Shown here in pieces: positions 1-64,000 of a stretch of 64,000 bases of DNA; position 1 is the stretch's first letter, and the number at the start of each line of letters is the position of its first letter. The position numbers and the translations under genes were made by a program. The stretch covers positions 1,922,001 to 1,986,000 of the forward strand of contig NZ_CP129966.1 in assembly GCF_030503595.1 (NCBI RefSeq). Direction: 5' to 3'. Source of the stretch: Corynebacterium sp. P4-C1 (GTDB taxonomy: Bacteria; Actinomycetota; Actinomycetes; Mycobacteriales; Mycobacteriaceae). The notes beneath the pieces were generated by a model, which made no database searches, was not told the origin of the DNA, and saw only the letters and a list, made by a program, of their open reading frames with translations.

Positions 1-42
1 TCCACGGCGGTGGTGACGTGGCGCCGGCACCGAGGGGAGTGA
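1..42 (+). other. possible 3' tail of an upstream gene
   Basis: One reading frame is open from the window edge to a TGA at 40-42 and would encode a C-terminal tail ending WRRHRGE. An efe-type permease (EfeU) would be a natural upstream neighbour of efeO/efeB, but thirteen codons cannot show identity. Positions 43-182 hold no gene that I can support. Confidence 0.25.
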
Positions 43-182
43 GCGCTGGGCACCTGTGAATGTCGCTCTACCTGTTGCAGGGTTTCTGGAAGCAGGTTTT
101 AATTTTCGGTGGAAGTCACTGGCACGTACTTGCTCGCCACCTTTCGTTTCCTCTAGCTGTCAAACTTTGAAAGCCACAACAG

Positions 183-2141
183 ATGAAACTTCGTTCTTGT
201 GCCCTGGCGACCTGTGCTGCAGCTGTCGCCACCTCTTTGTTCCCGGCAGTGGCTGAGGCCGCTACGACCACCCCGATTGAACACGTTGTGGTCATCTACT
301 CGGAGAACATCTCCTTCGACCACTACTTTGCTACCTACCCGAACGCCCTCAACGTCGAGGGCGAGAAGCTGCAGGGCAGCGACAAGCAGGCCCCGAAGTT
401 CGAAGCCAAACCGGACACCCCGAAGGCCACCAACCTGGAAAACGCTAACCTGCTCGGGGACGCGAACCCGAACACCGTGAAGCCGTTCCGCCTCACCCCG
501 GAGCAGGCGGTGACCGTTGACCAGAATCACCACTACGACGCTGAGCAGGAAGCGTACAACGGCGGCAAGATGAACAAGTTCGCCGAGACGGTGTCCAGTG
601 ACGTGGATAAGAAGAACAACGGCTACTACGCAACGCCTGGTCTGACCATGGGCTACTACGACGGCAACACGGTCACCGGGATGTGGAACTACGCGCAGAA
701 CTTCTCGCTGAATGACAACAGCTACTCCACCATCTTCGGCCCCTCGACGCCGGGCGCGTTGAACCTGATTTCGGGCACGGTTGCTGGCAGCACGTCCCAC
801 GATCCGGCGACAGGCGAGCAGAAGACCATCACCCCGGGCGAGAACCACGCGCTCGCCGGCGTGTCCGAAGACGGCAAGACAGCAACGGTTGTCGGCGACC
901 CGGACCCGCTTTACGACGACTGCTCCAACGACTCCTCCTCCTCGACCGACGAGGTCTCTGTTCTACATTCGAGGAACATTGGCGACCAGCTCAACGAGAA
1001 GGATGTGACCTGGGGTTGGTTCCAGGGCGGATTCCGCCCGACCGAGGAGGCGACCTCCGATTCGCGCGCACGCTGCGGTTCCTCCCACACCACGCTGACC
1101 GGTCAGAACCAGACGGACTACAACCCACACCACCAGCCGTTCCAGTACTACGCGTCGACGGCGAACCCGCACCACCTGCCGCCGTCAAGCCCCGACATGA
1201 TCGGTAAGACCGACCAGGCGAACCATCAGTACGATCTCGAGGACTTCGACACCGCGATCGAGAAGGGCAACCTCCCGGCTGTCTCCTTCCTCAAGGCGTC
1301 GAACTACCAGGACGGCCACGCCGCATACTCCAACCCGCTCGATGAGCAGACTTTCATCACCCACTACGTCAATGAGCTGCAGAACTCCGACGCATGGGAC
1401 AAGACCGCGGTGATTGTCGCGTATGACGACTCTGACGGTTGGTACGACCACAAGGCTCCGGAGATCCTCAACGGTTCGAACGACGAGCACTTCGACAAAG
1501 AGATCTGCACCGAGGCTGCCAAGAAGGTTGGCATCGCCGACGACCAGCACGGCCAATGTGGCCCTGGTACCCGCCAGCCGCTGCTGGTGATCTCCCCGTA
1601 CTCCATGGTCAACCACCTTGACTCCACGTACACGGAGCAGACCTCGATTACCAAGTTCATTCAGGACAACTGGGAACTCGGCCGTCTCGGCGGCATCGCC
1701 TTCGACGAGCGTGCCGGCGAGCTGAACAACATGTTTGACTTCAACGGCGAGAAGGCGCCGAAGCTCTTCCTGAACGAGACTGACGGCACCGTCGCGAACG
1801 ACTATGCGTCCGTCGAGCGTGTGGATAATTCTTCCCGCGAGTCCACGAACCTCAAGGATGTCGCCGAGGGCATGAACGACCCGAAGGCCACCGAGGACGG
1901 CGTGCCGGAGTACACCATGCTCACGCAGGAGAACTCCAAGAACGCCAAGGACTCAGTGCAGAACGAGAAGGACGGTGCCGAGGCCGGTGATTCCGAGCAG
2001 CAGGACGCGGAGGAAGGCTCGAACGTGGGTAAGACGATCATCTGGATCGTCCTGGCCGCAATCTTGCTGGGAATCATCATTTGGTTGATCTCGCGCAACC
2101 GCAAGACCGGCACCTCGAGCACGAAGGCGCCACGCGCCTAA
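183..2141 (+). CDS. secreted, membrane-anchored phosphoesterase (phospholipase C / acid phosphatase family)
   Basis: 652 aa with a Sec signal peptide at residues 1-26 (MKLRSCALAT..., cleavage near AEA-ATT). The mature protein opens with HVVVIYSENISFDHYF, the metal-binding signature of the PF04185 phosphoesterase family that includes phospholipase C and AcpA-type acid phosphatases. Later acidic and His-rich segments (AYDDSDGWYDHKAP) fit the rest of the active site. A C-terminal helix (IIWIVLAAILLGIIIWLI) followed by basic residues should anchor it in the membrane facing outwards. It lies 31 bp before efeO, so it may share that transcript. The family is clear, but whether the substrate is a phospholipid or a phosphomonoester cannot be told. 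Confidence 0.85.
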   Translation: MKLRSCALATCAAAVATSLFPAVAEAATTTPIEHVVVIYSENISFDHYFATYPNALNVEGEKLQGSDKQAPKFEAKPDTPKATNLENANLLGDANPNTVKPFRLTPEQAVTVDQNHHYDAEQEAYNGGKMNKFAETVSSDVDKKNNGYYATPGLTMGYYDGNTVTGMWNYAQNFSLNDNSYSTIFGPSTPGALNLISGTVAGSTSHDPATGEQKTITPGENHALAGVSEDGKTATVVGDPDPLYDDCSNDSSSSTDEVSVLHSRNIGDQLNEKDVTWGWFQGGFRPTEEATSDSRARCGSSHTTLTGQNQTDYNPHHQPFQYYASTANPHHLPPSSPDMIGKTDQANHQYDLEDFDTAIEKGNLPAVSFLKASNYQDGHAAYSNPLDEQTFITHYVNELQNSDAWDKTAVIVAYDDSDGWYDHKAPEILNGSNDEHFDKEICTEAAKKVGIADDQHGQCGPGTRQPLLVISPYSMVNHLDSTYTEQTSITKFIQDNWELGRLGGIAFDERAGELNNMFDFNGEKAPKLFLNETDGTVANDYASVERVDNSSRESTNLKDVAEGMNDPKATEDGVPEYTMLTQENSKNAKDSVQNEKDGAEAGDSEQQDAEEGSNVGKTIIWIVLAAILLGIIIWLISRNRKTGTSSTKAPRA

Positions 2142-2172
2142 ACGCGCATCAAGCAGCGCAGGCAACTAAAGG

Positions 2173-3363
2173 ATGAAGATAGCCCGGATCACCTCAGCAG
2201 TTCTCGCGGCCGCCGTTCTCGGCCCGTTCGCCGTGGCGTGCGGGTCCCCCGACACGGAGACACCGCTCGCCACTGAGTCGACGGACAGTGCGTCACGCGG
2301 CACCGCGTCCGCGGCTCCTGCGGAAACAGCAGCTGAGGGATCCGGGCTGACCCTTGACATCCGCAGCACGCACGCGTGCCCGCAGCCGGGCGACATTTTG
2401 GATCCGGCGGGTCAGGCGGACTGGATGATCAACAACACCTCCGGTTCCGCGCTGACCATGTACGTCGCCGACGACGAGGGCTACGCGTACCAGGTTCTCG
2501 AGCGCATCGGCACCCCCGCCAAGCGTGATTGGCAGCCCAAACTCCAGGACGGGACGTACCACTTAGCCTGCGTCTTCCATAACAGTCCGACGATCAACTC
2601 GAAGAATTTCCGCGTCACCGGTTCGGACATCAATGACACCCCCAAGATGGCCCCCATCACCGACCGGGAGATCTCCGAGGTCTCGGTCACTCAGGCAGCG
2701 TCCCAAAAGAAGAGGTTGCCGGAGCTCGCGGATGCCGCGCACGCGCTTGTCGACGCAACACGATCCTCCGACCGCGCCACCGCACAGCGCGCATATCTCG
2801 ACTACCTGGAGCTCTACCGCTCCTTCGACGACTCCAACGACGAATGGCCGGGGCCGGAATTGGACGGCTACGCCGACGTGGAAAAGCTGCTCTACTCGGA
2901 TCAGGATGTCTCTGCAGCGACTAAGCCAGCAGCAGACCTCGCTAAAGCTGTCGACGGAACAGTGAAGGTGCTGGATTCGTCCCACTTCGCCATCGCCACG
3001 CCGGAATACGGTCTGCGGACCCACGAGGTGATGGAGGAATTCGAGCGCTTTGACATGCGCGGCGAAAGAGATTTTGGTGCCCACGCACTACCTGTGGCTC
3101 TGCGGGGCGACGTGGCATCGACCAGGATGTCCCTCGATCCGCTCAAAGACCTTGTCGAGGACCGCGGGCTCGACACCGCGCCGATCTACGAGCAGCTCGA
3201 CGAGCTTGACGCACTGGCCGACGAATTCGACGCGAAATACGACATCGCCTACGCCGATTGGGAGCAGGAAGACCGCCTGCGGCTGCAAGCCGCGGTGGGC
3301 AACGTCAACGAGCTGCTTGCTCCCGTCGCCACAATGACAGTGATTCGGAGGATGGACGAGTGA
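2173..3363 (+). CDS. efeO: EfeO-like iron-uptake lipoprotein (cupredoxin plus M75 domains)
   Basis: 396 aa lipoprotein with lipobox AVA-C23. A cupredoxin-like domain covers roughly residues 50-155, and an imelysin/M75 domain follows (about 165-390) with the HEVMEEF signature matching the HxxxE iron-site motif of EfeO. In the EfeUOB system the periplasmic EfeO binds iron and works with the EfeB peroxidase and the EfeU permease. The stop codon overlaps the efeB start (GTGA), so the two are translationally coupled. No EfeU gene lies between or after them here; it could lie left of the window. Confidence 0.88.
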   Translation: MKIARITSAVLAAAVLGPFAVACGSPDTETPLATESTDSASRGTASAAPAETAAEGSGLTLDIRSTHACPQPGDILDPAGQADWMINNTSGSALTMYVADDEGYAYQVLERIGTPAKRDWQPKLQDGTYHLACVFHNSPTINSKNFRVTGSDINDTPKMAPITDREISEVSVTQAASQKKRLPELADAAHALVDATRSSDRATAQRAYLDYLELYRSFDDSNDEWPGPELDGYADVEKLLYSDQDVSAATKPAADLAKAVDGTVKVLDSSHFAIATPEYGLRTHEVMEEFERFDMRGERDFGAHALPVALRGDVASTRMSLDPLKDLVEDRGLDTAPIYEQLDELDALADEFDAKYDIAYADWEQEDRLRLQAAVGNVNELLAPVATMTVIRRMDE

Positions 3364-4607
3364 ACTGCCCCCATAACTTTTCCCGTCGTAGTTTTCTGAC
3401 CGGGCTGGCGGCATCGGCCGCGGTGAGCGCATCGGCGGCATCGGCAGGCGGTGCTCAGGCACGCCCAGCTGACGCGGAGGCCAGAGGCTCCTCCGCAGAG
3501 CCGCATGATGGAGGGGGCTACGAATTCCACGGTGAGCACCAACAAGGTATTGCTACCCTGCCACAAAAGTACTGCGAAGTGCTTGCACTGGACATTCAAA
3601 GCACGGGCAAAGGCCAACAGGAACTCGAGGACCTGCTGAAGACCATCACCGACCGCGCCCGATTCCTCACTGTCGGTGGTACGACCCCGCCCGATGGAAT
3701 CGCCTTCCCGGCCAATGACTCCGGCGACCTGGGGCCCGTGCTGCCCACCGACAATTTGACCGTCACGCTTGGCGTGGGGGAGAGCCTTTTCGATGATCGC
3801 TTTGGTTTGTTATCGAAAAAGCCCGCCCACTTGCTGAAGATGGAGGCGTTCGAGGACGACACACTTGACAGCGACCTCTGCCACGGCGACCTCCTTCTCC
3901 AACTGTGCGCCGATCAGCATGACACGGTGCTGCACGCCTCCCGTGACATTCTCCGGCACACGCGCGGTGCTGCCGCCGTGCGGTGGCGCCAGACCGGTTA
4001 CATGAACGAACCGCGCCCGTCCGGCACCCAACGCAACCACTTCGGTTTCAAAGACGGCATAGTCAACCCAGCAGAAGAGGACTTCAACTCGCTCGTGTGG
4101 GCGGGGTCCGACGAGCCGGAATGGGCAACAGGCGGCAGCTACATGGTGGTCCGGCTCATCGCCATGTACACGGAATTCTGGGACCGCATCTCCATGGCGG
4201 AGCAAGAGCAGATCTTCGGCCGCACCCGCGCCACCGGCGGGCCACTTTCAGGCGGAGACGAGTACGCCGGACCCAATTATCTGGACGACGCCGCCGGAGA
4301 TGTCATCCCTGTCGACGCCCACATCCGGCTTGCCAACCCACGCACACCGGAGACCGCCAACCAACTTATGCTCCGTAGGCCCTACAACTACGACAACGGA
4401 GTCCGCGACAACGGGACCGTCGGTGTCGGTCAGATCTTCATCAGCTTCCAGCAAGACCTGGAGCGGCAGTTCATCACCGTCCAGGAACGCCTCGCCGGCG
4501 AGCCGCTGGCCGACTACATCCGCCCGTACGGAGGCGGCTATTTCTACGCGCTGCCCGGAGTCAAAGACGAATCAGATTTCTTCGGCAGTGCGCTCATCGG
4601 GCGCTAA
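3360..4607 (+). CDS. efeB: EfeB-like Tat-exported DyP-type heme peroxidase
   Basis: 415 aa starting at a GTG that overlaps the efeO stop. This start gives a short N-region with the twin-arginine motif SRRSFLTGL and a hydrophobic stretch, as expected for a Tat substrate; an upstream in-frame start would bury the motif. The DyP signature GFKDG (in HFGFKDGIVNP) and the downstream DAHIRLANP segment with the candidate proximal His are present. EfeB oxidises ferrous iron or acts on heme outside the cytoplasm. Length and motif order match the family. Confidence 0.9.
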   Translation: MNCPHNFSRRSFLTGLAASAAVSASAASAGGAQARPADAEARGSSAEPHDGGGYEFHGEHQQGIATLPQKYCEVLALDIQSTGKGQQELEDLLKTITDRARFLTVGGTTPPDGIAFPANDSGDLGPVLPTDNLTVTLGVGESLFDDRFGLLSKKPAHLLKMEAFEDDTLDSDLCHGDLLLQLCADQHDTVLHASRDILRHTRGAAAVRWRQTGYMNEPRPSGTQRNHFGFKDGIVNPAEEDFNSLVWAGSDEPEWATGGSYMVVRLIAMYTEFWDRISMAEQEQIFGRTRATGGPLSGGDEYAGPNYLDDAAGDVIPVDAHIRLANPRTPETANQLMLRRPYNYDNGVRDNGTVGVGQIFISFQQDLERQFITVQERLAGEPLADYIRPYGGGYFYALPGVKDESDFFGSALIGR

Positions 4608-4615
4608 AACCGACA

Positions 4616-4672
4616 CGACGAAACTGACCCCAGCCCGCGCAGAGGAGGCGGGGGCTGGGGTCAGTTTCGTCG
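4616..4672. terminator. bidirectional terminator between efeB and pqo
   Basis: A 21-bp perfect stem (4616-4636 paired with 4652-4672) with a 15-nt loop lies between the convergent ends of efeB and pqo. The core is CCCCAGCCC / GGGCTGGGG flanked by AAACTGA/TCAGTTT, so it gives a T-rich 3' side in both directions. The right foot of the stem, CGTCG, is also the first half of one copy of the 11-mer described separately. Confidence 0.85.
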
Positions 4673-4695
4673 ATAAGCGGAGCGGTGCGTGCGAT

Positions 4696-6447
4696 CTAGA
4701 ACTCGATCGCCGCTGCGCCGCGGATATTGCGGAGGTTGGAGCGGGCGAGTTCGACCATGTTGCCGATGCCGCCTTCCAAGACCGTCTTCACCGCGGATTC
4801 GGAGAAGCCCTTGATCATGGTCCAGTCGAAGTTCGGCGGCAGGGACAGCGCATCCGGGTCGGTGACGATGTCCACGAGCACCGGGCCGTCGTGTGCCAGA
4901 GCCTTTTTCAGGGTCTTCTCCAGATCCTGCGGCTTTTCCACACGGAAGGACGTGATGCCCACCGCCTCCGCGATCGCCGCGTAATTCACGCCGTCGTGGT
5001 CGGTCTCGAATTCCCTCAAGCCGGCGACCATCATCTCCAGCTTGACCATGCCGAGGCTGGAATTGTTGAACACCACCATCTTCACGGGCAGGTCGTGCTG
5101 CTTCACGGTGATCAACTCACTGAGCAGCATAGACAGTCCGCCGTCGCCGGAGAAGGTGATCACCTGGCGGTCGCGGTCCGCCGCCTGTCCTCCGATGGCC
5201 TGCGGGAGGGCGTTGGCCATGGTGCCGTGGCGGAAGGAAGCCAGCTCCTCCTTCTCGCCGTTCGGGGTGATGTAGCGGGCGCCCCACACATTGCACATGC
5301 CGGTATCGACGGTGAACAAGGCATTGTCGTCGGCGAGCCCGTCGATAAGCTGCGCGACGTACTCCGGGTGGATCGGCGTGGCCTTCTCCTTCTTGCCGTA
5401 ATTCTCGATCACGGTCTCCAGAAGGTGTGCGTGCTCCTTGAGCATCTTGTCCAGGAACGTGCGGTCCTTCTTCTCCTCGACGTGCGGGAGAATATTCTCG
5501 ATGACGCTCTTCACATCGCCGACTACCGGGTACTTCACGTTGGTGCGGCGGCCGATGTTCTCGCCCTTGATGTCCACCTGAGCGACATTCTTGGTGGGCA
5601 GCCAGTCGTTGTACGGGAAATCCGTGCCCAGCATGATGAGCAGGTCGGCCTCGTGGGAGGCCTGGTAGCACGCGCCGTAACCGAGCAGGCCGTTCATGCC
5701 CACGTCGAAGGGGTTGTCGTGCTGGATGTGCATCTTGCCGCCGAAGGAGTGGCCGATCGGGGACTTGATCTTCTCCGCGAGCTGCAGCACCTCCTCGCGG
5801 GCGTTGGCGGTGCCCACACCGCAGAAGAGCGTAACGCTGTCCGCCTCGTTAATGGCTTGCACGAGCTTCGCTGCCTCGGCCGGGTCCGGGAAGACGCGCT
5901 TGTCGTCGCCGCGGGCGATGCTGGACTCCAGCACCGGCATGTCCTCGGCGTTCTGGCTCGCGATATCTCCCGGCATGACGAAGACGGACACGCCCTTGCC
6001 AGCCATCGTGGACTGGATGGCGTTGTGCAGGATGCGGGCGCCCTGCGCCGCGGAATTGGCCATCTCGCAGTAGCCGGAGCACTCCTGGAAGATCTTCTCC
6101 GGGTGCGTCTCCTGGAAGAACTTGGAGCCGATCTCCTGGCTCGGAATGTGCGAGGCGATAGCCAAAAGCTTGGCACCGTTGCGGTGCGAGTCGTACAGGC
6201 CCTGGATCAGGTGGGTGTTGCCGGGGCCGCAGGATGCCGCGCACACCGCCAGCTCACCGGTCACCAGGGACTCGGCGCCGGCGGCGAATGCGGCTGCTTC
6301 TTCGTTGCGGACGTGAATCCACTCAATATTCGAGTGCGCGACTGCGTCCGATACCGGGTTGAGCGAGTCGCCGACGAGGCCGTAAATTCGCTTCACGCCG
6401 TTGCGCTCTAGGGTCTCCACGATCTGCTTCGCGAAGTCTTTCGCCAT
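4696..6447 (-). CDS. pqo: pyruvate:quinone oxidoreductase (pyruvate dehydrogenase, quinone)
   Basis: 583 aa thiamine-diphosphate flavoenzyme that oxidatively decarboxylates pyruvate to acetate and passes electrons to the quinone pool at the membrane. Visible features are the N-terminal PYR domain (GLVGDSLNP, catalytic-type Glu in RNEEAAAFAAGAE), a central FAD-type domain, and the ThDP motif GDGGLSM...NNSSLGM. Start ATG at 6447 was chosen because GGAGG lies directly upstream, and the longer open frame adds 27 basic residues unlike the family. Length matches corynebacterial Pqo. It is monocistronic and convergent with efeB. Confidence 0.93.
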   Translation of the reverse strand: MAKDFAKQIVETLERNGVKRIYGLVGDSLNPVSDAVAHSNIEWIHVRNEEAAAFAAGAESLVTGELAVCAASCGPGNTHLIQGLYDSHRNGAKLLAIASHIPSQEIGSKFFQETHPEKIFQECSGYCEMANSAAQGARILHNAIQSTMAGKGVSVFVMPGDIASQNAEDMPVLESSIARGDDKRVFPDPAEAAKLVQAINEADSVTLFCGVGTANAREEVLQLAEKIKSPIGHSFGGKMHIQHDNPFDVGMNGLLGYGACYQASHEADLLIMLGTDFPYNDWLPTKNVAQVDIKGENIGRRTNVKYPVVGDVKSVIENILPHVEEKKDRTFLDKMLKEHAHLLETVIENYGKKEKATPIHPEYVAQLIDGLADDNALFTVDTGMCNVWGARYITPNGEKEELASFRHGTMANALPQAIGGQAADRDRQVITFSGDGGLSMLLSELITVKQHDLPVKMVVFNNSSLGMVKLEMMVAGLREFETDHDGVNYAAIAEAVGITSFRVEKPQDLEKTLKKALAHDGPVLVDIVTDPDALSLPPNFDWTMIKGFSESAVKTVLEGGIGNMVELARSNLRNIRGAAAIEF

Positions 6448-6484
6448 TTTTCCTCCATTTATGCGTTTTGATTTACGGCACCCT

Positions 6485-6490
6485 AGTGTA
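6485..6490 (-). promoter_or_regulatory. candidate -10 box of pqo
   Basis: On the minus strand the sequence TACACT lies about 38 nt upstream of the pqo ATG and fits the corynebacterial TANNNT consensus. No convincing -35 hexamer is seen. Confidence 0.45.
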
Positions 6491-6546
6491 CGCTTATTTC
6501 TTTTCCTGCCCCGCCAGCTGGAACTCACCCCGCTCTGGCCGGCGCG

Positions 6547-7722
6547 TTAGCCGCGCGCTGCCTCAGCGAGCGCCCGCAGCATCGCCTTGTCGCTGTAGTA
6601 ATCGGTGTGGCCGCCCCAGACACCCGGCACGCTCTCCGCGCCGAAGCGCGCAGAACCCGGGTCGTGCCCGTGCAGCGCGGCCAACGGGGAGCGCAACAGC
6701 AGGATCGGGTCCGCGGGCGAATCCGCGACCGTGACAGACGGGTCGTCCCCGAACAGTTTCAGGTCGTCGGCGCTGCTCGCGCCCACACCCGGGGAGCCCA
6801 CGAGGAAGAGATGGTCGGCGAAGAGCCCGTACTCCTCGGCAGCGCGGGCCGCTACCACCGAGCCGTAGGAATGGCCCACCACGACCTTGCGGGAATCGGG
6901 GAACCGCTCCTCCAGCGCGTACTGGAAAGCCGACAAGTCGTCGGCGCCGGCCGCCGCGGCGCTGCGCCCCATTCCTTCGTACAGCGTCGGGGGAGGGGAG
7001 TAGCCCTGCCACACCACGGCCGCCCCGCCGGTGGCGGCCGCGACCGCTTGGGCTTCCTCGAGAACCGTGTCGAATTTCTCCGGCTCGCCCGAGCCCACCC
7101 CGGAGACCACAGTGGTGATGGACTGCGGCGGGATCGGCTCGCCGTCGGCGTCCAGCTCGGCGCCCACCATCACGGTGTACCCGTCCGGTCCGCCCTCCAG
7201 GACGACGCCGCCGGCGTCCTCCACCGCTCGGCGCACGGACGCTGGCGCGGAGGAGAGTTGCTCCGCGCTGATCTGGGAAAGCGGGGTGTCCGGGTGGAAG
7301 ACCAAACGGTCGATATCCTGCTCGTGCTTCAGCATGCAGGCACCGTCCACGGCGGCGGCGCAGGACTGGTCTAGCAGCCGCTCCATGATGGAGATCGACG
7401 CCAGCATCCCCTGGTGGTACATCTGCGTCCCGGGCGGCAGCACCATGGAGAGTAAGGATTCCTTGGCTCTTTCGAAGATGTGCTGGGTGGCCGCCGCCTC
7501 TTCCAGGATCCCGGCCACATCCTCCATCATCTCGGCCGGGACGCCGATGGCGCGGCCCAGATCAGCCAGCACGTCCAGGCCGGTATCCGCCGCCTGGCCG
7601 GCGAGTCCGGCGTTGGAGATGGCGGTGCGGGTGCCTGCGGTGTCGTCGATACGCGAGCGCACAGCGTCCGCCGCCCGTCGCAACGCGTCTGCGCTCGCCG
7701 CTAATTCTGTTGTGACCAGCAT
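6547..7722 (-). CDS. DUF1023-type alpha/beta hydrolase
   Basis: 391 aa. The N-terminal ~110 residues are helical and resemble WXG100-like ESX-associated domains. The C-terminal half is an alpha/beta hydrolase of the DUF1023 class with nucleophile elbow GHSYGS, a preceding VVWQGYSPPP strand region and a late GGHTDYY segment that may supply the catalytic His. Substrate unknown. Its start ATG overlaps the stop of the small upstream gene (TAATG), so the two are co-translated. Such pairs are common in actinobacteria and are thought to be linked to type VII secretion, but no secretion genes are present here. Confidence 0.75.
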   Translation of the reverse strand: MLVTTELAASADALRRAADAVRSRIDDTAGTRTAISNAGLAGQAADTGLDVLADLGRAIGVPAEMMEDVAGILEEAAATQHIFERAKESLLSMVLPPGTQMYHQGMLASISIMERLLDQSCAAAVDGACMLKHEQDIDRLVFHPDTPLSQISAEQLSSAPASVRRAVEDAGGVVLEGGPDGYTVMVGAELDADGEPIPPQSITTVVSGVGSGEPEKFDTVLEEAQAVAAATGGAAVVWQGYSPPPTLYEGMGRSAAAAGADDLSAFQYALEERFPDSRKVVVGHSYGSVVAARAAEEYGLFADHLFLVGSPGVGASSADDLKLFGDDPSVTVADSPADPILLLRSPLAALHGHDPGSARFGAESVPGVWGGHTDYYSDKAMLRALAEAARG

Positions 7723-7979
7723 TATTTCCCCCTGAACGCCGCGGCGTGGTCGGCGTCGACACCGCGGACGGCGTCGGCGAAAGCAGACAGGTTCTCGGCG
7801 TGCGTGCGCACGCGCCGCGAGCGGGAATCCACCCCGTCGCGCAACGCGCCGTGGGCCCGCACAAGGGCGGCGGAGGTAAGACTCGGGGTGGCTAATTCAG
7901 TGAAGGTCGGGTCGGTCCAGTCGGGAAGGGTCGGTAGGTCGGTTGTCGGTGCCTGAACAAAATTCGTTGTGTCGTTCAT
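7722..7979 (-). CDS. small helical protein, ESX/EspC-like
   Basis: 85 aa, starting MNDTTNFVQAP. A proline-rich head is followed by two predicted helices (SAALVRAHGALRDGVDSRSRRV and HAENLSAFADAVRGVDADHAA), the size and layout of WXG100/EspC-type ESX-associated proteins. It overlaps the downstream DUF1023 hydrolase by one base, which supports a functional pair. No clear WXG motif is present, so the assignment rests on size, helical pattern and context. Confidence 0.55.
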   Translation of the reverse strand: MNDTTNFVQAPTTDLPTLPDWTDPTFTELATPSLTSAALVRAHGALRDGVDSRSRRVRTHAENLSAFADAVRGVDADHAAAFRGK

Positions 7980-8048
7980 GCCTCCAACGAAACGGCAACC
8001 AGGCCGCCCGCACAAGAGCCGGTGCGTGAACCTGTGGAATTTGAAAAG

Positions 8049-8063
8049 TTATCCACATACCCT
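8049..8063 (+). promoter_or_regulatory. DnaA-box consensus overlapping a leaderless promoter
   Basis: TTATCCACA at 8049-8057 matches the bacterial DnaA-box consensus at all nine positions. It abuts TACCCT (8058-8063), a TANNNT -10 box 8 nt before the ATG of the amidase gene. A single box with no AT-rich cluster does not make an origin; DnaA-dependent regulation or chance are both possible. Confidence 0.4.
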
Positions 8064-8071
8064 TGGTTGGC

Positions 8072-8854
8072 ATGCGTATTGGACTCGTGCAATTCACCGC
8101 CGGACCGGACACCGCCGACAACCTCACGGCGCTGTCCGGGCACATCCGCACCGCCGCGGACAAAGGCGCGACACTCATCGTGTGCCCCGAAGCCTCCTCC
8201 CAGGCATTCGAGTCCGGTCCGCTCCAGGACCAGGCCGAGGGGCTCGACGGGGCATTCGCGACCGGGCTGCGCCAGCTTGCCGACGAACTCGGCGTCACCA
8301 TCGTCGCCGGCATGTTCCGCCCCGGCGACGGCGGACGCGTGCGCAACACCGCACTGATCACAAACGGCCGCGACCTGCACGAAGGTTACGACAAAATCCA
8401 CGCCTTCGACACCGAGAGCTACCGCGAATCTGACAACGTTGAGCCCGGGACGGAGCTGCACACCTTCGGCCATGAAAGCGCGACGGTGGGCTGCGCCATC
8501 TGCTTCGACATCCGCTTCCCCGACCAATTCCAGGAGCTCGCCCGCCGCGGCGCCCATATTGTCGTCGTGCCCACCAGCTGGGCCGGAGGCGAAAACAAGG
8601 TCGAGGAGTGGACCGCTCTCACGCGCGCCCGCGCCCTCGATGCAGGCGTGTTCGTCCTCGCGCCCGACCAGGCCAATCCGGAAGGAGCTACGGGCGCCAC
8701 GTCGAATTCCGATCCGCTCGGTGTCGGCCACTCCATGGCCGTCGCCCCGAACGGCACGGTGCTCGCGCAAGGGGGATTCGACGAGGAGGTCATCGTCGTC
8801 GACATCGACCCCGCCGAGGCGACCCGCCGCCAAGCTGCTGTGCCGATCCTCTAG
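8072..8854 (+). CDS. nitrilase-superfamily carbon-nitrogen hydrolase (amidase)
   Basis: 260 aa. The Glu-Lys-Cys triad is visible: Glu in IVCPEASS, Lys in EGYDKIHAF and Cys in GCAICFDIRFP. The length and the DKIHAFD / CFDIRFP signatures fit the branch of the superfamily that holds omega-amidases and deaminated-glutathione amidases, but the exact amide substrate cannot be read. ATG 8072 is preferred over an in-frame TTG at 8063 because a TANNNT box lies 8 nt upstream, which suggests a leaderless transcript. It is convergent with the next gene, their ends overlapping by 4 bp. Confidence 0.85.
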   Translation: MRIGLVQFTAGPDTADNLTALSGHIRTAADKGATLIVCPEASSQAFESGPLQDQAEGLDGAFATGLRQLADELGVTIVAGMFRPGDGGRVRNTALITNGRDLHEGYDKIHAFDTESYRESDNVEPGTELHTFGHESATVGCAICFDIRFPDQFQELARRGAHIVVVPTSWAGGENKVEEWTALTRARALDAGVFVLAPDQANPEGATGATSNSDPLGVGHSMAVAPNGTVLAQGGFDEEVIVVDIDPAEATRRQAAVPIL

Positions 8855-9630
8855 ATCCGGCGTAGCACCAGCCAATCCACCGCGCCCGCCAAGGATTCCA
8901 GGGCCGGCTCGCGGACATCGACAACAAGCGCAACCCGCTTATCGACGCCCCCGAACACCGCCGCCCTCACCCCCGCCAGCCGGGCCCCAGTGGCATCCAC
9001 TTCCGTGTCTTCCGGGAACTCGAACCGCTCACCCCGCGCATTCCCGCACGTCCAGTACTCACCGACTTCCGGGCGCCGCCACCAGTCCGGAACGTAGAAC
9101 ACCAGCTGCCCGAACCGGTTCGACGGAAGCGCCGGCGCGAGGTCGTGCCACTGGCCGGCCTCCCCGTACGCGCCGGGCACGAGCACCGGCAACGTCTGCC
9201 CCGGCGCATACTCGACCGGCACCGGGGCCTCCAGGTGCACCGCGACCATTCCGCCGCCGGAGCTGTCCGAGCTCTCCAGCTCCACCACGGCTGTGACCTG
9301 TGCCGCCGTCGCCGGCGGGATGCCCTGCAGATCAGCCTCCCGCGCGGCATCCGCCATGGTGGACAGCGTCTGCGCCATCGCCGCCCACGCCTCCTCAACA
9401 TCGCCGGGGCGGTCCCACAGCGCCCTGAGCAGTGCCTCGCCGAGGGGGTCTACCAGTTCCTCGTAGGATTCCGGCGGCAGGCCTAGCCTGCGGCGGTCCA
9501 AGGCGGTGGGGGCGGCGAGCGAGGGGGTGAGGAGGGCCTCGACAAGCGCGCCCACTTCCTCCGTCGTGCCCGAAAGCTGAAACTCCAGCTCTTCCCGCTC
9601 GGCGGCCGACAAACTCACAACCTGATCCAT
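8851..9630 (-). CDS. flavohemoglobin-like protein without a recognisable NAD domain
   Basis: 259 aa. The N-terminal ~130 residues are helical with a globin-like tail (LGEALLRALWDRPGDVEEAW). Residues ~140-200 resemble the start of a ferredoxin-reductase-type FAD domain (VPVEYAPGQTLPVLVPG, FGQLVFYVPDW). The C-terminal part lacks the usual GxGxxP nucleotide-binding loop, so this may be a reduced or divergent flavohemoprotein relative. The typical flavohemoprotein is near 390 aa. A function in NO detoxification should not be assumed. Homology is judged by eye only. Confidence 0.5.
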   Translation of the reverse strand: MDQVVSLSAAEREELEFQLSGTTEEVGALVEALLTPSLAAPTALDRRRLGLPPESYEELVDPLGEALLRALWDRPGDVEEAWAAMAQTLSTMADAAREADLQGIPPATAAQVTAVVELESSDSSGGGMVAVHLEAPVPVEYAPGQTLPVLVPGAYGEAGQWHDLAPALPSNRFGQLVFYVPDWWRRPEVGEYWTCGNARGERFEFPEDTEVDATGARLAGVRAAVFGGVDKRVALVVDVREPALESLAGAVDWLVLRRI

Positions 9631-9703
9631 GCTTTAAAGACTAATGCGCTGCGCCCGCCCGCTAAGCTAGCCGCGATAGCACTCCACGCGAAAGGTTCGG
9701 TCC

Positions 9704-11071
9704 ATGGAATTCACGGCCTACGACATGCTTGTCGACGTTGGATGGATCTCCGTCCTTCTCATCATCGGCAACATCCTCCGCCAGCGTGTCCATGTGCTGC
9801 AGCAACTTCTGTTGCCGGCGCCGATCACCGCGGGCCTCATCGGCCTCGTTCTCGGCCCCGAAGTGCTCAACATTGCCCAATTCTCCGACCAAGTGGGCAA
9901 GTACACGTCCATTCTCATCGCCGTCGTGTTCGCGTCGATGGCGTATTCCATGGACCTCGGCGGCTCCGTGGCCAAGGGCGCACGGAACATGTGGGCGTTT
10001 TCCACCACCATGTTCATGTTCCAGTGGGGCCTGTTCGTGCTCGCGGGAATCTACCTGTTCAAGCCCGTGTTCGGCACTGAAGACTGGTTCGGCATGATGC
10101 TGCCCGTCGGCTTCGTCGGCGGCTTCGGCACCGCCGCAGCGGTCGGCTCCGCGCTGGAAGACTCCGCCGGAGCCGTCGCCGCTTCCTCCCTCGGCTTCAC
10201 CTCCGCCACCGTGGGCACCCTTGTCGCCATCATCGGCGGCGTCATCGTGGCCAACTGGGGTATCCGCAAAGGCAAAGCTACCGAACTGCAGGGCGACCTG
10301 CCGAAGGAACTGCGCTCCGGCTACATCGAGAACGAAGCCGAGCGCCCATCCATCGGTAAGGCGACCACGAACCCCTCGTCCATCGAGCCCCTTGCCCTGC
10401 ACGGCGGCTTCATCGTCTTCACCGTGCTCGTGGCGTACGAGGTGAACAACTTCCTCTCCAACACCTGGGAGAACGTCTCGATCCCCCTGTTCGCCCTCTC
10501 CTTCGTCATCGGCTTCATCGGCCGTGGTCTGCTGCGCCTGTTCAAAAAGCCCAACTACCTGGACAAGGACACTGTCTCCGCCATCTCCGGTGCCGCCACC
10601 GACTACATGATCGCCTTCGGCATCGCCTCCATTGTCCCCGCCGCCCTCGCCTCCTACTGGCAGGCACTGATCCTCCTGTTCGTGCTTGGCACCCTCTTCT
10701 GCATCTTCTACCTGCTGGTCATGGCGCCGCTGTACTTCGGCGAACAGTGGATCGAGCGCGGCATCTTCGGCTGGGGGTGGGCCACCGCTGCAGTCGCCAC
10801 CGGTATCGCGCTGCTCAAGATGGTCGATCCGAAGCTCAAATCCGGCACGCTCAACGAGTACGGCGTGGCTTACGTCGGCTTCGGACCCTTCGAGATCGGC
10901 ATGACCATCCTCGCCCCAATCGCAGTGATTGCTTCCTTCACCGGACCATTCGGCTGGATCGCCACCGCCATCGCGGCTGGCATCTTGGTGATGGGCTTCG
11001 CGCTCAAGTGGATCCCCGCGAAGAAATACGCCGGCGTACCGTCGGCCCAGATCTCGACGAAGAAGAGTTAG
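9704..11071 (+). CDS. gltS: sodium/glutamate symporter family protein
   Basis: 455 aa integral membrane protein with about 11-12 hydrophobic segments. It shows the GltS family pattern: an N-terminal repeat with LLLPAPITAGLIGLVLGPE, the GGFGTAAAVGSALED re-entrant region, and a second glycine-rich region (GWGWATAAVATGIALLKMVDP) in the C-terminal half. It should import glutamate, or a related acidic substrate, with Na+. An AAAGG ribosome site precedes the ATG. Its stop overlaps by 3 bp with the stop of the convergent regulator gene. Confidence 0.85.
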   Translation: MEFTAYDMLVDVGWISVLLIIGNILRQRVHVLQQLLLPAPITAGLIGLVLGPEVLNIAQFSDQVGKYTSILIAVVFASMAYSMDLGGSVAKGARNMWAFSTTMFMFQWGLFVLAGIYLFKPVFGTEDWFGMMLPVGFVGGFGTAAAVGSALEDSAGAVAASSLGFTSATVGTLVAIIGGVIVANWGIRKGKATELQGDLPKELRSGYIENEAERPSIGKATTNPSSIEPLALHGGFIVFTVLVAYEVNNFLSNTWENVSIPLFALSFVIGFIGRGLLRLFKKPNYLDKDTVSAISGAATDYMIAFGIASIVPAALASYWQALILLFVLGTLFCIFYLLVMAPLYFGEQWIERGIFGWGWATAAVATGIALLKMVDPKLKSGTLNEYGVAYVGFGPFEIGMTILAPIAVIASFTGPFGWIATAIAAGILVMGFALKWIPAKKYAGVPSAQISTKKS

Positions 11072-11607
11072 TTCCCAGTGCCGTCTTGCTGGGCCTTCTG
11101 CTCGCGGTTGTAGGCGCCCCAGAATTTGACGACATCGTAGTACCGCCTCATACCCGCATCCGCCAGTTGCTGGTTCATGAGGGGAGGTAAGAGTCGGCCG
11201 ATGCGCTGCCGCAGCCGGCCGGCGCGCTCCCCGAGTTCGTCGCCCGGGTACCCGGTCGAACTGAGCGCGAGGATGAGCACTTCCAGCTCATCGTCCGTGA
11301 GCGTCAGAGGCGGAACCACGTCGCCACTGCTCATCATGTAATTTCCAGCGGCACCCGGCTTGGATTCGATTGAGAAGCCGAGGTCACGCAAATGCGCGAT
11401 GTACCTGCGCAAAGTTCGCCTATCGACGCTCACCTTTTCCGCCAACTCCCTTCCCTCCCACGCACGCCCCGTTTGCAGCAGCCGAAGGAGCTCAGCACCT
11501 TTCAGGAAGGTGGGGATCTTTTCTCGCCGCTGGAATTGCTCGGTTTCTTCAGCGAGCGCGTCTAATGGATGAGGCCCACCTAGCGATGAAAATGGGTCCA
11601 GCATCAT
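11068..11607 (-). CDS. HTH (DeoR/YafY-type) regulator without WYL domain
   Basis: 179 aa. Residues ~35-95 form a winged helix typical of YafY/WYL regulators (LLRLLQTGRAWEGRELAEKV, DRRTLRRYIAHLRDLGF) followed by a short wing and LTLTDDELEVLILAL, the usual linker segment. The C-terminal WYL ligand/nucleic-acid sensing domain is absent: the protein ends ~70 residues later in a charged tail. It may be a truncated family member or a naturally short one. Target genes unknown. Neighbouring gltS is convergent, so not an obvious target by position. Confidence 0.7.
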   Translation of the reverse strand: MMLDPFSSLGGPHPLDALAEETEQFQRREKIPTFLKGAELLRLLQTGRAWEGRELAEKVSVDRRTLRRYIAHLRDLGFSIESKPGAAGNYMMSSGDVVPPLTLTDDELEVLILALSSTGYPGDELGERAGRLRQRIGRLLPPLMNQQLADAGMRRYYDVVKFWGAYNREQKAQQDGTGN

Positions 11608-11636
11608 TCCCCCTAATTGCTCCTTGGTTCAGTTCC

Positions 11637-11700
11637 GATTCTCCAATTGATTCTCAGACCAATTCTCAGACCGATTCTCAGCCTGTTTCCCGGATTGATC
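11637..11700 (+). repeat. 12-bp imperfect tandem repeat
   Basis: About four to five imperfect units of 12 bp around GATTCTCAGACC lie about 30 bp upstream of the HTH gene start. The position would put them in or near its promoter or 5' leader. They could be operator repeats or a slippage-prone array; the sequence cannot decide. Confidence 0.55.
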
Positions 11701-12359
11701 CCCCAGACCGGCTCGTAGAGCGGTCCACAGATTGGCCCCAGCCCGAGCCTTAAACACAAATGTAGGCGAGCCGCTTCCTCTCCAAAGCGCATCAGTGTTT
11801 ACTTCAGTGCGCAAGAAACGCCGCTTGTTGCCCAAGTGGCAAGCTCGCGGGTGTGGCCACTTCTGTCACATGCGTTGAGGATTCGGAAGGTGTGCTGGCG
11901 GCTATTGCGGGCAGTGATGTCCTCGATGGCGGTGAAAACCCTGTGGCCAGTGTCTTTGGACGTCGGAGAAGCGGTCAGTTGTTGCGGTGCTCTTTCGGGC
12001 GAGATTTTGGAGGAGCACCGAAATGCGGGCTGGAATTAGAGGCTGAGTGTGACGTAGGAAGCGGGCCAGCGGGGGAGTCGTGAGTGCTGCAAGGAGTGAC
12101 CTCGACAGGAAGCGGAGTTTCTGCTGGCCATTGCTTCATTACCCTCATCGAGGTCACACGTGACCGCAAACCCAAACATCCTTATATCCGCGCGTTCTCT
12201 TCACAGACTTCATGCGGCACAAGATTCGACCGACTGTTTCTGGGCGGAATTCGGGCACGCCGGTGGTGCGGCGGCGCGGTGGTGTGGTGCGGTGGTGGAG
12301 CGGTGACGTGGTGGTGCGGCTGAGTGGTGGAGGTGGAGAAAAACTCGGCGGATTTTCGG
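11701..12359. other. gene-free stretch before clpB
   Basis: Short open frames on both strands here show no family resemblance, start context or codon pattern that I would call a gene. From about 12250 to 12345 the plus strand is very rich in GGT/GCGG runs. It has many closely spaced GG pairs and could form weak two-tier quadruplex structures just upstream of the clpB control region. Confidence 0.5.
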
Positions 12360-12392
12360 GTTGAGTGGAACAGACTCAACTTCGGCGGTGTT
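12360..12392 (+). promoter_or_regulatory. HAIR operator (HspR) with overlapping SigH-type promoter of clpB
   Basis: GTTGAGT-N7-ACTCAAC at 12360-12380 matches the HAIR operator consensus CTTGAGT-N7-ACTCAAG except for the two outermost bases, which still pair. Inside it, GGAA (12367-12370) is followed after 19 nt by GTT (12390-12392), the -35/-10 arrangement of SigH-dependent promoters in corynebacteria. HspR bound here would directly cover the SigH -35. This fits known heat-shock control of clpB in C. glutamicum. Confidence 0.8.
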
Positions 12393-12399
12393 TCGCCTA

Positions 12400-12427
12400 T
12401 TGACGAACTAAGTTCGGACCATAGAAG
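12400..12427 (+). promoter_or_regulatory. SigA-type promoter candidate of clpB
   Basis: TTGACG at 12400-12405 and TAGAAG at 12422-12427 are separated by 16 bp, a plausible housekeeping promoter just downstream of the HAIR/SigH region. The leader that follows is made of repeated GAAGC/GAAGAAGC units up to the AAAGGAGCG ribosome site of clpB. Confidence 0.45.
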
Positions 12428-12508
12428 CTTCGCGCAGCAGAAGCTGCGAAGAAGCAAAGAAGCGAAGAAGCACCAACAAACTGAGATTTAGGAAAGGAGC
12501 GAGATTAG

Positions 12509-15115
<2,607 letters not shown>

Positions 15116-15207
15116 CAGCGCGGTGGGGGGCGGGTTTTCCCGTCCGACGGCCGCTTTGGCCGCGGAAGCCCGCCCTGCGGCTCCGGTGCCCCAACCTGTC
15201 TCTATTC

Positions 15208-15311
15208 GCAAAAGGTAACAATCGAACGGTAACAATGATCTGGAAATGCGCGGTATGTATAAATAACTGCACTTAGCGGAGGGTTGTTACCGTTCGATTG
15301 TTACCCTTTGC
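15208..15311. repeat. 104-bp palindromic repeat, copy 1
   Basis: 28-bp arms (15208-15235 and 15284-15311) are inverted complements with one mismatch and enclose a 48-bp AT-richer centre. Each arm itself carries two direct copies of GGTAACAA spaced 14 bp apart. The element lies between clpB and the DUF559 gene. Three more copies of exactly the same length occur in the window (16483, 24576, 56240). Confidence 0.85.
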
Positions 15312-15392
15312 ATTCTCTGGATGCCCTGGGGGTTTGTGGGCAGTTCGATTGGGTGCGGGTAGTGCATCTGGATGACCGCCCCGTGGCGTGGA

Positions 15393-16322
15393 TTACCGTC
15401 CGCGGCGCCGCTGCTCCCGGGAGATCGCCGCGGCCACTGTGGTGATGCAGTAATCGGGTTTGGTCAGAAGCTGGTGGGGAGTGAGACGGACAACGGGGTA
15501 CCCGAAGTTCTTGAGGAGGTTCTCGCGCTCGCGTTCCTTCAACAGGGTCTCTTCAACTCCGCCGAAGGTCACTCCGTCGTATTTCTGGGCGCCGTCGATT
15601 TCGACAACGACCTCACCGCGCGGACCGGCGAGAAGGTCGACTTCAATGTGGCGGTGGGCGTCGATGGGCATCCGCACATGCATCCGTACCTCGATCCCGG
15701 CTTCCATGAACAATCCTTGCGCGTAGGCTTCGAAAGGGGAAAGGGAGCGGGCGCTTGAGGCTTCTATGGCGGCGCGGACATTCCTGATTCCGCGGATTGG
15801 ACCAAGTTTGCTGGCCTGCCACACCATTTCTCGGTGGGGCATGTTGCGGTATTTGAGCCACGACATTGCTACCAACCCTTCGATAAAGCCGTGAGTGGCG
15901 GCGATATCGGCGGCGGTGCGGAAGGGGGAGAGGGCTCGGGTGCCGTCGATAAGCTGAAAGTGTTCTTCGGGCACGGTGAGTTTGCGGCACGACTCGCCTT
16001 TCGGGAGGTTAGCTGCTGTTTTGTAGCCGGAGCGGCCGAATGTGGTTTCGACGAGTTCCGGTGTGCGGGACACGACCCACATGCCGTGGACACGGGCGGA
16101 AGATCGTCCGATTAGGATCGCTCGGGTCTTGCCCCGGCCGACGGCTACTGCGCGAATCCACAACTGTTCGTAGCGTTTCAGGCTGTTGAAGAATGCGCTT
16201 GGGATTGCTTGGGTAGGGGCGAGCTGCGTGAGTTTGCCGGTTTCCAGTTCATGCCATGCTGGGTGGTTGGCCCCGGCTGTGCGGAGATTGATGAGTTTGT
16301 TGAGCACTTCGTCCCTGTCCAT
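15393..16322 (-). CDS. DUF559-containing protein, endonuclease-like fold
   Basis: 309 aa from ATG 16322. The N-terminal ~190 residues resemble AbiEi-like/transcriptional-regulator-antitoxin domains of mycobacterial DUF559 proteins (for example FGRSGYKTAANLP, FRTAADIAA). The C-terminal ~100 residues form a DUF559 domain related to Vsr/restriction endonucleases, with EVDLLAGPRGEVVVEIDG followed by KERERENLLKNFGYPVVRLT, placing the acidic and Lys/Glu positions of that fold. Biochemical role unknown. The gene sits alone between two copies of the 104-bp repeat, which hints at joint mobility. Confidence 0.7.
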   Translation of the reverse strand: MDRDEVLNKLINLRTAGANHPAWHELETGKLTQLAPTQAIPSAFFNSLKRYEQLWIRAVAVGRGKTRAILIGRSSARVHGMWVVSRTPELVETTFGRSGYKTAANLPKGESCRKLTVPEEHFQLIDGTRALSPFRTAADIAATHGFIEGLVAMSWLKYRNMPHREMVWQASKLGPIRGIRNVRAAIEASSARSLSPFEAYAQGLFMEAGIEVRMHVRMPIDAHRHIEVDLLAGPRGEVVVEIDGAQKYDGVTFGGVEETLLKERERENLLKNFGYPVVRLTPHQLLTKPDYCITTVAAAISREQRRRGR

Positions 16323-16482
16323 GGTTTTACTGTGGAGTGTTTTTCGGCTCCGTGCAGTGCAATGGTGTCTACTTTGAGCGACATTGGGGGAGGGTGTCCG
16401 ATTGTTTGTGTGCGGGGGCGCTCCGAAGTGGCGGAGCGGTGGCGGACGAGCTTGGCATCGAGTGACGGCCAAGCCAGCTAAG

Positions 16483-16586
16483 GCAAACGGTAACAATTAA
16501 ACGGTAACAATGGATTTTAATGTGCTTGACATTACACATAAGTCCCAGTTTCGGAGCGCTGTTACCGTTCAATTGTTACCGTTTGC
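16483..16586. repeat. 104-bp palindromic repeat, copy 2
   Basis: Same architecture and length as copy 1. The arms are diverged (AAACGG / CCGTTT instead of AAAAGG / CCCTTT at the outer part), but both arms changed together so pairing is kept. It lies about 160 bp before the start of the DUF559 gene; no other feature is seen at 16323-16482. Confidence 0.85.
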
Positions 16587-16690
16587 GCGTTGAGTCGATT
16601 TCGCGTGGAGTCGATTTCGCGGGCAAGGGCCAAGCGCGGGCTAGGTCCGGATTTGGTACGGGCACCGCTGGAGGCAGAATAACCCGGCGT

Positions 16691-16696
16691 TACAAT
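16691..16696 (+). promoter_or_regulatory. -10 box of a leaderless transcript
   Basis: TACAAT lies 7 nt before the ATG at 16704. The short spacing leaves no room for a ribosome site, so transcription probably starts at or next to the start codon. Confidence 0.6.
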
Positions 16697-16703
16697 CACC
16701 GGC

Positions 16704-17105
16704 ATGGAGCCACTGACCACGAAAATTGTCACCCGGACCCCGCTGCCCGGTGTGGAGAACGAGGAGCTGGCGGCCCACGACCTGGGCGGCGGCCATTTCG
16801 TGGTGGCGAGCGTGCCGTTTTTGGACCCGTCGTTGGCGGTGGGGGACATTGTCGAGTGCGTGAAGGTGGGTGGCCAGTTTCACGTCAACCGCAAGGTGGT
16901 CAGTGGCGGGGCGGAGACGGTGCGGATCTTGATCCAGTCGCCGGAGCCGACGGACATCGCGGAGACGTTGCTCGCGTTCGGATGCCGGGTGGAGGTGGGT
17001 CCGGGAGGGATGCTGGGTGTGTCGATAGGCGCGGATGCCCCGGGGGAAGGGATCCGTGAGTGGCTTGAGGGCCTTCAGGCACAGGGCATCATTCAGTTGG
17101 CCTAG
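16704..17105 (+). CDS. DUF4265 family protein
   Basis: 133 aa, acidic and probably cytosolic. The pattern PLPGVENEELAAHDLGGGHFVVASVPF, then AVGDIVEC, SGGAETVRI, a central LLAFGCRVE and terminal WLEGLQAQGIIQ matches DUF4265 proteins as I know them. Function unknown. It is followed after 14 bp by a sulfurtransferase gene that appears to have its own -10 box, so co-transcription is optional. Confidence 0.65.
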   Translation: MEPLTTKIVTRTPLPGVENEELAAHDLGGGHFVVASVPFLDPSLAVGDIVECVKVGGQFHVNRKVVSGGAETVRILIQSPEPTDIAETLLAFGCRVEVGPGGMLGVSIGADAPGEGIREWLEGLQAQGIIQLA

Positions 17106-17106
17106 C

Positions 17107-17112
17107 TACACT
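17107..17112 (+). promoter_or_regulatory. -10 box of the sulfurtransferase gene
   Basis: TACACT ends 7 nt before the ATG at 17120. This is again the leaderless arrangement; the box overlaps the end of the preceding gene region. Confidence 0.55.
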
Positions 17113-17119
17113 TGGCGCC

Positions 17120-17959
17120 ATGAGCGTATTCGTGTCCCCCGAAGACCTGCGTGAACAGATCCGTACCGGCAAAAAGCTCACTGTTTTAGCCTCGCTGTGG
17201 GATGCCCGTGAGGGCAATGCATGGTCGAAATTCCAGTCCGAGCACATTCCCACCGCCCAGTACTGCAACCCGGCCGAGCACCTCGTGGGCACGCCCGGTT
17301 CCCGTGTGGGGCGCAATCCGCTGCCGTCGGCGGAGCGCATCCAGGAGTCGTTCCGTGCCTGGGGCATTGAGGCGAACCGCCCGGTGGTCATTTACGACAC
17401 AGGCACGGGCGAGTTCGCGTCGCGCACGTGGTGGACTCTGCGTTGGGCGGGTGTAAAGGACGTGCACATCCTCGACGGCGGCTTCCCCGCGTGGGAGTCG
17501 AGCGGTTTTGACACGGTCGCGGGCCCAGGCCCGGTCTCGGTCCACACAGAACTGGAGGTCACGCCGGACCAGCTGCCCACCGCAAGTATCGAGGACGTGA
17601 AGGCTTTCAAGGGCATGCTTATCGACGCCCGAGACACCTCCCGCTACGTCGGCCAACGCGAGAACCTCGACCTGAAGTCGGGACACATTCCCGGTGCCCG
17701 CACCGTGCCGGTGGACACCCTGTTCAACGAGGACCGCACCGTCAAGCCTGCGGAGGAAATCCTGGAGGTGATGGCCAAGTTCGGCATCACGCACCAGACT
17801 GATCCGACAGAGGCGATCGTCTATTCGGGTTCAGGCAACCACTCGTCGAAACTGCTGGCCGCGTTCTCCCACGCCGGTCTGCCGGTGCTGACCCACTACA
17901 TCGGCGGGTGGTCGCAGTGGTCTGCCAACCCGAGCAACCCGGTGGAGCGCGATATCTAA
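17120..17959 (+). CDS. two-domain rhodanese (sulfurtransferase) with Ser at the catalytic position
   Basis: 279 aa made of two rhodanese domains (about 10-135 and 150-275), the layout of thiosulfate and 3-mercaptopyruvate sulfurtransferases. Structural signatures are present: SLWDAREG early, VIYDTGTGEFASRTWW and HILDGGFPAW in domain 1, IDARDTSRYVG and SGHIPGARTVP in domain 2. The active-site loop, normally CGSGVT or CRKGVT, reads Y-S236-G-S-G-N-H-S-S, so the sulfur-carrying Cys is replaced by Ser. Unless the reading contains an error, ordinary persulfide transfer is not possible. It could be a binding or regulatory rhodanese. Confidence 0.85.
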   Translation: MSVFVSPEDLREQIRTGKKLTVLASLWDAREGNAWSKFQSEHIPTAQYCNPAEHLVGTPGSRVGRNPLPSAERIQESFRAWGIEANRPVVIYDTGTGEFASRTWWTLRWAGVKDVHILDGGFPAWESSGFDTVAGPGPVSVHTELEVTPDQLPTASIEDVKAFKGMLIDARDTSRYVGQRENLDLKSGHIPGARTVPVDTLFNEDRTVKPAEEILEVMAKFGITHQTDPTEAIVYSGSGNHSSKLLAAFSHAGLPVLTHYIGGWSQWSANPSNPVERDI

Positions 17960-18084
17960 ACCGGCTGCCCCGAGTATGCGCTGCATAATTCCTGGCGTTA
18001 TGCCGCAGGCCCGGTGAGATCCCCTACGGCATCGCGCCACGCCTGACCAGTTCAGGGGGCGTTGGGGGATACAGTTCTGTACTG

Positions 18085-18966
18085 ATGGGATACATACTTC
18101 TGGGACTGTCTGCACTCGCCCTCGCCGGGGCGGGTCTTTTGTGGCGCGCGGATGCGCAAGCCAAGAGCGGCGGCGCTGAGCCCGCACCAGAGCAGGAGGC
18201 GGCACCTGAGCAGGAACCGCAGCGCACGCCAGAGCCGGAGCAGACGGAGCCGGAAACCGAGCAGGAAGCCGAGTCCGCACCGGGAGTGGACGCCGCACCG
18301 GGAGCTGAGGCCGCACCGGGAGCCGAGAAGACGCACTCGCGCTGGAGCGCGCTGACGGGGGCGATCAGCGGGGCCCTGCCCAGCACGCTGCCGGGGGCCA
18401 AGCAGCGCGAACGCAAGGGGCGCCGCGAGTGGGCGGAGGCCAACGGTTTCGAGTACGCGAAGGTCGACCAGTACCTCCAGGACGAGTGGAACCGCGGCGC
18501 GGCGTCGGCGGGCGAGCCAGTGCGCGATGTGTTGACTGGCACGCAGTTCGGGCACGAGACGCGTATCGCGGAGATCGGTGAGACGACAGTCGTGGCGATG
18601 GGGACGGGGATGGACAGTGGGGTGGTGGTGGATATGCGTCGTCAAGCGGATGGCGGTGCGGCCGCCACCGAGGACCTTGTCGCGGTCGCTGAACTCGAGG
18701 GCTTCCGTGTGTTCGCGAATGAGGCGGGGCCGGCCGAGCGGGTGCTGGACATCCGTGTGACCACGGCGCTTGAGCTTCTTCCGCAGCAGGTCAGCGCCGT
18801 GTGGTTCGAATCTGAATGGGTGCTCGCGCAGCTCGGGGGAACACCTTTGCCGCAGGATTGGGAACCGGTTTTCGCGCCGCTCGCCCTGCTTGCTGACGCC
18901 GCCCGCACCCCCCCCGCGCACCTGGCCCCACCTCCACTTCGAAAACAAGACCCGCCCGATGGGTGA
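18085..18966 (+). CDS. membrane-anchored protein of unknown function
   Basis: 293 aa. A single N-terminal helix (GYILLGLSALALAGAGLLW) is followed by a ~75-residue Pro/Glu/Ala-rich spacer (repeated PEPEQTEPE-like units) and a folded domain of ~180 residues (from WSALTGAI onward) that I do not recognise. TACAGT at 18070-18075, 9 nt before the ATG, suggests a leaderless message. The C-terminus overlaps the following small gene by 8 bp. Probably a lineage-specific envelope protein; orientation of the domain is not determined. Confidence 0.65.
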   Translation: MGYILLGLSALALAGAGLLWRADAQAKSGGAEPAPEQEAAPEQEPQRTPEPEQTEPETEQEAESAPGVDAAPGAEAAPGAEKTHSRWSALTGAISGALPSTLPGAKQRERKGRREWAEANGFEYAKVDQYLQDEWNRGAASAGEPVRDVLTGTQFGHETRIAEIGETTVVAMGTGMDSGVVVDMRRQADGGAAATEDLVAVAELEGFRVFANEAGPAERVLDIRVTTALELLPQQVSAVWFESEWVLAQLGGTPLPQDWEPVFAPLALLADAARTPPAHLAPPPLRKQDPPDG

Positions 18967-19237
18967 CCCCGTCAAACTCGAGGCAACCGCGAAAGACAAC
19001 AGCAACGACCCCGCGCGACCTGTCATCGCGCGCCCGGAGGAACCGCTCGAACTGCCCACCCGCACCACCGGCGGCGTCCGCGGCACCATGGAGTACCGCA
19101 CAGTCGGCACGGATGAGGTCGACGCCATCGCGACGGGCGAGCGGCCTGAGCAGCTTAACGACGGCACCCGCATCACCCGCCGCCCCCAACCCCCGTCGAT
19201 CTTCGGCGACAGCGACAGCGACGGCGCCGGTGACTAG
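18959..19237 (+). CDS. small hypothetical protein
   Basis: 92 aa, starting MGDPVKLEAT. Hydrophilic, with no membrane helix and no motif that I recognise. It overlaps the previous stop by 8 bp (translational coupling plausible) and ends 23 bp before pyrE. Support comes from the overlap architecture and GC-biased third positions, not from homology. Confidence 0.5.
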   Translation: MGDPVKLEATAKDNSNDPARPVIARPEEPLELPTRTTGGVRGTMEYRTVGTDEVDAIATGERPEQLNDGTRITRRPQPPSIFGDSDSDGAGD

Positions 19238-19246
19238 TTCTCGGAC

Positions 19247-19252
19247 TACCCT
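19247..19252 (+). promoter_or_regulatory. -10 box of pyrE
   Basis: TACCCT lies 8 nt upstream of ATG 19261. It supports that ATG over an in-frame GTG at 19255, which would be too close to the box. Confidence 0.5.
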
Positions 19253-19260
19253 GGGTGACC

Positions 19261-19830
19261 ATGAGTGAGAACACGAATGAGACGGGCGTGACCGGCGCGG
19301 GCGCGAAGGAGCGTCTCGCTGAACTGGTCCGCGAACTGGCGGTCGTGCACGGAAAGGTGACGTTGTCGTCGGGCAAGGAGGCCGATTACTACGTCGACCT
19401 GCGCCGGGCCACCCTGCACCACGAGGCCAGCCCACTGATTGGTGCGCTGCTGCGCGAGCTGACCAGCGACCTCGACTTCGATGCTGTCGGTGGTCTGACC
19501 TTGGGTGCGGACCCGGTCGCCACCTCCGTCATGCACGCATCCGGCCGGCCGATCGACGCTTTCGTCGTCCGCAAGGAGGCGAAGAAGCACGGAATGCAGC
19601 GCCGGATCGAAGGCCCGGACATCCAGGGCAAGCGCGTCCTCGTGGTTGAGGACACCACCACGACCGGCAACTCCCCGCTCACAGCGGTGAAGGCCTGCCA
19701 GGAAGCTGGCGCCGAGGTCGTCGCGGTGGCTACCGTCGTCGACCGTGCGACCGGCGCCGCCGACGTGCTCGAGGATGCCGGCCTGGAATACCGCTTCCTG
19801 CTGGGCTTGAGCGACCTTGGCCTCGCCTAG
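19261..19830 (+). CDS. pyrE: orotate phosphoribosyltransferase
   Basis: 189 aa enzyme of de novo pyrimidine synthesis, joining orotate to PRPP to give OMP. The PRPP-binding motif VLVVEDTTTTGNS is complete, and the orotate-loop region DAFVVRKEAKKHG carries the expected Lys residues. Length is slightly below 200 aa, as in other actinobacteria. The downstream methylase gene overlaps by 14 bp in another frame, so the two form a coupled pair. Confidence 0.95.
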   Translation: MSENTNETGVTGAGAKERLAELVRELAVVHGKVTLSSGKEADYYVDLRRATLHHEASPLIGALLRELTSDLDFDAVGGLTLGADPVATSVMHASGRPIDAFVVRKEAKKHGMQRRIEGPDIQGKRVLVVEDTTTTGNSPLTAVKACQEAGAEVVAVATVVDRATGAADVLEDAGLEYRFLLGLSDLGLA

Positions 19831-20497
19831 CGCGGAGCCCGGCCAGGCCAGCGAGTCCGAGAAGGGGCCGACCGAGTGGCAGGAAGGCCGCCACGGCGTC
19901 GGCCCCTGGGAAGGCGACTGGCCCGATGACCCGCGCTACGACCCCGAGTTCCTGCGCAACGGCGACCGCCGCAACGTCGTCGACCAGTACCGCTACTGGT
20001 CCCTCGAGGCGATCAAGGCCGACCTGGACGGGAAACGGCACCCGTTCCATGTCGCGATCGAGAATTTCGAGAACGACATGAATATCGGCACGGTCGTCCG
20101 CACCGCGAACGCGTTCTTGGCTGAGGCCGTGCACATCGTGGGGCGGAAGAGGTGGAACCGCCGCGGCGCAATGGTGACCGACCGCTACCAGCACATCGTC
20201 CACCACGACACCGTGGCCGACCTGGCGGACTGGGCGCAAGACAACGACCTGGCAATCGTCGCCATCGACAACACCCCGGGCAGCGTTCCTCTTGAGACGG
20301 CGGAGCTCCCCGAGCGCTGTCTTCTGCTGTTCGGCCAGGAAGGACCCGGCGTGACCGAACAGGCGCAGGACGCGGCGGTGATGACGTGCTCTATCGCCCA
20401 GTTCGGCTCGACCCGCTCGATCAACGCGGGTGTGGCTGCCGGCATCGCGATGCACTCGTGGATCCGCCAGCACGCGGACCTCGACGGCGCCTGGTAG
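19817..20497 (+). CDS. SpoU/TrmH-family RNA 2'-O-methyltransferase
   Basis: 226 aa. The three SPOUT knot motifs are visible: motif 1 NDMNIGTVVRTANAF, motif 2 LLLFGQEGPGV and motif 3 SIAQFGSTRSINAGVAAGIAM. It should methylate a ribose in tRNA or rRNA using S-adenosylmethionine; the target cannot be read. A TTG start inside the pyrE coding end is the only start that keeps a typical short N-terminal extension. A ~40-residue acidic/Trp-rich N-terminus precedes the catalytic fold. Confidence 0.88.
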   Translation: MASPSAEPGQASESEKGPTEWQEGRHGVGPWEGDWPDDPRYDPEFLRNGDRRNVVDQYRYWSLEAIKADLDGKRHPFHVAIENFENDMNIGTVVRTANAFLAEAVHIVGRKRWNRRGAMVTDRYQHIVHHDTVADLADWAQDNDLAIVAIDNTPGSVPLETAELPERCLLLFGQEGPGVTEQAQDAAVMTCSIAQFGSTRSINAGVAAGIAMHSWIRQHADLDGAW

Positions 20498-20554
20498 AAG
20501 GGGCGGAGAAACGGTAACGGGGGAGCGGGGGAAGCCGATAAGCTAGGAGCGATG

Positions 20555-20562
20555 AAAGGAGG
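20555..20562 (+). promoter_or_regulatory. ribosome binding site that sets the GH76 start
   Basis: AAAGGAGG lies immediately inside an ATG-led frame (ATG at 20552) and 4 nt before an in-frame GTG at 20567. An anti-SD match inside the first codons would be useless for the ATG, so the GTG is the likely true start. Confidence 0.65.
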
Positions 20563-20566
20563 GCCT

Positions 20567-21721
20567 GTGCCGGAAACTTGGGCGCACCGAGCCGACCTCG
20601 CCGAGATGGCGATCACGGAGCGGCATGCTTCGAAGTTGTGGGGCTTGCCCCGCACGAACTTGGCAGTGGTCAGCTGGCCGCCGACAACGAAAGAGAAGGT
20701 GTTCTTCCACTGGCATTACTGGTGGCAGGCGCACTACCTCGATTGCTTGGTGGACGCGGAGACGCGCCGGTCGACGAAAGCCCGGCGCTCGGCGATCGTG
20801 CGCACCATCCGCGGTATCAGCTTGCGCAACCTGGGCAAACTGATCAAGAACCGGTATTACGACGACAAGGCGTGGCTCGCGTTGGCGTTGGACCGCGTGG
20901 CCCATTCGGACAAGGTCGCCCGCCCGAAGCAGCTCGATGATCTGGAGTTCAACATTCTCGCTGGCCTGGATTCAGTGACGGGTGTGTTGCCGTGGCGCAC
21001 GGATGAGAACTTCTTCAACGTGCCGGCCAACGGCCCCGCCGCGATCATGCTCGCGCGCACGGGCCGCCTGGACAAGGCGCGCGAGATCGTCGACTGGATG
21101 TTCGGGAACCTCATGACGGACGATGGTCTCGTCCAGGATGGCATTCGCCTGCTTGTCGACGGCCCCCGCGCCACCCCCACCATCTACACCTATAACCAGG
21201 GCACCGTGCTCGGAGCAGCTCTGGAGATCGCCCTGGCACTGGAGGATAAGCCGGAAGAGCAGGTCTTCTACATCACCCACATCCGTTCCCTGGTGCAGGC
21301 GATCGCGATGCATGTGGCGACGCCGGGCGGTGTCATCGATAACCCGGTCGACGGGGACGGCGACGGCGGATTGTTCAAGGGCATTCTTGTGCGCTACCTC
21401 GCGGAAGTCGCGGTACGTCTCCCCGAAGACAGCCCTGCCAGCGTGAGCGCCAAGAAAGCCGCGGAGCGCCTGGTCATGGCTAGTGCGGAGTCGATGTGGA
21501 ACCACCGTCTCGAGGTCGACGGCTTGCCGATCTTCCCCGCGCGCTGGACCCGGGACGCGAAGCTGCCGCACAACTACTCGCTGGGGCCGAGCTCGATCAG
21601 CGATGCCTTGGGCACCGCGCGCATTTCCGAGCGCGATCTGTCGGTGCAGTTGTCCGGCTGGATGCTGCTCGAGGCGGCGGCCAAAGTGTCCAAGGCGCGT
21701 AAGGAGCGCGAAGAGCGCTAG
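20567..21721 (+). CDS. GH76-family glycoside hydrolase (alpha-1,6-mannanase-like)
   Basis: 384 aa from GTG 20567 (389 if the ATG at 20552 is used). GH76 features are visible: NRYYDDKAWLALAL with the paired Asp residues of the active site, FNVPANGPAAIMLAR and the TYNQGTVLGAAL motif. GH76 enzymes cleave or rearrange alpha-1,6-mannan; corynebacteria carry lipomannan and lipoarabinomannan. No signal peptide is apparent, so the site of action is unclear, possibly a cytosolic mannoside turnover role. It lies directly before fda. Confidence 0.8.
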   Translation: MPETWAHRADLAEMAITERHASKLWGLPRTNLAVVSWPPTTKEKVFFHWHYWWQAHYLDCLVDAETRRSTKARRSAIVRTIRGISLRNLGKLIKNRYYDDKAWLALALDRVAHSDKVARPKQLDDLEFNILAGLDSVTGVLPWRTDENFFNVPANGPAAIMLARTGRLDKAREIVDWMFGNLMTDDGLVQDGIRLLVDGPRATPTIYTYNQGTVLGAALEIALALEDKPEEQVFYITHIRSLVQAIAMHVATPGGVIDNPVDGDGDGGLFKGILVRYLAEVAVRLPEDSPASVSAKKAAERLVMASAESMWNHRLEVDGLPIFPARWTRDAKLPHNYSLGPSSISDALGTARISERDLSVQLSGWMLLEAAAKVSKARKEREER

Positions 21722-21852
21722 GAGTGTGGCTTGGAGCTCGCAGAAAGTTCGTGCGGGAATATCCGAGCACGGGCATACTGGGAGACGTAGAGCCCGCACG
21801 CTGGCAGTGCGGGCGACACGAGTGACCACCGACTGAAAGGGACCCACACTCC

Positions 21853-22887
21853 ATGCCTATTGCAACTCCTGAGGTTTACAACGAAATGCTCGATCGCGCG
21901 AAGCAGGGTGGCTTCGCGTTCCCGGCCATCAACTGCACCTCCTCGGAGACCATCAACGCGGCTCTCCGCGGTTTTGCTGAGGCTGGCTCGGACGGCATCA
22001 TCCAGTTCTCCACGGGCGGCGCGGAGTTCGGTTCCGGCCTGTCCGTGAAGAACAAGGTCGCCGGTGCGGAGGCGTTGGCGGCTTTCGCCCACAAGGTCGC
22101 TGAGAAGTACGACATCAACGTTGCGCTGCACACCGACCACTGCCAGAAGGAAGTTCTGGACGATTACGTGCGTCCGCTCATCGCCATCTCCCAGGAGCGC
22201 GTCGACCGCGGCGAGCTCCCGCTGTTCCAGTCCCACATGTGGGACGGCTCCGCCATCCCGATTGACGAGAACCTCGAGATCGCGCAGGAACTGCTGGAGA
22301 AGGCCCACAAGGCCAACATCATCCTCGAGGTCGAGATCGGTGTTGTCGGCGGCGAGGAGGACGGTGTGCAGGCGAAGGCCGGCTCCAACCTCTACACCAC
22401 CCGCGAGGACTTCGAGAAGACTATCGATGCCATCGGTACCGGTGAAAAGGGTCGCTACCTGCTGGCCGCAACGTTCGGCAACGTGCACGGCGTGTACAAG
22501 CCGGGCAACGTGAAGCTGAAGCCGGAGGTGCTGGAGATGGGTCAGGAGGCGGCCGTCGAGAAGCTCGGCCTCGAGGCTGGCTCCAAGCCGTTCGATTTTG
22601 TCTTCCACGGTGGCTCCGGCTCCGAGCCGGAGAAGATCGCGCAGGCCCTGTCTTATGGTGTGGTGAAGATGAACGTCGACACCGACACCCAGTACGCGTT
22701 CACCCGTCCGGTCGCCGAGCACATGTTCCAGAACTACGACGGTGTGCTCAAGGTCGATGGCGAAGTGGGCAACAAGAAAGTCTACGACCCGCGCTCCTAC
22801 ATGAAGAAGGCTGAGCAGTCCATGGCCGACCGCGTCGTCCAGGCATGCGAAAACCTCAACTCTGTGGGCAAATCCGTGTCCAAGTAA
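21853..22887 (+). CDS. fda: class II fructose-bisphosphate aldolase
   Basis: 344 aa zinc-dependent aldolase of glycolysis and gluconeogenesis. The first zinc-ligand motif LHTDHCQ, the FHGGSGS phosphate loop and the KMNVDTDTQYAF segment are complete. Length matches the corynebacterial enzyme. It is monocistronic with a strong terminator 15 bp after the stop. Confidence 0.97.
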   Translation: MPIATPEVYNEMLDRAKQGGFAFPAINCTSSETINAALRGFAEAGSDGIIQFSTGGAEFGSGLSVKNKVAGAEALAAFAHKVAEKYDINVALHTDHCQKEVLDDYVRPLIAISQERVDRGELPLFQSHMWDGSAIPIDENLEIAQELLEKAHKANIILEVEIGVVGGEEDGVQAKAGSNLYTTREDFEKTIDAIGTGEKGRYLLAATFGNVHGVYKPGNVKLKPEVLEMGQEAAVEKLGLEAGSKPFDFVFHGGSGSEPEKIAQALSYGVVKMNVDTDTQYAFTRPVAEHMFQNYDGVLKVDGEVGNKKVYDPRSYMKKAEQSMADRVVQACENLNSVGKSVSK

Positions 22888-22902
22888 AACGCGTCTACAG
22901 TG

Positions 22903-22935
22903 AAGGTCAGGTCCCAGTCGGGGCCTGACCTTTTT
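22903..22935 (+). terminator. Rho-independent terminator of fda
   Basis: A 13-bp stem (AAGGTCAGGTCCC with GGGGCCTGACCTT, one G-U pair in RNA), a 4-nt loop and a run of T follow the fda stop. Confidence 0.9.
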
Positions 22936-22959
22936 GCTGTCTACCTTTGATGTGATGCC

Positions 22960-24375
22960 ATGGAGAAAATGACCCGCGAGCGTATGACCACCCGTGAGCG
23001 GATGGCCGCCGTCGAGAACTCTGTCGAGGCCCGGCTCAGACGCGTGCGGCAGCGGCTTTTGCCGTCCGTGCAAATGGGCATCGCGGCGGGCTTGGCGTAT
23101 TTCATCGCCCACCAGTGGGTCGGCCACCCGCAACCGTTCTTCGCGCCGATCACCGTCGTGATCATCGTGGGCATGTCCGGTGGCGACCGTATCGCCCGCG
23201 CGTTGGACATGTCGCTCGGTTGCATTCTCGGTGTGCTCATCGGCGACCTCGCGTTCGCGCCGCTCGGCGCCGGCGGCTGGCAGATCGCCCTCGCCGTGGG
23301 CGGCTCCCTGCTGTTCGCGTCGTTCTTCTCCAAATCAGTGCTGGTGGCTAACCAGGTGGCCATCGGCTCGATCCTGATCTCCACGATCATGCCGCCGACA
23401 GCCGCCGTCACCGGTGTGGACCGCGCCATCGACGCTTTCATCGGTTCGGCGCTCGGTCTCGCCGTTGTCGCGCTGCTGCCTTCGGCGCCGCTGGCCACCG
23501 CGCGCCAAGAGATCGCCAAGGTGCTCAAGATTTTGAGCTCGGTGCTTGACGACGTCTCCCACGGCATCTCCCGTCAACAGCCCGCCGAGATGGCTGTGGC
23601 GCTCGAAGCTATCCGCGGCACCCAGTCCGACATCGACGCCATCACCTCGGCCACCAAGTCCGGCCGTGAATCTGCCCGGCTGTCTCCGTTCCTGTGGGGC
23701 TCCCGCCGGTACGTGATGTCCCTGTCGCGAATGGTGCCGCCCACAGACAATGCCATCCGCAGCACCCGCGTCCTCGCACGCCGCGCACTCGTGCTCGTTG
23801 AGGACCAGGACACCGTCTCACCGAAGCAACTGTGGATCCTGGACCAGCTGTCCTCGATCGCCCTGGATATGTCTGCCATCTTCGAGGTCAACGCCAAGAT
23901 CAGTCAGGCTCAGGGCATGCCGGCCCTGACCAACCGTCTCCGCGCGGTCGCCGCCGAGACCGGCCTGGATGTCCTCGACCTGAACGCCCAGCCCCCGTTC
24001 GGCCCCTACTCGCCGTTCGAGGGACCCGCCAAGGATGCCAATAATGCCCGTGCCGCCGAGGCTATGGAGGCCGCGGGCGCTGTGGGCGCTAAGGACGCGC
24101 AGGGCGGGCACGACAATTCGTCGACGTCTATGCCCGCGTTGTCTGCCTCTGCGATTCTCGCCCAGTCCCGCTCCCTCATCGTGGACCTGTTGCAGGTGTG
24201 CGGGTGGTCGCGCGAATCCGCGGTGGCGGTGCTCAAGCCGACCTCGGCGCACCCGGCTTATCCGCCGGAGCTGCGTGGTGGATCGCACGGCTTAGTGGTG
24301 TCAGAGGCGGACTCCACCTCTGACTCCGACACTGACTCCGACCCTAAGTCCGGCACTGACTCCAAGTCAGACTAA
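22960..24375 (+). CDS. FUSC/ArAE-type membrane protein
   Basis: 471 aa. The N-terminal half carries about six hydrophobic helices starting with SVQMGIAAGLAYFIAHQWVG and the signature FFAPITVVIIVGMSGGDRIARALDM typical of the FUSC family (aromatic-acid or small-molecule exporters). A cytosolic helical domain (about 200-370) follows. The tail is Ser/Asp-rich (SDSDTDSDPKS) and low in complexity. Substrate unknown. Confidence 0.75.
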   Translation: MEKMTRERMTTRERMAAVENSVEARLRRVRQRLLPSVQMGIAAGLAYFIAHQWVGHPQPFFAPITVVIIVGMSGGDRIARALDMSLGCILGVLIGDLAFAPLGAGGWQIALAVGGSLLFASFFSKSVLVANQVAIGSILISTIMPPTAAVTGVDRAIDAFIGSALGLAVVALLPSAPLATARQEIAKVLKILSSVLDDVSHGISRQQPAEMAVALEAIRGTQSDIDAITSATKSGRESARLSPFLWGSRRYVMSLSRMVPPTDNAIRSTRVLARRALVLVEDQDTVSPKQLWILDQLSSIALDMSAIFEVNAKISQAQGMPALTNRLRAVAAETGLDVLDLNAQPPFGPYSPFEGPAKDANNARAAEAMEAAGAVGAKDAQGGHDNSSTSMPALSASAILAQSRSLIVDLLQVCGWSRESAVAVLKPTSAHPAYPPELRGGSHGLVVSEADSTSDSDTDSDPKSGTDSKSD

Positions 24376-24575
24376 GGCGCCCTTCCTTACCCAATTAAGC
24401 CCGTCTGATTTTAGGGTAGAACTATTGTGCTGCTGGATGTTTGTCGTAGCCTGAAACCGAGAAGCAAAAATTGGGCCAAACCCAATAGTCTGTTTTCGCC
24501 GCACATCATGCGTTACCGTTGGGCAAGTCGACATCGCTGTTCGGCAGGAGCTCGACTTGCCGCCGCCCAAATCCG
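24376..24575. other. gene-free spacer with inverted repeats
   Basis: No gene is seen. There is a short hairpin ATTGGG-CCAAA-CCCAAT at 24470-24486 and a 10-bp inverted repeat GGCAAGTCGA/TCGACTTGCC (24522-24531 and 24553-24562) that directly borders repeat copy 3. They may include the FUSC gene terminator. Confidence 0.45.
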
Positions 24576-24679
24576 CAAAAGGTAACAATCGAACGGTAAT
24601 AGTACGTGTTTTCCTGACCTTATGTTTGATAAAGCCCACCTAATGGAGGCTTGCTACCGTTCGATTGTTACCCTTTGTG
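24576..24679. repeat. 104-bp palindromic repeat, copy 3
   Basis: 28-bp arms at 24576-24603 and 24652-24679, inner ends slightly diverged (GGTAATAG against TTGCTACC). The centre shares TTATGT..GATAAA and TAATGGAGG with the other copies. It lies between the FUSC gene and the PRC/DUF2382 gene, which converge on it. Confidence 0.85.
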
Positions 24680-24720
24680 TTTTTACGGGTGCGCCCCGAC
24701 GGTGTCCCCACGCAAGCGAA

Positions 24721-24755
24721 AACCCCAGCCCCGGATTGAACCGGGCGCTGGGGTT
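24721..24755. terminator. terminator of the PRC/DUF2382 gene
   Basis: A 9-bp outer stem AACCCCAGC/GCTGGGGTT with an inner CCCGG/CCGGG pairing; preceded by AAAA, so a U-run follows the hairpin on the minus-strand transcript. Confidence 0.75.
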
Positions 24756-24808
24756 CGTGGCTAAAGCTAAGTGGCTGCTAGCTAAAGGCTAGCTGCGGTG
24801 CAGCTACT

Positions 24809-25639
24809 TTACTGGTTGCGGCGGGTCTCGTCGACGACGTCGCCGTCGGTCTCGATGCGCTCCTTGGCGACATCCTCGGTGACCTGCTCGGTATCGCGGA
24901 CGACGTCCTTGTCCAGGGAGACCTTCTCCACCGGGACGGACTCCTTGGAGACGTTGACGCGATCCTCGTGCAGGGTGACGGAAGCTTCCTGCTCGCCGAT
25001 GTTGCCGTCGTAGTTAGCGCGGTCAGCATCGGTGATCGGCTCGCGGGAGACGCGGACCTCTTCGCGCTCAACCGGGACCTCGACGCTCTCGGTCTCGTGG
25101 ACGACGTACTTGCGCAGACGGACCTGGCCGGACTCGACGCGCTCCTTGCCGACGTTCAGCTGCTCCTCGGAGCGAATGATCTCACCGTTGTCGTCGCGGC
25201 GGTCAGCTGCGGCTGCGGCGGCGTCGCGGTCAGCGTCGGTGCGCTGGCCAGCTGCGGCACCGGCACCAGCGCCTGCACCAGCGGCACCTGCAGCAGCGCC
25301 GGTCTCGTACTTGGTGCGCTCCTCGACGCCCTCAAGACCGTAGTGGCGGTAGAAAGCCTCCTGGTCAGCGTTGGTCAGGTGGCCGTTCTCGTCGAGATCC
25401 GGTGCATCCTCGATGCGGTCCTTAGCGAATGCGAGGTGCAGGTCGCCGTTCTCAAGGGTGTGGCCGCGCAGCGGGACGATGGAGTCGCCGCCACCGAACA
25501 GGCCGTGGGAGACGGAAACGAAGTCCGGCTGGCCGGTGGTGTCGTTGACGTACACGTCCTGGACGCCACCGACCTTGTCACCGTTCACGTCGTAAGCGGT
25601 TGCGTTTGCAAGATCTTCGATGCGGTTGAAATCAGACAT
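24809..25639 (-). CDS. PRC-barrel / DUF2382 stress-type protein
   Basis: 276 aa. Residues 1-~110 form a PRC-barrel domain (AYDVNGDKVGGVQDVYV, FVSVSHGLFGGGDSIVPL). An Ala/Gly-rich spacer (TGAAAGAAGAGAGAGAAAG) follows, then a DUF2382 domain from about residue 155 (EEQLNVGKERVESGQVRLRKYVV, later VNVSKESVPVEKVSL). Similar two-domain proteins in actinobacteria and Deinococcus are linked to general stress, but the mechanism is unknown. AAGGAG lies 12 nt before the ATG. Confidence 0.85.
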   Translation of the reverse strand: MSDFNRIEDLANATAYDVNGDKVGGVQDVYVNDTTGQPDFVSVSHGLFGGGDSIVPLRGHTLENGDLHLAFAKDRIEDAPDLDENGHLTNADQEAFYRHYGLEGVEERTKYETGAAAGAAGAGAGAGAAAGQRTDADRDAAAAAADRRDDNGEIIRSEEQLNVGKERVESGQVRLRKYVVHETESVEVPVEREEVRVSREPITDADRANYDGNIGEQEASVTLHEDRVNVSKESVPVEKVSLDKDVVRDTEQVTEDVAKERIETDGDVVDETRRNQ

Positions 25640-26049
25640 TATGTTCTGAATCTCCTTGTAAGTTTTGTTGGAATCGAACGGGATCCAACGTAACGACGCA
25701 CCGGGTCACTTTCAGCGGAGCAGCCCAAAACACGGCCTATCAACCAAAAGTTTGAGGGCAGCGAATGCGAATTTGGTTATAGTATTGCGCCCTCCGGACT
25801 ATCCTGCGGAAACGGTGGTCGCCAAGGTACGGATGGGGCTAAGGGGACAGGATTGGGTCTCGGCGAGATAACGGAATCGATACGGCGTATATCAAATACC
25901 CGAAATGTGAGATAAATCACGTAACGACGATTTACGGAACCCGCCTCCATTCCCTGTCGCTTTCGGGCCGCTCGAACACCGCCGGCGCTGCCCGCGAAAC
26001 CCTAGGATGGCGCGCGACGCGCATCAGCGCGGACCCGCGAAATCCAGTT
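25640..26049. other. intergenic control region of the PRC gene
   Basis: 410 bp without a credible gene. On the minus strand TACTAT near 25776-25781 could be a -10 box for the PRC gene with a long leader. The stretch 25870-25935 is clearly AT-richer than its surroundings. Position 26006-26030 carries a GCGCG-rich imperfect palindrome just after the end of the neighbouring gene, possibly its terminator. Confidence 0.4.
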
Positions 26050-26835
26050 CTATGACGACCGCACCGACTGGATGTCGCGCAGGTGCCGGTAGAAGGTGAC
26101 GCGCTCTACCGGCCGCTTCGCCGGCACGCCGTCCACAGTGACCAGGATGGATCGGCCGCCGGATTGGAGGGCGCGGCCGGACGGGGTGGAGGTGCCGTCG
26201 ACGACAGTGCCTGACCGGAAGCGCTTCTTGCGGATCGCTGCCGCGGCGAGCCCTGGCGCATCCGTGGTGGGCACGAGGCGCGCGCCGAGTACGCGGCCGC
26301 GTCCATCGCTGCGGACCAGGATCTCGTTGTCCACGACGATCTCTCCTATATAAGGCGCGCCGTCCGCGTGCGTGAGTGTTGCGGACCCGGCGACGACGAG
26401 CCCAGCGTCGTTACGGATGCAGGGGACGGGGAGCACGGAGCCTTCGAGCGCGAAACGCTCAGCGTCATCGGGAATGTCCCACAGCACGGCGGCGGGGGAG
26501 GCGGGGTCGACGGGTACATACGCGATTTCCGCCCACAGGTAATCCCCGCGCATCATGCGAGTGAGCACGGCAGACAACGCGGCGTCCGTGCCGGAGACAA
26601 TGACGCGGAGCCGCTCATCCGGCTGTTGCGGCGCGAGCGCAGGCTCGCCCAGGTGCGAAACATTCGGGGAGGCTGCGATTTCCTGCAGCGACGGCGTCGG
26701 GTCGACGGGGAGCACTTCGCGCGCAATCTTGTCGAGAAACTTCAGGTCGCGGCGCGAGGGAACGGGCGGGAGGGGGTGGTGCTCGGCGCCGTCGATAAGC
26801 GTGTCCGTGCCGCACGCGCAGTGAATAAGCCGCAT
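26050..26835 (-). CDS. conserved hypothetical protein, weakly lipid-kinase-like
   Basis: 261 aa from ATG 26835 (a GTG three codons upstream is possible; neither has a ribosome site). The middle RVIVSGTDAALSAVLTRMMRGDYLWAEIAYVP faintly recalls the nucleotide-binding half of diacylglycerol-kinase-like proteins, and the C-terminal half is beta-rich. This similarity is by eye and weak. The gene is divergent from the NUDIX gene. One 11-mer copy at 26790-26800 is read as L-I-D in this frame. Confidence 0.6.
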   Translation of the reverse strand: MRLIHCACGTDTLIDGAEHHPLPPVPSRRDLKFLDKIAREVLPVDPTPSLQEIAASPNVSHLGEPALAPQQPDERLRVIVSGTDAALSAVLTRMMRGDYLWAEIAYVPVDPASPAAVLWDIPDDAERFALEGSVLPVPCIRNDAGLVVAGSATLTHADGAPYIGEIVVDNEILVRSDGRGRVLGARLVPTTDAPGLAAAAIRKKRFRSGTVVDGTSTPSGRALQSGGRSILVTVDGVPAKRPVERVTFYRHLRDIQSVRSS

Positions 26836-26869
26836 ACCGCTCACGCTACAAGTAGCGCGCCGCGCTTTG

Positions 26870-26875
26870 TATATT
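26870..26875 (+). promoter_or_regulatory. -10 box of the NUDIX gene
   Basis: TATATT ends 7 nt before ATG 26883 with no ribosome site, so the mRNA is probably leaderless. Confidence 0.6.
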
Positions 26876-26882
26876 GAGGCCC

Positions 26883-27293
26883 ATGTCCGATCCGATCATC
26901 TCGCCCATCCGCGTCGCCGCCGTCGTTTTCCACGATGACCGCGGGCGCGTACTCACCGTGCGCAAGCGCGGCACAGGCCGCTTCATGCTGCCAGGCGGTA
27001 AGCCGGAACCAGGGGAGACTCCGCGCGAAACAGCCGTGCGCGAAGTGCGCGAAGAAATAGGCGCGCTTATCGACGCCTCATCCCTCACCCCGCTCGGCAC
27101 CTTCCTCGCCCCAGCCACCAACGAGGCTGGCCGTGACGTGGAAGGCACGATCTTCACATGCGAGGAGCCAATCAGCCCGCAGCCGGCCGCCGAAATCGAG
27201 GAGATCGCCTGGGTCGACCCTCGCAACCCCGCTGACGCCGGCATCGACCTGGCCCCTCTCCTGGAGATGAAGGTCTTCCCGGCATTGGGCTAG
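26883..27293 (+). CDS. NUDIX hydrolase
   Basis: 136 aa. The Nudix box GX5EX7REUXEEXGU is complete (GKPEPGETPRETAVREVREE then IGA). A compact single-domain enzyme that should hydrolyse a nucleoside diphosphate linked to another group. Closest in style to MutT/NudF-type house-cleaning enzymes; substrate not determinable. The ATG at 26883 is chosen over an earlier in-frame TTG because of the -10 box position. Confidence 0.88.
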   Translation: MSDPIISPIRVAAVVFHDDRGRVLTVRKRGTGRFMLPGGKPEPGETPRETAVREVREEIGALIDASSLTPLGTFLAPATNEAGRDVEGTIFTCEEPISPQPAAEIEEIAWVDPRNPADAGIDLAPLLEMKVFPALG

Positions 27294-27870
27294 TGGCTCG
27301 TCAATTCGGTCTCGCGAAACCTGCTTCGGGAAAACTGTTTTCGCGAAACCTGAGACGGCACGCTAGTCTCATTGTTCCTGTGAGGAATCCGCGTATACAT
27401 CCTTGAAATGAATAGCGGACACGGGTGGCCTCGATTGCCATCTCATCTTTGTTAAACTGCCAATACGTCGACTGACATTGAGGACACTGTTTGTATGCAT
27501 CTCGTCTAGTGCGCACGCTGCGACCACTGTCCTCATTGCGTCTGAACGTTTCTGCAGCTAGCCGCCCACCCAAGAGTGAATGCGGGCAGAGGCGACCTCA
27601 AACCGTTTCACGCGTATCCCCGCGGGCTCTTCGCCACATATCCTGGCTAAACACCCCGTCAACCACAGAGTTCTCGCTCTCCTTGGAAGAACCTCGCCTC
27701 AAAACCACCGTTCCCGGCTCCCGGCGCTCACTTCGAAGTCCTAGGTGCATTGGCGCTACAATGACGCTGGACTTTTGCGGGGATTGGCTCGTCGTTAGCG
27801 GCGCGCGATGAACCGCAATGAGCACGCACACGACAGCTGCGACGTGCAGCGCGAATTAGGGAGCGTTTTT
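27294..27870. other. gene-poor spacer with a zinc-ribbon-like open frame
   Basis: Between the NUDIX gene and purA. A minus-strand frame at 27301-27573 encodes KQCPQCQSTYWQFNKDEM, a CPxC half zinc ribbon, but lacks the second Cys pair and a good start, so it is at best a remnant. A 12-bp sequence TCGCGAAACCTG is repeated at 27312 and 27341. TACAAT at 27757-27762 is a candidate -10 box for purA. The spacer is AT-richer than its neighbours. Confidence 0.4.
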
Positions 27871-29157
27871 ATGGCGGCCATCATCATTGTCGGTGCCCAG
27901 TGGGGCGACGAGGGTAAAGGCAAGGCCACGGACATACTCGGCGGCAAAGTCGATTATGTGGTGAAGCCGAACGGCGGCAACAACGCCGGCCATACGGTGG
28001 TCGTCGGTGGCGAGAAATACGAACTGAAGCTCCTTCCCGCCGGCGTGCTCAGCGAGAATGCCACTCCGGTGCTCGGCAACGGCGTGGTGATCAACCTCGA
28101 GGCCCTGTTCGAGGAGATCGACGGCCTGGAGGCGCGCGGCGCCAACGCGTCCCGCCTGCGCATTTCTTCCAACGCGCACCTGGTCACCCCGTACCACCAG
28201 ACGCTGGACCGCGTGCAAGAGCGCTTCCTGGGCAAGCGGGCGATCGGCACCACGGGCCGCGGCATCGGCCCAACGTACGCGGACAAGGTCGCCCGTGTGG
28301 GCATCCGTGTGCAGGACCTTTTCGACGAGTCAATTCTCCGCCAGAAGATCGAGTCCGCCCTTGACATCAAGAACCAGATGCTGGTGAAGATGTACAACCG
28401 CCGCGCCATCGAGGCCGACGAGATCATGGACTATTTCATGGGCTACGCCGACCGCGTGAAGCCGATGGTGATCGATGCCGAGCAGGTCCTCAATAGCGCA
28501 CTGGACAGCGGCCAGCACGTCCTCATGGAGGGCGGTCAGGCCACGATGCTCGATGTCGACCACGGCACCTACCCCTTCGTCACGTCCTCGAACCCGACTG
28601 CAGGAGGAGCCTGCGTCGGTTCCGGTATCGGGCCGACGAAGATCACGGCGTGCTTGGGCATCGTCAAGGCGTACACCACCCGCGTCGGCGCCGGTCCGTT
28701 CCCGACGGAGCTCTTCGATAAGTGGGGCGACTACCTGCAGGAGACCGGTGGTGAGGTCGGTGTGAACACTGGACGTAAGCGCCGCTGCGGCTGGTACGAT
28801 TCCGTGATTGCCCGCTACGCTGCCCGCGTGAACGGCTTCACGGACTATTTCCTGACCAAGCTGGACGTGCTCACCGGCATCGGCGAGATTCCGATCTGCG
28901 TCGCCTATGACGTCGACGGCGAGCGTTTTGATGAAATGCCGCTCACCCAGTCCCAGTTCCACCACGCCGAGCCCATCTTCGAGACCATGCCGGCCTGGGA
29001 CGAAGACATCACCGATTGCACCACGTTCGACGAGCTACCGGAACGCGCGCGAGACTACATTCTCAGGCTCGAGGAATTGTCCGGAGCACCGATTTCCTAT
29101 ATCGGTGTCGGGCCGGGGCGAGACCAGACTATTGTTCGGAAAGACCTGCTGTCCTAA
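27871..29157 (+). CDS. purA: adenylosuccinate synthetase
   Basis: 428 aa GTP-dependent enzyme converting IMP and aspartate to adenylosuccinate. The P-loop-like [11 protein letters not shown] begins at residue 8, and [10 protein letters not shown] and [14 protein letters not shown] are intact. ATG 27871 is preceded by AGGGAG at 7-nt spacing; an upstream in-frame ATG at 27808 would add 21 residues before the conserved start and is rejected. Length is standard. Confidence 0.97.
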
Positions 29158-29214
29158 AGCCAGATTGGTCCCTGGACGGGCGGGGTAGCGGCGCTCGGTT
29201 TCGGTGTGTTTTTA

Positions 29215-30789
29215 CTACGATGTGCGCTCGCGTCGCCCTTCCATGATCGCCTCCCGGGTGCTCTGGTTGCTGCGGTCCCAATTGGACGCCAGGGATGCGA
29301 AGGTGGCGGAGTTCACGTCCGACCACACTCCACCGAGATGCAACATTGTCGCCTGGCTCGGGGGTGTGCCCGTCTGGTTGATGGTCATCTCCACGGCAGT
29401 GGCTGCGCTACCTAGCTCAGCGAGCGCTCCGCTGAAATCGTTGTCGAACTGCACACTCGCCCTGAGCTCTTCGGTCTGCGCGATGATCTGAGACGAAACA
29501 GATGACAGCTCGCTGATATCCGTCACGTTAGGCAATGTGTTGAAGGTCTCCGAGACCTGCTTGTACGCGTCGGCTACAGCGTTGTAGTTATCGACCACCT
29601 CGTGTTGTGTCTTCGCGTCAGCATCAATGGCTTTGACCGCTTCGGCTGTAGCGGTTGTCGGATTGGGGGCCTTCGCACTAAACCGGAGGTGGGTGCGTGA
29701 TTCGTCAACTTGGACCCGGCGCAGTTCGTCCCCAAACTCCTTCATTAGGCCCTCGAAATGTTCAACGTCGCCGGGGTCGACTTGATCAAATTGGCCGGCG
29801 TAGCGGTTTGTGACCTCGGCGAGCGATTTGTACACGGCGGGCGACGAACTGATTAGCTCGGCTGCGTCGCGGGTGACGCGGAATTCGCGGGTTTTCGGCT
29901 TGTATGGATTCTCCCAATTTTCTAGCGAGTCGGCGGATTCCTTGGCCTTTGAGGCCGTCAGCCTGAGCGACTCTGAAATAAAATCGCTCGCTGATTCGAT
30001 GTCACTCGACGAAACATCTTGGAGGATGCCTAACCGCTGCGTAGAAGACACCGCGACGAGATGAGCCTCGAACTCAATGCGCCTCAGATCAACGATCCCC
30101 TCGACCACGATGTCTTGGTCGCCTTCATCTTGGAACTCGCTGCCCATGAGTTGTGCGCAGCTGGTTGAACCCTTAATGGCTTCCGCGGTGCTAGTCGAAA
30201 ACACCGGAGCTCGGTTTTGGAGAGTGGAGAACTCCTCAATGACGTTTCCGACGATATCATTGACAGATGTCAGGGACTGGCTGGCAGCATCGTTAAGCGC
30301 GCGGGGAGCCGCGTCCTTCCATCGGGGATCATTGATTAGGCCATTCATCGTCGTTTCCGAGCGGGCTAATTTGTCGATCACGGGGTTGAGAGCTCCCGCG
30401 TAATCAGCACTCGTCGCATTGACGGCTGTGATCTTGGGGGCGTGTGTGTTGACATCGGTGAGCTTCTCGCGCGCGGAGATCAAGTCCTTTTGAGTCAGGC
30501 TCAACGCGTCGCTGTATTTCGCTGCAATCGAATCCGACTCTGCCCCGATCGAAGCTTCAGCGGCGTCGATGATGTGCGAAGGAGCTCCGATGACGCGGTT
30601 CAACTCGCTGCACACGTCGCTGTAGTAGTCAACCGCGGGATATGAAATATTCCTGTCGGCCATTTCTGCTACATCCTCCGTCACGAGGATATGACCCGAT
30701 TGCGCCGCGTTGAAAGCGGTGTAACCTACCAAACCTATGGCTGTGCCGGCGGCCGCCAAGCCACCAATCAAGCGCCAATCCCGGTTCAC
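29215..30789 (-). CDS. unknown membrane-anchored helical protein (third gene of an unknown operon)
   Basis: 524 aa. One N-terminal helix (LIGGLAAAGTAIGLVGYTAF) with NRDWR before it, so the remaining ~490 residues probably lie outside the cytoplasm. They are mostly alpha-helical, Ser/Ala/Asp-rich and carry long heptad-like stretches; two Cys (near residues 59 and 217) could form a disulfide. No family recognised. GTG start with AGGAG 5 nt upstream; the upstream gene ends 8 bp before, its stop inside the ribosome-site region. GC is visibly below that of flanking genes (30 of 60 bases in 29881-29940 against 39 of 60 in 41461-41520). Confidence 0.75.
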   Translation of the reverse strand: MNRDWRLIGGLAAAGTAIGLVGYTAFNAAQSGHILVTEDVAEMADRNISYPAVDYYSDVCSELNRVIGAPSHIIDAAEASIGAESDSIAAKYSDALSLTQKDLISAREKLTDVNTHAPKITAVNATSADYAGALNPVIDKLARSETTMNGLINDPRWKDAAPRALNDAASQSLTSVNDIVGNVIEEFSTLQNRAPVFSTSTAEAIKGSTSCAQLMGSEFQDEGDQDIVVEGIVDLRRIEFEAHLVAVSSTQRLGILQDVSSSDIESASDFISESLRLTASKAKESADSLENWENPYKPKTREFRVTRDAAELISSSPAVYKSLAEVTNRYAGQFDQVDPGDVEHFEGLMKEFGDELRRVQVDESRTHLRFSAKAPNPTTATAEAVKAIDADAKTQHEVVDNYNAVADAYKQVSETFNTLPNVTDISELSSVSSQIIAQTEELRASVQFDNDFSGALAELGSAATAVEMTINQTGTPPSQATMLHLGGVWSDVNSATFASLASNWDRSNQSTREAIMEGRRERTS

Positions 30790-30797
30790 ATAGACTC

Positions 30798-31382
30798 CTA
30801 GGTGACGTTAGTGGCAACTCCGAGCGTAGATGCCAAGTAGAGAGCTAGACTGGTCACGCCCAAGAGAAGAATGAGGGAAACTATTCCGGCGCCCAGCCAG
30901 GGACGGTAGCCCCGCTCCAGCGACCGACGCGTGAAAATCGTGTGCAGTGCTACAGTCAACCCCACAAACGCGACCGCGTATGCCGCCATCATTGTGCCGG
31001 TGGGCTGCAGAGACCAACCGCCTTGCGCGACGGGTGTCAATGCGAGTGTTGCGAACAGAGACACGGAGAGAACGGTTGTGCCGAAGTTGAGCGCATGTCG
31101 GCTCCACCCGCTTCGTTTGTTGGGAAGATTCGACATCTCGTTGACGCGGTCAGCTTGATCTCGGTTTGGGCGTGACCGCTCAAACCAGTGGTTGTCCTCC
31201 GTCTCATCTGCAGCCGCGCCTGTCAGCAGCGAGTACCACGTGCGCTTCTTCTTCGTGTTGGTGACCTGTTCCTCGAGCTGTTCGACAGTCCGCTGGTGGT
31301 CGTACCAGTCCACGTCCTCGTCGCGGGCTGACATCAGCGACTCCGACAGTTCACCGCCGCTACGAAGATAGTTGTCCTTCAT
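30798..31382 (-). CDS. unknown three-helix membrane protein (second gene of the operon)
   Basis: 194 aa. The N-terminal ~85 residues are hydrophilic with a likely coiled coil (HQRTVEQLEEQVTNTKKK). Three transmembrane helices follow at about 95-118, 128-148 and 160-185, the last ending near the C-terminus (LALYLASTLGVATNVT). It should sit in the cytoplasmic membrane with the long head inside. No family recognised. Located 19 bp after the first gene and 8 bp before the third. Confidence 0.72.
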   Translation of the reverse strand: MKDNYLRSGGELSESLMSARDEDVDWYDHQRTVEQLEEQVTNTKKKRTWYSLLTGAAADETEDNHWFERSRPNRDQADRVNEMSNLPNKRSGWSRHALNFGTTVLSVSLFATLALTPVAQGGWSLQPTGTMMAAYAVAFVGLTVALHTIFTRRSLERGYRPWLGAGIVSLILLLGVTSLALYLASTLGVATNVT

Positions 31383-31401
31383 TATCTATCTATTTCGCTT
31401 T

Positions 31402-32079
31402 CTACCGTGCGGACTCGTTGGAAACACCCAGCAGAGCGTCATAGATGGCCTTGTATTCGGTATTGTCATTCTCACTGACGGCGTGTGGTCCGAGAGAGAC
31501 GATGGTGGCTGCGATCGCCCAGGCATCGCCTTCTTCTGCCTTGGCGCGTATGTCCTTCATTGCGTTTTCATTGAAGGCCTTGGCTGCTTTGTTGTACTCG
31601 CTCTGGCGGATGTCGCGCTCGTAATCGTTCGAGGCATTGGCAATCTCCTCGCGGAGAGTGCGGAGTTTTTGGATCTGGGCTAGGCCCTCGGAGGTGTCGC
31701 GGCTGGCGGTACTGGCGGGTTCAAATCCGCCGAGCAGCGAAGCTAGCATGTCGGCGAGATCACCGCCGGACTGGGCGAAGAGTCCGCTGGAGAGATCAGA
31801 AGAGGCGTCCTTATCGTCAGAGTTCGCACGCCTCCACTCCCGCAGGATGGCGGGTACAGTCTTCTCAGCGCGCTTGAGGCGGGCTGCCGCAACATTCTCC
31901 TCGATGATTGAGCGGACTTCTCCCGGTCCCCCGAAATCGGAGAACTTATTTTCAATGCAAGTAATCGTGGCACCGTGTGAAAGACGGTTCGAGACGGCGA
32001 GGACGTCGTTATGATTCGCGCCGAGTGTTCGCGTCAGATAGTCGTTTGCGTTTGTTCTAGCAGTGCCGTTCTCGTCCAT
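31402..32079 (-). CDS. unknown cytosolic protein (first gene of the operon)
   Basis: 225 aa from ATG 32079. Highly helical and charged with a Gly/Ser-rich break around residues 90-125 (GLFAQSGGDLADMLASLLGGFEP) and a predicted coiled coil after it (IQKLRTLREEIANASNDYERDIRQSEYN). No signal peptide, membrane helix or known motif. With the next two genes it makes a set of one cytosolic, one membrane and one exposed protein, an arrangement suggesting one machine or sensor. Longer in-frame starts up to 32145 exist but lack support. Confidence 0.7.
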   Translation of the reverse strand: MDENGTARTNANDYLTRTLGANHNDVLAVSNRLSHGATITCIENKFSDFGGPGEVRSIIEENVAAARLKRAEKTVPAILREWRRANSDDKDASSDLSSGLFAQSGGDLADMLASLLGGFEPASTASRDTSEGLAQIQKLRTLREEIANASNDYERDIRQSEYNKAAKAFNENAMKDIRAKAEEGDAWAIAATIVSLGPHAVSENDNTEYKAIYDALLGVSNESAR

Positions 32080-32235
32080 ATTCAACCCGTACCCATCTAT
32101 AGTGACGTTGAACCTTGTTAAACCGTACAATACGGCAACATTCAAGGCATTTTAAGAGAGCAGTCTTTCGACAGTTGCGTGATCATTGACGCCTCAAAAG
32201 CATTATCACACCTGATTCGGCTTAAGGGAAAGGTC

Positions 32236-33024
32236 ATGGAAGAGCCTGTACAGATCCCGGACGAAATCCGAGTAATGGCGGAGGAGATCGTCGCTTCTCT
32301 ACCTTCCGAACGCGACTATGGGCCTCTCGATAGCTCGCAAGTAGGCCCTGATTTCTTTGAAGAGCTTAAGTATCGGCCGGAGCGGCCGCGCGGCCGCCGC
32401 CACGCGATTGACTCGCTGCACGTATGGACCACGTCCCTGGCCTTTTACGCACCTCAGGGCATTTCCGTATTTGAGGAAGTTGAAGAGGAAAGCACCGGTG
32501 ACGGAGACGAATCCGCCTCCCACGAGGAGTGGGGCGATAAACGTACGGATCTAGTGGTAGGCGGGGGCCAGAAGTTAACGGGCTCGGAATCGCAGCCGGA
32601 TGTCCTGCACGTGTTGGTGCCTGACTGTTTCACCGGCCAGGAAATGTGGATCTCGCTGAGCGTTTTTGCTGCTCCGCGCACCGAGAAGTTGTGGCAAAGT
32701 TCGGGTTGGGAGTACTCCTATCTCCAACTTCTCGCTGACAATGTCGAGATCAATCTTCGTGAAACTCCGTGGGGTATAGGAGTGAGTGCCCGGTACCCCA
32801 ACCAACAAGTCGAAGTGATCGGAGTGGACGGCCCGCGGTGGGTCTTGCGTGCGACCGTGAGCACGTATGGGGACATCTTGAAGGATTCTGGTTTGAAACT
32901 GGCCCAAGACATCGTCGAATCTGCCGTCGTGCACCGCGGGGTCACCGCGGTCGGTCCTGGAGAATGTCTGCCGATCGGGTTGATCGACAGGCGAAACAAG
33001 CCGCCACGCCCAGCCAAAGCCTAA
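32236..33024 (+). CDS. DUF3710-like protein
   Basis: 262 aa from ATG 32236, with AAGGGAAAGG just upstream; an in-frame GTG at 32179 has no ribosome site. The segment VFAAPRTEKLWQSSGW, then WGIGVSARYPNQQVEVIGVDGPRWVLRATV, HRGVTAVGPGECLPI matches the conserved core of DUF3710 as I know it. DUF3710 proteins are common in actinobacteria and usually lie near dut or alkaline-shock genes; here the gene is divergent from the three-gene unknown operon, with a shared 156-bp control region. Function unknown. Confidence 0.65.
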   Translation: MEEPVQIPDEIRVMAEEIVASLPSERDYGPLDSSQVGPDFFEELKYRPERPRGRRHAIDSLHVWTTSLAFYAPQGISVFEEVEEESTGDGDESASHEEWGDKRTDLVVGGGQKLTGSESQPDVLHVLVPDCFTGQEMWISLSVFAAPRTEKLWQSSGWEYSYLQLLADNVEINLRETPWGIGVSARYPNQQVEVIGVDGPRWVLRATVSTYGDILKDSGLKLAQDIVESAVVHRGVTAVGPGECLPIGLIDRRNKPPRPAKA

Positions 33025-33201
33025 CCCTGTAGTGCGTATGGAATACGTAAAAATGGCGTTGAAATTAACGAACGGTTAAGCATTATTCAATCTATTGAAC
33101 TGCTGTTTACCTGGATGAATTAACGAATTGATCATTTGCTAAGACCGCAATTCTACGGTTTCCTTAAAATATCCACCATCATCTATCAGGCAGGAATCGT
33201 C

Positions 33202-35289
33202 ATGACACAATCTGCTCTCGCAACACCGTCGCTGTCGGCTGACCGCGCGCGTCGTTACGCCATCGCTTCCCTTGGTGTTGGTAGCGCCGCTCTGCTTTTT
33301 GCTCCGGCTGCGGACGCTGCACAAATCGACCAACTGAACCCCGAAACGATTCTGTCCGATCTCGGACAGGCGACTGAGGCGCCCGCACCGTTTTCGCCTC
33401 TGAAGTCGATGAATGACTTCACCCAGTCCATCGCGGGTATCGCACCGTCTAACCTGCTTCGCACCAACAGCGCTGGCGGCGACGATGCCACTGAGGCTCC
33501 GATCGGTGCGGTCTACACCCCGTACGCGGTTCAGACTCCGACTGCTGAGCAAATCACTAACGCACTGCGCGAGTACCCGGTGCAATCCCTGGAGGCGCGT
33601 TTCCTGCGCGCTAAGGATGCAGAGAACGACTGGAACACCCTGGCTCAGTTCTTCCTTGCATATCAGGAGCCGAATGAGGCGACCCGTGCGGCTGTTGATC
33701 TCGATCTAGACGTTCTCACAAACAGCATCCAGAGCGGTGCGATCGTCGCCGACGTTCAGGGCGCTATTCAGGACACCCTAGCTTCCCCGGAGTTCGCCGC
33801 ATGGCAGGGCAACAACGAGTCCATTCTGCGTATTGATCCTGCACTCCGCGGCTCTGACCGTGCAGCTGCAGGCGTGGCTGCTGTCATCGACACCTTCACG
33901 GTGAACCCGGCCCGCGGTGTGGCAGACCTGGTTGAGGTCGCCGGCGGCCCGGTCGGCATTCTACTTAACCCAGTTGGTGCCGTCGTCAAGGTCATGACTG
34001 CTGTTCTCGGCCGCGACGTGATGAGCGCGCTCGAGAAAGACATTGAGAAGGTCGGCAAAGAGACTGGCAAGGAGTTGTTGAAGGAGTTTGCGAAGGAGTT
34101 CGCCAAGAACTTCGCGAAGGAGATCGCAAAGGCCCTGCTAATCCCGATCGCCGTTGCACCGCTGCTGATTCCGGTCGCTCTGGTTTTGGCCCCCTTCGCT
34201 GCATTGGGTGCTGCGCTTCTTGCTCTGCCGCTGTCGATCGTGGCTGAGCTGCTCACCTTGGGTCTTTTCCCGACCCTGCCGTTCATCATCGGCGCTGGCC
34301 TGTTGGGCATGACGATCGCACTCGCTCTGCCGATTCTCGTTCCCGTGCTCGTTCCAGTGATTCTGATTGCAACCGGTTCGATCTTCACTAACGCGCTGTC
34401 GGGTGCCGCTAGCTCGCTCCTTGAAGACAGCCCGTCGATTGCCGCAGAGGTTCTTTCCGAGCAGCTCCAGCTGCTTGTCGACATCATCGGAACCCGCCTC
34501 ACTCATGCCGCTTTCACTGGCTGGGAGCGTTCCCTGCTGAAGGGCGCATTGGACATGCTGGGAGAGATCTTCTATGGCTCCACGCCGACCGGTATCGCGT
34601 TCGCGGACTTGGCCAACCGCTTCAACAACATCCTCTATATGATCGCGTTCATCGACGGGCGCAACCTGTTGGCCATGATCGCCCGCGGCGCAATCGCCGG
34701 AGCCCTCGCAGGCGCTGTCTTCCTGCCGCTGACTCTCCCGTTGCCGGTCATCGCTTTCGCCCTGCTGGGTGTGGCTCTGGGTGCTGCAGCTGGACTCGCG
34801 GTCGGTGTGGTGAGCTCGATCCTGATCACCGTGGCTGCACTCGCAGCATCGGCATTCAACTTCCTGCTCATCCCGATCGCCATCTTGGTCGCAATCATCG
34901 CTCCGCTGATCGCCATTCCAATCGGCGTTCTTTTTGGTGCGATTTACGGGGCGGTCTTGGGTGTCATCATCGGTGCTCTCCTCGGCGTCGCTGTGGCTCT
35001 CGTCCCGTCACTCATCGGTGCAGTCATCGGTACCGTTGCGGCCCTGGCCACCCACGTTCGGTACGAGTCTGGCACCCGCGAGGATGGCACCAAGTGGACC
35101 AACGCACGCGTGCTCAACCGCGGCGGCTTTGGCGACTTCCTGAAGTTCATCGACGACCTGAGCGGCCGCACCGATCCGGCCCTCCTCCGCGTCGCTATTC
35201 CGAAGGCTGCTGCCCCGCAGATTGTTGAGCGCCCGCGCCCGAACCGCGACCGCGCACTGAAGAACGCTACCGCGCTGCTCGACTCGTAA
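33202..35289 (+). CDS. large secreted, glycine-rich hydrophobic protein of unknown function
   Basis: 695 aa from ATG 33202. A signal peptide (about 1-38, ending APAADAAQ) precedes ~250 hydrophilic residues. At residues ~294-310 the four-residue unit KEFA repeats four times (KEFA KEFA KNFA KEIA), making a strongly amphipathic helix. Two very hydrophobic blocks follow (about 315-410 and 490-625) full of GxxxG zippers (GAIYGAVLGVIIGALLGVAV), separated by a polar segment with TGWERSLLKG. A secreted protein with such blocks must insert into a membrane, perhaps the mycolate outer membrane. No family recognised; a channel, pore or lipid-binding role is inference. Confidence 0.7.
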   Translation: MTQSALATPSLSADRARRYAIASLGVGSAALLFAPAADAAQIDQLNPETILSDLGQATEAPAPFSPLKSMNDFTQSIAGIAPSNLLRTNSAGGDDATEAPIGAVYTPYAVQTPTAEQITNALREYPVQSLEARFLRAKDAENDWNTLAQFFLAYQEPNEATRAAVDLDLDVLTNSIQSGAIVADVQGAIQDTLASPEFAAWQGNNESILRIDPALRGSDRAAAGVAAVIDTFTVNPARGVADLVEVAGGPVGILLNPVGAVVKVMTAVLGRDVMSALEKDIEKVGKETGKELLKEFAKEFAKNFAKEIAKALLIPIAVAPLLIPVALVLAPFAALGAALLALPLSIVAELLTLGLFPTLPFIIGAGLLGMTIALALPILVPVLVPVILIATGSIFTNALSGAASSLLEDSPSIAAEVLSEQLQLLVDIIGTRLTHAAFTGWERSLLKGALDMLGEIFYGSTPTGIAFADLANRFNNILYMIAFIDGRNLLAMIARGAIAGALAGAVFLPLTLPLPVIAFALLGVALGAAAGLAVGVVSSILITVAALAASAFNFLLIPIAILVAIIAPLIAIPIGVLFGAIYGAVLGVIIGALLGVAVALVPSLIGAVIGTVAALATHVRYESGTREDGTKWTNARVLNRGGFGDFLKFIDDLSGRTDPALLRVAIPKAAAPQIVERPRPNRDRALKNATALLDS

Positions 35290-35327
35290 GAGTTGCCGGT
35301 CGGGCTGAACCGTCAAGCTGAAGCCCC

Positions 35328-35352
35328 CGGAGGCTAGGCGAACTAGCCTCCG
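35328..35352 (+). terminator. terminator-like hairpin after the secreted protein gene
   Basis: A 10-bp stem CGGAGGCTAG/CTAGCCTCCG with loop GCGAA, 39 bp after the stop. There is no long T-run, so termination strength is uncertain. Confidence 0.5.
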
Positions 35353-35387
35353 AAATCTGGACTGGTTCAGGTCGAAGCCGTTAGGGG

Positions 35388-35450
35388 TTAAAGGGTCTGA
35401 TCCCGATATTGCATCGGGTTCAGGCCCTTGACTCGTTCCTGGAGGTGGTC
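35388..35450 (-). pseudogene. IS3-family transposase 3' remnant
   Basis: Read on the minus strand, about 20 codons give LQERVKGLNPMQYRDQTL and a TAA stop, the well-known C-terminal end of IS3-family orfB transposases (usually RI/LQxxxKGLxPxQYRxQ). Upstream the frame is lost and no integrase core remains. The rest of the 35353-35830 spacer holds no gene that I can identify; it may contain further degraded mobile DNA. Confidence 0.6.
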
Positions 35451-35832
35451 GCTGTGTACCGCCGTTCGAAGTACTTTTTCATGATTTACTCATGTACCCG
35501 GTCGTGACCGCTTCTGTTATCGCCGCTGAGGTCAACACCGATGTCAGCGATGTGGGCACGGGGAGAAAAAACCGCACGGTCGAGCAGGTCCGCGACTGGG
35601 GAGAAATGCATCTGTGTCCAGTGCTGACTTCTCACCCGACCTAATGGGAACAGTTCATATCACACTGGGGTTCGCTCAGAGTCACCGTGTGGATCTAGCT
35701 GCCGAGATGTCCCATTAAGCGGAATTGTGGGGTGGGAACTCACCTGCAATATTCTTGCCGAGCGTGATTGAGATCCATCGCTAAGCACCTGAGATACGAG
35801 ACATCCATACCGACCGTACGATTGCAAAAGCA

Positions 35833-35870
35833 AAATCCTCCCAGACGCTGTAGTGCGTCAGGGAGGATTT
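35833..35870. terminator. terminator of the PAP2 phosphatase gene
   Basis: Outer stem AAATCCTCCC/GGGAGGATTT plus inner GACGC/GCGTC. It lies 14 bp beyond the PAP2 gene end and would produce a U-rich tail on the minus-strand transcript. Confidence 0.8.
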
Positions 35871-35883
35871 GGAATTGGTCAGG

Positions 35884-37170
35884 CTATTTGAGCTTGAGGC
35901 TGCCGTTCGGGTTGATGGTGCCGGCTTCGGCAGTCGCCTTGGCCAGGTTCAGTCGCTGCCAAGAGCCACCATCGCCCTGCCAATCGAGCGGATTGCCGGC
36001 CTTTCCGGCAGTGGTGTGAAGCACGCCTGCGCGCTTTCCGTAGTCAGATCCCGGGTAGGAGTTCGAGATCAGTACCGGTGCGGATTGCGGAACGATCATA
36101 GCGGCATTCGGGTCGTAGATAGTGTCGAAGCCGTAGTTCATCCACTCGGTGTACTGCTTGACTGCCTCATCAGTGGAGATGAACGGGGTGTCGGTGGCGA
36201 CGAGTTCCGGAATGGACTTGCCGGTGCGCCACTCGACCTCGGCACGAAGTTCGGCGGCGGCCTGATCGATGGCGTTACGCATCTTCGGGTCGTTGAGGCG
36301 GTCAGCAGCTGCTGCCTGGCCGGACATGCGGCCACCGATCACATCGAGCGGGTAGTGCACGCCGAGAACGATACGGCTGTTGCCGGCGAGTGCGCCGCGG
36401 TAGTGGAGCTGCGGAGCGACCTCAGGAACCATGTAGGCGAGGATCGAGGTGACCCAGGTGGCCTGGTTGGTGTGACCAGATGGGAATGCCGGGCTAGAGC
36501 CATACAGGTTGTCTTCGTAGAGGTTGTACTCCTTGATCCTGTCCGGCGCAGCCTTGAATGGACGGGGGTGGTGGAAGAGAATCTTCTCGATGCCGGTCGA
36601 GCTGGCGATTCCGCCTCCACGGGCGAGGAAGCCGTTGCCGAGCAGGTACTGGGTCTTCGGGAGGCGGTTTTCCTCCAGTGCGTCGCGGACGGCCTTGCCG
36701 AATTCCTGGCCCAGGGCCGGAGAAAGGGTTTCAACGAGGTTATCGGAAGCTGCGAGAGCGTCGACCTGTGCATCGGCGATGCGCTCCGGAGTGGCGTAGT
36801 TGTTGATCTGAACGGCGGTGTCGAGATTCTTCTGCATGATCTCCGGGTGGTTCCGGCGAACAGAAGGGAAGAGCTGGTTGACCTGGTAGTAGATACCGCC
36901 GTAGTACGGGGAGACATCGGAGATATAGCCGGCGAGGTAGTCGGGGCTGAAGGGAGTGGGGACTGGCGCGCCCGGGTGCTGTGCCGGGACTCCACCGGTG
37001 CTGGAGCCGGTAACCGGGCTCTTAAGCTGGGGGGCGGTGAGCGATGCACCTTCGGGGAGCTGGAAGTTCAGTGCCTCAAGCGGCTGGGCAACAGCGACGG
37101 ACGGGGAGATAGTGGCAACGCTGAGCATTGCTGCTGCAGCTGCGCTTACAACGCGGGAGTTCTTGGTCAT
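35884..37170 (-). CDS. secreted PAP2-family acid phosphatase
   Basis: 428 aa from ATG 37170. Signal peptide 1-~29 (ending AVAQP). The class A acid phosphatase/PAP2 motifs are in order: KILFHHPRPF (KX6RP), FPSGHTN (PSGH) and SRIVLGVHYPLDVIGG (SRX5HX3D). It should release phosphate from organic esters outside the cell. It is divergent from phoD across 248 bp, so both could answer to phosphate starvation through one control region, but no PhoR box could be assigned with confidence. Confidence 0.9.
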   Translation of the reverse strand: MTKNSRVVSAAAAAMLSVATISPSVAVAQPLEALNFQLPEGASLTAPQLKSPVTGSSTGGVPAQHPGAPVPTPFSPDYLAGYISDVSPYYGGIYYQVNQLFPSVRRNHPEIMQKNLDTAVQINNYATPERIADAQVDALAASDNLVETLSPALGQEFGKAVRDALEENRLPKTQYLLGNGFLARGGGIASSTGIEKILFHHPRPFKAAPDRIKEYNLYEDNLYGSSPAFPSGHTNQATWVTSILAYMVPEVAPQLHYRGALAGNSRIVLGVHYPLDVIGGRMSGQAAAADRLNDPKMRNAIDQAAAELRAEVEWRTGKSIPELVATDTPFISTDEAVKQYTEWMNYGFDTIYDPNAAMIVPQSAPVLISNSYPGSDYGKRAGVLHTTAGKAGNPLDWQGDGGSWQRLNLAKATAEAGTINPNGSLKLK

Positions 37171-37418
37171 GAGAATTAAGTTATTAGCGCCTTTAAGCAG
37201 TCGCAACAGAAGCTGGGGGAAGACTAGGCAAACATAGGGCTAATACCGGGTAAATAGTGTGCTGAGCGCCTTTTCGTTCGTCGGAGGGGGAGATTAGAGA
37301 TTGCCTTCGTGAAGCTCAGGTGCACCCTGTCTGAGATGGAAATGAATTCAACTTTAAGAGGCGTTATTTTATGCCATCTCGCGCCCAACCAAGTGTCTGA
37401 CTGTGAGATTATGCAATC

Positions 37419-39179
37419 ATGTCTGACACTACTCAGAACCAGGCCCTATCCACCGAATCAACAGCTATCCGTAGTACCCGCCGTAACTTTCTCAAAGGCG
37501 GTGCGGCCGCCATTGCAGCTTCCGCAGCTGTGACGAGTGTCGCGCCGGCATCCGCGCAGAGTTCGTGGGGCTACTTCAACAAACCAGCTCCGCTCGAGCC
37601 GTCTCCGCAGCCGCTGCCGTTTTGTCACGGTGTCGCATCGGGCGACCCTCTGCCGGACTCGGTCATCCTGTGGACTCGCGTCACCCCTGATGAGAACGCC
37701 CGTCCGGGATCGGGTACCGGCGAGGCCACCGATGTCCGTTGGGAGGTGAGCCCGAACGAGTCCTTCGATCCGGTCGTCGCTTCCGGTACGGCTCGAACAT
37801 CCCGCTCTTCGGACCACACGTTGCACATTGACGTGAAGGGGCTCGCACCCGCGTCCGTCTACTACTACCGGTTCATTGTTGAGGGCGGCCCGCACGCCGG
37901 CGCCCACTCGCCGGTAGGCCGCACCAAGACCGCACCCGCCAATAATGCGCACGTTGAGTCTTTCAAGATTGCTAGTTTCTCCTGTGCGAACTGGGAGGCG
38001 GGTTTCTATACCCCGTACCGCGACATGGCCGAGCGAGGTCGCCGCGGTGAGCTCGATCTTGCAGTGTGCCTTGGTGATTACATCTACGAGTACGGGCAGC
38101 GCAGCAATAATAAGGCGGCGATTTCCGCTGTTCGCCTGTACCAGCCCCCGCACGAGATCCTGAACCTTGAAGACTACCGCATCCGCTATGGCCAGGCTCG
38201 AACGGACCTCGATCTCCAGGCGGCCCACGCCGCCTTGCCGTGGGTCGCTGTATGGGACGACCACGAGGTGGCCAACGACACCTACGACACCGGCGCGCAG
38301 AACCACACAGAATTCACCGAAGGTAGCTACCGCGCCCGCCGTGCTGCCGCATCTCAGGCCTACATCGAGTGGATGCCTATCCGCTCTAAGGCGCTGGGCG
38401 AGGGCGGCAAGCTCTACCGCAGCTTCACCTTCGGCGATCTCTTTGAGCTGACAATGATGGATCTGCGCACTTACCGCGACAAGGTTGGACGCATCAGTGG
38501 CGCGCTTTCGCCGAGCGCGCCACGCAGCATGCTCGGTGACGAACAGTACCAGTGGTTGGTCAACACTCTGCGGAGCTCGAAGGCTAAGTGGAACGTCTTG
38601 GGTAACTCCGTGATGTTCTCCCCGCTGGCGGTCGGTGCCTTGCGCAACGACCCGAATGTCAAGCCGGTACTCGATGCCATGGTGGAGAACCTCGGCGACA
38701 ATGTTCAGCTCTTCACGGATGTGGCCGAGTATGGTTTCCTGGTCAACTCGGACCAGTGGGACGGATACCTGATGGAGCGAAAGCAGCTCATTGTCGACAT
38801 GGCTGAAGCCGACGTCACCCCGCTGTTTCTGACCGGCGACATCCACTCCGAATGGGCGCACACGGTCTACGACGGAGACAAGCCGCTGGGCTGCGAGATG
38901 GTCTGCGCCTCGATCTCCGCCACTGGCGTGGGCGATATTCTCGGGCATGCGGTCGGGCCGCACCCGACCTTGAACGGAATTGCCTACAACTACCTGCACA
39001 ACTCCAATCCGCAGCTACGCCACGTCAACTGGGATGCTCACGGCTACTGTGTCGCGACGATCCGACCGGACGATGTGGACATGACGTGGATGCGTGCGGA
39101 CAACATCACCGATCCGGCGTCTGCGGTCCGTTCCACGGTGATGCTGAACTGGCGTAAGGGAGTCGGCTTCACTAACTAA
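37419..39179 (+). CDS. phoD: PhoD-type alkaline phosphatase
   Basis: 586 aa with a Tat signal (TRRNFLKGG) and cleavage near ASAQS. PhoD signatures are present: the N-terminal beta domain (FCHGVASGDPLPDSVILWTR), LGDYIYEYG, VWDDHEVANDTY and TGDIHSEW, supplying Ca/Fe ligands. It hydrolyses phosphomono- or diesters outside the cytoplasm. The gene has no visible ribosome site: GATTAT lies 6 nt before the ATG, so leaderless initiation is possible. A terminator lies about 45 bp after the stop. Confidence 0.93.
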   Translation: MSDTTQNQALSTESTAIRSTRRNFLKGGAAAIAASAAVTSVAPASAQSSWGYFNKPAPLEPSPQPLPFCHGVASGDPLPDSVILWTRVTPDENARPGSGTGEATDVRWEVSPNESFDPVVASGTARTSRSSDHTLHIDVKGLAPASVYYYRFIVEGGPHAGAHSPVGRTKTAPANNAHVESFKIASFSCANWEAGFYTPYRDMAERGRRGELDLAVCLGDYIYEYGQRSNNKAAISAVRLYQPPHEILNLEDYRIRYGQARTDLDLQAAHAALPWVAVWDDHEVANDTYDTGAQNHTEFTEGSYRARRAAASQAYIEWMPIRSKALGEGGKLYRSFTFGDLFELTMMDLRTYRDKVGRISGALSPSAPRSMLGDEQYQWLVNTLRSSKAKWNVLGNSVMFSPLAVGALRNDPNVKPVLDAMVENLGDNVQLFTDVAEYGFLVNSDQWDGYLMERKQLIVDMAEADVTPLFLTGDIHSEWAHTVYDGDKPLGCEMVCASISATGVGDILGHAVGPHPTLNGIAYNYLHNSNPQLRHVNWDAHGYCVATIRPDDVDMTWMRADNITDPASAVRSTVMLNWRKGVGFTN

Positions 39180-39222
39180 GCACGCTCCTATTGAGGCTGG
39201 CGCATCTAGAAAGGTGTGAGCA

Positions 39223-39259
39223 ACGTTGAAAGACGGGTCCATGACCCGTCTTTCAACGT
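39223..39259. terminator. terminator between phoD and fprA
   Basis: Perfect 17-bp stem (39223-39239 with 39243-39259) and a 3-nt loop, between convergent phoD and fprA. T- and A-rich feet on either side fit bidirectional use. Confidence 0.88.
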
Positions 39260-39274
39260 CTTTGAGCTGTGCCC

Positions 39275-40657
39275 CTAGATTGAGTACTCGGGGTGGGAGG
39301 CGTTGACCATGTCGTCCCACTCGACGATCTTCTTGCGTTCGCGGCCTTCGGCTTCACCGAGGGCGCGCTCAGCGGCGTCGAGGTTGTGCCAGCCTTCCCA
39401 GGTGGTCACCTTGACGCCCTTGTCCTTCAGGTGGTCGAGGATGGCCTGGTCGTCGCGGTGTTCGGTGGGGGTGAGGGCACCGTTGCGGTAGTCGTCGAGA
39501 AGCATGCTGGTGGTGTCCTTGGCGTCGGACTTGGTGTTGCCGATCAGGCCGACGGGGCCGCGCTTGATCCAGCCGGTGGTGTACAGGCCGGGGACGATGT
39601 CGCCGCCGGGCTCGGTGAGCACGTGGCCTTCGTCGTTGGGGATGACGGCGCGGTGGTCGTCGAAAGGTACGCCGTTGACGGCGTCGGAGCGGTAGCCGAC
39701 GGCGCGGTAGACCGCCTGGACGTCCCAGGTGGTGGTCTCGCCGGTGGCAGTCACGCCGCCGTTGCCGTCGAGTTCGGTGCGTTCAGTGACAAAGCCGCTG
39801 ACCTTACCGTCCTTGCCGATGATTTCCACGGGGGACTCGAAGAAGTGGATGAACAGCTTGTGCGGGGCGCCCTTCGGGTCGCGCATCGCGTAGCCTTCCA
39901 GGGTCTGGCACACGAGGTCGACGCTTTTCGCTTCTCGACGAGCCGCCTCCGACGCCTCGTCGTAGTCGATATCCTCCGGGTCGACGATGACCTCGATGCT
40001 CTCGGAGTGGTCCAGCTCCTTCAGTTCGAGGGGGCTAAACTTGGCCTGGGCGGGGCCGCGGCGGCCGAAGACGTGGATCTCCTTCGCGGCGGACGCGTTG
40101 AGGTTGTCGTAGACGTTGTCCGGGATCTCCGTGACCTTCAGCTCGTCCGCGGTCTTGGCCAACACGCGGGCGATGTCGAGCGCGACGTTGCCGACGCCGA
40201 CGATGGCGACCTTCTCGGCGGTGAGGTCCCAGTCGCGGGTGAAGTTCGGGTTGCCGTCGTAGAAGCCGACGAACTGGCCGGCGCCGTAGTGGCCGTCCAG
40301 CTCAGCGCCCGGGACGTTCAGGTCGCGGTCCGCAGTCGCGCCGGTGGCGAAGATGACGGCGTCGTAGTACTCCTGCAGCTCCTCGACGGTGATGTCCTCG
40401 CCCACGTTCACGTTGGCCAGCAGGCGGATCTCCGGCTTGTCCAGCACGTTGTGCAGGGACTTCACAATGCCCTTGATGCGCGGGTGGTCCGGCGCCACGC
40501 CATAGCGGATCAGACCGAAGGGGGCGGGCATGCGCTCGAAGAGGTCCACGTGCACGTCCACATCGGACTTGACCAGGAGGTCGGAGGCGTAGATGCCGGC
40601 CGGGCCGGAGCCGACGACGGCGACGCGGAGGGTGTTGTCGGAAGTGGGAGTACTCAT
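39275..40657 (-). CDS. fprA: ferredoxin/flavodoxin-NADP+ reductase, FprA type
   Basis: 460 aa flavoprotein of the adrenodoxin-reductase-like family. FAD motif VVGSGPAGIYAS starts near residue 14, NADP-binding motif GVGNVALDIARVLAKT near 160, and the conserved C-terminal TGWIKRGPVGLIGNTK is present. It transfers electrons between NADPH and ferredoxins. ATG 40657 gives the usual N-terminus; longer frames add unlike sequence. Candidate -10 TATACT at 40742-40747. Confidence 0.93.
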   Translation of the reverse strand: MSTPTSDNTLRVAVVGSGPAGIYASDLLVKSDVDVHVDLFERMPAPFGLIRYGVAPDHPRIKGIVKSLHNVLDKPEIRLLANVNVGEDITVEELQEYYDAVIFATGATADRDLNVPGAELDGHYGAGQFVGFYDGNPNFTRDWDLTAEKVAIVGVGNVALDIARVLAKTADELKVTEIPDNVYDNLNASAAKEIHVFGRRGPAQAKFSPLELKELDHSESIEVIVDPEDIDYDEASEAARREAKSVDLVCQTLEGYAMRDPKGAPHKLFIHFFESPVEIIGKDGKVSGFVTERTELDGNGGVTATGETTTWDVQAVYRAVGYRSDAVNGVPFDDHRAVIPNDEGHVLTEPGGDIVPGLYTTGWIKRGPVGLIGNTKSDAKDTTSMLLDDYRNGALTPTEHRDDQAILDHLKDKGVKVTTWEGWHNLDAAERALGEAEGRERKKIVEWDDMVNASHPEYSI

Positions 40658-40741
40658 AAAGGTCGAAACTGTCCTTTGCGCTGTTGGTGTTGTCTCACGC
40701 AGGGCAACCTGCGGATGGTTCTTGCTGTTATTTGTAGCGCC

Positions 40742-40747
40742 AGTATA
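40742..40747 (-). promoter_or_regulatory. -10 box candidate of fprA
   Basis: TATACT on the minus strand, about 85 nt before the fprA start. Confidence 0.5.
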
Positions 40748-40884
40748 GGGCATGAGCCAAACGATTCTAGACAAAGCGGTCTTTTCGATTCGGACTGCTT
40801 GGTTAGTTGGTGCGCGGGGCGGGGAGTCGCCGCGTGCCGCCGGCGGTGTAACCAACGCCACCTGCGTGTGTCCGAGGCGGTGAC

Positions 40885-40890
40885 TACACT
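40885..40890 (+). promoter_or_regulatory. -10 box candidate of pta-ackA
   Basis: TACACT, leaving a leader of about 120 nt before pta. In C. glutamicum this operon is controlled by RamA/RamB; no site here was clear enough to mark. Confidence 0.4.
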
Positions 40891-41016
40891 TGAAACGAGC
40901 TGGATAGAGCGCGCAGGTGAGCGCGTCGATCAGCTGCGCGAGATGCGCACACATCGCGTGCAAGGCGCGAATACACCGTGAAGCCAAGGGCGCACGCCCG
41001 GAAAGGTTGTTTCTAG

Positions 41017-42390
41017 ATGGCTGCAAACAGGTCCGTTCTCATCACCGCGCTAGGCCGCGCACTCGAGGGAGGTGAGATCGAGGCGCTGGCGGGGGAGAAG
41101 AATCTGAAGGTTGTGAACCTGGCCGATCAGGAGCGCGATCTGTCCGCGATCGTGTCGGCGGATCTGCTCGCAAACGGCGACAGCCTGATCGTCGGCACCG
41201 GCGAGTACACCTTCGACGCGGAGGTCGCCGCCGCACTCGGTGTCTCGGTGCTGCTGCTCACCGCCGAGGGCGCCGCTGAAAGCCCGGCGGCAGAACTCGC
41301 TCTGGCTCGGGTGGGGGAGCTGGGGGCGGAAGCACGGGGCGTCGATAAGCTCGATGCTTCTGCTCTCGACGCCGCACTCGGCGCGGACGCGCGGCAGGTC
41401 ATGTCCCCGGCCGTGTTCGAGAACTGGCTGATCACCCGCGCCAAGGAGGAACGCGCGCACATCGTTCTGCCCGAGGGTGAGGACGACCGCATTCTCGAGG
41501 CGGCGCACCACCTGCTCAAGCAGGACGTGGCGGACCTGACCATCCTCGGCGTCAGCGACGATATTTCGCGCCGCGCCGACGACAAGGGCTGGAACCTCTC
41601 CGGCGCGAACATCGTCGATCACCTGAACTCCGACCTGCTGGACGAGTTCGCGGAGGACTTTGCTGAGCTGCGCAAGAAGAAGGGCGTGACCGTCGAGGAA
41701 GCCCGAGAGACGATGAAGGACATCTCCTACTTCGCCACCATGATGGTGCACAAGGGCCTGGCTGACGGCATGGTCTCCGGTGCCGCGCACACCACTGCGC
41801 ACACCATCAAGCCGTCCTTCCAGATCATCAAGACCGCCCCGGGCGCATCTGTCGTTTCCTCGGTCTTCCTCATGGTCATGCGCGACCGCCTGTGGGCGTT
41901 CGGCGACTGCGCGGTGAACCCGAACCCGACCGCCGAGCAGATCGGTGAGATCGCCGCCGTTTCCGCCAAGACTGCTGCCCAGTTCGGCATCGACCCGAAG
42001 GTGGCCATCCTGTCCTACTCCACCGGCACCTCCGGGTCCGGTCCGGACATCGACCGCGCCGTCGAGGCGACCGCCAAGGCCAAGGAGCTCGCGCCGGACA
42101 CCGCCATCGACGGTCCGCTGCAGTTCGATGCGGCGGCTGACCCGGGCGTGGGCAAGAAGAAGGCCCCGGATTCCCCGGTCGCTGGCCAGGCGAACGTGTT
42201 CATCTTCCCGGACCTCGAGGCCGGCAACGCCGGCTACAAGATCGCGCAGCGGACCGGCGGCGCGCTCGCCATCGGCCCTGTCCTCCAGGGCCTGAACAAG
42301 CCGGTCAACGACCTGTCCCGCGGCGCGACCGTCCCCGACATCGTCAACACCGTCGCAATCACTGCTATCCAGGCGCAAGGAGCTAAGTAA
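41017..42390 (+). CDS. pta: phosphate acetyltransferase
   Basis: 457 aa. Interconverts acetyl-CoA and acetyl phosphate. A short N-terminal regulatory-like domain (1-~130) precedes the PTA_PTB catalytic domain ([63 protein letters not shown]). Length is as in C. glutamicum rather than the ~700-aa enterobacterial form. Overlaps ackA by one base (TAATG). One 11-mer copy at 41340-41350 reads V-D-K. Confidence 0.96.
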
Positions 42391-43589
42391 TGGCCTACGC
42401 ACTCGTCCTCAACTCCGGTTCCTCCTCGATCAAATTCCAGATCGTGGACCCCACCGCGTCCGCATCCGACCAGCCGTTCGTCACGGGCCTGGTGGAGCGC
42501 ATCGGTGAGCCGAACGGCCGCATTTCCATCCAGATTGAGGGCCGCCACGTTGAGTCCAACATGCCGATCCGCGACCACCGCGGCGGCCTGATGCTTGCCA
42601 TCGCCATGCTCGACGCCAACGGCGCCGGCCCGACCCAGGTGGACATCATCGCCTGCGGCCACCGCGTCGTCCACGGCGGTCAGACGTTCAGCGCGCCCGT
42701 GCTCGTCAACGATAATGTGATCGAGCTCATCCGCGAGCTCATCCCCTTGGCGCCGCTGCACAACCCGGCGAATATCGACGGCATCGAGGTCGCCCGCGAC
42801 CTGCTGCCGGACGTGCCGCACGTCGCCGTGTTCGATACCGCTTTCTTCACTGACCTGCCGGCGTACTCCGCGAACTATGCGCTCAACGCCGCCGTGGCCA
42901 AGGAGCACAATATCCGTCGCTACGGCGCGCACGGCACCTCCCACGAGTTCATTGCCCTTGAGGTGGCGGACTTTTTGGGTCAGCCGATCGAGGACCTCAA
43001 CCAGATCGTCATGCACATCGGCAACGGTGCCTCTGCCTCCGCGATCCGCGGCGGCCACCCGATCGACACCTCGATGGGGCTCACCCCGCTCGAGGGCCTG
43101 GTCATGGGTACCCGCTCCGGTGACATTGACCCGGGTGTGATCTTCCACCTGGCCCGCAACGCGGACATGAACATCGATGAGATCGACGACCTGCTCAACC
43201 GTCGCTCCGGTGTGAAAGGCCTGTCCGGCGTGAACGATTTCCGCGTGCTGCACGACAAGATGGACGAGGGCGACGAGAACGCCAAGCTGGCCTACGACGT
43301 CTACATTCACCGTCTCCGCCGCTACATCGGTGCCTACATGATCACCCTGGGCCGCGTGGACACCATCACGTTCACCGCCGGTGTGGGCGAAAACGACCAC
43401 ACCGTGCGCACCAACTCCCTGGCTGGTCTGGAGAACTACGGCATCAAGATCGACGAGGAGAAGAACCAGAACGGCTCCGGCCCGCGCATCATCTCCACCG
43501 ACGACTCCACCGTCAAGGTTCTCGTCGTGCCGACGAACGAGGAGCTCGCCATCGCGCAGAAGTCCGCCGCGATCGCTGAGTCGCTCTAA
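42390..43589 (+). CDS. ackA: acetate kinase
   Basis: 399 aa. Interconverts acetyl phosphate and acetate with ADP/ATP. N-terminal [55 protein letters not shown] and [12 protein letters not shown] are all present. Translationally coupled to pta; terminator about 100 bp downstream. Confidence 0.97.
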
Positions 43590-43688
43590 ACGCCTCCTCC
43601 CCCCTTCCTCCGGTACCCGGCACCCCGCGGACGCGGATACCGCGCGCTGCGGGTTCCAGGGTCTCTGCGGCTCAGCTGCGCTCGATAG

Positions 43689-43715
43689 CCCGGTTCCAGC
43701 ACTGCTGGGGCCGGG
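43689..43715. terminator. terminator between ackA and pknG
   Basis: CCCGG-TT-CCAGCA-C-TGCTGG-GG-CCGGG hairpin followed by TTT, between convergent ackA and pknG. Confidence 0.65.
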
Positions 43716-43751
43716 TTTCGCGTCTCCGCCGTTGAGCCGCACTCGCAGCTA

Positions 43752-46619
43752 CTAGAACCAGGTCGCCGGGCGCACCTTATTTGCCGTGTCCACCAGCGCG
43801 TAGCGGTGGCGGGCGAAGGGCGCCCGGCGTGCCAGTTCCCGCAGGGTGATTGCCAGGCCGCGGCGCAGATCCTTGATGGTGAAGGGGTAGTCAAACAACT
43901 GGGTCTTCGCCGTCGCGGCGCTGGCACCAGAGTCCCGGAGGAACGTTAGGGCGGCGCGTAGCACGGCCACCTTGATCTGCAGCAGGCGCGGCTCGTTGGT
44001 GGGGATCTCCTCCAGCCGCCGGGCGGCGCGGCGGATGCGGGATTCCGTGAGCTCGTCGCTGACCAGGTAGAGGATCGTGGTCAACTTGGCCATGCGGTGG
44101 TAGCGGGACTGCTGCGGAACCTTGTCCAGCGCCGCCACCGCCATTTCCACTTCGCCTTCGTACATGAGTTGGCGGGCCAGGCCGAACGCCGAGGACACCG
44201 TGGTCGGATTCGCCGCCCACACCATGCCGTAGAGGCGCATCGCGTTCAGTCGCAGCGTCGACGGGCGGTCCGTCACGTGCGACCACGTCGGCGAAATTAC
44301 GCCTGCTTTTTGCTGGGCGGTGAAGTACGAGTTGGGAAGTTCGCCCAGGTCGGTGCGGATGGAGGCGAGGTGGCGGGCGAGGGTGTCGTCGATAAGCTTC
44401 TGCTGCTGCAGGCCCGACTGCTGGAGGAGCAGCTCATCCACCGCGGCGAGCGCGAGCTTCGGTGCGGCTTCGCCCGGCACGATGTCCAGCACCTCGGAGA
44501 AGTCGCGCTGCGCGGCGGCAAAGTCACCGTGGATGAGCTCGGTGAGGCCCCAGTACCAGTGGTAGCGCCAATCCTGTTTCAGTGGCCCGTCGAGTTTGCT
44601 CAGCCAGTGCTGCGCCTGAGAGGTCAGGCCCAAGTCGAGCATCGCGCGCGCCACTGCGAACGGGATTTCCGCGGAGTGGGCGTACTCGGTGGATTGGAAG
44701 GCCTGGCGCAGCGTCTCCAGCGTTTCCTGGGGCTCCGCGTATGAGGTGCCGGACAGCAGGCCCGCGCCGACGTCGGAGCGGTCGATCAAGGGAGTGGGCA
44801 GGGCGGAGAGCACCTCGGAGGGGGTGATTTCGACGGTGCGGTCGACGCCGTCGATAAGCTGATCCGTGCGGAAGACTAGGTGCTTCGTGCCGAATGTAGT
44901 GCGCTGCGGCGAGAACAGTGAATGCTGCGCCGGGTGGTTGATGCCGTCGCGCAACGCGATGATTTCGCGCAGCACCCCGAGCAGCTGCACCTCGAGCTCC
45001 TCCACACTTTGGAAACGCTTCCGTGGGTCCGGGTGGCAGCAGCGCGCGAGCAGGCGGTACAGGGAGATGTAGCGGCGCAGCGTCGGCGATTCGGTGGGCG
45101 TGGGCAGCCCGTGCGTGTAAGCTCCGCCCTCCTTCGGCAGCTCGAGGATGAGCGCGGCGAGAGTACGGCCAACCGTGTAGATGTCGCTGGCGATGCTGGG
45201 GCCTTCCCGCGCCACCTCCGGTGCCTGGTAGCCCTTGGTTCCGTAGATGAACCCGTACGCCCCGATGCCGCTGACCGCGCCCAGATCGATGAGCTTGACC
45301 TGGTCTTCCGCGACAATGATGTTGTCCGGTTTGAGGTCGTTGTACACCACGCCGCGGCTGTGCAGGTAGCCCAGCGCCGGCAGCACCTCCAGGATGTAGG
45401 CGATCGCCTGGTCGATGGGGAGAAGGTGCGTTTCCTGCGCATTCTTGCGCTCGCGTAACGACGGCCCGCCCACGAACTCCATCACAATGAATCCCCCGTC
45501 AACCCTGGGGTCGTCGATGAAGTTGAAGATCTTCACGATGCCGGGGTGAGTGATATCCGCCAGGAATTCCCGCTCCGCCGCCGCGGCCGCCGCCTCGTCC
45601 TTGCTCCTCTCCGACTGCATGCCTTTGAGCACCACCACGCGCCCCGCCACGTGGTGGTCCTGCGCCAGGTAGATCCAGCCCATTCCGCCGTGGGCGATCA
45701 CGCCCTGAATCTGGTACTGGCCAGCGACGATATCGCCCTTTTGCAGTTGGGGCTCCGGGATCTTCTTGTGTACGACCGCATTCGTCGGATCCTTGATGGC
45801 CTCCTTCGGCTCCACCGGGTCGACCCATGGAAGCTCCACCATGCCGTCGGCGACGAAGCGTGTCGCGCGCTTGGCGCCGCGCAGTTCACGGAACGTGTCC
45901 AGCGCCTGCCTGCGTGCTCGATCGCTCGTGCTCGCCTGCGCCCGGGCCAGAGCCTCCTGCTGCGCCCGCTTGTACGCTTCCTCTTCCGCGTGGGCAGCCT
46001 GGGCCCGCTGCACCTGTCCCGCGCGCAGCTCGCCCAAGTCTTTCAGCAGTCCGGCGTATTCGCCCGCGCTGCCGTACAGGTCCGCCTCGTCCGGGTGCGG
46101 GACGTGCGTGCTGTCCGTGGTCTCGTCGTCCTCGTCCGCGAACGGGTCGAATGCCACCGCCTCCGTGGCCATCGGTGCCTCTGGGGCGGCGTGCTCTCCG
46201 TTCCCGGCGGCCTCTCCGTTCCGGGGGTCTTCCTCGTGCTCATCGTTCTCGTCGTCCTCATCGGCGAACGGGTCGAATGCCACCGCCTGCGTCGCCTGCG
46301 GCGCTTCTTCCGGGGCGGACTCCACGGTGCCTTCTGCGGTCCCCGGTGCCTCAGGCTGGGGCGGCCGCGCGTGGTGGGTCACTTGGTCGATGTCGCCGTG
46401 GTCGTACCAGGACAGCCAGTCATCCTCCTCGCTACTGCCGCTGTTCCTGGCGCCGTCTTCGGTGCTGGACTCAGTGCCGTCTTCGGTGCCGGCAAGGTCC
46501 GCGAAGGGGTCGAAAGCGACCGCCTGGGTGGGCGCGGGGCCGGTGTCGGGGCTCGTGTTGGCGTTCGCGCCGGCGGCCGTGTTTGCGTCTGCGTCTCTGG
46601 CTGTGTCCTTTTCAGTCAC
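43752..46619 (-). CDS. pknG: serine/threonine protein kinase PknG
   Basis: 955 aa, GTG start. Acidic N-terminus (1-~290) with three copies of T(Q/E)AVAFDPFAD near residues 31, 108 and 149; kinase domain about 300-570 with glycine loop IAHGGMGWIYLA, VLKGM lysine, YNDLKPDN catalytic loop and LIDLGAV in place of DFG; C-terminal TPR-type helical region. The rubredoxin CxxC motifs of mycobacterial PknG are absent, as in other corynebacteria. In C. glutamicum PknG phosphorylates OdhI and relieves inhibition of 2-oxoglutarate dehydrogenase. Last gene of glnX-glnH-pknG, 3 bp after glnH. Two 11-mer copies lie in it. Confidence 0.95.
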   Translation of the reverse strand: MTEKDTARDADANTAAGANANTSPDTGPAPTQAVAFDPFADLAGTEDGTESSTEDGARNSGSSEEDDWLSWYDHGDIDQVTHHARPPQPEAPGTAEGTVESAPEEAPQATQAVAFDPFADEDDENDEHEEDPRNGEAAGNGEHAAPEAPMATEAVAFDPFADEDDETTDSTHVPHPDEADLYGSAGEYAGLLKDLGELRAGQVQRAQAAHAEEEAYKRAQQEALARAQASTSDRARRQALDTFRELRGAKRATRFVADGMVELPWVDPVEPKEAIKDPTNAVVHKKIPEPQLQKGDIVAGQYQIQGVIAHGGMGWIYLAQDHHVAGRVVVLKGMQSERSKDEAAAAAAEREFLADITHPGIVKIFNFIDDPRVDGGFIVMEFVGGPSLRERKNAQETHLLPIDQAIAYILEVLPALGYLHSRGVVYNDLKPDNIIVAEDQVKLIDLGAVSGIGAYGFIYGTKGYQAPEVAREGPSIASDIYTVGRTLAALILELPKEGGAYTHGLPTPTESPTLRRYISLYRLLARCCHPDPRKRFQSVEELEVQLLGVLREIIALRDGINHPAQHSLFSPQRTTFGTKHLVFRTDQLIDGVDRTVEITPSEVLSALPTPLIDRSDVGAGLLSGTSYAEPQETLETLRQAFQSTEYAHSAEIPFAVARAMLDLGLTSQAQHWLSKLDGPLKQDWRYHWYWGLTELIHGDFAAAQRDFSEVLDIVPGEAAPKLALAAVDELLLQQSGLQQQKLIDDTLARHLASIRTDLGELPNSYFTAQQKAGVISPTWSHVTDRPSTLRLNAMRLYGMVWAANPTTVSSAFGLARQLMYEGEVEMAVAALDKVPQQSRYHRMAKLTTILYLVSDELTESRIRRAARRLEEIPTNEPRLLQIKVAVLRAALTFLRDSGASAATAKTQLFDYPFTIKDLRRGLAITLRELARRAPFARHRYALVDTANKVRPATWF

Positions 46620-46622
46620 GGC

Positions 46623-47651
46623 TTATTCTCCTTCCGCGGCGGGCGCCTCCGCGGCGGGGGCGTCGGGACGGTACTTGGGTGCGGGGGCGGAGCGTGGGGC
46701 GATGTGCGGGCTCAGCCAGCGGTTGAACATGGAATCCCACGTGCCGTCGCGGCGGATGCGCTCCAGGGTGGAATTGATCTGGCGTGTCAGGCCGTCATTC
46801 CCCTTCGGGATGCCCACTGAGTACTGCTGATTCGCCACTGCCTCCCCGGTGACAGTAGTCAACGGGTCCTGGGCGGCGGCGCCGGCGAGAATGGCCTCGT
46901 CGCCGAGCAAGGCGCCGGTCTGGAACTGCTGCAGGGCCATCAGGCAGTCTGCCCAGCTGCGGGTGCGCAGGATTTCCTGGTCGGGGAAGGTGCGGCGGGC
47001 CATGTCCAGCACATTGGAGCCGTCGGTGACGCAGATGCGCTCGTCGGTGATATCGGATGTGGACTCGATCCCCGACGCGGTGGGGACCAGCATCCGCACA
47101 CTGGAATCGAGGTAGGGGACAGAGAAATCGATCGCGTCGTAGCGTTTCTTGGTGATCGACATGGTGCGCACCACAATGTCCACCTGGCCCGACACGATGG
47201 CCTCGGTGCGCATGGTGGAATCGATGAAGCGGAAATCCACCCGGTCCGGGTCCCCGAAAATATCCTTGGAGATCTCGCGGGCGAGGTCGATCTCGAAGCC
47301 CTTGAGCTCGCCGGTGGCGTTGTCGCGGAAACTAAGGAGGTACTGGGACTGGTCCACGCCGATGATGATGCGTCCGCGGTGGTAGATCTCCGGGATGCGC
47401 TCCTCCGGTTTCATATCGTCCGGGCGCACGGAACCGGGCCAGTCGAAGTCCGCGGCTGGCTCCGCGGGCTCCGCGCCAGGCTCGTCGAGCTGTGCGCCGG
47501 GCGGGAGGAGATCGTCGTGGATGACTCGGTCGCTCTCCGGCAACTGCGGCGGGGGAGGGGCCGGGGCGCAGGCGGATAAAGGGGCGGCGGCCGTGAGGAG
47601 GGCGGCCAGGAGGAAGGGGCGGCGGTGACGTCGATAAGCGGTGCGTGCCAT
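46623..47651 (-). CDS. glnH: glutamine-binding lipoprotein of the PknG pathway
   Basis: 342 aa solute-binding protein (SBP family 3) with a lipobox LSA-C near residue 28 and a Pro-rich linker. Domain signatures include GRIIIGVDQSQYLLSFRDNATGELKGFEIDLA and VDFRFIDSTMRTEAIVSGQVDIVV. In corynebacteria GlnH senses external Asp/Glu-type amino acids and signals through GlnX to PknG; no transport permease is encoded here, consistent with a sensor role. ATG 47651 overlaps the glnX stop. An 11-mer copy (47629-47639) lies in its signal-peptide codons. Confidence 0.9.
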   Translation of the reverse strand: MARTAYRRHRRPFLLAALLTAAAPLSACAPAPPPPQLPESDRVIHDDLLPPGAQLDEPGAEPAEPAADFDWPGSVRPDDMKPEERIPEIYHRGRIIIGVDQSQYLLSFRDNATGELKGFEIDLAREISKDIFGDPDRVDFRFIDSTMRTEAIVSGQVDIVVRTMSITKKRYDAIDFSVPYLDSSVRMLVPTASGIESTSDITDERICVTDGSNVLDMARRTFPDQEILRTRSWADCLMALQQFQTGALLGDEAILAGAAAQDPLTTVTGEAVANQQYSVGIPKGNDGLTRQINSTLERIRRDGTWDSMFNRWLSPHIAPRSAPAPKYRPDAPAAEAPAAEGE

Positions 47652-49159
47652 CACATGTACTCCTGGACTCGGGGGCGGATGCCGATGAATGTCGCCACGA
47701 TCGCGAGCAGCATGAGAGCCATGATGCCCGTGGACACTCCGCGCGTGGTGCCAAGCGCCTCGTTGATGTAGGCGCGTTGTTCGAAGCGGGAGGAGGAGAT
47801 GAGCTCGGCCATGGAATCGTCGAGAAGTGCGAATGCCGTCGCTGTCGTCGTCTCGTTGGTGATCTCCCCGGTGTCCGCAGCGAGCGTGACAGCGCGGTCG
47901 TAGTCGCCGGACTGGAGCGCGCTCATCATGTCTGAATGCGCGTCGCGCCAGTCCGCGAGCGCCTTGCGGGCGGTGTCGACCTGCTGGCGGTTGGCGTCGT
48001 TCTCGATCGCGTCGAGCGCGGTGGATACCTCCGCCGACGTGTCGTTGATCGAGCTCTTCGTCCGCTGCGTGTTACGCGTGAGCAGGGTGATCGTCTCGGC
48101 CGTGCGCATCTCCTGTGCCGCGGTGCGCGCACCCGTGAGCTGCTCGTAGCTGCCCGACTTGCTCGCGAAATCGTTCCGGCCCGCATCCCACGCCGCGATA
48201 TTCGACGCGCCCAGCCAGATCATCGCCACCAGCGTCAACGCCGTCGCCGCGAGGAACCCCTTGTTCAGGCGGCGGCGGAACATCCGCCACAGCGCCCACT
48301 GCGCCGCCCCCAACGCGATCAACGCCGCCAGCAACCCCGACAACGGCACCACCTGGGCGCGGGTGAGGCGCTTCATCTCGTGCTCCACCTGGTCGCGCGT
48401 AATATCCAGAATCACCTGCGCCTTGAGCAGCATTTTCTCGTGCATCAACGAGCTCGCCTGCTGCATGTACGCCACGCCCAGTGGATTGCCCACGCGCTGA
48501 TTCGCCTGCGCGCGCTCCATCAAGCCCGTGTACTGCGGAATCAGGCGCTGGATCTCGCGAACCAGGTCCTGCACCTTCTCCGTGTCGTCCGCCCGCGTCT
48601 CCACGCTGCCGCGCAGCACCTCGTCCGCCGCGACCACCGCCGCGTCGATGGCCTCCAGGTAATCGCGGTGCGACTCCGCGGTCTGCAGCCCCGGCTGCAC
48701 GAACGATGTTGTCGCCAACGTATCTGCCTGGCTCATGCTCGTGTACAGCGTGTGCGCCGAATTGCTCATCGGCTCCGTCGCATTCAACAACGTCTGCAGC
48801 CCCGACTGCCGGTTCGCGCCCGCCTGCGAGGCCGCCGACGCGCCCGCGAACATCAGCAGCGTCAGCACCAGCATCAGCAGCAGAAGCTTGCCGACGCTCG
48901 ACCACGCGAACCCCCACGCATCCCCCACCCAGCGGCCCGTCCCGCCGAGAGAATCCTGGAGCTTCGTCCGGATGCCCCGCAACCCCTTCTGCGGAGGTGT
49001 CTCCTCCAGCAGGTCGAGCCACGCATCCTCGCTCTCCGGCAGCTCCGGACGGGCCTTCGACTTACGCGGTGTGAAGCGGGGGAGTTTCGCGCGGGTGCGA
49101 TCGAGCGTCCCCGCGCCCGACCTCTCCCGTGTCTTCGCCCCCGGCTCTGCCCGCGTCAT
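47651..49159 (-). CDS. glnX: four-helix membrane signal protein of the PknG pathway
   Basis: 502 aa. Basic cytosolic N-terminus (~75 residues), helix 1 (VGKLLLLMLVLTLLMFAGAS), a large helical external domain, helix 2 (GLLAALIALGAAQWALW), helix 3 (FLAATALTLVAMIWLGASNI), a second helical external domain, and helix 4 (GIMALMLLAIVATFIGI) near the C-terminus. The topology, length and gene order match GlnX, which connects GlnH outside to PknG inside. First gene of the operon. Confidence 0.9.
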   Translation of the reverse strand: MTRAEPGAKTRERSGAGTLDRTRAKLPRFTPRKSKARPELPESEDAWLDLLEETPPQKGLRGIRTKLQDSLGGTGRWVGDAWGFAWSSVGKLLLLMLVLTLLMFAGASAASQAGANRQSGLQTLLNATEPMSNSAHTLYTSMSQADTLATTSFVQPGLQTAESHRDYLEAIDAAVVAADEVLRGSVETRADDTEKVQDLVREIQRLIPQYTGLMERAQANQRVGNPLGVAYMQQASSLMHEKMLLKAQVILDITRDQVEHEMKRLTRAQVVPLSGLLAALIALGAAQWALWRMFRRRLNKGFLAATALTLVAMIWLGASNIAAWDAGRNDFASKSGSYEQLTGARTAAQEMRTAETITLLTRNTQRTKSSINDTSAEVSTALDAIENDANRQQVDTARKALADWRDAHSDMMSALQSGDYDRAVTLAADTGEITNETTTATAFALLDDSMAELISSSRFEQRAYINEALGTTRGVSTGIMALMLLAIVATFIGIRPRVQEYM

Positions 49160-49221
49160 TGCCCCAGAATAGCGCACCACCACGCGGATTCGGGCGGTCG
49201 CCCGCTGGTTCACCGGGCCGT

Positions 49222-49227
49222 TAGACT
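49222..49227 (+). promoter_or_regulatory. -10 box of the second NUDIX gene
   Basis: TAGACT ends 7 nt before ATG 49235; no ribosome site, so leaderless. Confidence 0.55.
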
Positions 49228-49234
49228 GGTGCGT

Positions 49235-49699
49235 ATGGAAGGTGACGGCAACGGGTGGGTCGACGGCCCCGGCGGCAAGCGCGTGTGGGGCAAGTACGGT
49301 GCGGCGGGATTGTTCCTCCGCGCCGGGGACACGGTACTTCTGCAGCACCGTGCGCACTGGGTCGCTGACGGGGGGACCTGGGCGCTGCCCGGCGGCGCGC
49401 GCGACTCCCACGAGACCGCCGAAGAAGCCGCCCTGCGGGAAACAGTGGAGGAGTGCGGGATCGACACCTCCCTCGTAGTGGTGGAGAAGGCACTGGTCAC
49501 CGCCGGCGAGGAGCCCGGGTGGACCTACACCACGGTCATGGCCCACACCACGACCGGCGCCCCCATCGACCTTGAGCCCAACGCAGAATCCATGGAGCTT
49601 CTGTGGGTTCCGCTGGACAAAATCAAGGAGTACGAGCTGCACCGGGGGTTCGAGTCGTCGTTGAGTGTGCTTTTGTGGCACGCTGAATCGCATGATTGA
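49235..49699 (+). CDS. NUDIX hydrolase (MutT-like)
   Basis: 154 aa. Nudix box intact (GGARDSHETAEEAALRETVE then ECG). N-terminal VWGKYGAAGLFLRAGDTVLLQHRA is the usual first strand pair. It is divergent from glnX and overlaps the ABC ATPase gene by 8 bp. A homologue is found at the same place next to glnX in C. glutamicum as I recall. Substrate unknown. Confidence 0.88.
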   Translation: MEGDGNGWVDGPGGKRVWGKYGAAGLFLRAGDTVLLQHRAHWVADGGTWALPGGARDSHETAEEAALRETVEECGIDTSLVVVEKALVTAGEEPGWTYTTVMAHTTTGAPIDLEPNAESMELLWVPLDKIKEYELHRGFESSLSVLLWHAESHD

Positions 49700-50666
49700 C
49701 GTACAGCACCTGACCAAAGAATATGGCCAGGTCCGCGCGGTCGACGACCTCACGTTCCGGGTCGAACCCGGCGTGGTCACCGGCTTCCTCGGGCCGAACG
49801 GCGCCGGCAAATCAACGACGATGCGCATGATCCTTGGCCTGGACACGCCGACATCAGGCAGCGCGCTTATCGACGGTGTCCCCTACCGCTCCCTCAAACA
49901 CCCCCTCCACAAGGTCGGGGCACTCCTGGACGCCAAAGCGATCCACCCCAACCGCTCCGCCCGCAACGCGCTGCTGTGGCAGGCACAAGCCTCCGGGATC
50001 CCCACCTCGCGCGTCGACGAAGTCCTCGACCTTGTCGGCCTGACCTCCGTGGCCGGTAAGAAGGCGGGCAGCTTCTCCCTCGGCATGGGACAGCGCCTCG
50101 GCATCGCCGCCGCCATGCTCGGCAACCCCGAGTACCTCATTCTCGACGAGCCCGTCAACGGCCTCGACCCCGAAGGCATCCGCTGGGTCCGCGAGCTGCT
50201 GCGCCGCTTCGCCGCCGAAGGGCGCACGGTGCTCGTGTCTTCCCACCTGCTCTCCGAGATGTCGCAGACCGCCGACCGGCTCGTCGTTATCGGCAAGGGC
50301 CGCCTCGTGGCCGCCGGGTCCGTCCACGAATTCATCAAGGAGAACTCCACCCTGACCACCGTTGTGCGCTCGCCGCACCTCGATCAGTTCGCTTCCGCAC
50401 TGCACGCCGAGGGCATCGAGTTCTCCCAAGCCGCGGACCTCGACGGCCGCCCGACACTCGAGATCCCTGAGCGCTCCTCCGAGGACATCGGCGCCCTCGC
50501 TTTCTCCACCGGTGTCATGGTCACCGAGCTCACCGAGCGCCGCGCCACCCTCGAGGACGCCTACATCCGCCGCACCGAGAGCGCCGTCGAGTACCACACC
50601 GGGCTACCCGGTGCTCCTGCTCCGGCCGCTTCCAGCGATTCCACGACGGGAGAATACCGTGCTTAA
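49692..50666 (+). CDS. ABC transporter ATP-binding protein (ABC-2 type exporter)
   Basis: 324 aa. Walker A GPNGAGKST, Q-loop region, a variant signature FSLGMGQRL, Walker B LILDEPVNGLDPEG and H-loop SSHLLSE. The ~100-residue C-terminal extension is typical of BcrA/CcmA-like exporters of drugs or lipids. Its stop overlaps the permease start region by 8 bp, so the two are a coupled pair. An 11-mer copy (49865-49875) reads A-L-I-D-G. Confidence 0.9.
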   Translation: MIDVQHLTKEYGQVRAVDDLTFRVEPGVVTGFLGPNGAGKSTTMRMILGLDTPTSGSALIDGVPYRSLKHPLHKVGALLDAKAIHPNRSARNALLWQAQASGIPTSRVDEVLDLVGLTSVAGKKAGSFSLGMGQRLGIAAAMLGNPEYLILDEPVNGLDPEGIRWVRELLRRFAAEGRTVLVSSHLLSEMSQTADRLVVIGKGRLVAAGSVHEFIKENSTLTTVVRSPHLDQFASALHAEGIEFSQAADLDGRPTLEIPERSSEDIGALAFSTGVMVTELTERRATLEDAYIRRTESAVEYHTGLPGAPAPAASSDSTTGEYRA

Positions 50667-51411
50667 AACAATGCTTTCCGAATGGACGAAGCTCCGCACC
50701 ACCAAGTCTTTCTACTGGACAACCGGCCTCGCGTTCGTGCTCGCAGTTGTATTTGTGGCCCTCGCGGCGGCGTTCGACAACCCGGATTTTCCGCTGTACG
50801 CCGGAGCCCTCGTAGTCCAGCAGGTCCTGATCTACGGGCTCATCCCGATGCTGATCCAGGCGGCCATGGTGGTCACCACCGAGTACCGCTTCAACGTGAA
50901 TTCCATCAACTTCGCCATCACTCCGCAGCGCTGGCAACTGGCCTTGTCCAAGCTCGCCGTCTACGGTCTGATCGCGGTGGTTCTCAGCATCATCATCCTT
51001 GTGGCCTCCTATACCGCCGGCGACCAGTTCGCCCCCTACCCGGTGGAGTGGACGACCAATGTCTTCGCCCGCCGCTCCTTCTGGGCCGTGCCGCTGGTGG
51101 TCTTCCTGTTGGTGATGATGACGCAGGGATTGGGGTGGATTCTGCGCTCCACAGCCGCAGTGGTGATGATCATGATCACGCTGCCGATCTTCGAGTTCGT
51201 TATCGGATTCATCCCCAAGATCGGCCAGAAAGTCCAGTTCATCGCCCCATTCCAGAACGCTATCCCGTTCGTGTTGAACTCCCAGTCCGATAAGCCGAAC
51301 CCCTTCGGCGGCGACCCGCTGACTCTGTGGGGCTCGTTCGGAGTCTTTGCTGTGTGGGTGCTGGTCATCTACGCCATCGGGCTCCTCCTCCTGGAGCGCC
51401 GCGACGCCTAG
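50659..51411 (+). CDS. ABC-2 type permease
   Basis: 250 aa with six predicted helices, starting LKTMLSEWTKLRTTKSFYW, the amphipathic start common to ABC-2 permeases. GTG 50659 is favoured by GGGAGA 6 nt upstream; ATG 50671 is the alternative. Together with the preceding ATPase it forms one export complex. The substrate is not indicated. Confidence 0.82.
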   Translation: MLKTMLSEWTKLRTTKSFYWTTGLAFVLAVVFVALAAAFDNPDFPLYAGALVVQQVLIYGLIPMLIQAAMVVTTEYRFNVNSINFAITPQRWQLALSKLAVYGLIAVVLSIIILVASYTAGDQFAPYPVEWTTNVFARRSFWAVPLVVFLLVMMTQGLGWILRSTAAVVMIMITLPIFEFVIGFIPKIGQKVQFIAPFQNAIPFVLNSQSDKPNPFGGDPLTLWGSFGVFAVWVLVIYAIGLLLLERRDA

Positions 51412-51472
51412 ACCGGTCGGGTGCTGCCCGCGCTGAGCTTTAAGCCCTTCACCTTTCACCCTTCACCTTTCG

Positions 51473-51506
51473 CCTGCGGATGGGAGTTTCCCTCCGCAGG
51501 TTTTCT
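51473..51506 (+). terminator. terminator of the ABC transporter operon
   Basis: CCTGCGGA/TCCGCAGG stem with inner GGGA/TCCC pairing, followed by TTTTCT. Confidence 0.85.
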
Positions 51507-51876
51507 CATGCCCGGCTATCTTGAGTCGGGCTTCCCCTCAACCGCTGCGGGACCAGCCGTGACGGGACCAACCGCTGCGGAACCAACCGTGGCGAGAGGC
51601 TGGTGAATCTGTTTGCTTTTTCCACTCACGCGTGCAAAGACCAAAAACCGTCTAGCTGGGCTTATAGATCTGAGCGCATGGATGGAAATCAAACAGATTC
51701 ACCGGTTGGTGCGGACCAATCATTTTTGGAGTCGGTTTGGCACCGGTTTAGCGCGGGTTTAGTGCGGGTTTATGGGTTTAGGGGTTGGTTTGGGTGAAGG
51801 GGCAGAAATGGGAGTGGAAGAAAATGGGAGTGGCAGAAAATGGGAGGAAGGCTAAGTGCGGGGTGGTGCGGGTGTG
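51507..51876. other. low-complexity spacer
   Basis: No credible gene. It contains imperfect repeats of ACCGCTGCGGAACCAACCGT type (51540-51595), then a GGGTTTA/GGTTTGG-rich stretch (51740-51800) and repeated AAATGGGAGTGG units up to the end of the frameshifted cls gene. Confidence 0.45.
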
Positions 51877-53474
51877 TTACTGGAGCGCGGACGTCAGCTT
51901 GAGCACGTTGTCGACGTAGCGGCGGGACCACGGCCGCTGGCTCCACTCCTCAAGCGTGAGCTCGCGGGAAACCGAGAGGTAGGCGGCGGCGAGGTTGCAC
52001 AACTCGGTGATGAGGGGGCCGCCCAGGACAAACAGGCTGTTCTCGTAGTTCAGGGAGAACGAGCGCATGTCCATGTTGGAGCTGCCCATGATCGCGATTT
52101 CCTGCAGGTCGGCGGCCGTGGCGGGGGAAGCAGTGGAAGCCGAGGAAGGGGAGGCGGCGGAAGTGGAAGCCGGGGCAGGGGAAGAAGAGGGGGAGCGGCG
52201 GAAGCCGGGGCAGGGGAAGGAGAAGAAGCCCACACCACCGGGTCGGCGATCGCGAACTTGGAGTGGAGGACATAGGGGGCGGGGAACTGCCAGATGTGGA
52301 CGCCGGCCTCGAGAAGCTGCTGGTAATAGGCGGACTGGGCGTGCTGGACCATGAACTGGTCGGCTTTCTCGCCGACGAGCAGGTCGACGCGCACTCCCCG
52401 GTAGCAGGCGGTGGTGATGGCCTCGAGCATGGAGTCGTCGGGCACGAAATACGGCGAGCAGAGGATCAGCCGCTCACGGGCGTGGTGGATGAGGGTGTTG
52501 AACATCCGCAGGTTGGGCTCGGTGCTGTAGCCGGGACCGGAGGGGATGAGTTGGAGGACGTTCTGGCCTTCGAGTGGTCCGGGGGTGTTGTCGTACGGCG
52601 GGGTGATGTCGATGACCTCGCCGGATTCGGTGTACCAGTCGACGGCGAACATGGAGCCGAGGGAAGCGACGACGGGCCCGGTGAGCTCGACGAAGGAGTC
52701 GACCCATTGGCGGCCCTTCTTGACGTGGTTGCGCACGAGGTAGGAGCGGTCGATGAGGTTGAAGGATCCCATCATAGCGACGCGGTCGTCGATGACGATG
52801 AGTTTGCGGTGGTTGCGCAGGTCGGGCCGTCGGAAGCGCCACTGGAGCGGCAGGAGGGGCAGCATGAGGTGCCACTGGATCCCGGCGGCGGTCAGGCGGC
52901 GTTTGAAGGCGCGGAAGCCGGGGTATTTCTGGGAGCCGATGTGGTCGAAAAGTACGCGGACTTTCACGCCGCGTGCGACGGCCCGTTCCATCGCCTCGAA
53001 GACGGGGGCGGTGGTGTCGTCCCAGGCCTGGGCGTAGATCTCGATGTGGACGTGGGAGGTGGAGGCGTTGATAAGCTCCGCGATGCGCAGCATTGTCTTC
53101 TGGTAGTCGGACCAGAGCGCTTCCACGTGGCCTTCGACCGCGGGGTACCCGGTGAGCGTGCGGTTGAGGCGCGCCATGGACGCCACGTCGCCGCTGAGTC
53201 TCACGCTGGAGGGGACGTCGGGGAAGTCGGCGTGGACATCGTTGATCTCGGCGTGCGCCTCCTTCTGGATGCGGTGGCGGCGCCGCGACAGGTAGGTCGA
53301 ACCGAAGAAGAAGTACAGGGGTAGCCCGAGGAACGGGATGAGCAGGATGATGAGCAGCCAGGCGTTCGCGCTGGACGGCTTGCGGTTTTCGGGGATGACG
53401 CCGATCACCACGAATTTGATCGTGTAGTCCACGATCATGAAGATGAGCTGCCAAGTGGAGAGGTCGGGGATCAT
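51877..53474 (-). pseudogene. cls: cardiolipin synthase-like phospholipase D family gene with a frameshift
   Basis: The frame from ATG 53474 gives two N-terminal helices, the first HKD site (HRKLIVIDDRVAMMGS) and the start of the second (LHSKFAIAD), then runs into a Pro/Leu/Arg-rich tail ending at 52050. The expected continuation (GSSNMDMRSFSLNYE to the C-terminus) is in another frame that ends at 51877. The frames meet in a purine-rich low-complexity tract; one extra G in the five-G run at 52189-52193 would join them into a 532-aa protein with a Ser/Pro/Ala-rich insert inside the second HKD site. Either a disrupted gene, a length-variable switch, or an assembly error. Confidence 0.75.
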
Positions 53475-54253
53475 CGGACGTCGTCGATAAGCAAGCGCGT
53501 CACGTCGTAATCCGCGACGACGGGTGCGTGGTCGGATGCGCCCTTGCCTTCGCGCTCATGCTTATCGACGAACCCCCTTCCCTTAAGCCCCGTCAACTGG
53601 AAATCGATGAGCATGCCTTCATTCTTTTGGAAGCGCATCGCCTTGTAGTCCCAGTACGAGTACGGTTCATCATGCTCCACGGGGGCGAGACCGGACTCGA
53701 GGAGGTTGCCGAAGGCGGCGCGCTCCGGTTCCGTGACGTGCGTCTTGCCCTCGAAGAAGGCGCGGTCCCAGACGTCGGAGTCGGTGGGGGCGATGTTGTA
53801 GTCGCCGCAGAAGACCTGCGGGGTGCCTGGTTCGACCGCCTCGGCGAGACGCCAGAGGTACTCGAGCTTGTAGTCGTAGTGGCGGTCGCCGATTTCGCGC
53901 CCGTTCGGGATGTAGAGGCTCCAGATCTCGACGCCGCCGCAGGTGGCGCCCACCGCGCGGGCTTCCCGGTCCTGCGGTTTGTCGGGGTCCTTGTTGAAGC
54001 CGGGCTGGTTGGGGAAGTGGTCCCGCACATTGTCCAGCCCCACCCGGGAGATCAGCGCTACACCGTTCCACTGGTGATAACCGACGTGGGCGACCTCGTA
54101 GCCCGCGGCCTCGAAGGCCGAGTACGGGAATTTATCGTCCGAGCACTTCGTTTCCTGCATGGCCAGAACGTCCACGTCGTTGCGCTCCAAGAAAGCGACG
54201 GCGCGGTCGGCGCGCGTGCGCACCGAGTTGATGTTCCACGTGGCAATCCGCAT
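53471..54253 (-). CDS. xthA: exodeoxyribonuclease III / AP endonuclease
   Basis: 260 aa. Base-excision repair enzyme. Conserved residues visible: ATWNINSVR, MQETKCSDDKFP (metal Glu), CGDYNIAPTDSDVWD and the terminal SDHAPVVADYD (catalytic Asp-His). Stop and cls start overlap by 4 bp. Two 11-mer copies in inverted orientation lie 77 bp apart near its 3' end (53482 and 53560). Confidence 0.95.
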   Translation of the reverse strand: MRIATWNINSVRTRADRAVAFLERNDVDVLAMQETKCSDDKFPYSAFEAAGYEVAHVGYHQWNGVALISRVGLDNVRDHFPNQPGFNKDPDKPQDREARAVGATCGGVEIWSLYIPNGREIGDRHYDYKLEYLWRLAEAVEPGTPQVFCGDYNIAPTDSDVWDRAFFEGKTHVTEPERAAFGNLLESGLAPVEHDEPYSYWDYKAMRFQKNEGMLIDFQLTGLKGRGFVDKHEREGKGASDHAPVVADYDVTRLLIDDVR

Positions 54254-54281
54254 GCGATCTAGACTAGATCACGCACGGCAT

Positions 54282-55301
54282 TCAGTCTTTCAGGGTGGCG
54301 TAGCGGTGGCGGTGGTGCTCGACGAATCCGAGTTTGTCGTACAGCCCGATGCCGGCATCGTTGCTGGCGAGGACCTGCAGGTACGCGTCCGTCGCGCCGC
54401 GCGAGGCACCCCAGCGGAGCATGTGCCAGCCCAGCTGAGTGCCCAGACCGCGGCGCCGGTGGCCGGGGGCGACCTCGACCGCCGAATAGCCCAGCCACAC
54501 ACGCCCGTCGTCCGAGGACGTGATGGTGCCACGGGTGATTGCGACTGTTTCCCCGTCGCCGTCAGCCAGTAAGCGGCCGAAGCCGAGTTCCCCGTCGATC
54601 TCCTCGGCGAGCTCCTTGAGAGCTTCCGGAGGCAGCGGCTGGCCGCGGAAGTGGTACATGCCCAGCCAGGCGGCATCGGGGTGAGAGTCGACGCGGAAGG
54701 TGGGCAAGGGAGCTGGCTCCGTGAATTCCGCCGCCTCAGACAGGTCAGCAAGGTCATCCTGGTCGGGGAGATCCGCGAGTGACCGTGTCATGGTGATGAT
54801 CTCCGGCCCCAGCTCCCACCTGTCCGGGTCGCGCTGGATGAGGTTGAGCGCCGGTTTGCCGATGCGCTCCGGAATCAACAACTGCACCGGCATCCCGCGG
54901 GAGCGGTAGAAGTCCGTGATCGCGTCGATCGGGACGGGCTGCAGGCCGGCAGAGTGGCCGATCGGGGTGGCGCTGTTGGAGCGCTCGGTGATGGAGGCGC
55001 CGGAGCGGGCGAGCCAGGCGTCGATAAGCGAATGTTCTTGGCCAGGGAACGCGCGAGCCGTGGCTGTCTCGACGGCGCGGATGTCGCTGTTGCGGATGCG
55101 GCGCGGGCTGAGACGGCGGACGATGAGCGGCTCGTCGATGCGGATCGCCTCGGCGTCGGACGGCAGGCCGCCGACCTTCTGCGGGCACACGACCAGCGGG
55201 TCGAGGGTGACAATGTGGCCGATCACATCTGTGGCGTGGTTGCCGTGGCGGCGGCGCACCACCACTCGGTCGCCCGGCGCAAGCGGTTCGGAGCGGAACA
55301 C
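54282..55301 (-). CDS. GNAT-family N-acetyltransferase (Rv0428c-like position)
   Basis: 339 aa, GTG start overlapping the def stop (TAGTG). N-terminal ~75 residues are beta-rich (GDRVVVRRRHGNHATDVIGHIV). The GNAT fold is in the C-terminal half, with the acetyl-CoA loop VEVAPGHRRRGLGTQL and late ASNDAGIGLYDKLGFVEHHR. Between xthA and def it occupies the place of Rv0428c in M. tuberculosis. Acetylation target unknown. Confidence 0.85.
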   Translation of the reverse strand: MFRSEPLAPGDRVVVRRRHGNHATDVIGHIVTLDPLVVCPQKVGGLPSDAEAIRIDEPLIVRRLSPRRIRNSDIRAVETATARAFPGQEHSLIDAWLARSGASITERSNSATPIGHSAGLQPVPIDAITDFYRSRGMPVQLLIPERIGKPALNLIQRDPDRWELGPEIITMTRSLADLPDQDDLADLSEAAEFTEPAPLPTFRVDSHPDAAWLGMYHFRGQPLPPEALKELAEEIDGELGFGRLLADGDGETVAITRGTITSSDDGRVWLGYSAVEVAPGHRRRGLGTQLGWHMLRWGASRGATDAYLQVLASNDAGIGLYDKLGFVEHHRHRYATLKD

Positions 55302-55864
55302 TAGTGGCCGAACGGGTCCTCGTCCACGCCCGGCATCCACGTGCTGCCCGCGTGGTCCCAACCGTTGCGCTTCACCGCGCGCTTCGCCGCGCGCTTGTGG
55401 CGGCCCGTGAGAACATCCAGGTAGACATAGCCGTCAAGGTGGCCGACCTCGTGCTGCAGGCAGCGGGCGAAGAAGCCGGTGCCTTCCACCTCGATCGGCT
55501 TGCCGTTCTCATCCAGGCCCGTGACCTTTGCCCACTCTGCGCGGCCGGTGGGGAACGTCTCGCCGGGGACGGAAAGGCATCCTTCGTCGTCATCATCGGC
55601 CGGCATCGTTTTCGGGATCTCGCTGGTCTCCAGCACCGGGTTGATCACCGTGCCGCGGCGCATCGTGTCCCCGTCCGGGCAGTGGTAAACGAACAGGCGC
55701 TTATTCACGCCGATCTGGTTCGCCGCCAGCCCCACGCCGTACGCCGCATCCATCGTCTCGTGCATGTCAGCGATGAGCTCCTGCAATTCCTCCACCGGCT
55801 CCGTCACCGGTTCCGTGGGCGTGTGCAGGACAGGGTCGCCGTAAATGACAATCGGTCGGATCAT
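55301..55864 (-). CDS. def: peptide deformylase
   Basis: 187 aa metalloenzyme that removes the formyl group from new proteins. Motifs [15 protein letters not shown] and QHEVGHLDG (metal Cys and both His plus Glu) are intact. The -10 box TATACT lies 6 nt from the ATG, so the transcript is leaderless. Operon order def-GNAT-xthA-cls with overlapping or near-touching ends. Confidence 0.95.
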
Positions 55865-55870
55865 TACCTC

Positions 55871-55880
55871 AGTATAGGAT
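55871..55880. promoter_or_regulatory. overlapping divergent -10 boxes of def and the DUF3263 gene
   Basis: AGTATAGGAT holds TATACT on the minus strand (55871-55876, 6 nt before def) and TAGGAT on the plus strand (55875-55880, 6 nt before the DUF3263 GTG). RNA polymerase can serve only one at a time. The two start codons are only 22 bp apart. Confidence 0.6.
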
Positions 55881-55886
55881 CGATCC

Positions 55887-56108
55887 GTGGACTCCTTTGA
55901 CTTAGCCGTACTCGACTTCGCCGGCCGCGCTCCCCGCAGCCTCGGCGCCCGCGAAGACGCCATCAGGGCTGAGCTGGGCATATCGCCGTTCCGCTACTAC
56001 CAGCGCCTCAACGTGCTTATCGACGACCCCGCCGCCCTCGCCGAACGCCCCCAGCTTGTGCGCCGGCTGCAGCGGATTCGGGAGCAGCGGGTTCTCGGCG
56101 GGGGGTAG
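55887..56108 (+). CDS. DUF3263 family protein
   Basis: 73 aa, GTG start. A small helical protein ([40 protein letters not shown]) with a likely HTH-like core, matching DUF3263 and in the same position as Rv0430 of M. tuberculosis (divergent from def). Function unknown. An 11-mer copy reads V-L-I-D-D. Confidence 0.8.
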
Positions 56109-56239
56109 GCCTGCGGGCTTTGCGATCTGGGCGGCCTAGTCGACCTAGTCGGCTTGGGTGGTCTGGCGGGCTTAGGTGGTCTGGCGGGCTTGGGTGACCT
56201 AGGGCGGCTCGTTGCGGGCCTGTTTCCAGCTCGAAAATC
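56109..56239. repeat. GGCTTGGGTGGTCT-type imperfect repeats
   Basis: After the DUF3263 stop, units such as GGTCTGGCGGGCTT(A/G)GGT repeat imperfectly three to four times (56130-56215) and lead into repeat copy 4. No gene seen. Confidence 0.5.
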
Positions 56240-56343
56240 GCAGAAGGTAACGATCGAACGGTAACAATGCTCTTTTTCAGCGGTTTATGTCTCTAAAGGT
56301 GAGCATTATGGACCGTTGTTACCGTTCGATTGTTACCGTTCAT
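56240..56343. repeat. 104-bp palindromic repeat, copy 4
   Basis: 28-bp arms at 56240-56267 and 56316-56343, the outer few bases of the right arm diverged. The centre shares TTATGT..CTAAA and TTATGGA with other copies. Positions 56344-56490 hold no gene that I can support. Confidence 0.85.
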
Positions 56344-56499
56344 AGATTGGGCTCCGCGAGGTCGGCGGTAATCCGCTGGTGCCGGCCGGGCGCGCCCCCA
56401 TCCTGAAGCAGGTACATCCGATACGCATTTGCCTGAGGTGTCGGACGTTTCGGCGCGTCGCGCGATGAATGGCCATTGCCGTTCATTAGGGTGACGGCT

Positions 56500-57852
56500 G
56501 TGACTAATGTGAATCCTGGTAATCGTGACCCGCGTAACGGCCGCTTCGGCGGCATCCGCAAGCTCTTCGGCCGAGACAAGAGCGAGGACCTGCTGCAGGA
56601 CCGCGAGGACCTCGCGGACGACCTTGAACGAGATGACCTGGCTCAAGATGACCTCGTGGAGGACAACCGCGTGAAGCGGTCCCCGGCACAGGACCACGCG
56701 GCCGACCGCTACGAGACCGCCGGCGACGGCTCTTTCGACGAGGCGCTCGACGAGTACTACGACGCCCGTGACCAGTACGACCCACGTGAGGAGCGCGCCG
56801 CTCGCGAGGCCGCCGAGCACAAAACCGTCGAACGTGAAACCGTCGCGCGCGAGCCTGTGGCCCGCGGCAAGCACCACCGTCGCGAAGAGGTTGACTCTGA
56901 CAGCTACGGCTACACCCACGGCCACAAAGAAGCAGCGGGCAGCACTGCCGCGACGATGGGGGCCGAAATCGGTGACTACGTCGATGGCGACAATAACTAC
57001 GGGTACACCTCTAAGGAAGCCGTCTACGACGACCGCGCCGATTACGACAACTATGACGACGAGCTCGCGGACTCCGTCGAGGCCGACCGTGCCGGCCGTG
57101 CAGACCGCGCAGACCGCGATGACCGCGACGACCGCACAGTCGCCGCGCCGGTCACCCGCACCGCGACAGCCGGCACCGGCTCGAGCACCGCGGCAGCCGC
57201 AGGTGGCGTGCCTAAGCGCGGACTGGCGATGATCCTCATTGCGGTGGGGCTGCTGCTGGCGTTGTGGGCTGTGTACGCGCTGACCAAGGGCGGTGCTGAT
57301 CACCAGGCTGCTAATGACCCGGCGGGCCAGTCGGTGCAGAATCAGAATGACCCGAACGTGCAGGGTCAGAACGGCGCGGGCCAGAACCCGAACGACCCGA
57401 ACGCGCAGGGCCAGAACGCGCAAGGCCAAAACGGCGCGGGCCAGAACCCGAACGACCCGAACGCGCAGAACCGCCAGCCGGGCCAGGGTGGCACGCAGGG
57501 CAACGGCGCCGCCCCGGTGGGTGCGAACAACCCGATGACGGCTGAGAACGAGACGGTGAACATCTACAACAACTCGGCGATGCAGGACTTCGCTAACCGC
57601 GTGGCCGCCCAGGCCAACGAGAAGGGCATGAAGGTCGGCGAGGTCGGCAATATTCCTGGCGAGAGTGCGATCTTCGAGCAGAACACCGTTCTCTACGACC
57701 CGGCAACCCCGGGTGCGGAGGACCGTGCACGCGAGCTGGCAGACAAGGTTGGCGGCATCGCACTCGCCAACGACGACCGCATCCCCGCCGAGGCCAAAAA
57801 GCCCGGTTCCCTGACGCTGGTGCTGGCGGAGAACCGAGAGGTAGCTCTCTAG
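56500..57852 (+). CDS. membrane protein with LytR C-terminal domain
   Basis: 450 aa from GTG 56500 (GTG 56491 also possible; AGGG lies ~8 nt before 56500). The N-terminal ~230 residues are very acidic and Asp/Arg/Tyr-rich, probably cytosolic and disordered. One helix follows (LAMILIAVGLLLALWAVYAL), then an Asn/Gln/Pro/Gly spacer with a 20-residue repeat, then a LytR_C domain (ETVNIYNNSAMQDFANRVA to the end, SLTLVLAENREVAL). It matches the position of Rv0431. It probably acts at the cell envelope; no catalytic LCP domain is present. Confidence 0.8.
   Translation: MTNVNPGNRDPRNGRFGGIRKLFGRDKSEDLLQDREDLADDLERDDLAQDDLVEDNRVKRSPAQDHAADRYETAGDGSFDEALDEYYDARDQYDPREERAAREAAEHKTVERETVAREPVARGKHHRREEVDSDSYGYTHGHKEAAGSTAATMGAEIGDYVDGDNNYGYTSKEAVYDDRADYDNYDDELADSVEADRAGRADRADRDDRDDRTVAAPVTRTATAGTGSSTAAAAGGVPKRGLAMILIAVGLLLALWAVYALTKGGADHQAANDPAGQSVQNQNDPNVQGQNGAGQNPNDPNAQGQNAQGQNGAGQNPNDPNAQNRQPGQGGTQGNGAAPVGANNPMTAENETVNIYNNSAMQDFANRVAAQANEKGMKVGEVGNIPGESAIFEQNTVLYDPATPGAEDRARELADKVGGIALANDDRIPAEAKKPGSLTLVLAENREVAL
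57371..57468 (+). repeat. 60-bp period tandem repeat in the LytR_C gene
   Basis: A 38-nt block is identical at 57371-57408 and 57431-57468 (period 60 bp), encoding the NGAGQNPNDPNAQ spacer twice. Being in frame, gain or loss of a unit would change spacer length by 20 residues without breaking the gene. Confidence 0.8.
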
Positions 57853-57912
57853 ACGGCAGCCTAGGCTGGCCAGGCCAGCCGGAAGGAGAGGCCGAGCCTG
57901 AAATTAAACCCC

Positions 57913-57948
57913 GGACCGCCCCCGCAGAAACTTGCGCGGGGGCGGTCC
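57913..57948. terminator. terminator after the LytR_C gene
   Basis: Perfect 13-bp GC-rich stem GGACCGCCCCCGC/GCGGGGGCGGTCC with a 10-nt loop. An in-frame ATG of the next gene lies at its very foot (57949), which argues that the later ATG at 57967 is used. Confidence 0.75.
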
Positions 57949-57966
57949 ATGCCGTATTCAGAAGGA

Positions 57967-59124
57967 ATGACTGAGCCAGCAAACCAGGCCGTGATGGACC
58001 CGTTCCGGGACTTCGCCCGTTCGTCGGGTCCGAGCTTGGGCGTTGAGTGGGAAATCGCGCTCGTCGATCCAGAGACGGGGGATTTGGTGCCGCGCGCCGC
58101 GGAGGTCATCGAGGCGGTTGAGCAGCGGTGGCCGGAGACGCACCTGGAAAAGGAATTCCTGAAGAACACCATCGAGCTGGTCACGCCGGTGTGCGGCACG
58201 ACAGCGGAAGCGATGGAGTACCTGCGGGCCACGAAGGACAAAATCCAGCAAGTGGCCGACGAGAAGAACCTGCAGTTGTGGGCGGGTGGCGGCCACCCCT
58301 TCGCGGATTTCCGCACGCAGCCGGTGGGGGACAAGCCGACCTACACGGAGATCATTAACCGCACGCAGTACTGGGGCAAGCAGATGCTGCTGTGGGGCAC
58401 GCACGTACACGTGGGTATCCGGCACGAGGACCGCGTGTGGCCGATCATCAACGCGGTGATGACGAAATACCCGCACCTGCTGGCTATTTCCGCCTCAAGC
58501 CCGGCGTGGGAGGGCCTGGACACGGGCTACGCGTCGAACCGCACGATGCTTTACCAGCAGCTCCCCACCGCGGGCATGCCGTACCAGTTCGGTAGCTGGC
58601 AGGAGTGGGTGGAGTTCATGCGCGACCAGACGAAGTCCGGTGTTACGTCGCACACCGGCAGCATGCATTTCGACGTCCGCCCCGCCGCCAAGTGGGGCAC
58701 CGTCGAGGTGCGTATTTCGGATGCGGCGACGAACCTGGAGGAGCTCGCCGCGGTCGTGGCGCTCACGCACTGCCTGGTCGTGCACTACGACGAGATGATC
58801 GACCGGGGAGAGGAACTGCCCACCTTGCAGCCGTGGCATGTGGCGGAGAACAAGTGGCGCGGTGCCCGGTACGGTCTTGAGGCCGAGGTGATCACCAGCA
58901 GGGACACAGATGAGCGTCTCGTCACGGATGAACTGGTGGACATGGTGGAGGAGCTGGGGCCCGTCGCAAAGCGTCTCGGCTGTGTCGACGAGCTGAACCT
59001 CGTGCTCAAGATTGTGGAAAATGGCGCGGCCTACCAGCGTCAACGCGAGGTGTACGAGCGGACGGGCACGTGGCGCGGGGCCGTGGACCAGGCGGTTGCG
59101 GAGCTTCGCGCCGGGCACCCCTAA
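57967..59124 (+). CDS. YbdK-type carboxylate-amine ligase (GCS2 family)
   Basis: 385 aa. Member of the glutamate-cysteine ligase 2 family: [12 protein letters not shown] at the start, [37 protein letters not shown] and [20 protein letters not shown]. It should join an amino acid to a carboxylate with ATP; E. coli YbdK has weak glutamate-cysteine ligase activity. The place after a LytR_C gene equals Rv0433, but the sodC gene found between them in mycobacteria is absent. TATTCA 6 nt before ATG 57967 suggests a leaderless start. Confidence 0.88.
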
Positions 59125-59160
59125 AGCCCTGGCCCCGCAACCCAGCTCAGAAACCCGGTG

Positions 59161-59541
59161 TTAGATCCTGCGCTGCAGGTCCCCGGGGTGCTCGTTGATC
59201 GCAATGTCGTCCTCGTCGCCGTAGAGGCCTTCACGGCGGGAGACGCGGCCGAGTCGCTGTGCGGTGACCGGGTTTGTCATCAGGGCGAAGAGGACGAGCA
59301 GGAAGAGCATGCCCACGTCGCCGCGCTGGCCGACGTCGAAATGCTCGGAGCCGGTGAGTCGGAAGATCACGCCGAGAATGACCATGATCAGGCCGACGGT
59401 TTGCGGCTTGGTCACGGCGTGGATGCGGGCGAGCGTCGTGCGGAAGCGCGTGATGCCCACGGACGCGAAGAAGACCTGCAGCGCGCCGATGACGATGAAG
59501 ATCAGCGACAGCACGTCGGAGATGAATTCCCAGGTCAGCAT
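59161..59541 (-). CDS. mnhG: Mrp/Mnh Na+/H+ antiporter subunit G
   Basis: 126 aa with three helices (VLSLIFIVIGALQVFFASVGITRF first) and the family pattern LARIHAVTKPQTVGLIMVILGV. Last gene of the mnh operon; hydrophilic tail ends GDLQRRI. Start ATG 59541, 2 bp after the mnhF stop. Confidence 0.9.
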   Translation of the reverse strand: MLTWEFISDVLSLIFIVIGALQVFFASVGITRFRTTLARIHAVTKPQTVGLIMVILGVIFRLTGSEHFDVGQRGDVGMLFLLVLFALMTNPVTAQRLGRVSRREGLYGDEDDIAINEHPGDLQRRI

Positions 59542-59543
59542 CC

Positions 59544-59822
59544 CTACAGTGCACCATCCCTCTTGCGGAAACGGGCGACGGACAGCGAGCCGATGAAGCC
59601 GAGCATGGCCACTACCACCATCGCGTTGACCACGGTGGTGTCCAGCGTCCAGCAGATATAGGTAGCCAGGGCGCACTGGATGGAGGCGACGACACCGTCC
59701 ATGGCCACGACACGGTCCAGCGAATTCGGCCCGGTGATCAGCCGCCATGTGGTGATGAAAAACCCGGCGGCCAGCAGCACCGCCGCCACCGCGAGCACAG
59801 AATTGTAAATCGCGTCATCCAT
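59544..59822 (-). CDS. mnhF: Mrp/Mnh Na+/H+ antiporter subunit F
   Basis: 92 aa, three helices, with TGPNSLDRVVAMDGV, the conserved loop of subunit F. Start overlaps the end of mnhE by 8 bp. Confidence 0.9.
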   Translation of the reverse strand: MDDAIYNSVLAVAAVLLAAGFFITTWRLITGPNSLDRVVAMDGVVASIQCALATYICWTLDTTVVNAMVVVAMLGFIGSLSVARFRKRDGAL

Positions 59823-60393
59823 GTTTCTGGGCCTTTCTCTTCTCAAAAATAGCGATCATCGAGCGCTCAAGCTTATCGACGTCCGCCAGCGCCTTCTCCA
59901 CATCCTTCTGCGTCCCCGCGGACAGAACGTGGATGGTCCAGGTGCGGTTCGCTAGATCGATGTCGGTGACACAGCCGCCGGGCTGGAGGTTGTAGGCGCA
60001 GGTGGCGAAGTACAGCGCCAGCTCGGAGTTGAGCCGCATCGGGACTTTGAAGATCGCGCTTTTGGGCGGGTCCGCCGGGCGCACCGCCAGCCAAGAGACC
60101 TGGACGGCGGCGACCAGCAGTTCGACGACCCACCTGACCAGGAACACGATCAGTTTGGGGATGTTCACGCTCACGCCGCCGGAGGGCAGTTTCGGCAGCG
60201 GCAGCAGCATGGTGATGACCATGCCCAAAGCGATGCCGGCAAAAACGTTGCCCCAGGTGAGCTCCCCCATGAGGAGCGCCCACATGAGCGTCATCCAGAA
60301 AATGAACCAGGGGCGGAAGCGGGCCGAGAAGTCCCGGAGGAAGGAGCGCTTCGGGTGCTTGCGCTGGGCGGGTGTGGAGGTCGTCGGGCTCAT
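59815..60393 (-). CDS. mnhE: Mrp/Mnh Na+/H+ antiporter subunit E
   Basis: 192 aa. Basic N-terminal head (~30 residues), helices (FIFWMTLMWALLMGELTWGN), and the conserved LTPGxx-like region replaced here by YNLQPGGCVTDID. The C-terminal domain is cytosolic with VDKL encoded by an 11-mer copy (59871-59881). Start overlaps the mnhD stop by 4 bp. Confidence 0.9.
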   Translation of the reverse strand: MSPTTSTPAQRKHPKRSFLRDFSARFRPWFIFWMTLMWALLMGELTWGNVFAGIALGMVITMLLPLPKLPSGGVSVNIPKLIVFLVRWVVELLVAAVQVSWLAVRPADPPKSAIFKVPMRLNSELALYFATCAYNLQPGGCVTDIDLANRTWTIHVLSAGTQKDVEKALADVDKLERSMIAIFEKRKAQKHG

Positions 60394-62195
60394 CGTGCGG
60401 CCTCCCCGGGGGTTTCGTCAGCGGGCTCGGGCACGGGCACCGTCGTCACGCCAGCGCTTGGTTCCTCAATGTCGTGGATGCGGTTGGTCAGGGAGTCGGA
60501 GTCGTTGACACGTGTGCCGTCGTCACGTGTGCTCTTGTCGAGGGTGCGGGAGGGGTTGGACCAGTCGCTTCCCAGCACGGCTGTGCGGTAGAGCGCGGTG
60601 TCCAGCACGGAGTCGGCGGCGCGGCCGGTGATGGCGGAGATGGGGCCGGCGAGGAACGTGATAGCGACGGACGCGGCGACGAGCGTGGCGGTCGATGCGA
60701 CCATGCCGGCAGGAACGCGGCCCGCGTCCTGGCTGTCCTCGAGGGCGACGGTGTCGGAAATATCGCCGAGAGGGCTAACGCGGACGGAGACTACATTGCC
60801 TTCGGGGGCATCGGAACGGTCACGGAGGAACGCCTTGGACCAGACGATCATCATGGCGTACAGGGTGAGCAGCGACGTCACCACGGCACCGATGATGAGG
60901 ACCCAGGAACGCCAGGACCCCTCCTCGGCACCAGCCTGGATGAGCAGGACCTTGCCGATGAAACCGGAGAACGGCGGGATGCCGCCCAGGTTGAGCGCCG
61001 GAATGAAGTACAGCAGGGCGATCACGGGGGCGGTGTACAGCAGGGACCCCAAGCGGCGCAGCTGGGAGGAACCCATTTGGCGCTCGATGAGGCTGACAAC
61101 CAGGAAAAGGGAGGTCTGCACCAGAATGTGGTGCACTGCGTAGAAAATCGCGCCGGACAACCCGTGCGCTGAGCCCAAGGCCACACCGAAGATCATGTAG
61201 CCGATGTGGCTGACCAGGGTGAACGACAGAAGACGCTTGATGTCGTTTTGGGCGAGGGCACCCATCACGCCGACGACCATGGTGGCCAACGCAACCCACA
61301 TCAGCAGATGGCTCAGCGGGCCGTCGGGGAACATGGTCACGCGGACACGGATGATGGAGTACACACCGACCTTGGTGAGCAAGCCCGCGAACACCGCGGT
61401 GACCAAGGAAGCGGCGGTGGGGTAGGAGTCCGGCAACCACGCGTCGAGGGGGAAGATCGCCGCTTTAATGCCGAAAGCGACGAGCAGGGTGGCGAAGATG
61501 GCGGTGCGGGTCCCGTCGGGAATCTCCTCCAGACGCATGCCGGCCTGCGCCATATTCACCGTGCCCACGGCGGCGTAGACCAGGCCGAGGGCGAAGATGA
61601 AGATCATCGACGACGCCATGGATACCATCACGTAACCGATGCCGGCACGCACCCGCTGCGGGGACGCGCCCATGGTGAGCAGGATGTAGGAGGCGACGAG
61701 GAAGATCTCGAAACCCACGTACAGGTTGAATAGGTCGCCCGCCAGGAACGACAAGTTCACGCCCATGGACAACAGCATGTAGATCGGCAGGAAGACATCG
61801 ACCGGGTCGTTCTCGTTGCCGTCGCGGATACCCTGGCTGATCGCGAACCACATGACGCAGAACAGCACGATCGCCGACACGAACAGCATGATGCCGGAGA
61901 GGCGGTCGGCGACAAACGTGATGCCGACCGGGGCGTCCCACCCGCCCATCTGCAGCGTCTGGATGCCCGCGATGTCCGCCACCAGAATCATCGACGCCGC
62001 GATCACCGCCAGCGCCAGGAAGGTGAAGAACGCGATGTTGCGCTGCAGCGGGCGGCGCTTTCCGGCGAGCAGGATCAGCGCGGCGGACAGCGCCGGCAAC
62101 AGCACCGGCAGCGGAATCAGGTACGGCATCGCCGGCAGCAGGAACTCGACGTACGACTCGTAGAAGGTCGGGTCGGCGAAGGTGGGGTTATTCAT
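60390..62195 (-). CDS. mnhD: Mrp/Mnh Na+/H+ antiporter subunit D (NuoN-like)
   Basis: 601 aa proton-conducting type subunit with about 14 helices. Signatures: MLLSMGVNLSFLAGDLFNLYVGFEIFLVASY, GIKAAIFPLDAWLPDSYPTA and ALAQNDIKRLLSFTLVSHIGYM, which carry the conserved Glu and Lys of complex I-type antiporters. The C-terminal ~95 residues beyond the last helix are hydrophilic. Overlaps mnhC by 8 bp. Confidence 0.95.
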   Translation of the reverse strand: MNNPTFADPTFYESYVEFLLPAMPYLIPLPVLLPALSAALILLAGKRRPLQRNIAFFTFLALAVIAASMILVADIAGIQTLQMGGWDAPVGITFVADRLSGIMLFVSAIVLFCVMWFAISQGIRDGNENDPVDVFLPIYMLLSMGVNLSFLAGDLFNLYVGFEIFLVASYILLTMGASPQRVRAGIGYVMVSMASSMIFIFALGLVYAAVGTVNMAQAGMRLEEIPDGTRTAIFATLLVAFGIKAAIFPLDAWLPDSYPTAASLVTAVFAGLLTKVGVYSIIRVRVTMFPDGPLSHLLMWVALATMVVGVMGALAQNDIKRLLSFTLVSHIGYMIFGVALGSAHGLSGAIFYAVHHILVQTSLFLVVSLIERQMGSSQLRRLGSLLYTAPVIALLYFIPALNLGGIPPFSGFIGKVLLIQAGAEEGSWRSWVLIIGAVVTSLLTLYAMMIVWSKAFLRDRSDAPEGNVVSVRVSPLGDISDTVALEDSQDAGRVPAGMVASTATLVAASVAITFLAGPISAITGRAADSVLDTALYRTAVLGSDWSNPSRTLDKSTRDDGTRVNDSDSLTNRIHDIEEPSAGVTTVPVPEPADETPGEAAR

Positions 62196-62676
62196 CGTCG
62201 CCCTCCTTCAAGGGGTCTTCGAAGGAGCGGGGCCCGAAAGCGTCGCCGCCGCTGCGCAAACGACCGGTCTCCGGGTCGTCGGAAGCGTCCGCGTCCGGGG
62301 CCGCCGAAGGGGTGGCCGGACGCGCGGCGATGGCCTGGTCCTCCGTGTCATGCTCGATCACGTCGTCGGTGCGGTAGCGGTACTGCCTGTACAGCAGTGC
62401 CAGGATGAACGACACCATCGCCATCGCGATCACGATCGCGGTGAGGATCATCGCCTGCGCCAGCGGGTCGGCTGATTGGTCGGTGGACATGGAGTCGCGG
62501 TCCAGGATCGGCGGGGCACCGGCCTGCCCGCCGGACTGCAGCAGCAAGAGGTTCGCGCCGTTGCCGATCAGCATCACGCCGAGCAGCATGCGCGTCATTG
62601 CTCGGTCCAGCATCAGGTATACGCCCGCCGCGATCAGCACGCCGGAGGCGATGAGCAAGAACAAATTCGCTTCCAT
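62188..62676 (-). CDS. mnhC: Mrp/Mnh Na+/H+ antiporter subunit C (NuoK-like)
   Basis: 162 aa with three helices (LFLLIASGVLIAAGVYLML first) and the NuoK-like GNGANLLLLQSG segment; DPLAQAMILTAIVIAMA in helix 3. A ~50-residue hydrophilic tail. Shares one base with mnhA (start and stop overlap). Confidence 0.93.
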   Translation of the reverse strand: MEANLFLLIASGVLIAAGVYLMLDRAMTRMLLGVMLIGNGANLLLLQSGGQAGAPPILDRDSMSTDQSADPLAQAMILTAIVIAMAMVSFILALLYRQYRYRTDDVIEHDTEDQAIAARPATPSAAPDADASDDPETGRLRSGGDAFGPRSFEDPLKEGDDE

Positions 62677-64000
62677 TACTGCACCTCCCCAGTTCGAGTT
62701 GTCGAGATTCCGCGTTCAGCTTGGGCACGCTTATCGACGTCTCGCCTTCTCCCCCGCAGCCGCGCCCCCGCCCGCTGCTTCTCCCGGGCCCGCTTGCGCT
62801 CCTCGTTCTTCCGCTGCAGGGCACGGGCACGGTCGCGTGCACGCTCCTTGCGCTCGTCCTCCTCGCGGTCGATCTGGCCGCCGAGTGAGGTGAGAATGTG
62901 CATGACCAGGCCGACGACGATGGTGTAGACACCGGCGTCGAAAAGTAGTGCGGAAGGAACCGTGACAGGCCCGATGAGCGGAAGTTCCGGCTCGATGTAG
63001 CCGCTGGTCAGCGGCGGGTGGCCGAGGAACATCGGGGCGACGGCGGCCGCGCCGGAGAGCAGCAGGCCGGTGCCGAGAAGTTTCGACGGGTCCACCGGCA
63101 GCGCCTCTTCGAGCTCGTCGCGGCCGCCGGCGAGGTAGCGCAGCGTGAGCGCCAGACCCATCACCAGGCCGCCGGCGAAACCTCCGCCGGGAGCGTTGTG
63201 GCCGGAGAAAAAGAAATACGCGGACAGCAGCACCATCGCGGGGAAGAGGAGACGGGTGACCACGTCGACCATGATCGAGCGGTTCTGGGCCTTCTCGCCT
63301 TCCACACCGGCGGCGAGCCAGCGCGGGCGGCGCGTGGACAGCGTCGGACGGCGTGAATCGCGCGTGAAGGACTGGGTCCGGTAAATCAAACTGGCCACGC
63401 CCGTCGCCGCGATGACCAGCACGCAGATCTCGCCCAGGGTGTCCGCCGCGCGCAGGTCCACGAGCAGCACGTTGACGGTGTTGCGCCCGTGGCCGATCTC
63501 GTAGGCCAGGTCGGGCATGAGCACCGAGATTGGCTCGGCCACCCGCGCTGACATCGCCGCCATGGCCACCACCACGACCGAAAGGCCGGTGCCCACCGAC
63601 AGCCATGCGCGCAGGCGGTTGTCCGCGTCCTTCTTCACATCCACCTCAGTGGGCAGCTTGCGCAGGACCAGCATGAACACGACCATCACGAGCGTCTCCA
63701 CCAGCACTTGCGTCAGCGCCAGATCCGGGGCACCGTGCAGCGCGAAGATCAGCGCCGAAGCGTAGCCGGTGAGCCCCACCAGGATCACAATGGACAAACG
63801 GTTGCGGATCATCGTCGCGGCGACCGCGCAGCTGATCATCACCATCACGGTCATGCCCTGCCACGGAGTGTCCCACAGGATCATGTGGGTGTCGGCCGTC
63901 TCGCCGAACACCAGCGCCGCCAGCGGCACCACCATCAGCACGCTGAAGATCACAGCCAGGTTGATGGTCAACGAACCGCGCTGCGTCGACGCCGTCAAAC
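62676..64000 (-). CDS. mnhA: Mrp/Mnh Na+/H+ antiporter subunit A, C-terminal part (MnhA-MnhB fused), partial
   Basis: The frame is open to the right window edge; the 441 codons present are the end of a large subunit A. They contain the DUF4040/MbhD-type helices (LVGLTGYASALIFALHGAPDLALTQVLVE), an MbhE-like segment (DTLGEICVLVIAATGVASLIY) and an MnhB domain (SAYFFFSGHNAPGGGFAGGL), which explains why no separate mnhB is seen. The ~60-residue tail is extremely charged (KERARDRARALQRKNEERKR). The NuoL-like N-terminal two thirds lie outside. An 11-mer copy encodes D-V-D-K-R near the end. Confidence 0.9.
   Translation of the reverse strand, partial: LTASTQRGSLTINLAVIFSVLMVVPLAALVFGETADTHMILWDTPWQGMTVMVMISCAVAATMIRNRLSIVILVGLTGYASALIFALHGAPDLALTQVLVETLVMVVFMLVLRKLPTEVDVKKDADNRLRAWLSVGTGLSVVVVAMAAMSARVAEPISVLMPDLAYEIGHGRNTVNVLLVDLRAADTLGEICVLVIAATGVASLIYRTQSFTRDSRRPTLSTRRPRWLAAGVEGEKAQNRSIMVDVVTRLLFPAMVLLSAYFFFSGHNAPGGGFAGGLVMGLALTLRYLAGGRDELEEALPVDPSKLLGTGLLLSGAAAVAPMFLGHPPLTSGYIEPELPLIGPVTVPSALLFDAGVYTIVVGLVMHILTSLGGQIDREEDERKERARDRARALQRKNEERKRAREKQRAGARLRGRRRDVDKRAQAERGISTTRTGEVQ

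What the first reader, a model, noticed from the sequence alone, without database searches (positions are those of the whole stretch)
4668..62739. An 11-bp word, CGTCGATAAGC, occurs 19 times in 64 kb on both strands
With roughly 62% GC assumed, an 11-mer of this composition is expected well under once in 64 kb on both strands; 19 perfect copies were found by reading. Flanks are not conserved, so it is not part of a longer repeat. It falls in four protein reading contexts plus one intergenic site and forces the CTT Leu codon in L-I-D sites, which points to selection on DNA rather than protein. Orientation is mixed (11 against 8), so a strand-polar signal is unlikely. Possible roles are an uptake-like sequence, a methylation or repair-linked word, or a nucleoid-protein site. 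I know of no described function for this word in corynebacteria.
Basis: partly seen in the sequence, partly recalled or inferred. Interest (0 to 1): 0.85.

Follow-up and report, generated by a model that had tools for sequence, protein, structure and literature searches.

The report
Actinobacterial DNA uptake word with dialects
Most Corynebacterium species carry hundreds to two thousand copies of one short DNA word, and sister species differ in the same one letter at many matching places, which resembles the passwords for taking up DNA of one's own kind that are known from Neisseria and Haemophilus relatives.

Summary
Confirmed and enlarged. The window holds 19 copies of CGTCGATAAGC (shuffles 0.08); the genome holds 493 (reversed control 2). 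Synonymous-codon shuffles do not explain it (244 in sampled genes against 27); there is no strand bias.

140 of 201 Corynebacterium genomes have 280-1,964 copies; in 140 genomes of 30 other genera the 11-mer occurs 0-7 times. Ten further genomes carry 625-1,184 copies of CATCGNNAAGC instead. In one sister pair 37 of 70 aligned words differ only by that G to A and 3 are unchanged.

Neisseriaceae DNA uptake sequence dialects behave like this. ComEC occurs in 201 of 201 genomes, a Tad-type ATPase match over the cut-off in 195. Best reading: an uptake signal for natural transformation with an unidentified receptor. Uptake, receptor and transformability are untested. Against: word-lacking species keep the machinery, 51 of 201 genomes have neither word in large excess, and scarcity in foreign DNA is not established.

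The parts
4668..4678 (+). CGTCGATAAGC, outside called genes, 16 G in 30 nt upstream
5340..5350 (+). CGTCGATAAGC, antisense in called gene
8937..8947 (-). CGTCGATAAGC, sense, 21 G in 30 nt upstream
14073..14083 (+). CGTCGATAAGC, sense
15944..15954 (+). CGTCGATAAGC, antisense
17617..17627 (-). CGTCGATAAGC, antisense
26790..26800 (+). CGTCGATAAGC, antisense
27065..27075 (-). CGTCGATAAGC, antisense
41340..41350 (+). CGTCGATAAGC, sense, 20 G in 30 nt upstream
44387..44397 (+). CGTCGATAAGC, antisense
44849..44859 (+). CGTCGATAAGC, antisense
47629..47639 (+). CGTCGATAAGC, outside called genes
49865..49875 (-). CGTCGATAAGC, antisense
53482..53492 (+). CGTCGATAAGC, antisense; 78 bp from the next, inverted copy
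53560..53570 (-). CGTCGATAAGC, sense
55019..55029 (+). CGTCGATAAGC, antisense
56015..56025 (-). CGTCGATAAGC, outside called genes
59871..59881 (-). CGTCGATAAGC, sense
62729..62739 (-). CGTCGATAAGC, sense
908..918 (-). other centre: CGTCGTAAAGC
2745..2755 (-). other centre: CGTCGACAAGC
8275..8285 (-). other centre: CGTCGGCAAGC
9727..9737 (-). other centre: CGTCGACAAGC
14539..14549 (-). other centre: CGTCGAAAAGC
18637..18647 (+). other centre: CGTCGTCAAGC
19153..19163 (-). other centre: CGTCGTTAAGC
21151..21161 (-). other centre: CGTCGACAAGC
22554..22564 (+). other centre: CGTCGAGAAGC
23544..23554 (-). other centre: CGTCGTCAAGC
39493..39503 (+). other centre: CGTCGAGAAGC
39930..39940 (-). other centre: CGTCGAGAAGC
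48886..48896 (-). other centre: CGTCGGCAAGC
58962..58972 (+). other centre: CGTCGCAAAGC

Best explanation
CGTCG-N2-AAGC, with a G-rich strand upstream in most species sampled, is a DNA uptake signal of Corynebacterium. A sequence-reading DNA receptor of the natural transformation machinery (ComEA/ComEC in the membrane and, by analogy with Micrococcus luteus, a Tad/Flp pilus outside) prefers DNA that bears the word. Fragments with the word enter and recombine more often, so copies accumulate and are kept by biased uptake and replacement at the homologous site (molecular drive), wherever the reading frame tolerates them. When the receptor's specificity changes, the copies follow: the second base went from G to A, or the reverse, across the genome in sister lineages, giving dialects that would favour DNA of close kin. 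Shown here: the word, its excess, strand symmetry, frame and codon bias, restriction of the 11-mer to one of 31 genera surveyed, the coordinated switch, the presence of com and tad genes.
For: Copy number 280-1,964 per genome in 140 of 201 Corynebacterium genomes, within reach of the roughly 900-5,900 that Frye et al. 2013 report for Neisseriaceae (section 'DUS dialects' read). Fixed 2-base gap: 268 copies against 7 in reversed sequence in 464 kb; gaps of 1, 3, 4 bases 11, 16, 4 against 8, 20, 9. Synonymous shuffle 27.2 +/- 4.5 against 244 observed. No strand bias: 655:649; over a grid of origins the largest lead-lag excess is 24 of 268 sampled copies, below the mean of 28 for random strands. 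Random spacing, CV 1.00. Dialects: CATCGNNAAGC 625-1,184 copies against 7-27 in 10 genomes that lack the G word, and one genome with both (G143: 352 and 1,337); the other 190 genomes have 12-213. Coordinated switch at orthologous sites: G004 against G006, 153,649 aligned bases at 80.0% identity; of 70 gap-free aligned words (of 87) 37 change by that base only and 3 are unchanged; reverse view 37 and 4 of 71 (of 85). Named pair C. kefirresidentii against C. sp. ACRPS: 7 of 10 comparable words (of 18) change by that base only, 0 unchanged. ComEC family in 201 of 201, T2SSE/Tad-ATPase family in 198 of 201, 195 over the cut-off; comEA-comEC and a tad locus read directly in the own genome.
Against: No experiment. 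The same machinery is present in word-lacking genomes, so it does not track the word. Conversely G075 (1,486 words, 90% complete draft) gave no TadA or TadZ match. No residue in Flp, TadE or TadF separated the dialects by eye in 21 sequences. 51 of 201 genomes have neither word in large excess. Words are not visibly scarcer in DNA that does not align between sister genomes (85 words in 180 kb of G006, 71 of them gap-free within the 154 kb aligned), so scarcity in foreign DNA is suggested only by part of one plasmid. The G-rich flank is missing in G142 and weak in G179. CGTCG outside the word also often has A at that base in G006 (141 of 493), so part of the switch may be general drift.
Confidence: 0.72

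Rival explanations
1. Binding site of a nucleoid or chromosome-organising protein whose specificity drifted, with sites following under selection.
For: About one site per 1.7-1.8 kb along the chromosome with random spacing; a strict bipartite site suits a DNA-binding protein.
Against: About 1,000 sites would each have to be re-selected for one base in sister lineages. Non-palindromic; no polarity. The 11-mer is in excess in one genus of 31 surveyed, and 51 of 201 genomes of that genus have neither word in large excess.
Confidence: 0.12
2. Recombination hotspot word of the Chi type, read by a helicase-nuclease during repair.
For: Non-palindromic, G-rich strand on one side, density in the range recalled for Chi.
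Against: No leading-strand bias for any origin on the grid. Switching of the whole set by one base is not what I recall of Chi. The repair enzymes of this genome were not examined.
Confidence: 0.07
3. Cis site for chromosomal DNA transfer by contact (conjugation-like, as in distributive transfer of mycobacteria, recalled) rather than uptake of free DNA.
For: The same drive would arise from any transfer that prefers the word.
Against: I did not search for transfer genes; the com and tad genes give a simpler route.
Confidence: 0.05
4. Methylation or restriction site.
For: Bipartite, non-palindromic sites are typical of Type I systems (recalled).
Against: Gap of 2, whereas I recall gaps of 5-8 for Type I; restriction predicts avoidance, not a 17-fold excess over the reversed control.
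Confidence: 0.03
5. Protein or codon-usage artefact, or a dispersed repeat element.
For: 216 of 268 copies sit in two reading-frame contexts.
Against: Synonymous shuffle gives 27 against 244; CTT 60% in L-I-D against 4% in L-I-(not D); 25 of 268 copies outside or at the edge of called genes; flanks differ in sequence from copy to copy.
Confidence: 0.01

Closest known systems
DNA uptake sequence (DUS) of Neisseriaceae, and its dialects (Frye et al. 2013, PMC3630211; abstract, one section and passages seen)
   Same: Short non-palindromic word in hundreds to thousands of copies, dialects differing by single bases, one genome with two dialects at once, few near-miss copies, some genomes of the group without it.
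   Different: Different phylum and word; bipartite with a free 2-base centre; G-rich tract on one side; no ComP-type receptor known; Tad/Flp genes rather than a classical type IV pilus; no uptake assay.
Uptake signal sequence (USS) of Pasteurellaceae
   Same: High-copy word on both strands, mostly in genes; from recall, a core with a compositionally biased flank.
   Different: The biased flank is G-rich here; the core is split; no notable use as inverted terminator pairs (13 neighbour pairs under 120 bp among 268 copies, mixed orientation).
Flp/Tad pilus-dependent transformation of Micrococcus luteus (PMC4322843, passages seen)
   Same: Actinobacterium with comEA, comEC and tad genes (passage of PMC6370729).
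   Different: The term 'uptake sequence' does not occur in that paper's main text; two tad clusters there, one locus read here.

Membership tests
DUS/USS uptake sequences | Very abundant short non-palindromic word, both strands equal | tested here: met
DUS/USS uptake sequences | Excess not due to protein sequence or codon usage | tested here: met
   (464 kb of one genome)
DUS/USS uptake sequences | Dialects: coordinated base change at orthologous copies in relatives | tested here: met
   (two pairs aligned)
DUS/USS uptake sequences | Host encodes transformation machinery | tested here: met
   but also in word-lacking species
DUS/USS uptake sequences | Word enhances DNA uptake and transformation | not testable with these tools
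   needs experiment
DUS/USS uptake sequences | Cognate receptor (ComP minor pilin in Neisseria) | tested here: inconclusive
   Flp, TadE, TadF alignments show no dialect-linked residue by eye; homology to ComP not tested
DUS/USS uptake sequences | Scarce in mobile DNA | tested here: inconclusive
   pTP10: 7 words, all within 5.8-13.1 kb of 50 kb seen; pET44827 0 in 29 kb; pJA144188 1 in 28 kb; phage BFK20 1 in 42 kb, word status of their hosts unknown; no scarcity in unaligned chromosome
Chi recombination hotspot | Leading-strand polarity | tested here: not met
FtsK-orienting words (KOPS) | Polarity toward the terminus | tested here: not met
Type I restriction site | Methylated; gap of 5-8 (recalled) | not testable with these tools
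   gap is 2; methylation unknown
Interspersed repeat (REP/MITE type) | Longer conserved unit | tested here: not met
   only 11 bases fixed, flank biased in composition only

The most novel reading that the evidence does not exclude
An uptake password arose independently in an actinobacterial genus and diversified into at least two dialects (G and A at base 2), perhaps a third (TGGCGTCGRA), read by a Tad/Flp-pilus-linked receptor. Dialect turnover would be a working genetic barrier among corynebacteria, and it implies that most of the genus is, or was until recently, naturally transformable.
Probability: 0.6. Interest if true: 0.93.

Novelty: new variant of a known kind. Interest (0 to 1): 0.87.

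Why it matters
Frye et al. 2013 call the need for short uptake words unique to Neisseria and Pasteurellaceae (passage). A Gram-positive case with dialects would be a third, independent origin and a Tad-type system in which to find the receptor. It would also predict which corynebacteria are transformable and with whose DNA. The word can be tested directly: put it in or leave it out.

Tried and rejected
Rejected: codon or protein artefact, replication-polar word, longer repeat. The apparent 3-base periodicity of G upstream comes from codon constraint: it shifts with frame and is weak between genes.

Led nowhere: unsupervised EM for dialects was swamped by coding periodicity and also failed when capped. 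The reversed-sequence control is uninformative because gapped counts are invariant under reversal; I used expected counts there. PF07811 (TadE) found 0 of 201 and, of 14 control genomes, only Caulobacter, so it says nothing about absence. CGGCGTCC in G147 and G128 looks like codon usage and was not pursued. Six of 201 genomes lacked a T2SSE match over the family cut-off (weak in G021, G075, G092; none in G024, G113, G119). Protein searches and two stretches showed the locus in G021, its TadA match cut by a run of N, and G113's partial TadZ match at a contig end. G075, G092, G119 and G024 gave no match in either search; they are drafts, 90%, 77%, 53% and 93% complete; all but G024 carry the word. 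The named scan gave only 16 Corynebacterium loci among 80. In C. phoceense (L098, no word) comEA and comEC matched only in part, with an N in the reading frame, so I draw nothing from it.

Literature: (open-access PMC library only; one search listed 8 of 34 papers, 10 of 16) showed nothing, by title and start of abstract, on this word or on an uptake sequence in corynebacteria. In one search, 25 papers contain the letters, 20 were listed, none looked relevant and none was opened. PMC5217627 scanned 569 genomes for spaced pentamer pairs; the abstract and the passages I saw attribute the patterns of three Corynebacterium genomes to CRISPR repeats; its section on novel motifs and its supplements were not read.
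Full report
WHAT IS THERE. The 11-mer CGTCGATAAGC occurs 19 times in the window (11 +, 8 -), 0.08 expected from shuffles, and 493 times in the 2.31-Mb genome (248 + 245; the word read backwards 1 + 1). In 464 kb of this genome (window plus 20 spaced stretches) the wider pattern CGTCG-N2-AAGC has 268 copies against 7 in reversed sequence. The centre is AT in 98 of the 265 that have full flanks, then AC 30, AG 25, GC 25, AA 21, TC 19. Gaps of 1, 3 or 4 give 11, 16 and 4 copies against 8, 20 and 9. Of the single-base variants at the nine fixed positions most are near or below the reversed control; the clearest exceptions are CGTCGNNACGC (50 against 9), CGGCGNNAAGC (34 against 12) and CATCGNNAAGC (19 against 5). 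Genome-wide CGTCGNNAAGC has 655 + 649 copies against 45 + 31.

FLANK. The 30 nt 5' of the AT-centre word are 52% G and 18% C where G and C are each 32%; downstream is near background. The G excess shows up at whichever codon position is free (antisense L-x-D frame: 82% G opposite codon position 3; V-x-K frame: mainly positions 1 and 3), and the 15 intergenic AT-centre copies have it with only weak periodicity. Other centres and two other species (G162, G029) share the tract; G142 does not, and has T at -1 in 75%. Of four A-dialect genomes it is clear in G006 and G144, weaker in G111 and nearly absent in G179.

NOT PROTEIN, NOT POLAR. Shuffling synonymous codons among 418 called genes gives 27.2 +/- 4.5 copies (largest 42 of 100 runs) against 244 observed, and for the 11-mer 3.3 against 83. 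Leu in L-I-D is CTT in 53 of 88 cases, in L-I-(not D) in 23 of 581. Of 268 copies, 159 lie antisense in the L-x-D frame, 57 sense in the V-x-K frame and 25 outside or at the edge of called genes (heuristic calls). Strands are equal; on a grid of origins the largest leading-minus-lagging excess is 24 of 268, under random strands 28 on average. The true origin was not located. Spacing is random (CV 1.00).

DISTRIBUTION. In 201 genomes of the genus, counts of CGTCGNNAAGC split: 140 have 280-1,964 copies, 61 have at most 134 (counted by me from the table). Most of the 61 are near the reversed control, some above it (G129 115 against 27) and some below (G081 8 against 61). In 140 genomes of 30 other genera of the family the 11-mer occurs 0-7 times; other centres and dialects were not searched there. 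The genus is Corynebacterium by the record titles of the nearest LepA matches, C. meitnerae at 91%.

DIALECTS. In C. sp. ACRPS, a relative of C. yonathiae and C. kefirresidentii with almost no CGTCGNNAAGC, many aligned positions read CATCGNNAAGC. Of 10 comparable words of C. kefirresidentii (of 18; local identity at least 70%), 7 differ by exactly this base, 2 more include it among other changes and none is unchanged, while 17% of other windows are unchanged; 8 of 10 comparable CATCG words of ACRPS differ by this base alone. A blind count of gapped words in 20 word-poor genomes (40 kb each) put CATCGNNAAGC at or near the top in G006, G111, G144 and G179, but not in G053 or G094, which the whole-genome count then showed to carry it. 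Genus-wide, 10 of the 61 word-poor genomes carry 625-1,184 copies (reversed control 7-27) and G143 carries both forms, 1,337 A and 352 G; the other 190 genomes have 12-213, often above the low reversed control, the highest G073 with 213. Sister genomes G004 (G word) and G006 (A word): over 153,649 aligned bases at 80.0% identity, 70 of 87 G words align without gap; 37 differ by G to A alone, 3 are unchanged. Of 71 aligned A words (of 85) 37 differ by A to G alone, 4 are unchanged. For CGTCG outside the word, 127 of 493 are unchanged as 5-mers and 97 change only that base to A. On a TadA tree of 21 sequences the dialect needs at least two changes on starred branches. A third word, TGGCGTCGRA followed by A-rich sequence, is in excess in G010 (316 against 26), G015 (284/23), G072 (338/21), G135 (318/29), more weakly in G148, G033 and G066, of 50 word-lacking genomes tested of 51; it lacks the AAGC half and its kinship is unsure.

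MACHINERY. The own genome has comEA (helix-hairpin-helix; SLBB just under the Pfam cut-off) next to comEC, and a seven-gene tad-type locus: ATPase (PF00437), two T2SSF proteins and a DUF4244 pilin are over their cut-offs; the names TadZ, TadE and TadF rest on position and sequence character, with no Pfam match over a cut-off. PF03772 is found in 201 of 201 genomes and PF00437 in 198 of 201, 195 over the cut-off. Matches to all seven tad genes are found in each of 20 fetched loci, TadC only in part in G138, and this includes two genomes with neither word (G132, G152). Micrococcus luteus, another actinobacterium, needs Flp/Tad pili for transformation (passages of PMC6370729 and PMC4322843). The machinery is therefore available but does not explain who has the word.

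MECHANISM. A reader whose specificity changes, with about a thousand sites following in the same direction, is what biased uptake plus recombination would produce, and it resembles what Frye et al. describe for Neisseriaceae: eight dialects, one genome with two at once, and only 21% more hits when one mismatch is allowed in the densest case (abstract and one section read). I therefore infer an uptake receptor. I could not name it: no residue of Flp, TadE or TadF separates the dialects by eye.

LIMITS. Counts by genome rest on one genome per species; thresholds are mine. Gene calls are heuristic. Only two species pairs were aligned. Scarcity in mobile DNA is suggested in plasmid pTP10, where all 7 words lie in one segment (5.8-13.1 kb) that holds tetAB and chromosomal-type genes, and is not seen in unaligned chromosome.

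Noticed in passing
window 27076-39492: 12.4 kb without any CGTCGNNAAGC, the longest gap in the window; G+C falls to 58-59% between 28 and 36 kb, with a PurA-like and a PhoD-like phosphatase reading frame (names from reading the translations).
   Followed up: partly
window, position not mapped: A short repeat around AACGGTAACAATCGAACGGT occurs in about 5-6 copies.
   Followed up: no
G010, G015, G072, G135 and others: Third abundant word TGGCGTCGRA followed by A-rich sequence, perhaps a further dialect.
   Followed up: partly
G143 whole genome: Both dialects at once, 1,337 A-words and 352 G-words, perhaps a genome caught in mid-switch.
   Followed up: no
G081, G066, G072: CGTCGNNAAGC rarer than its reversed control (8 against 61, 22 against 54, 20 against 73), possible avoidance.
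   Followed up: no
G147, G128: CGGCGTCC strongly in excess (127 in 80 kb; 48 in 40 kb), perhaps codon usage.
   Followed up: no
L217 (plasmid pTP10) 5777-13129: All 7 words of the 50 kb seen lie in one segment with tetAB and chromosomal-type genes (mshC, dihydroorotate dehydrogenase), as if that segment came from a word-bearing chromosome.
   Followed up: partly
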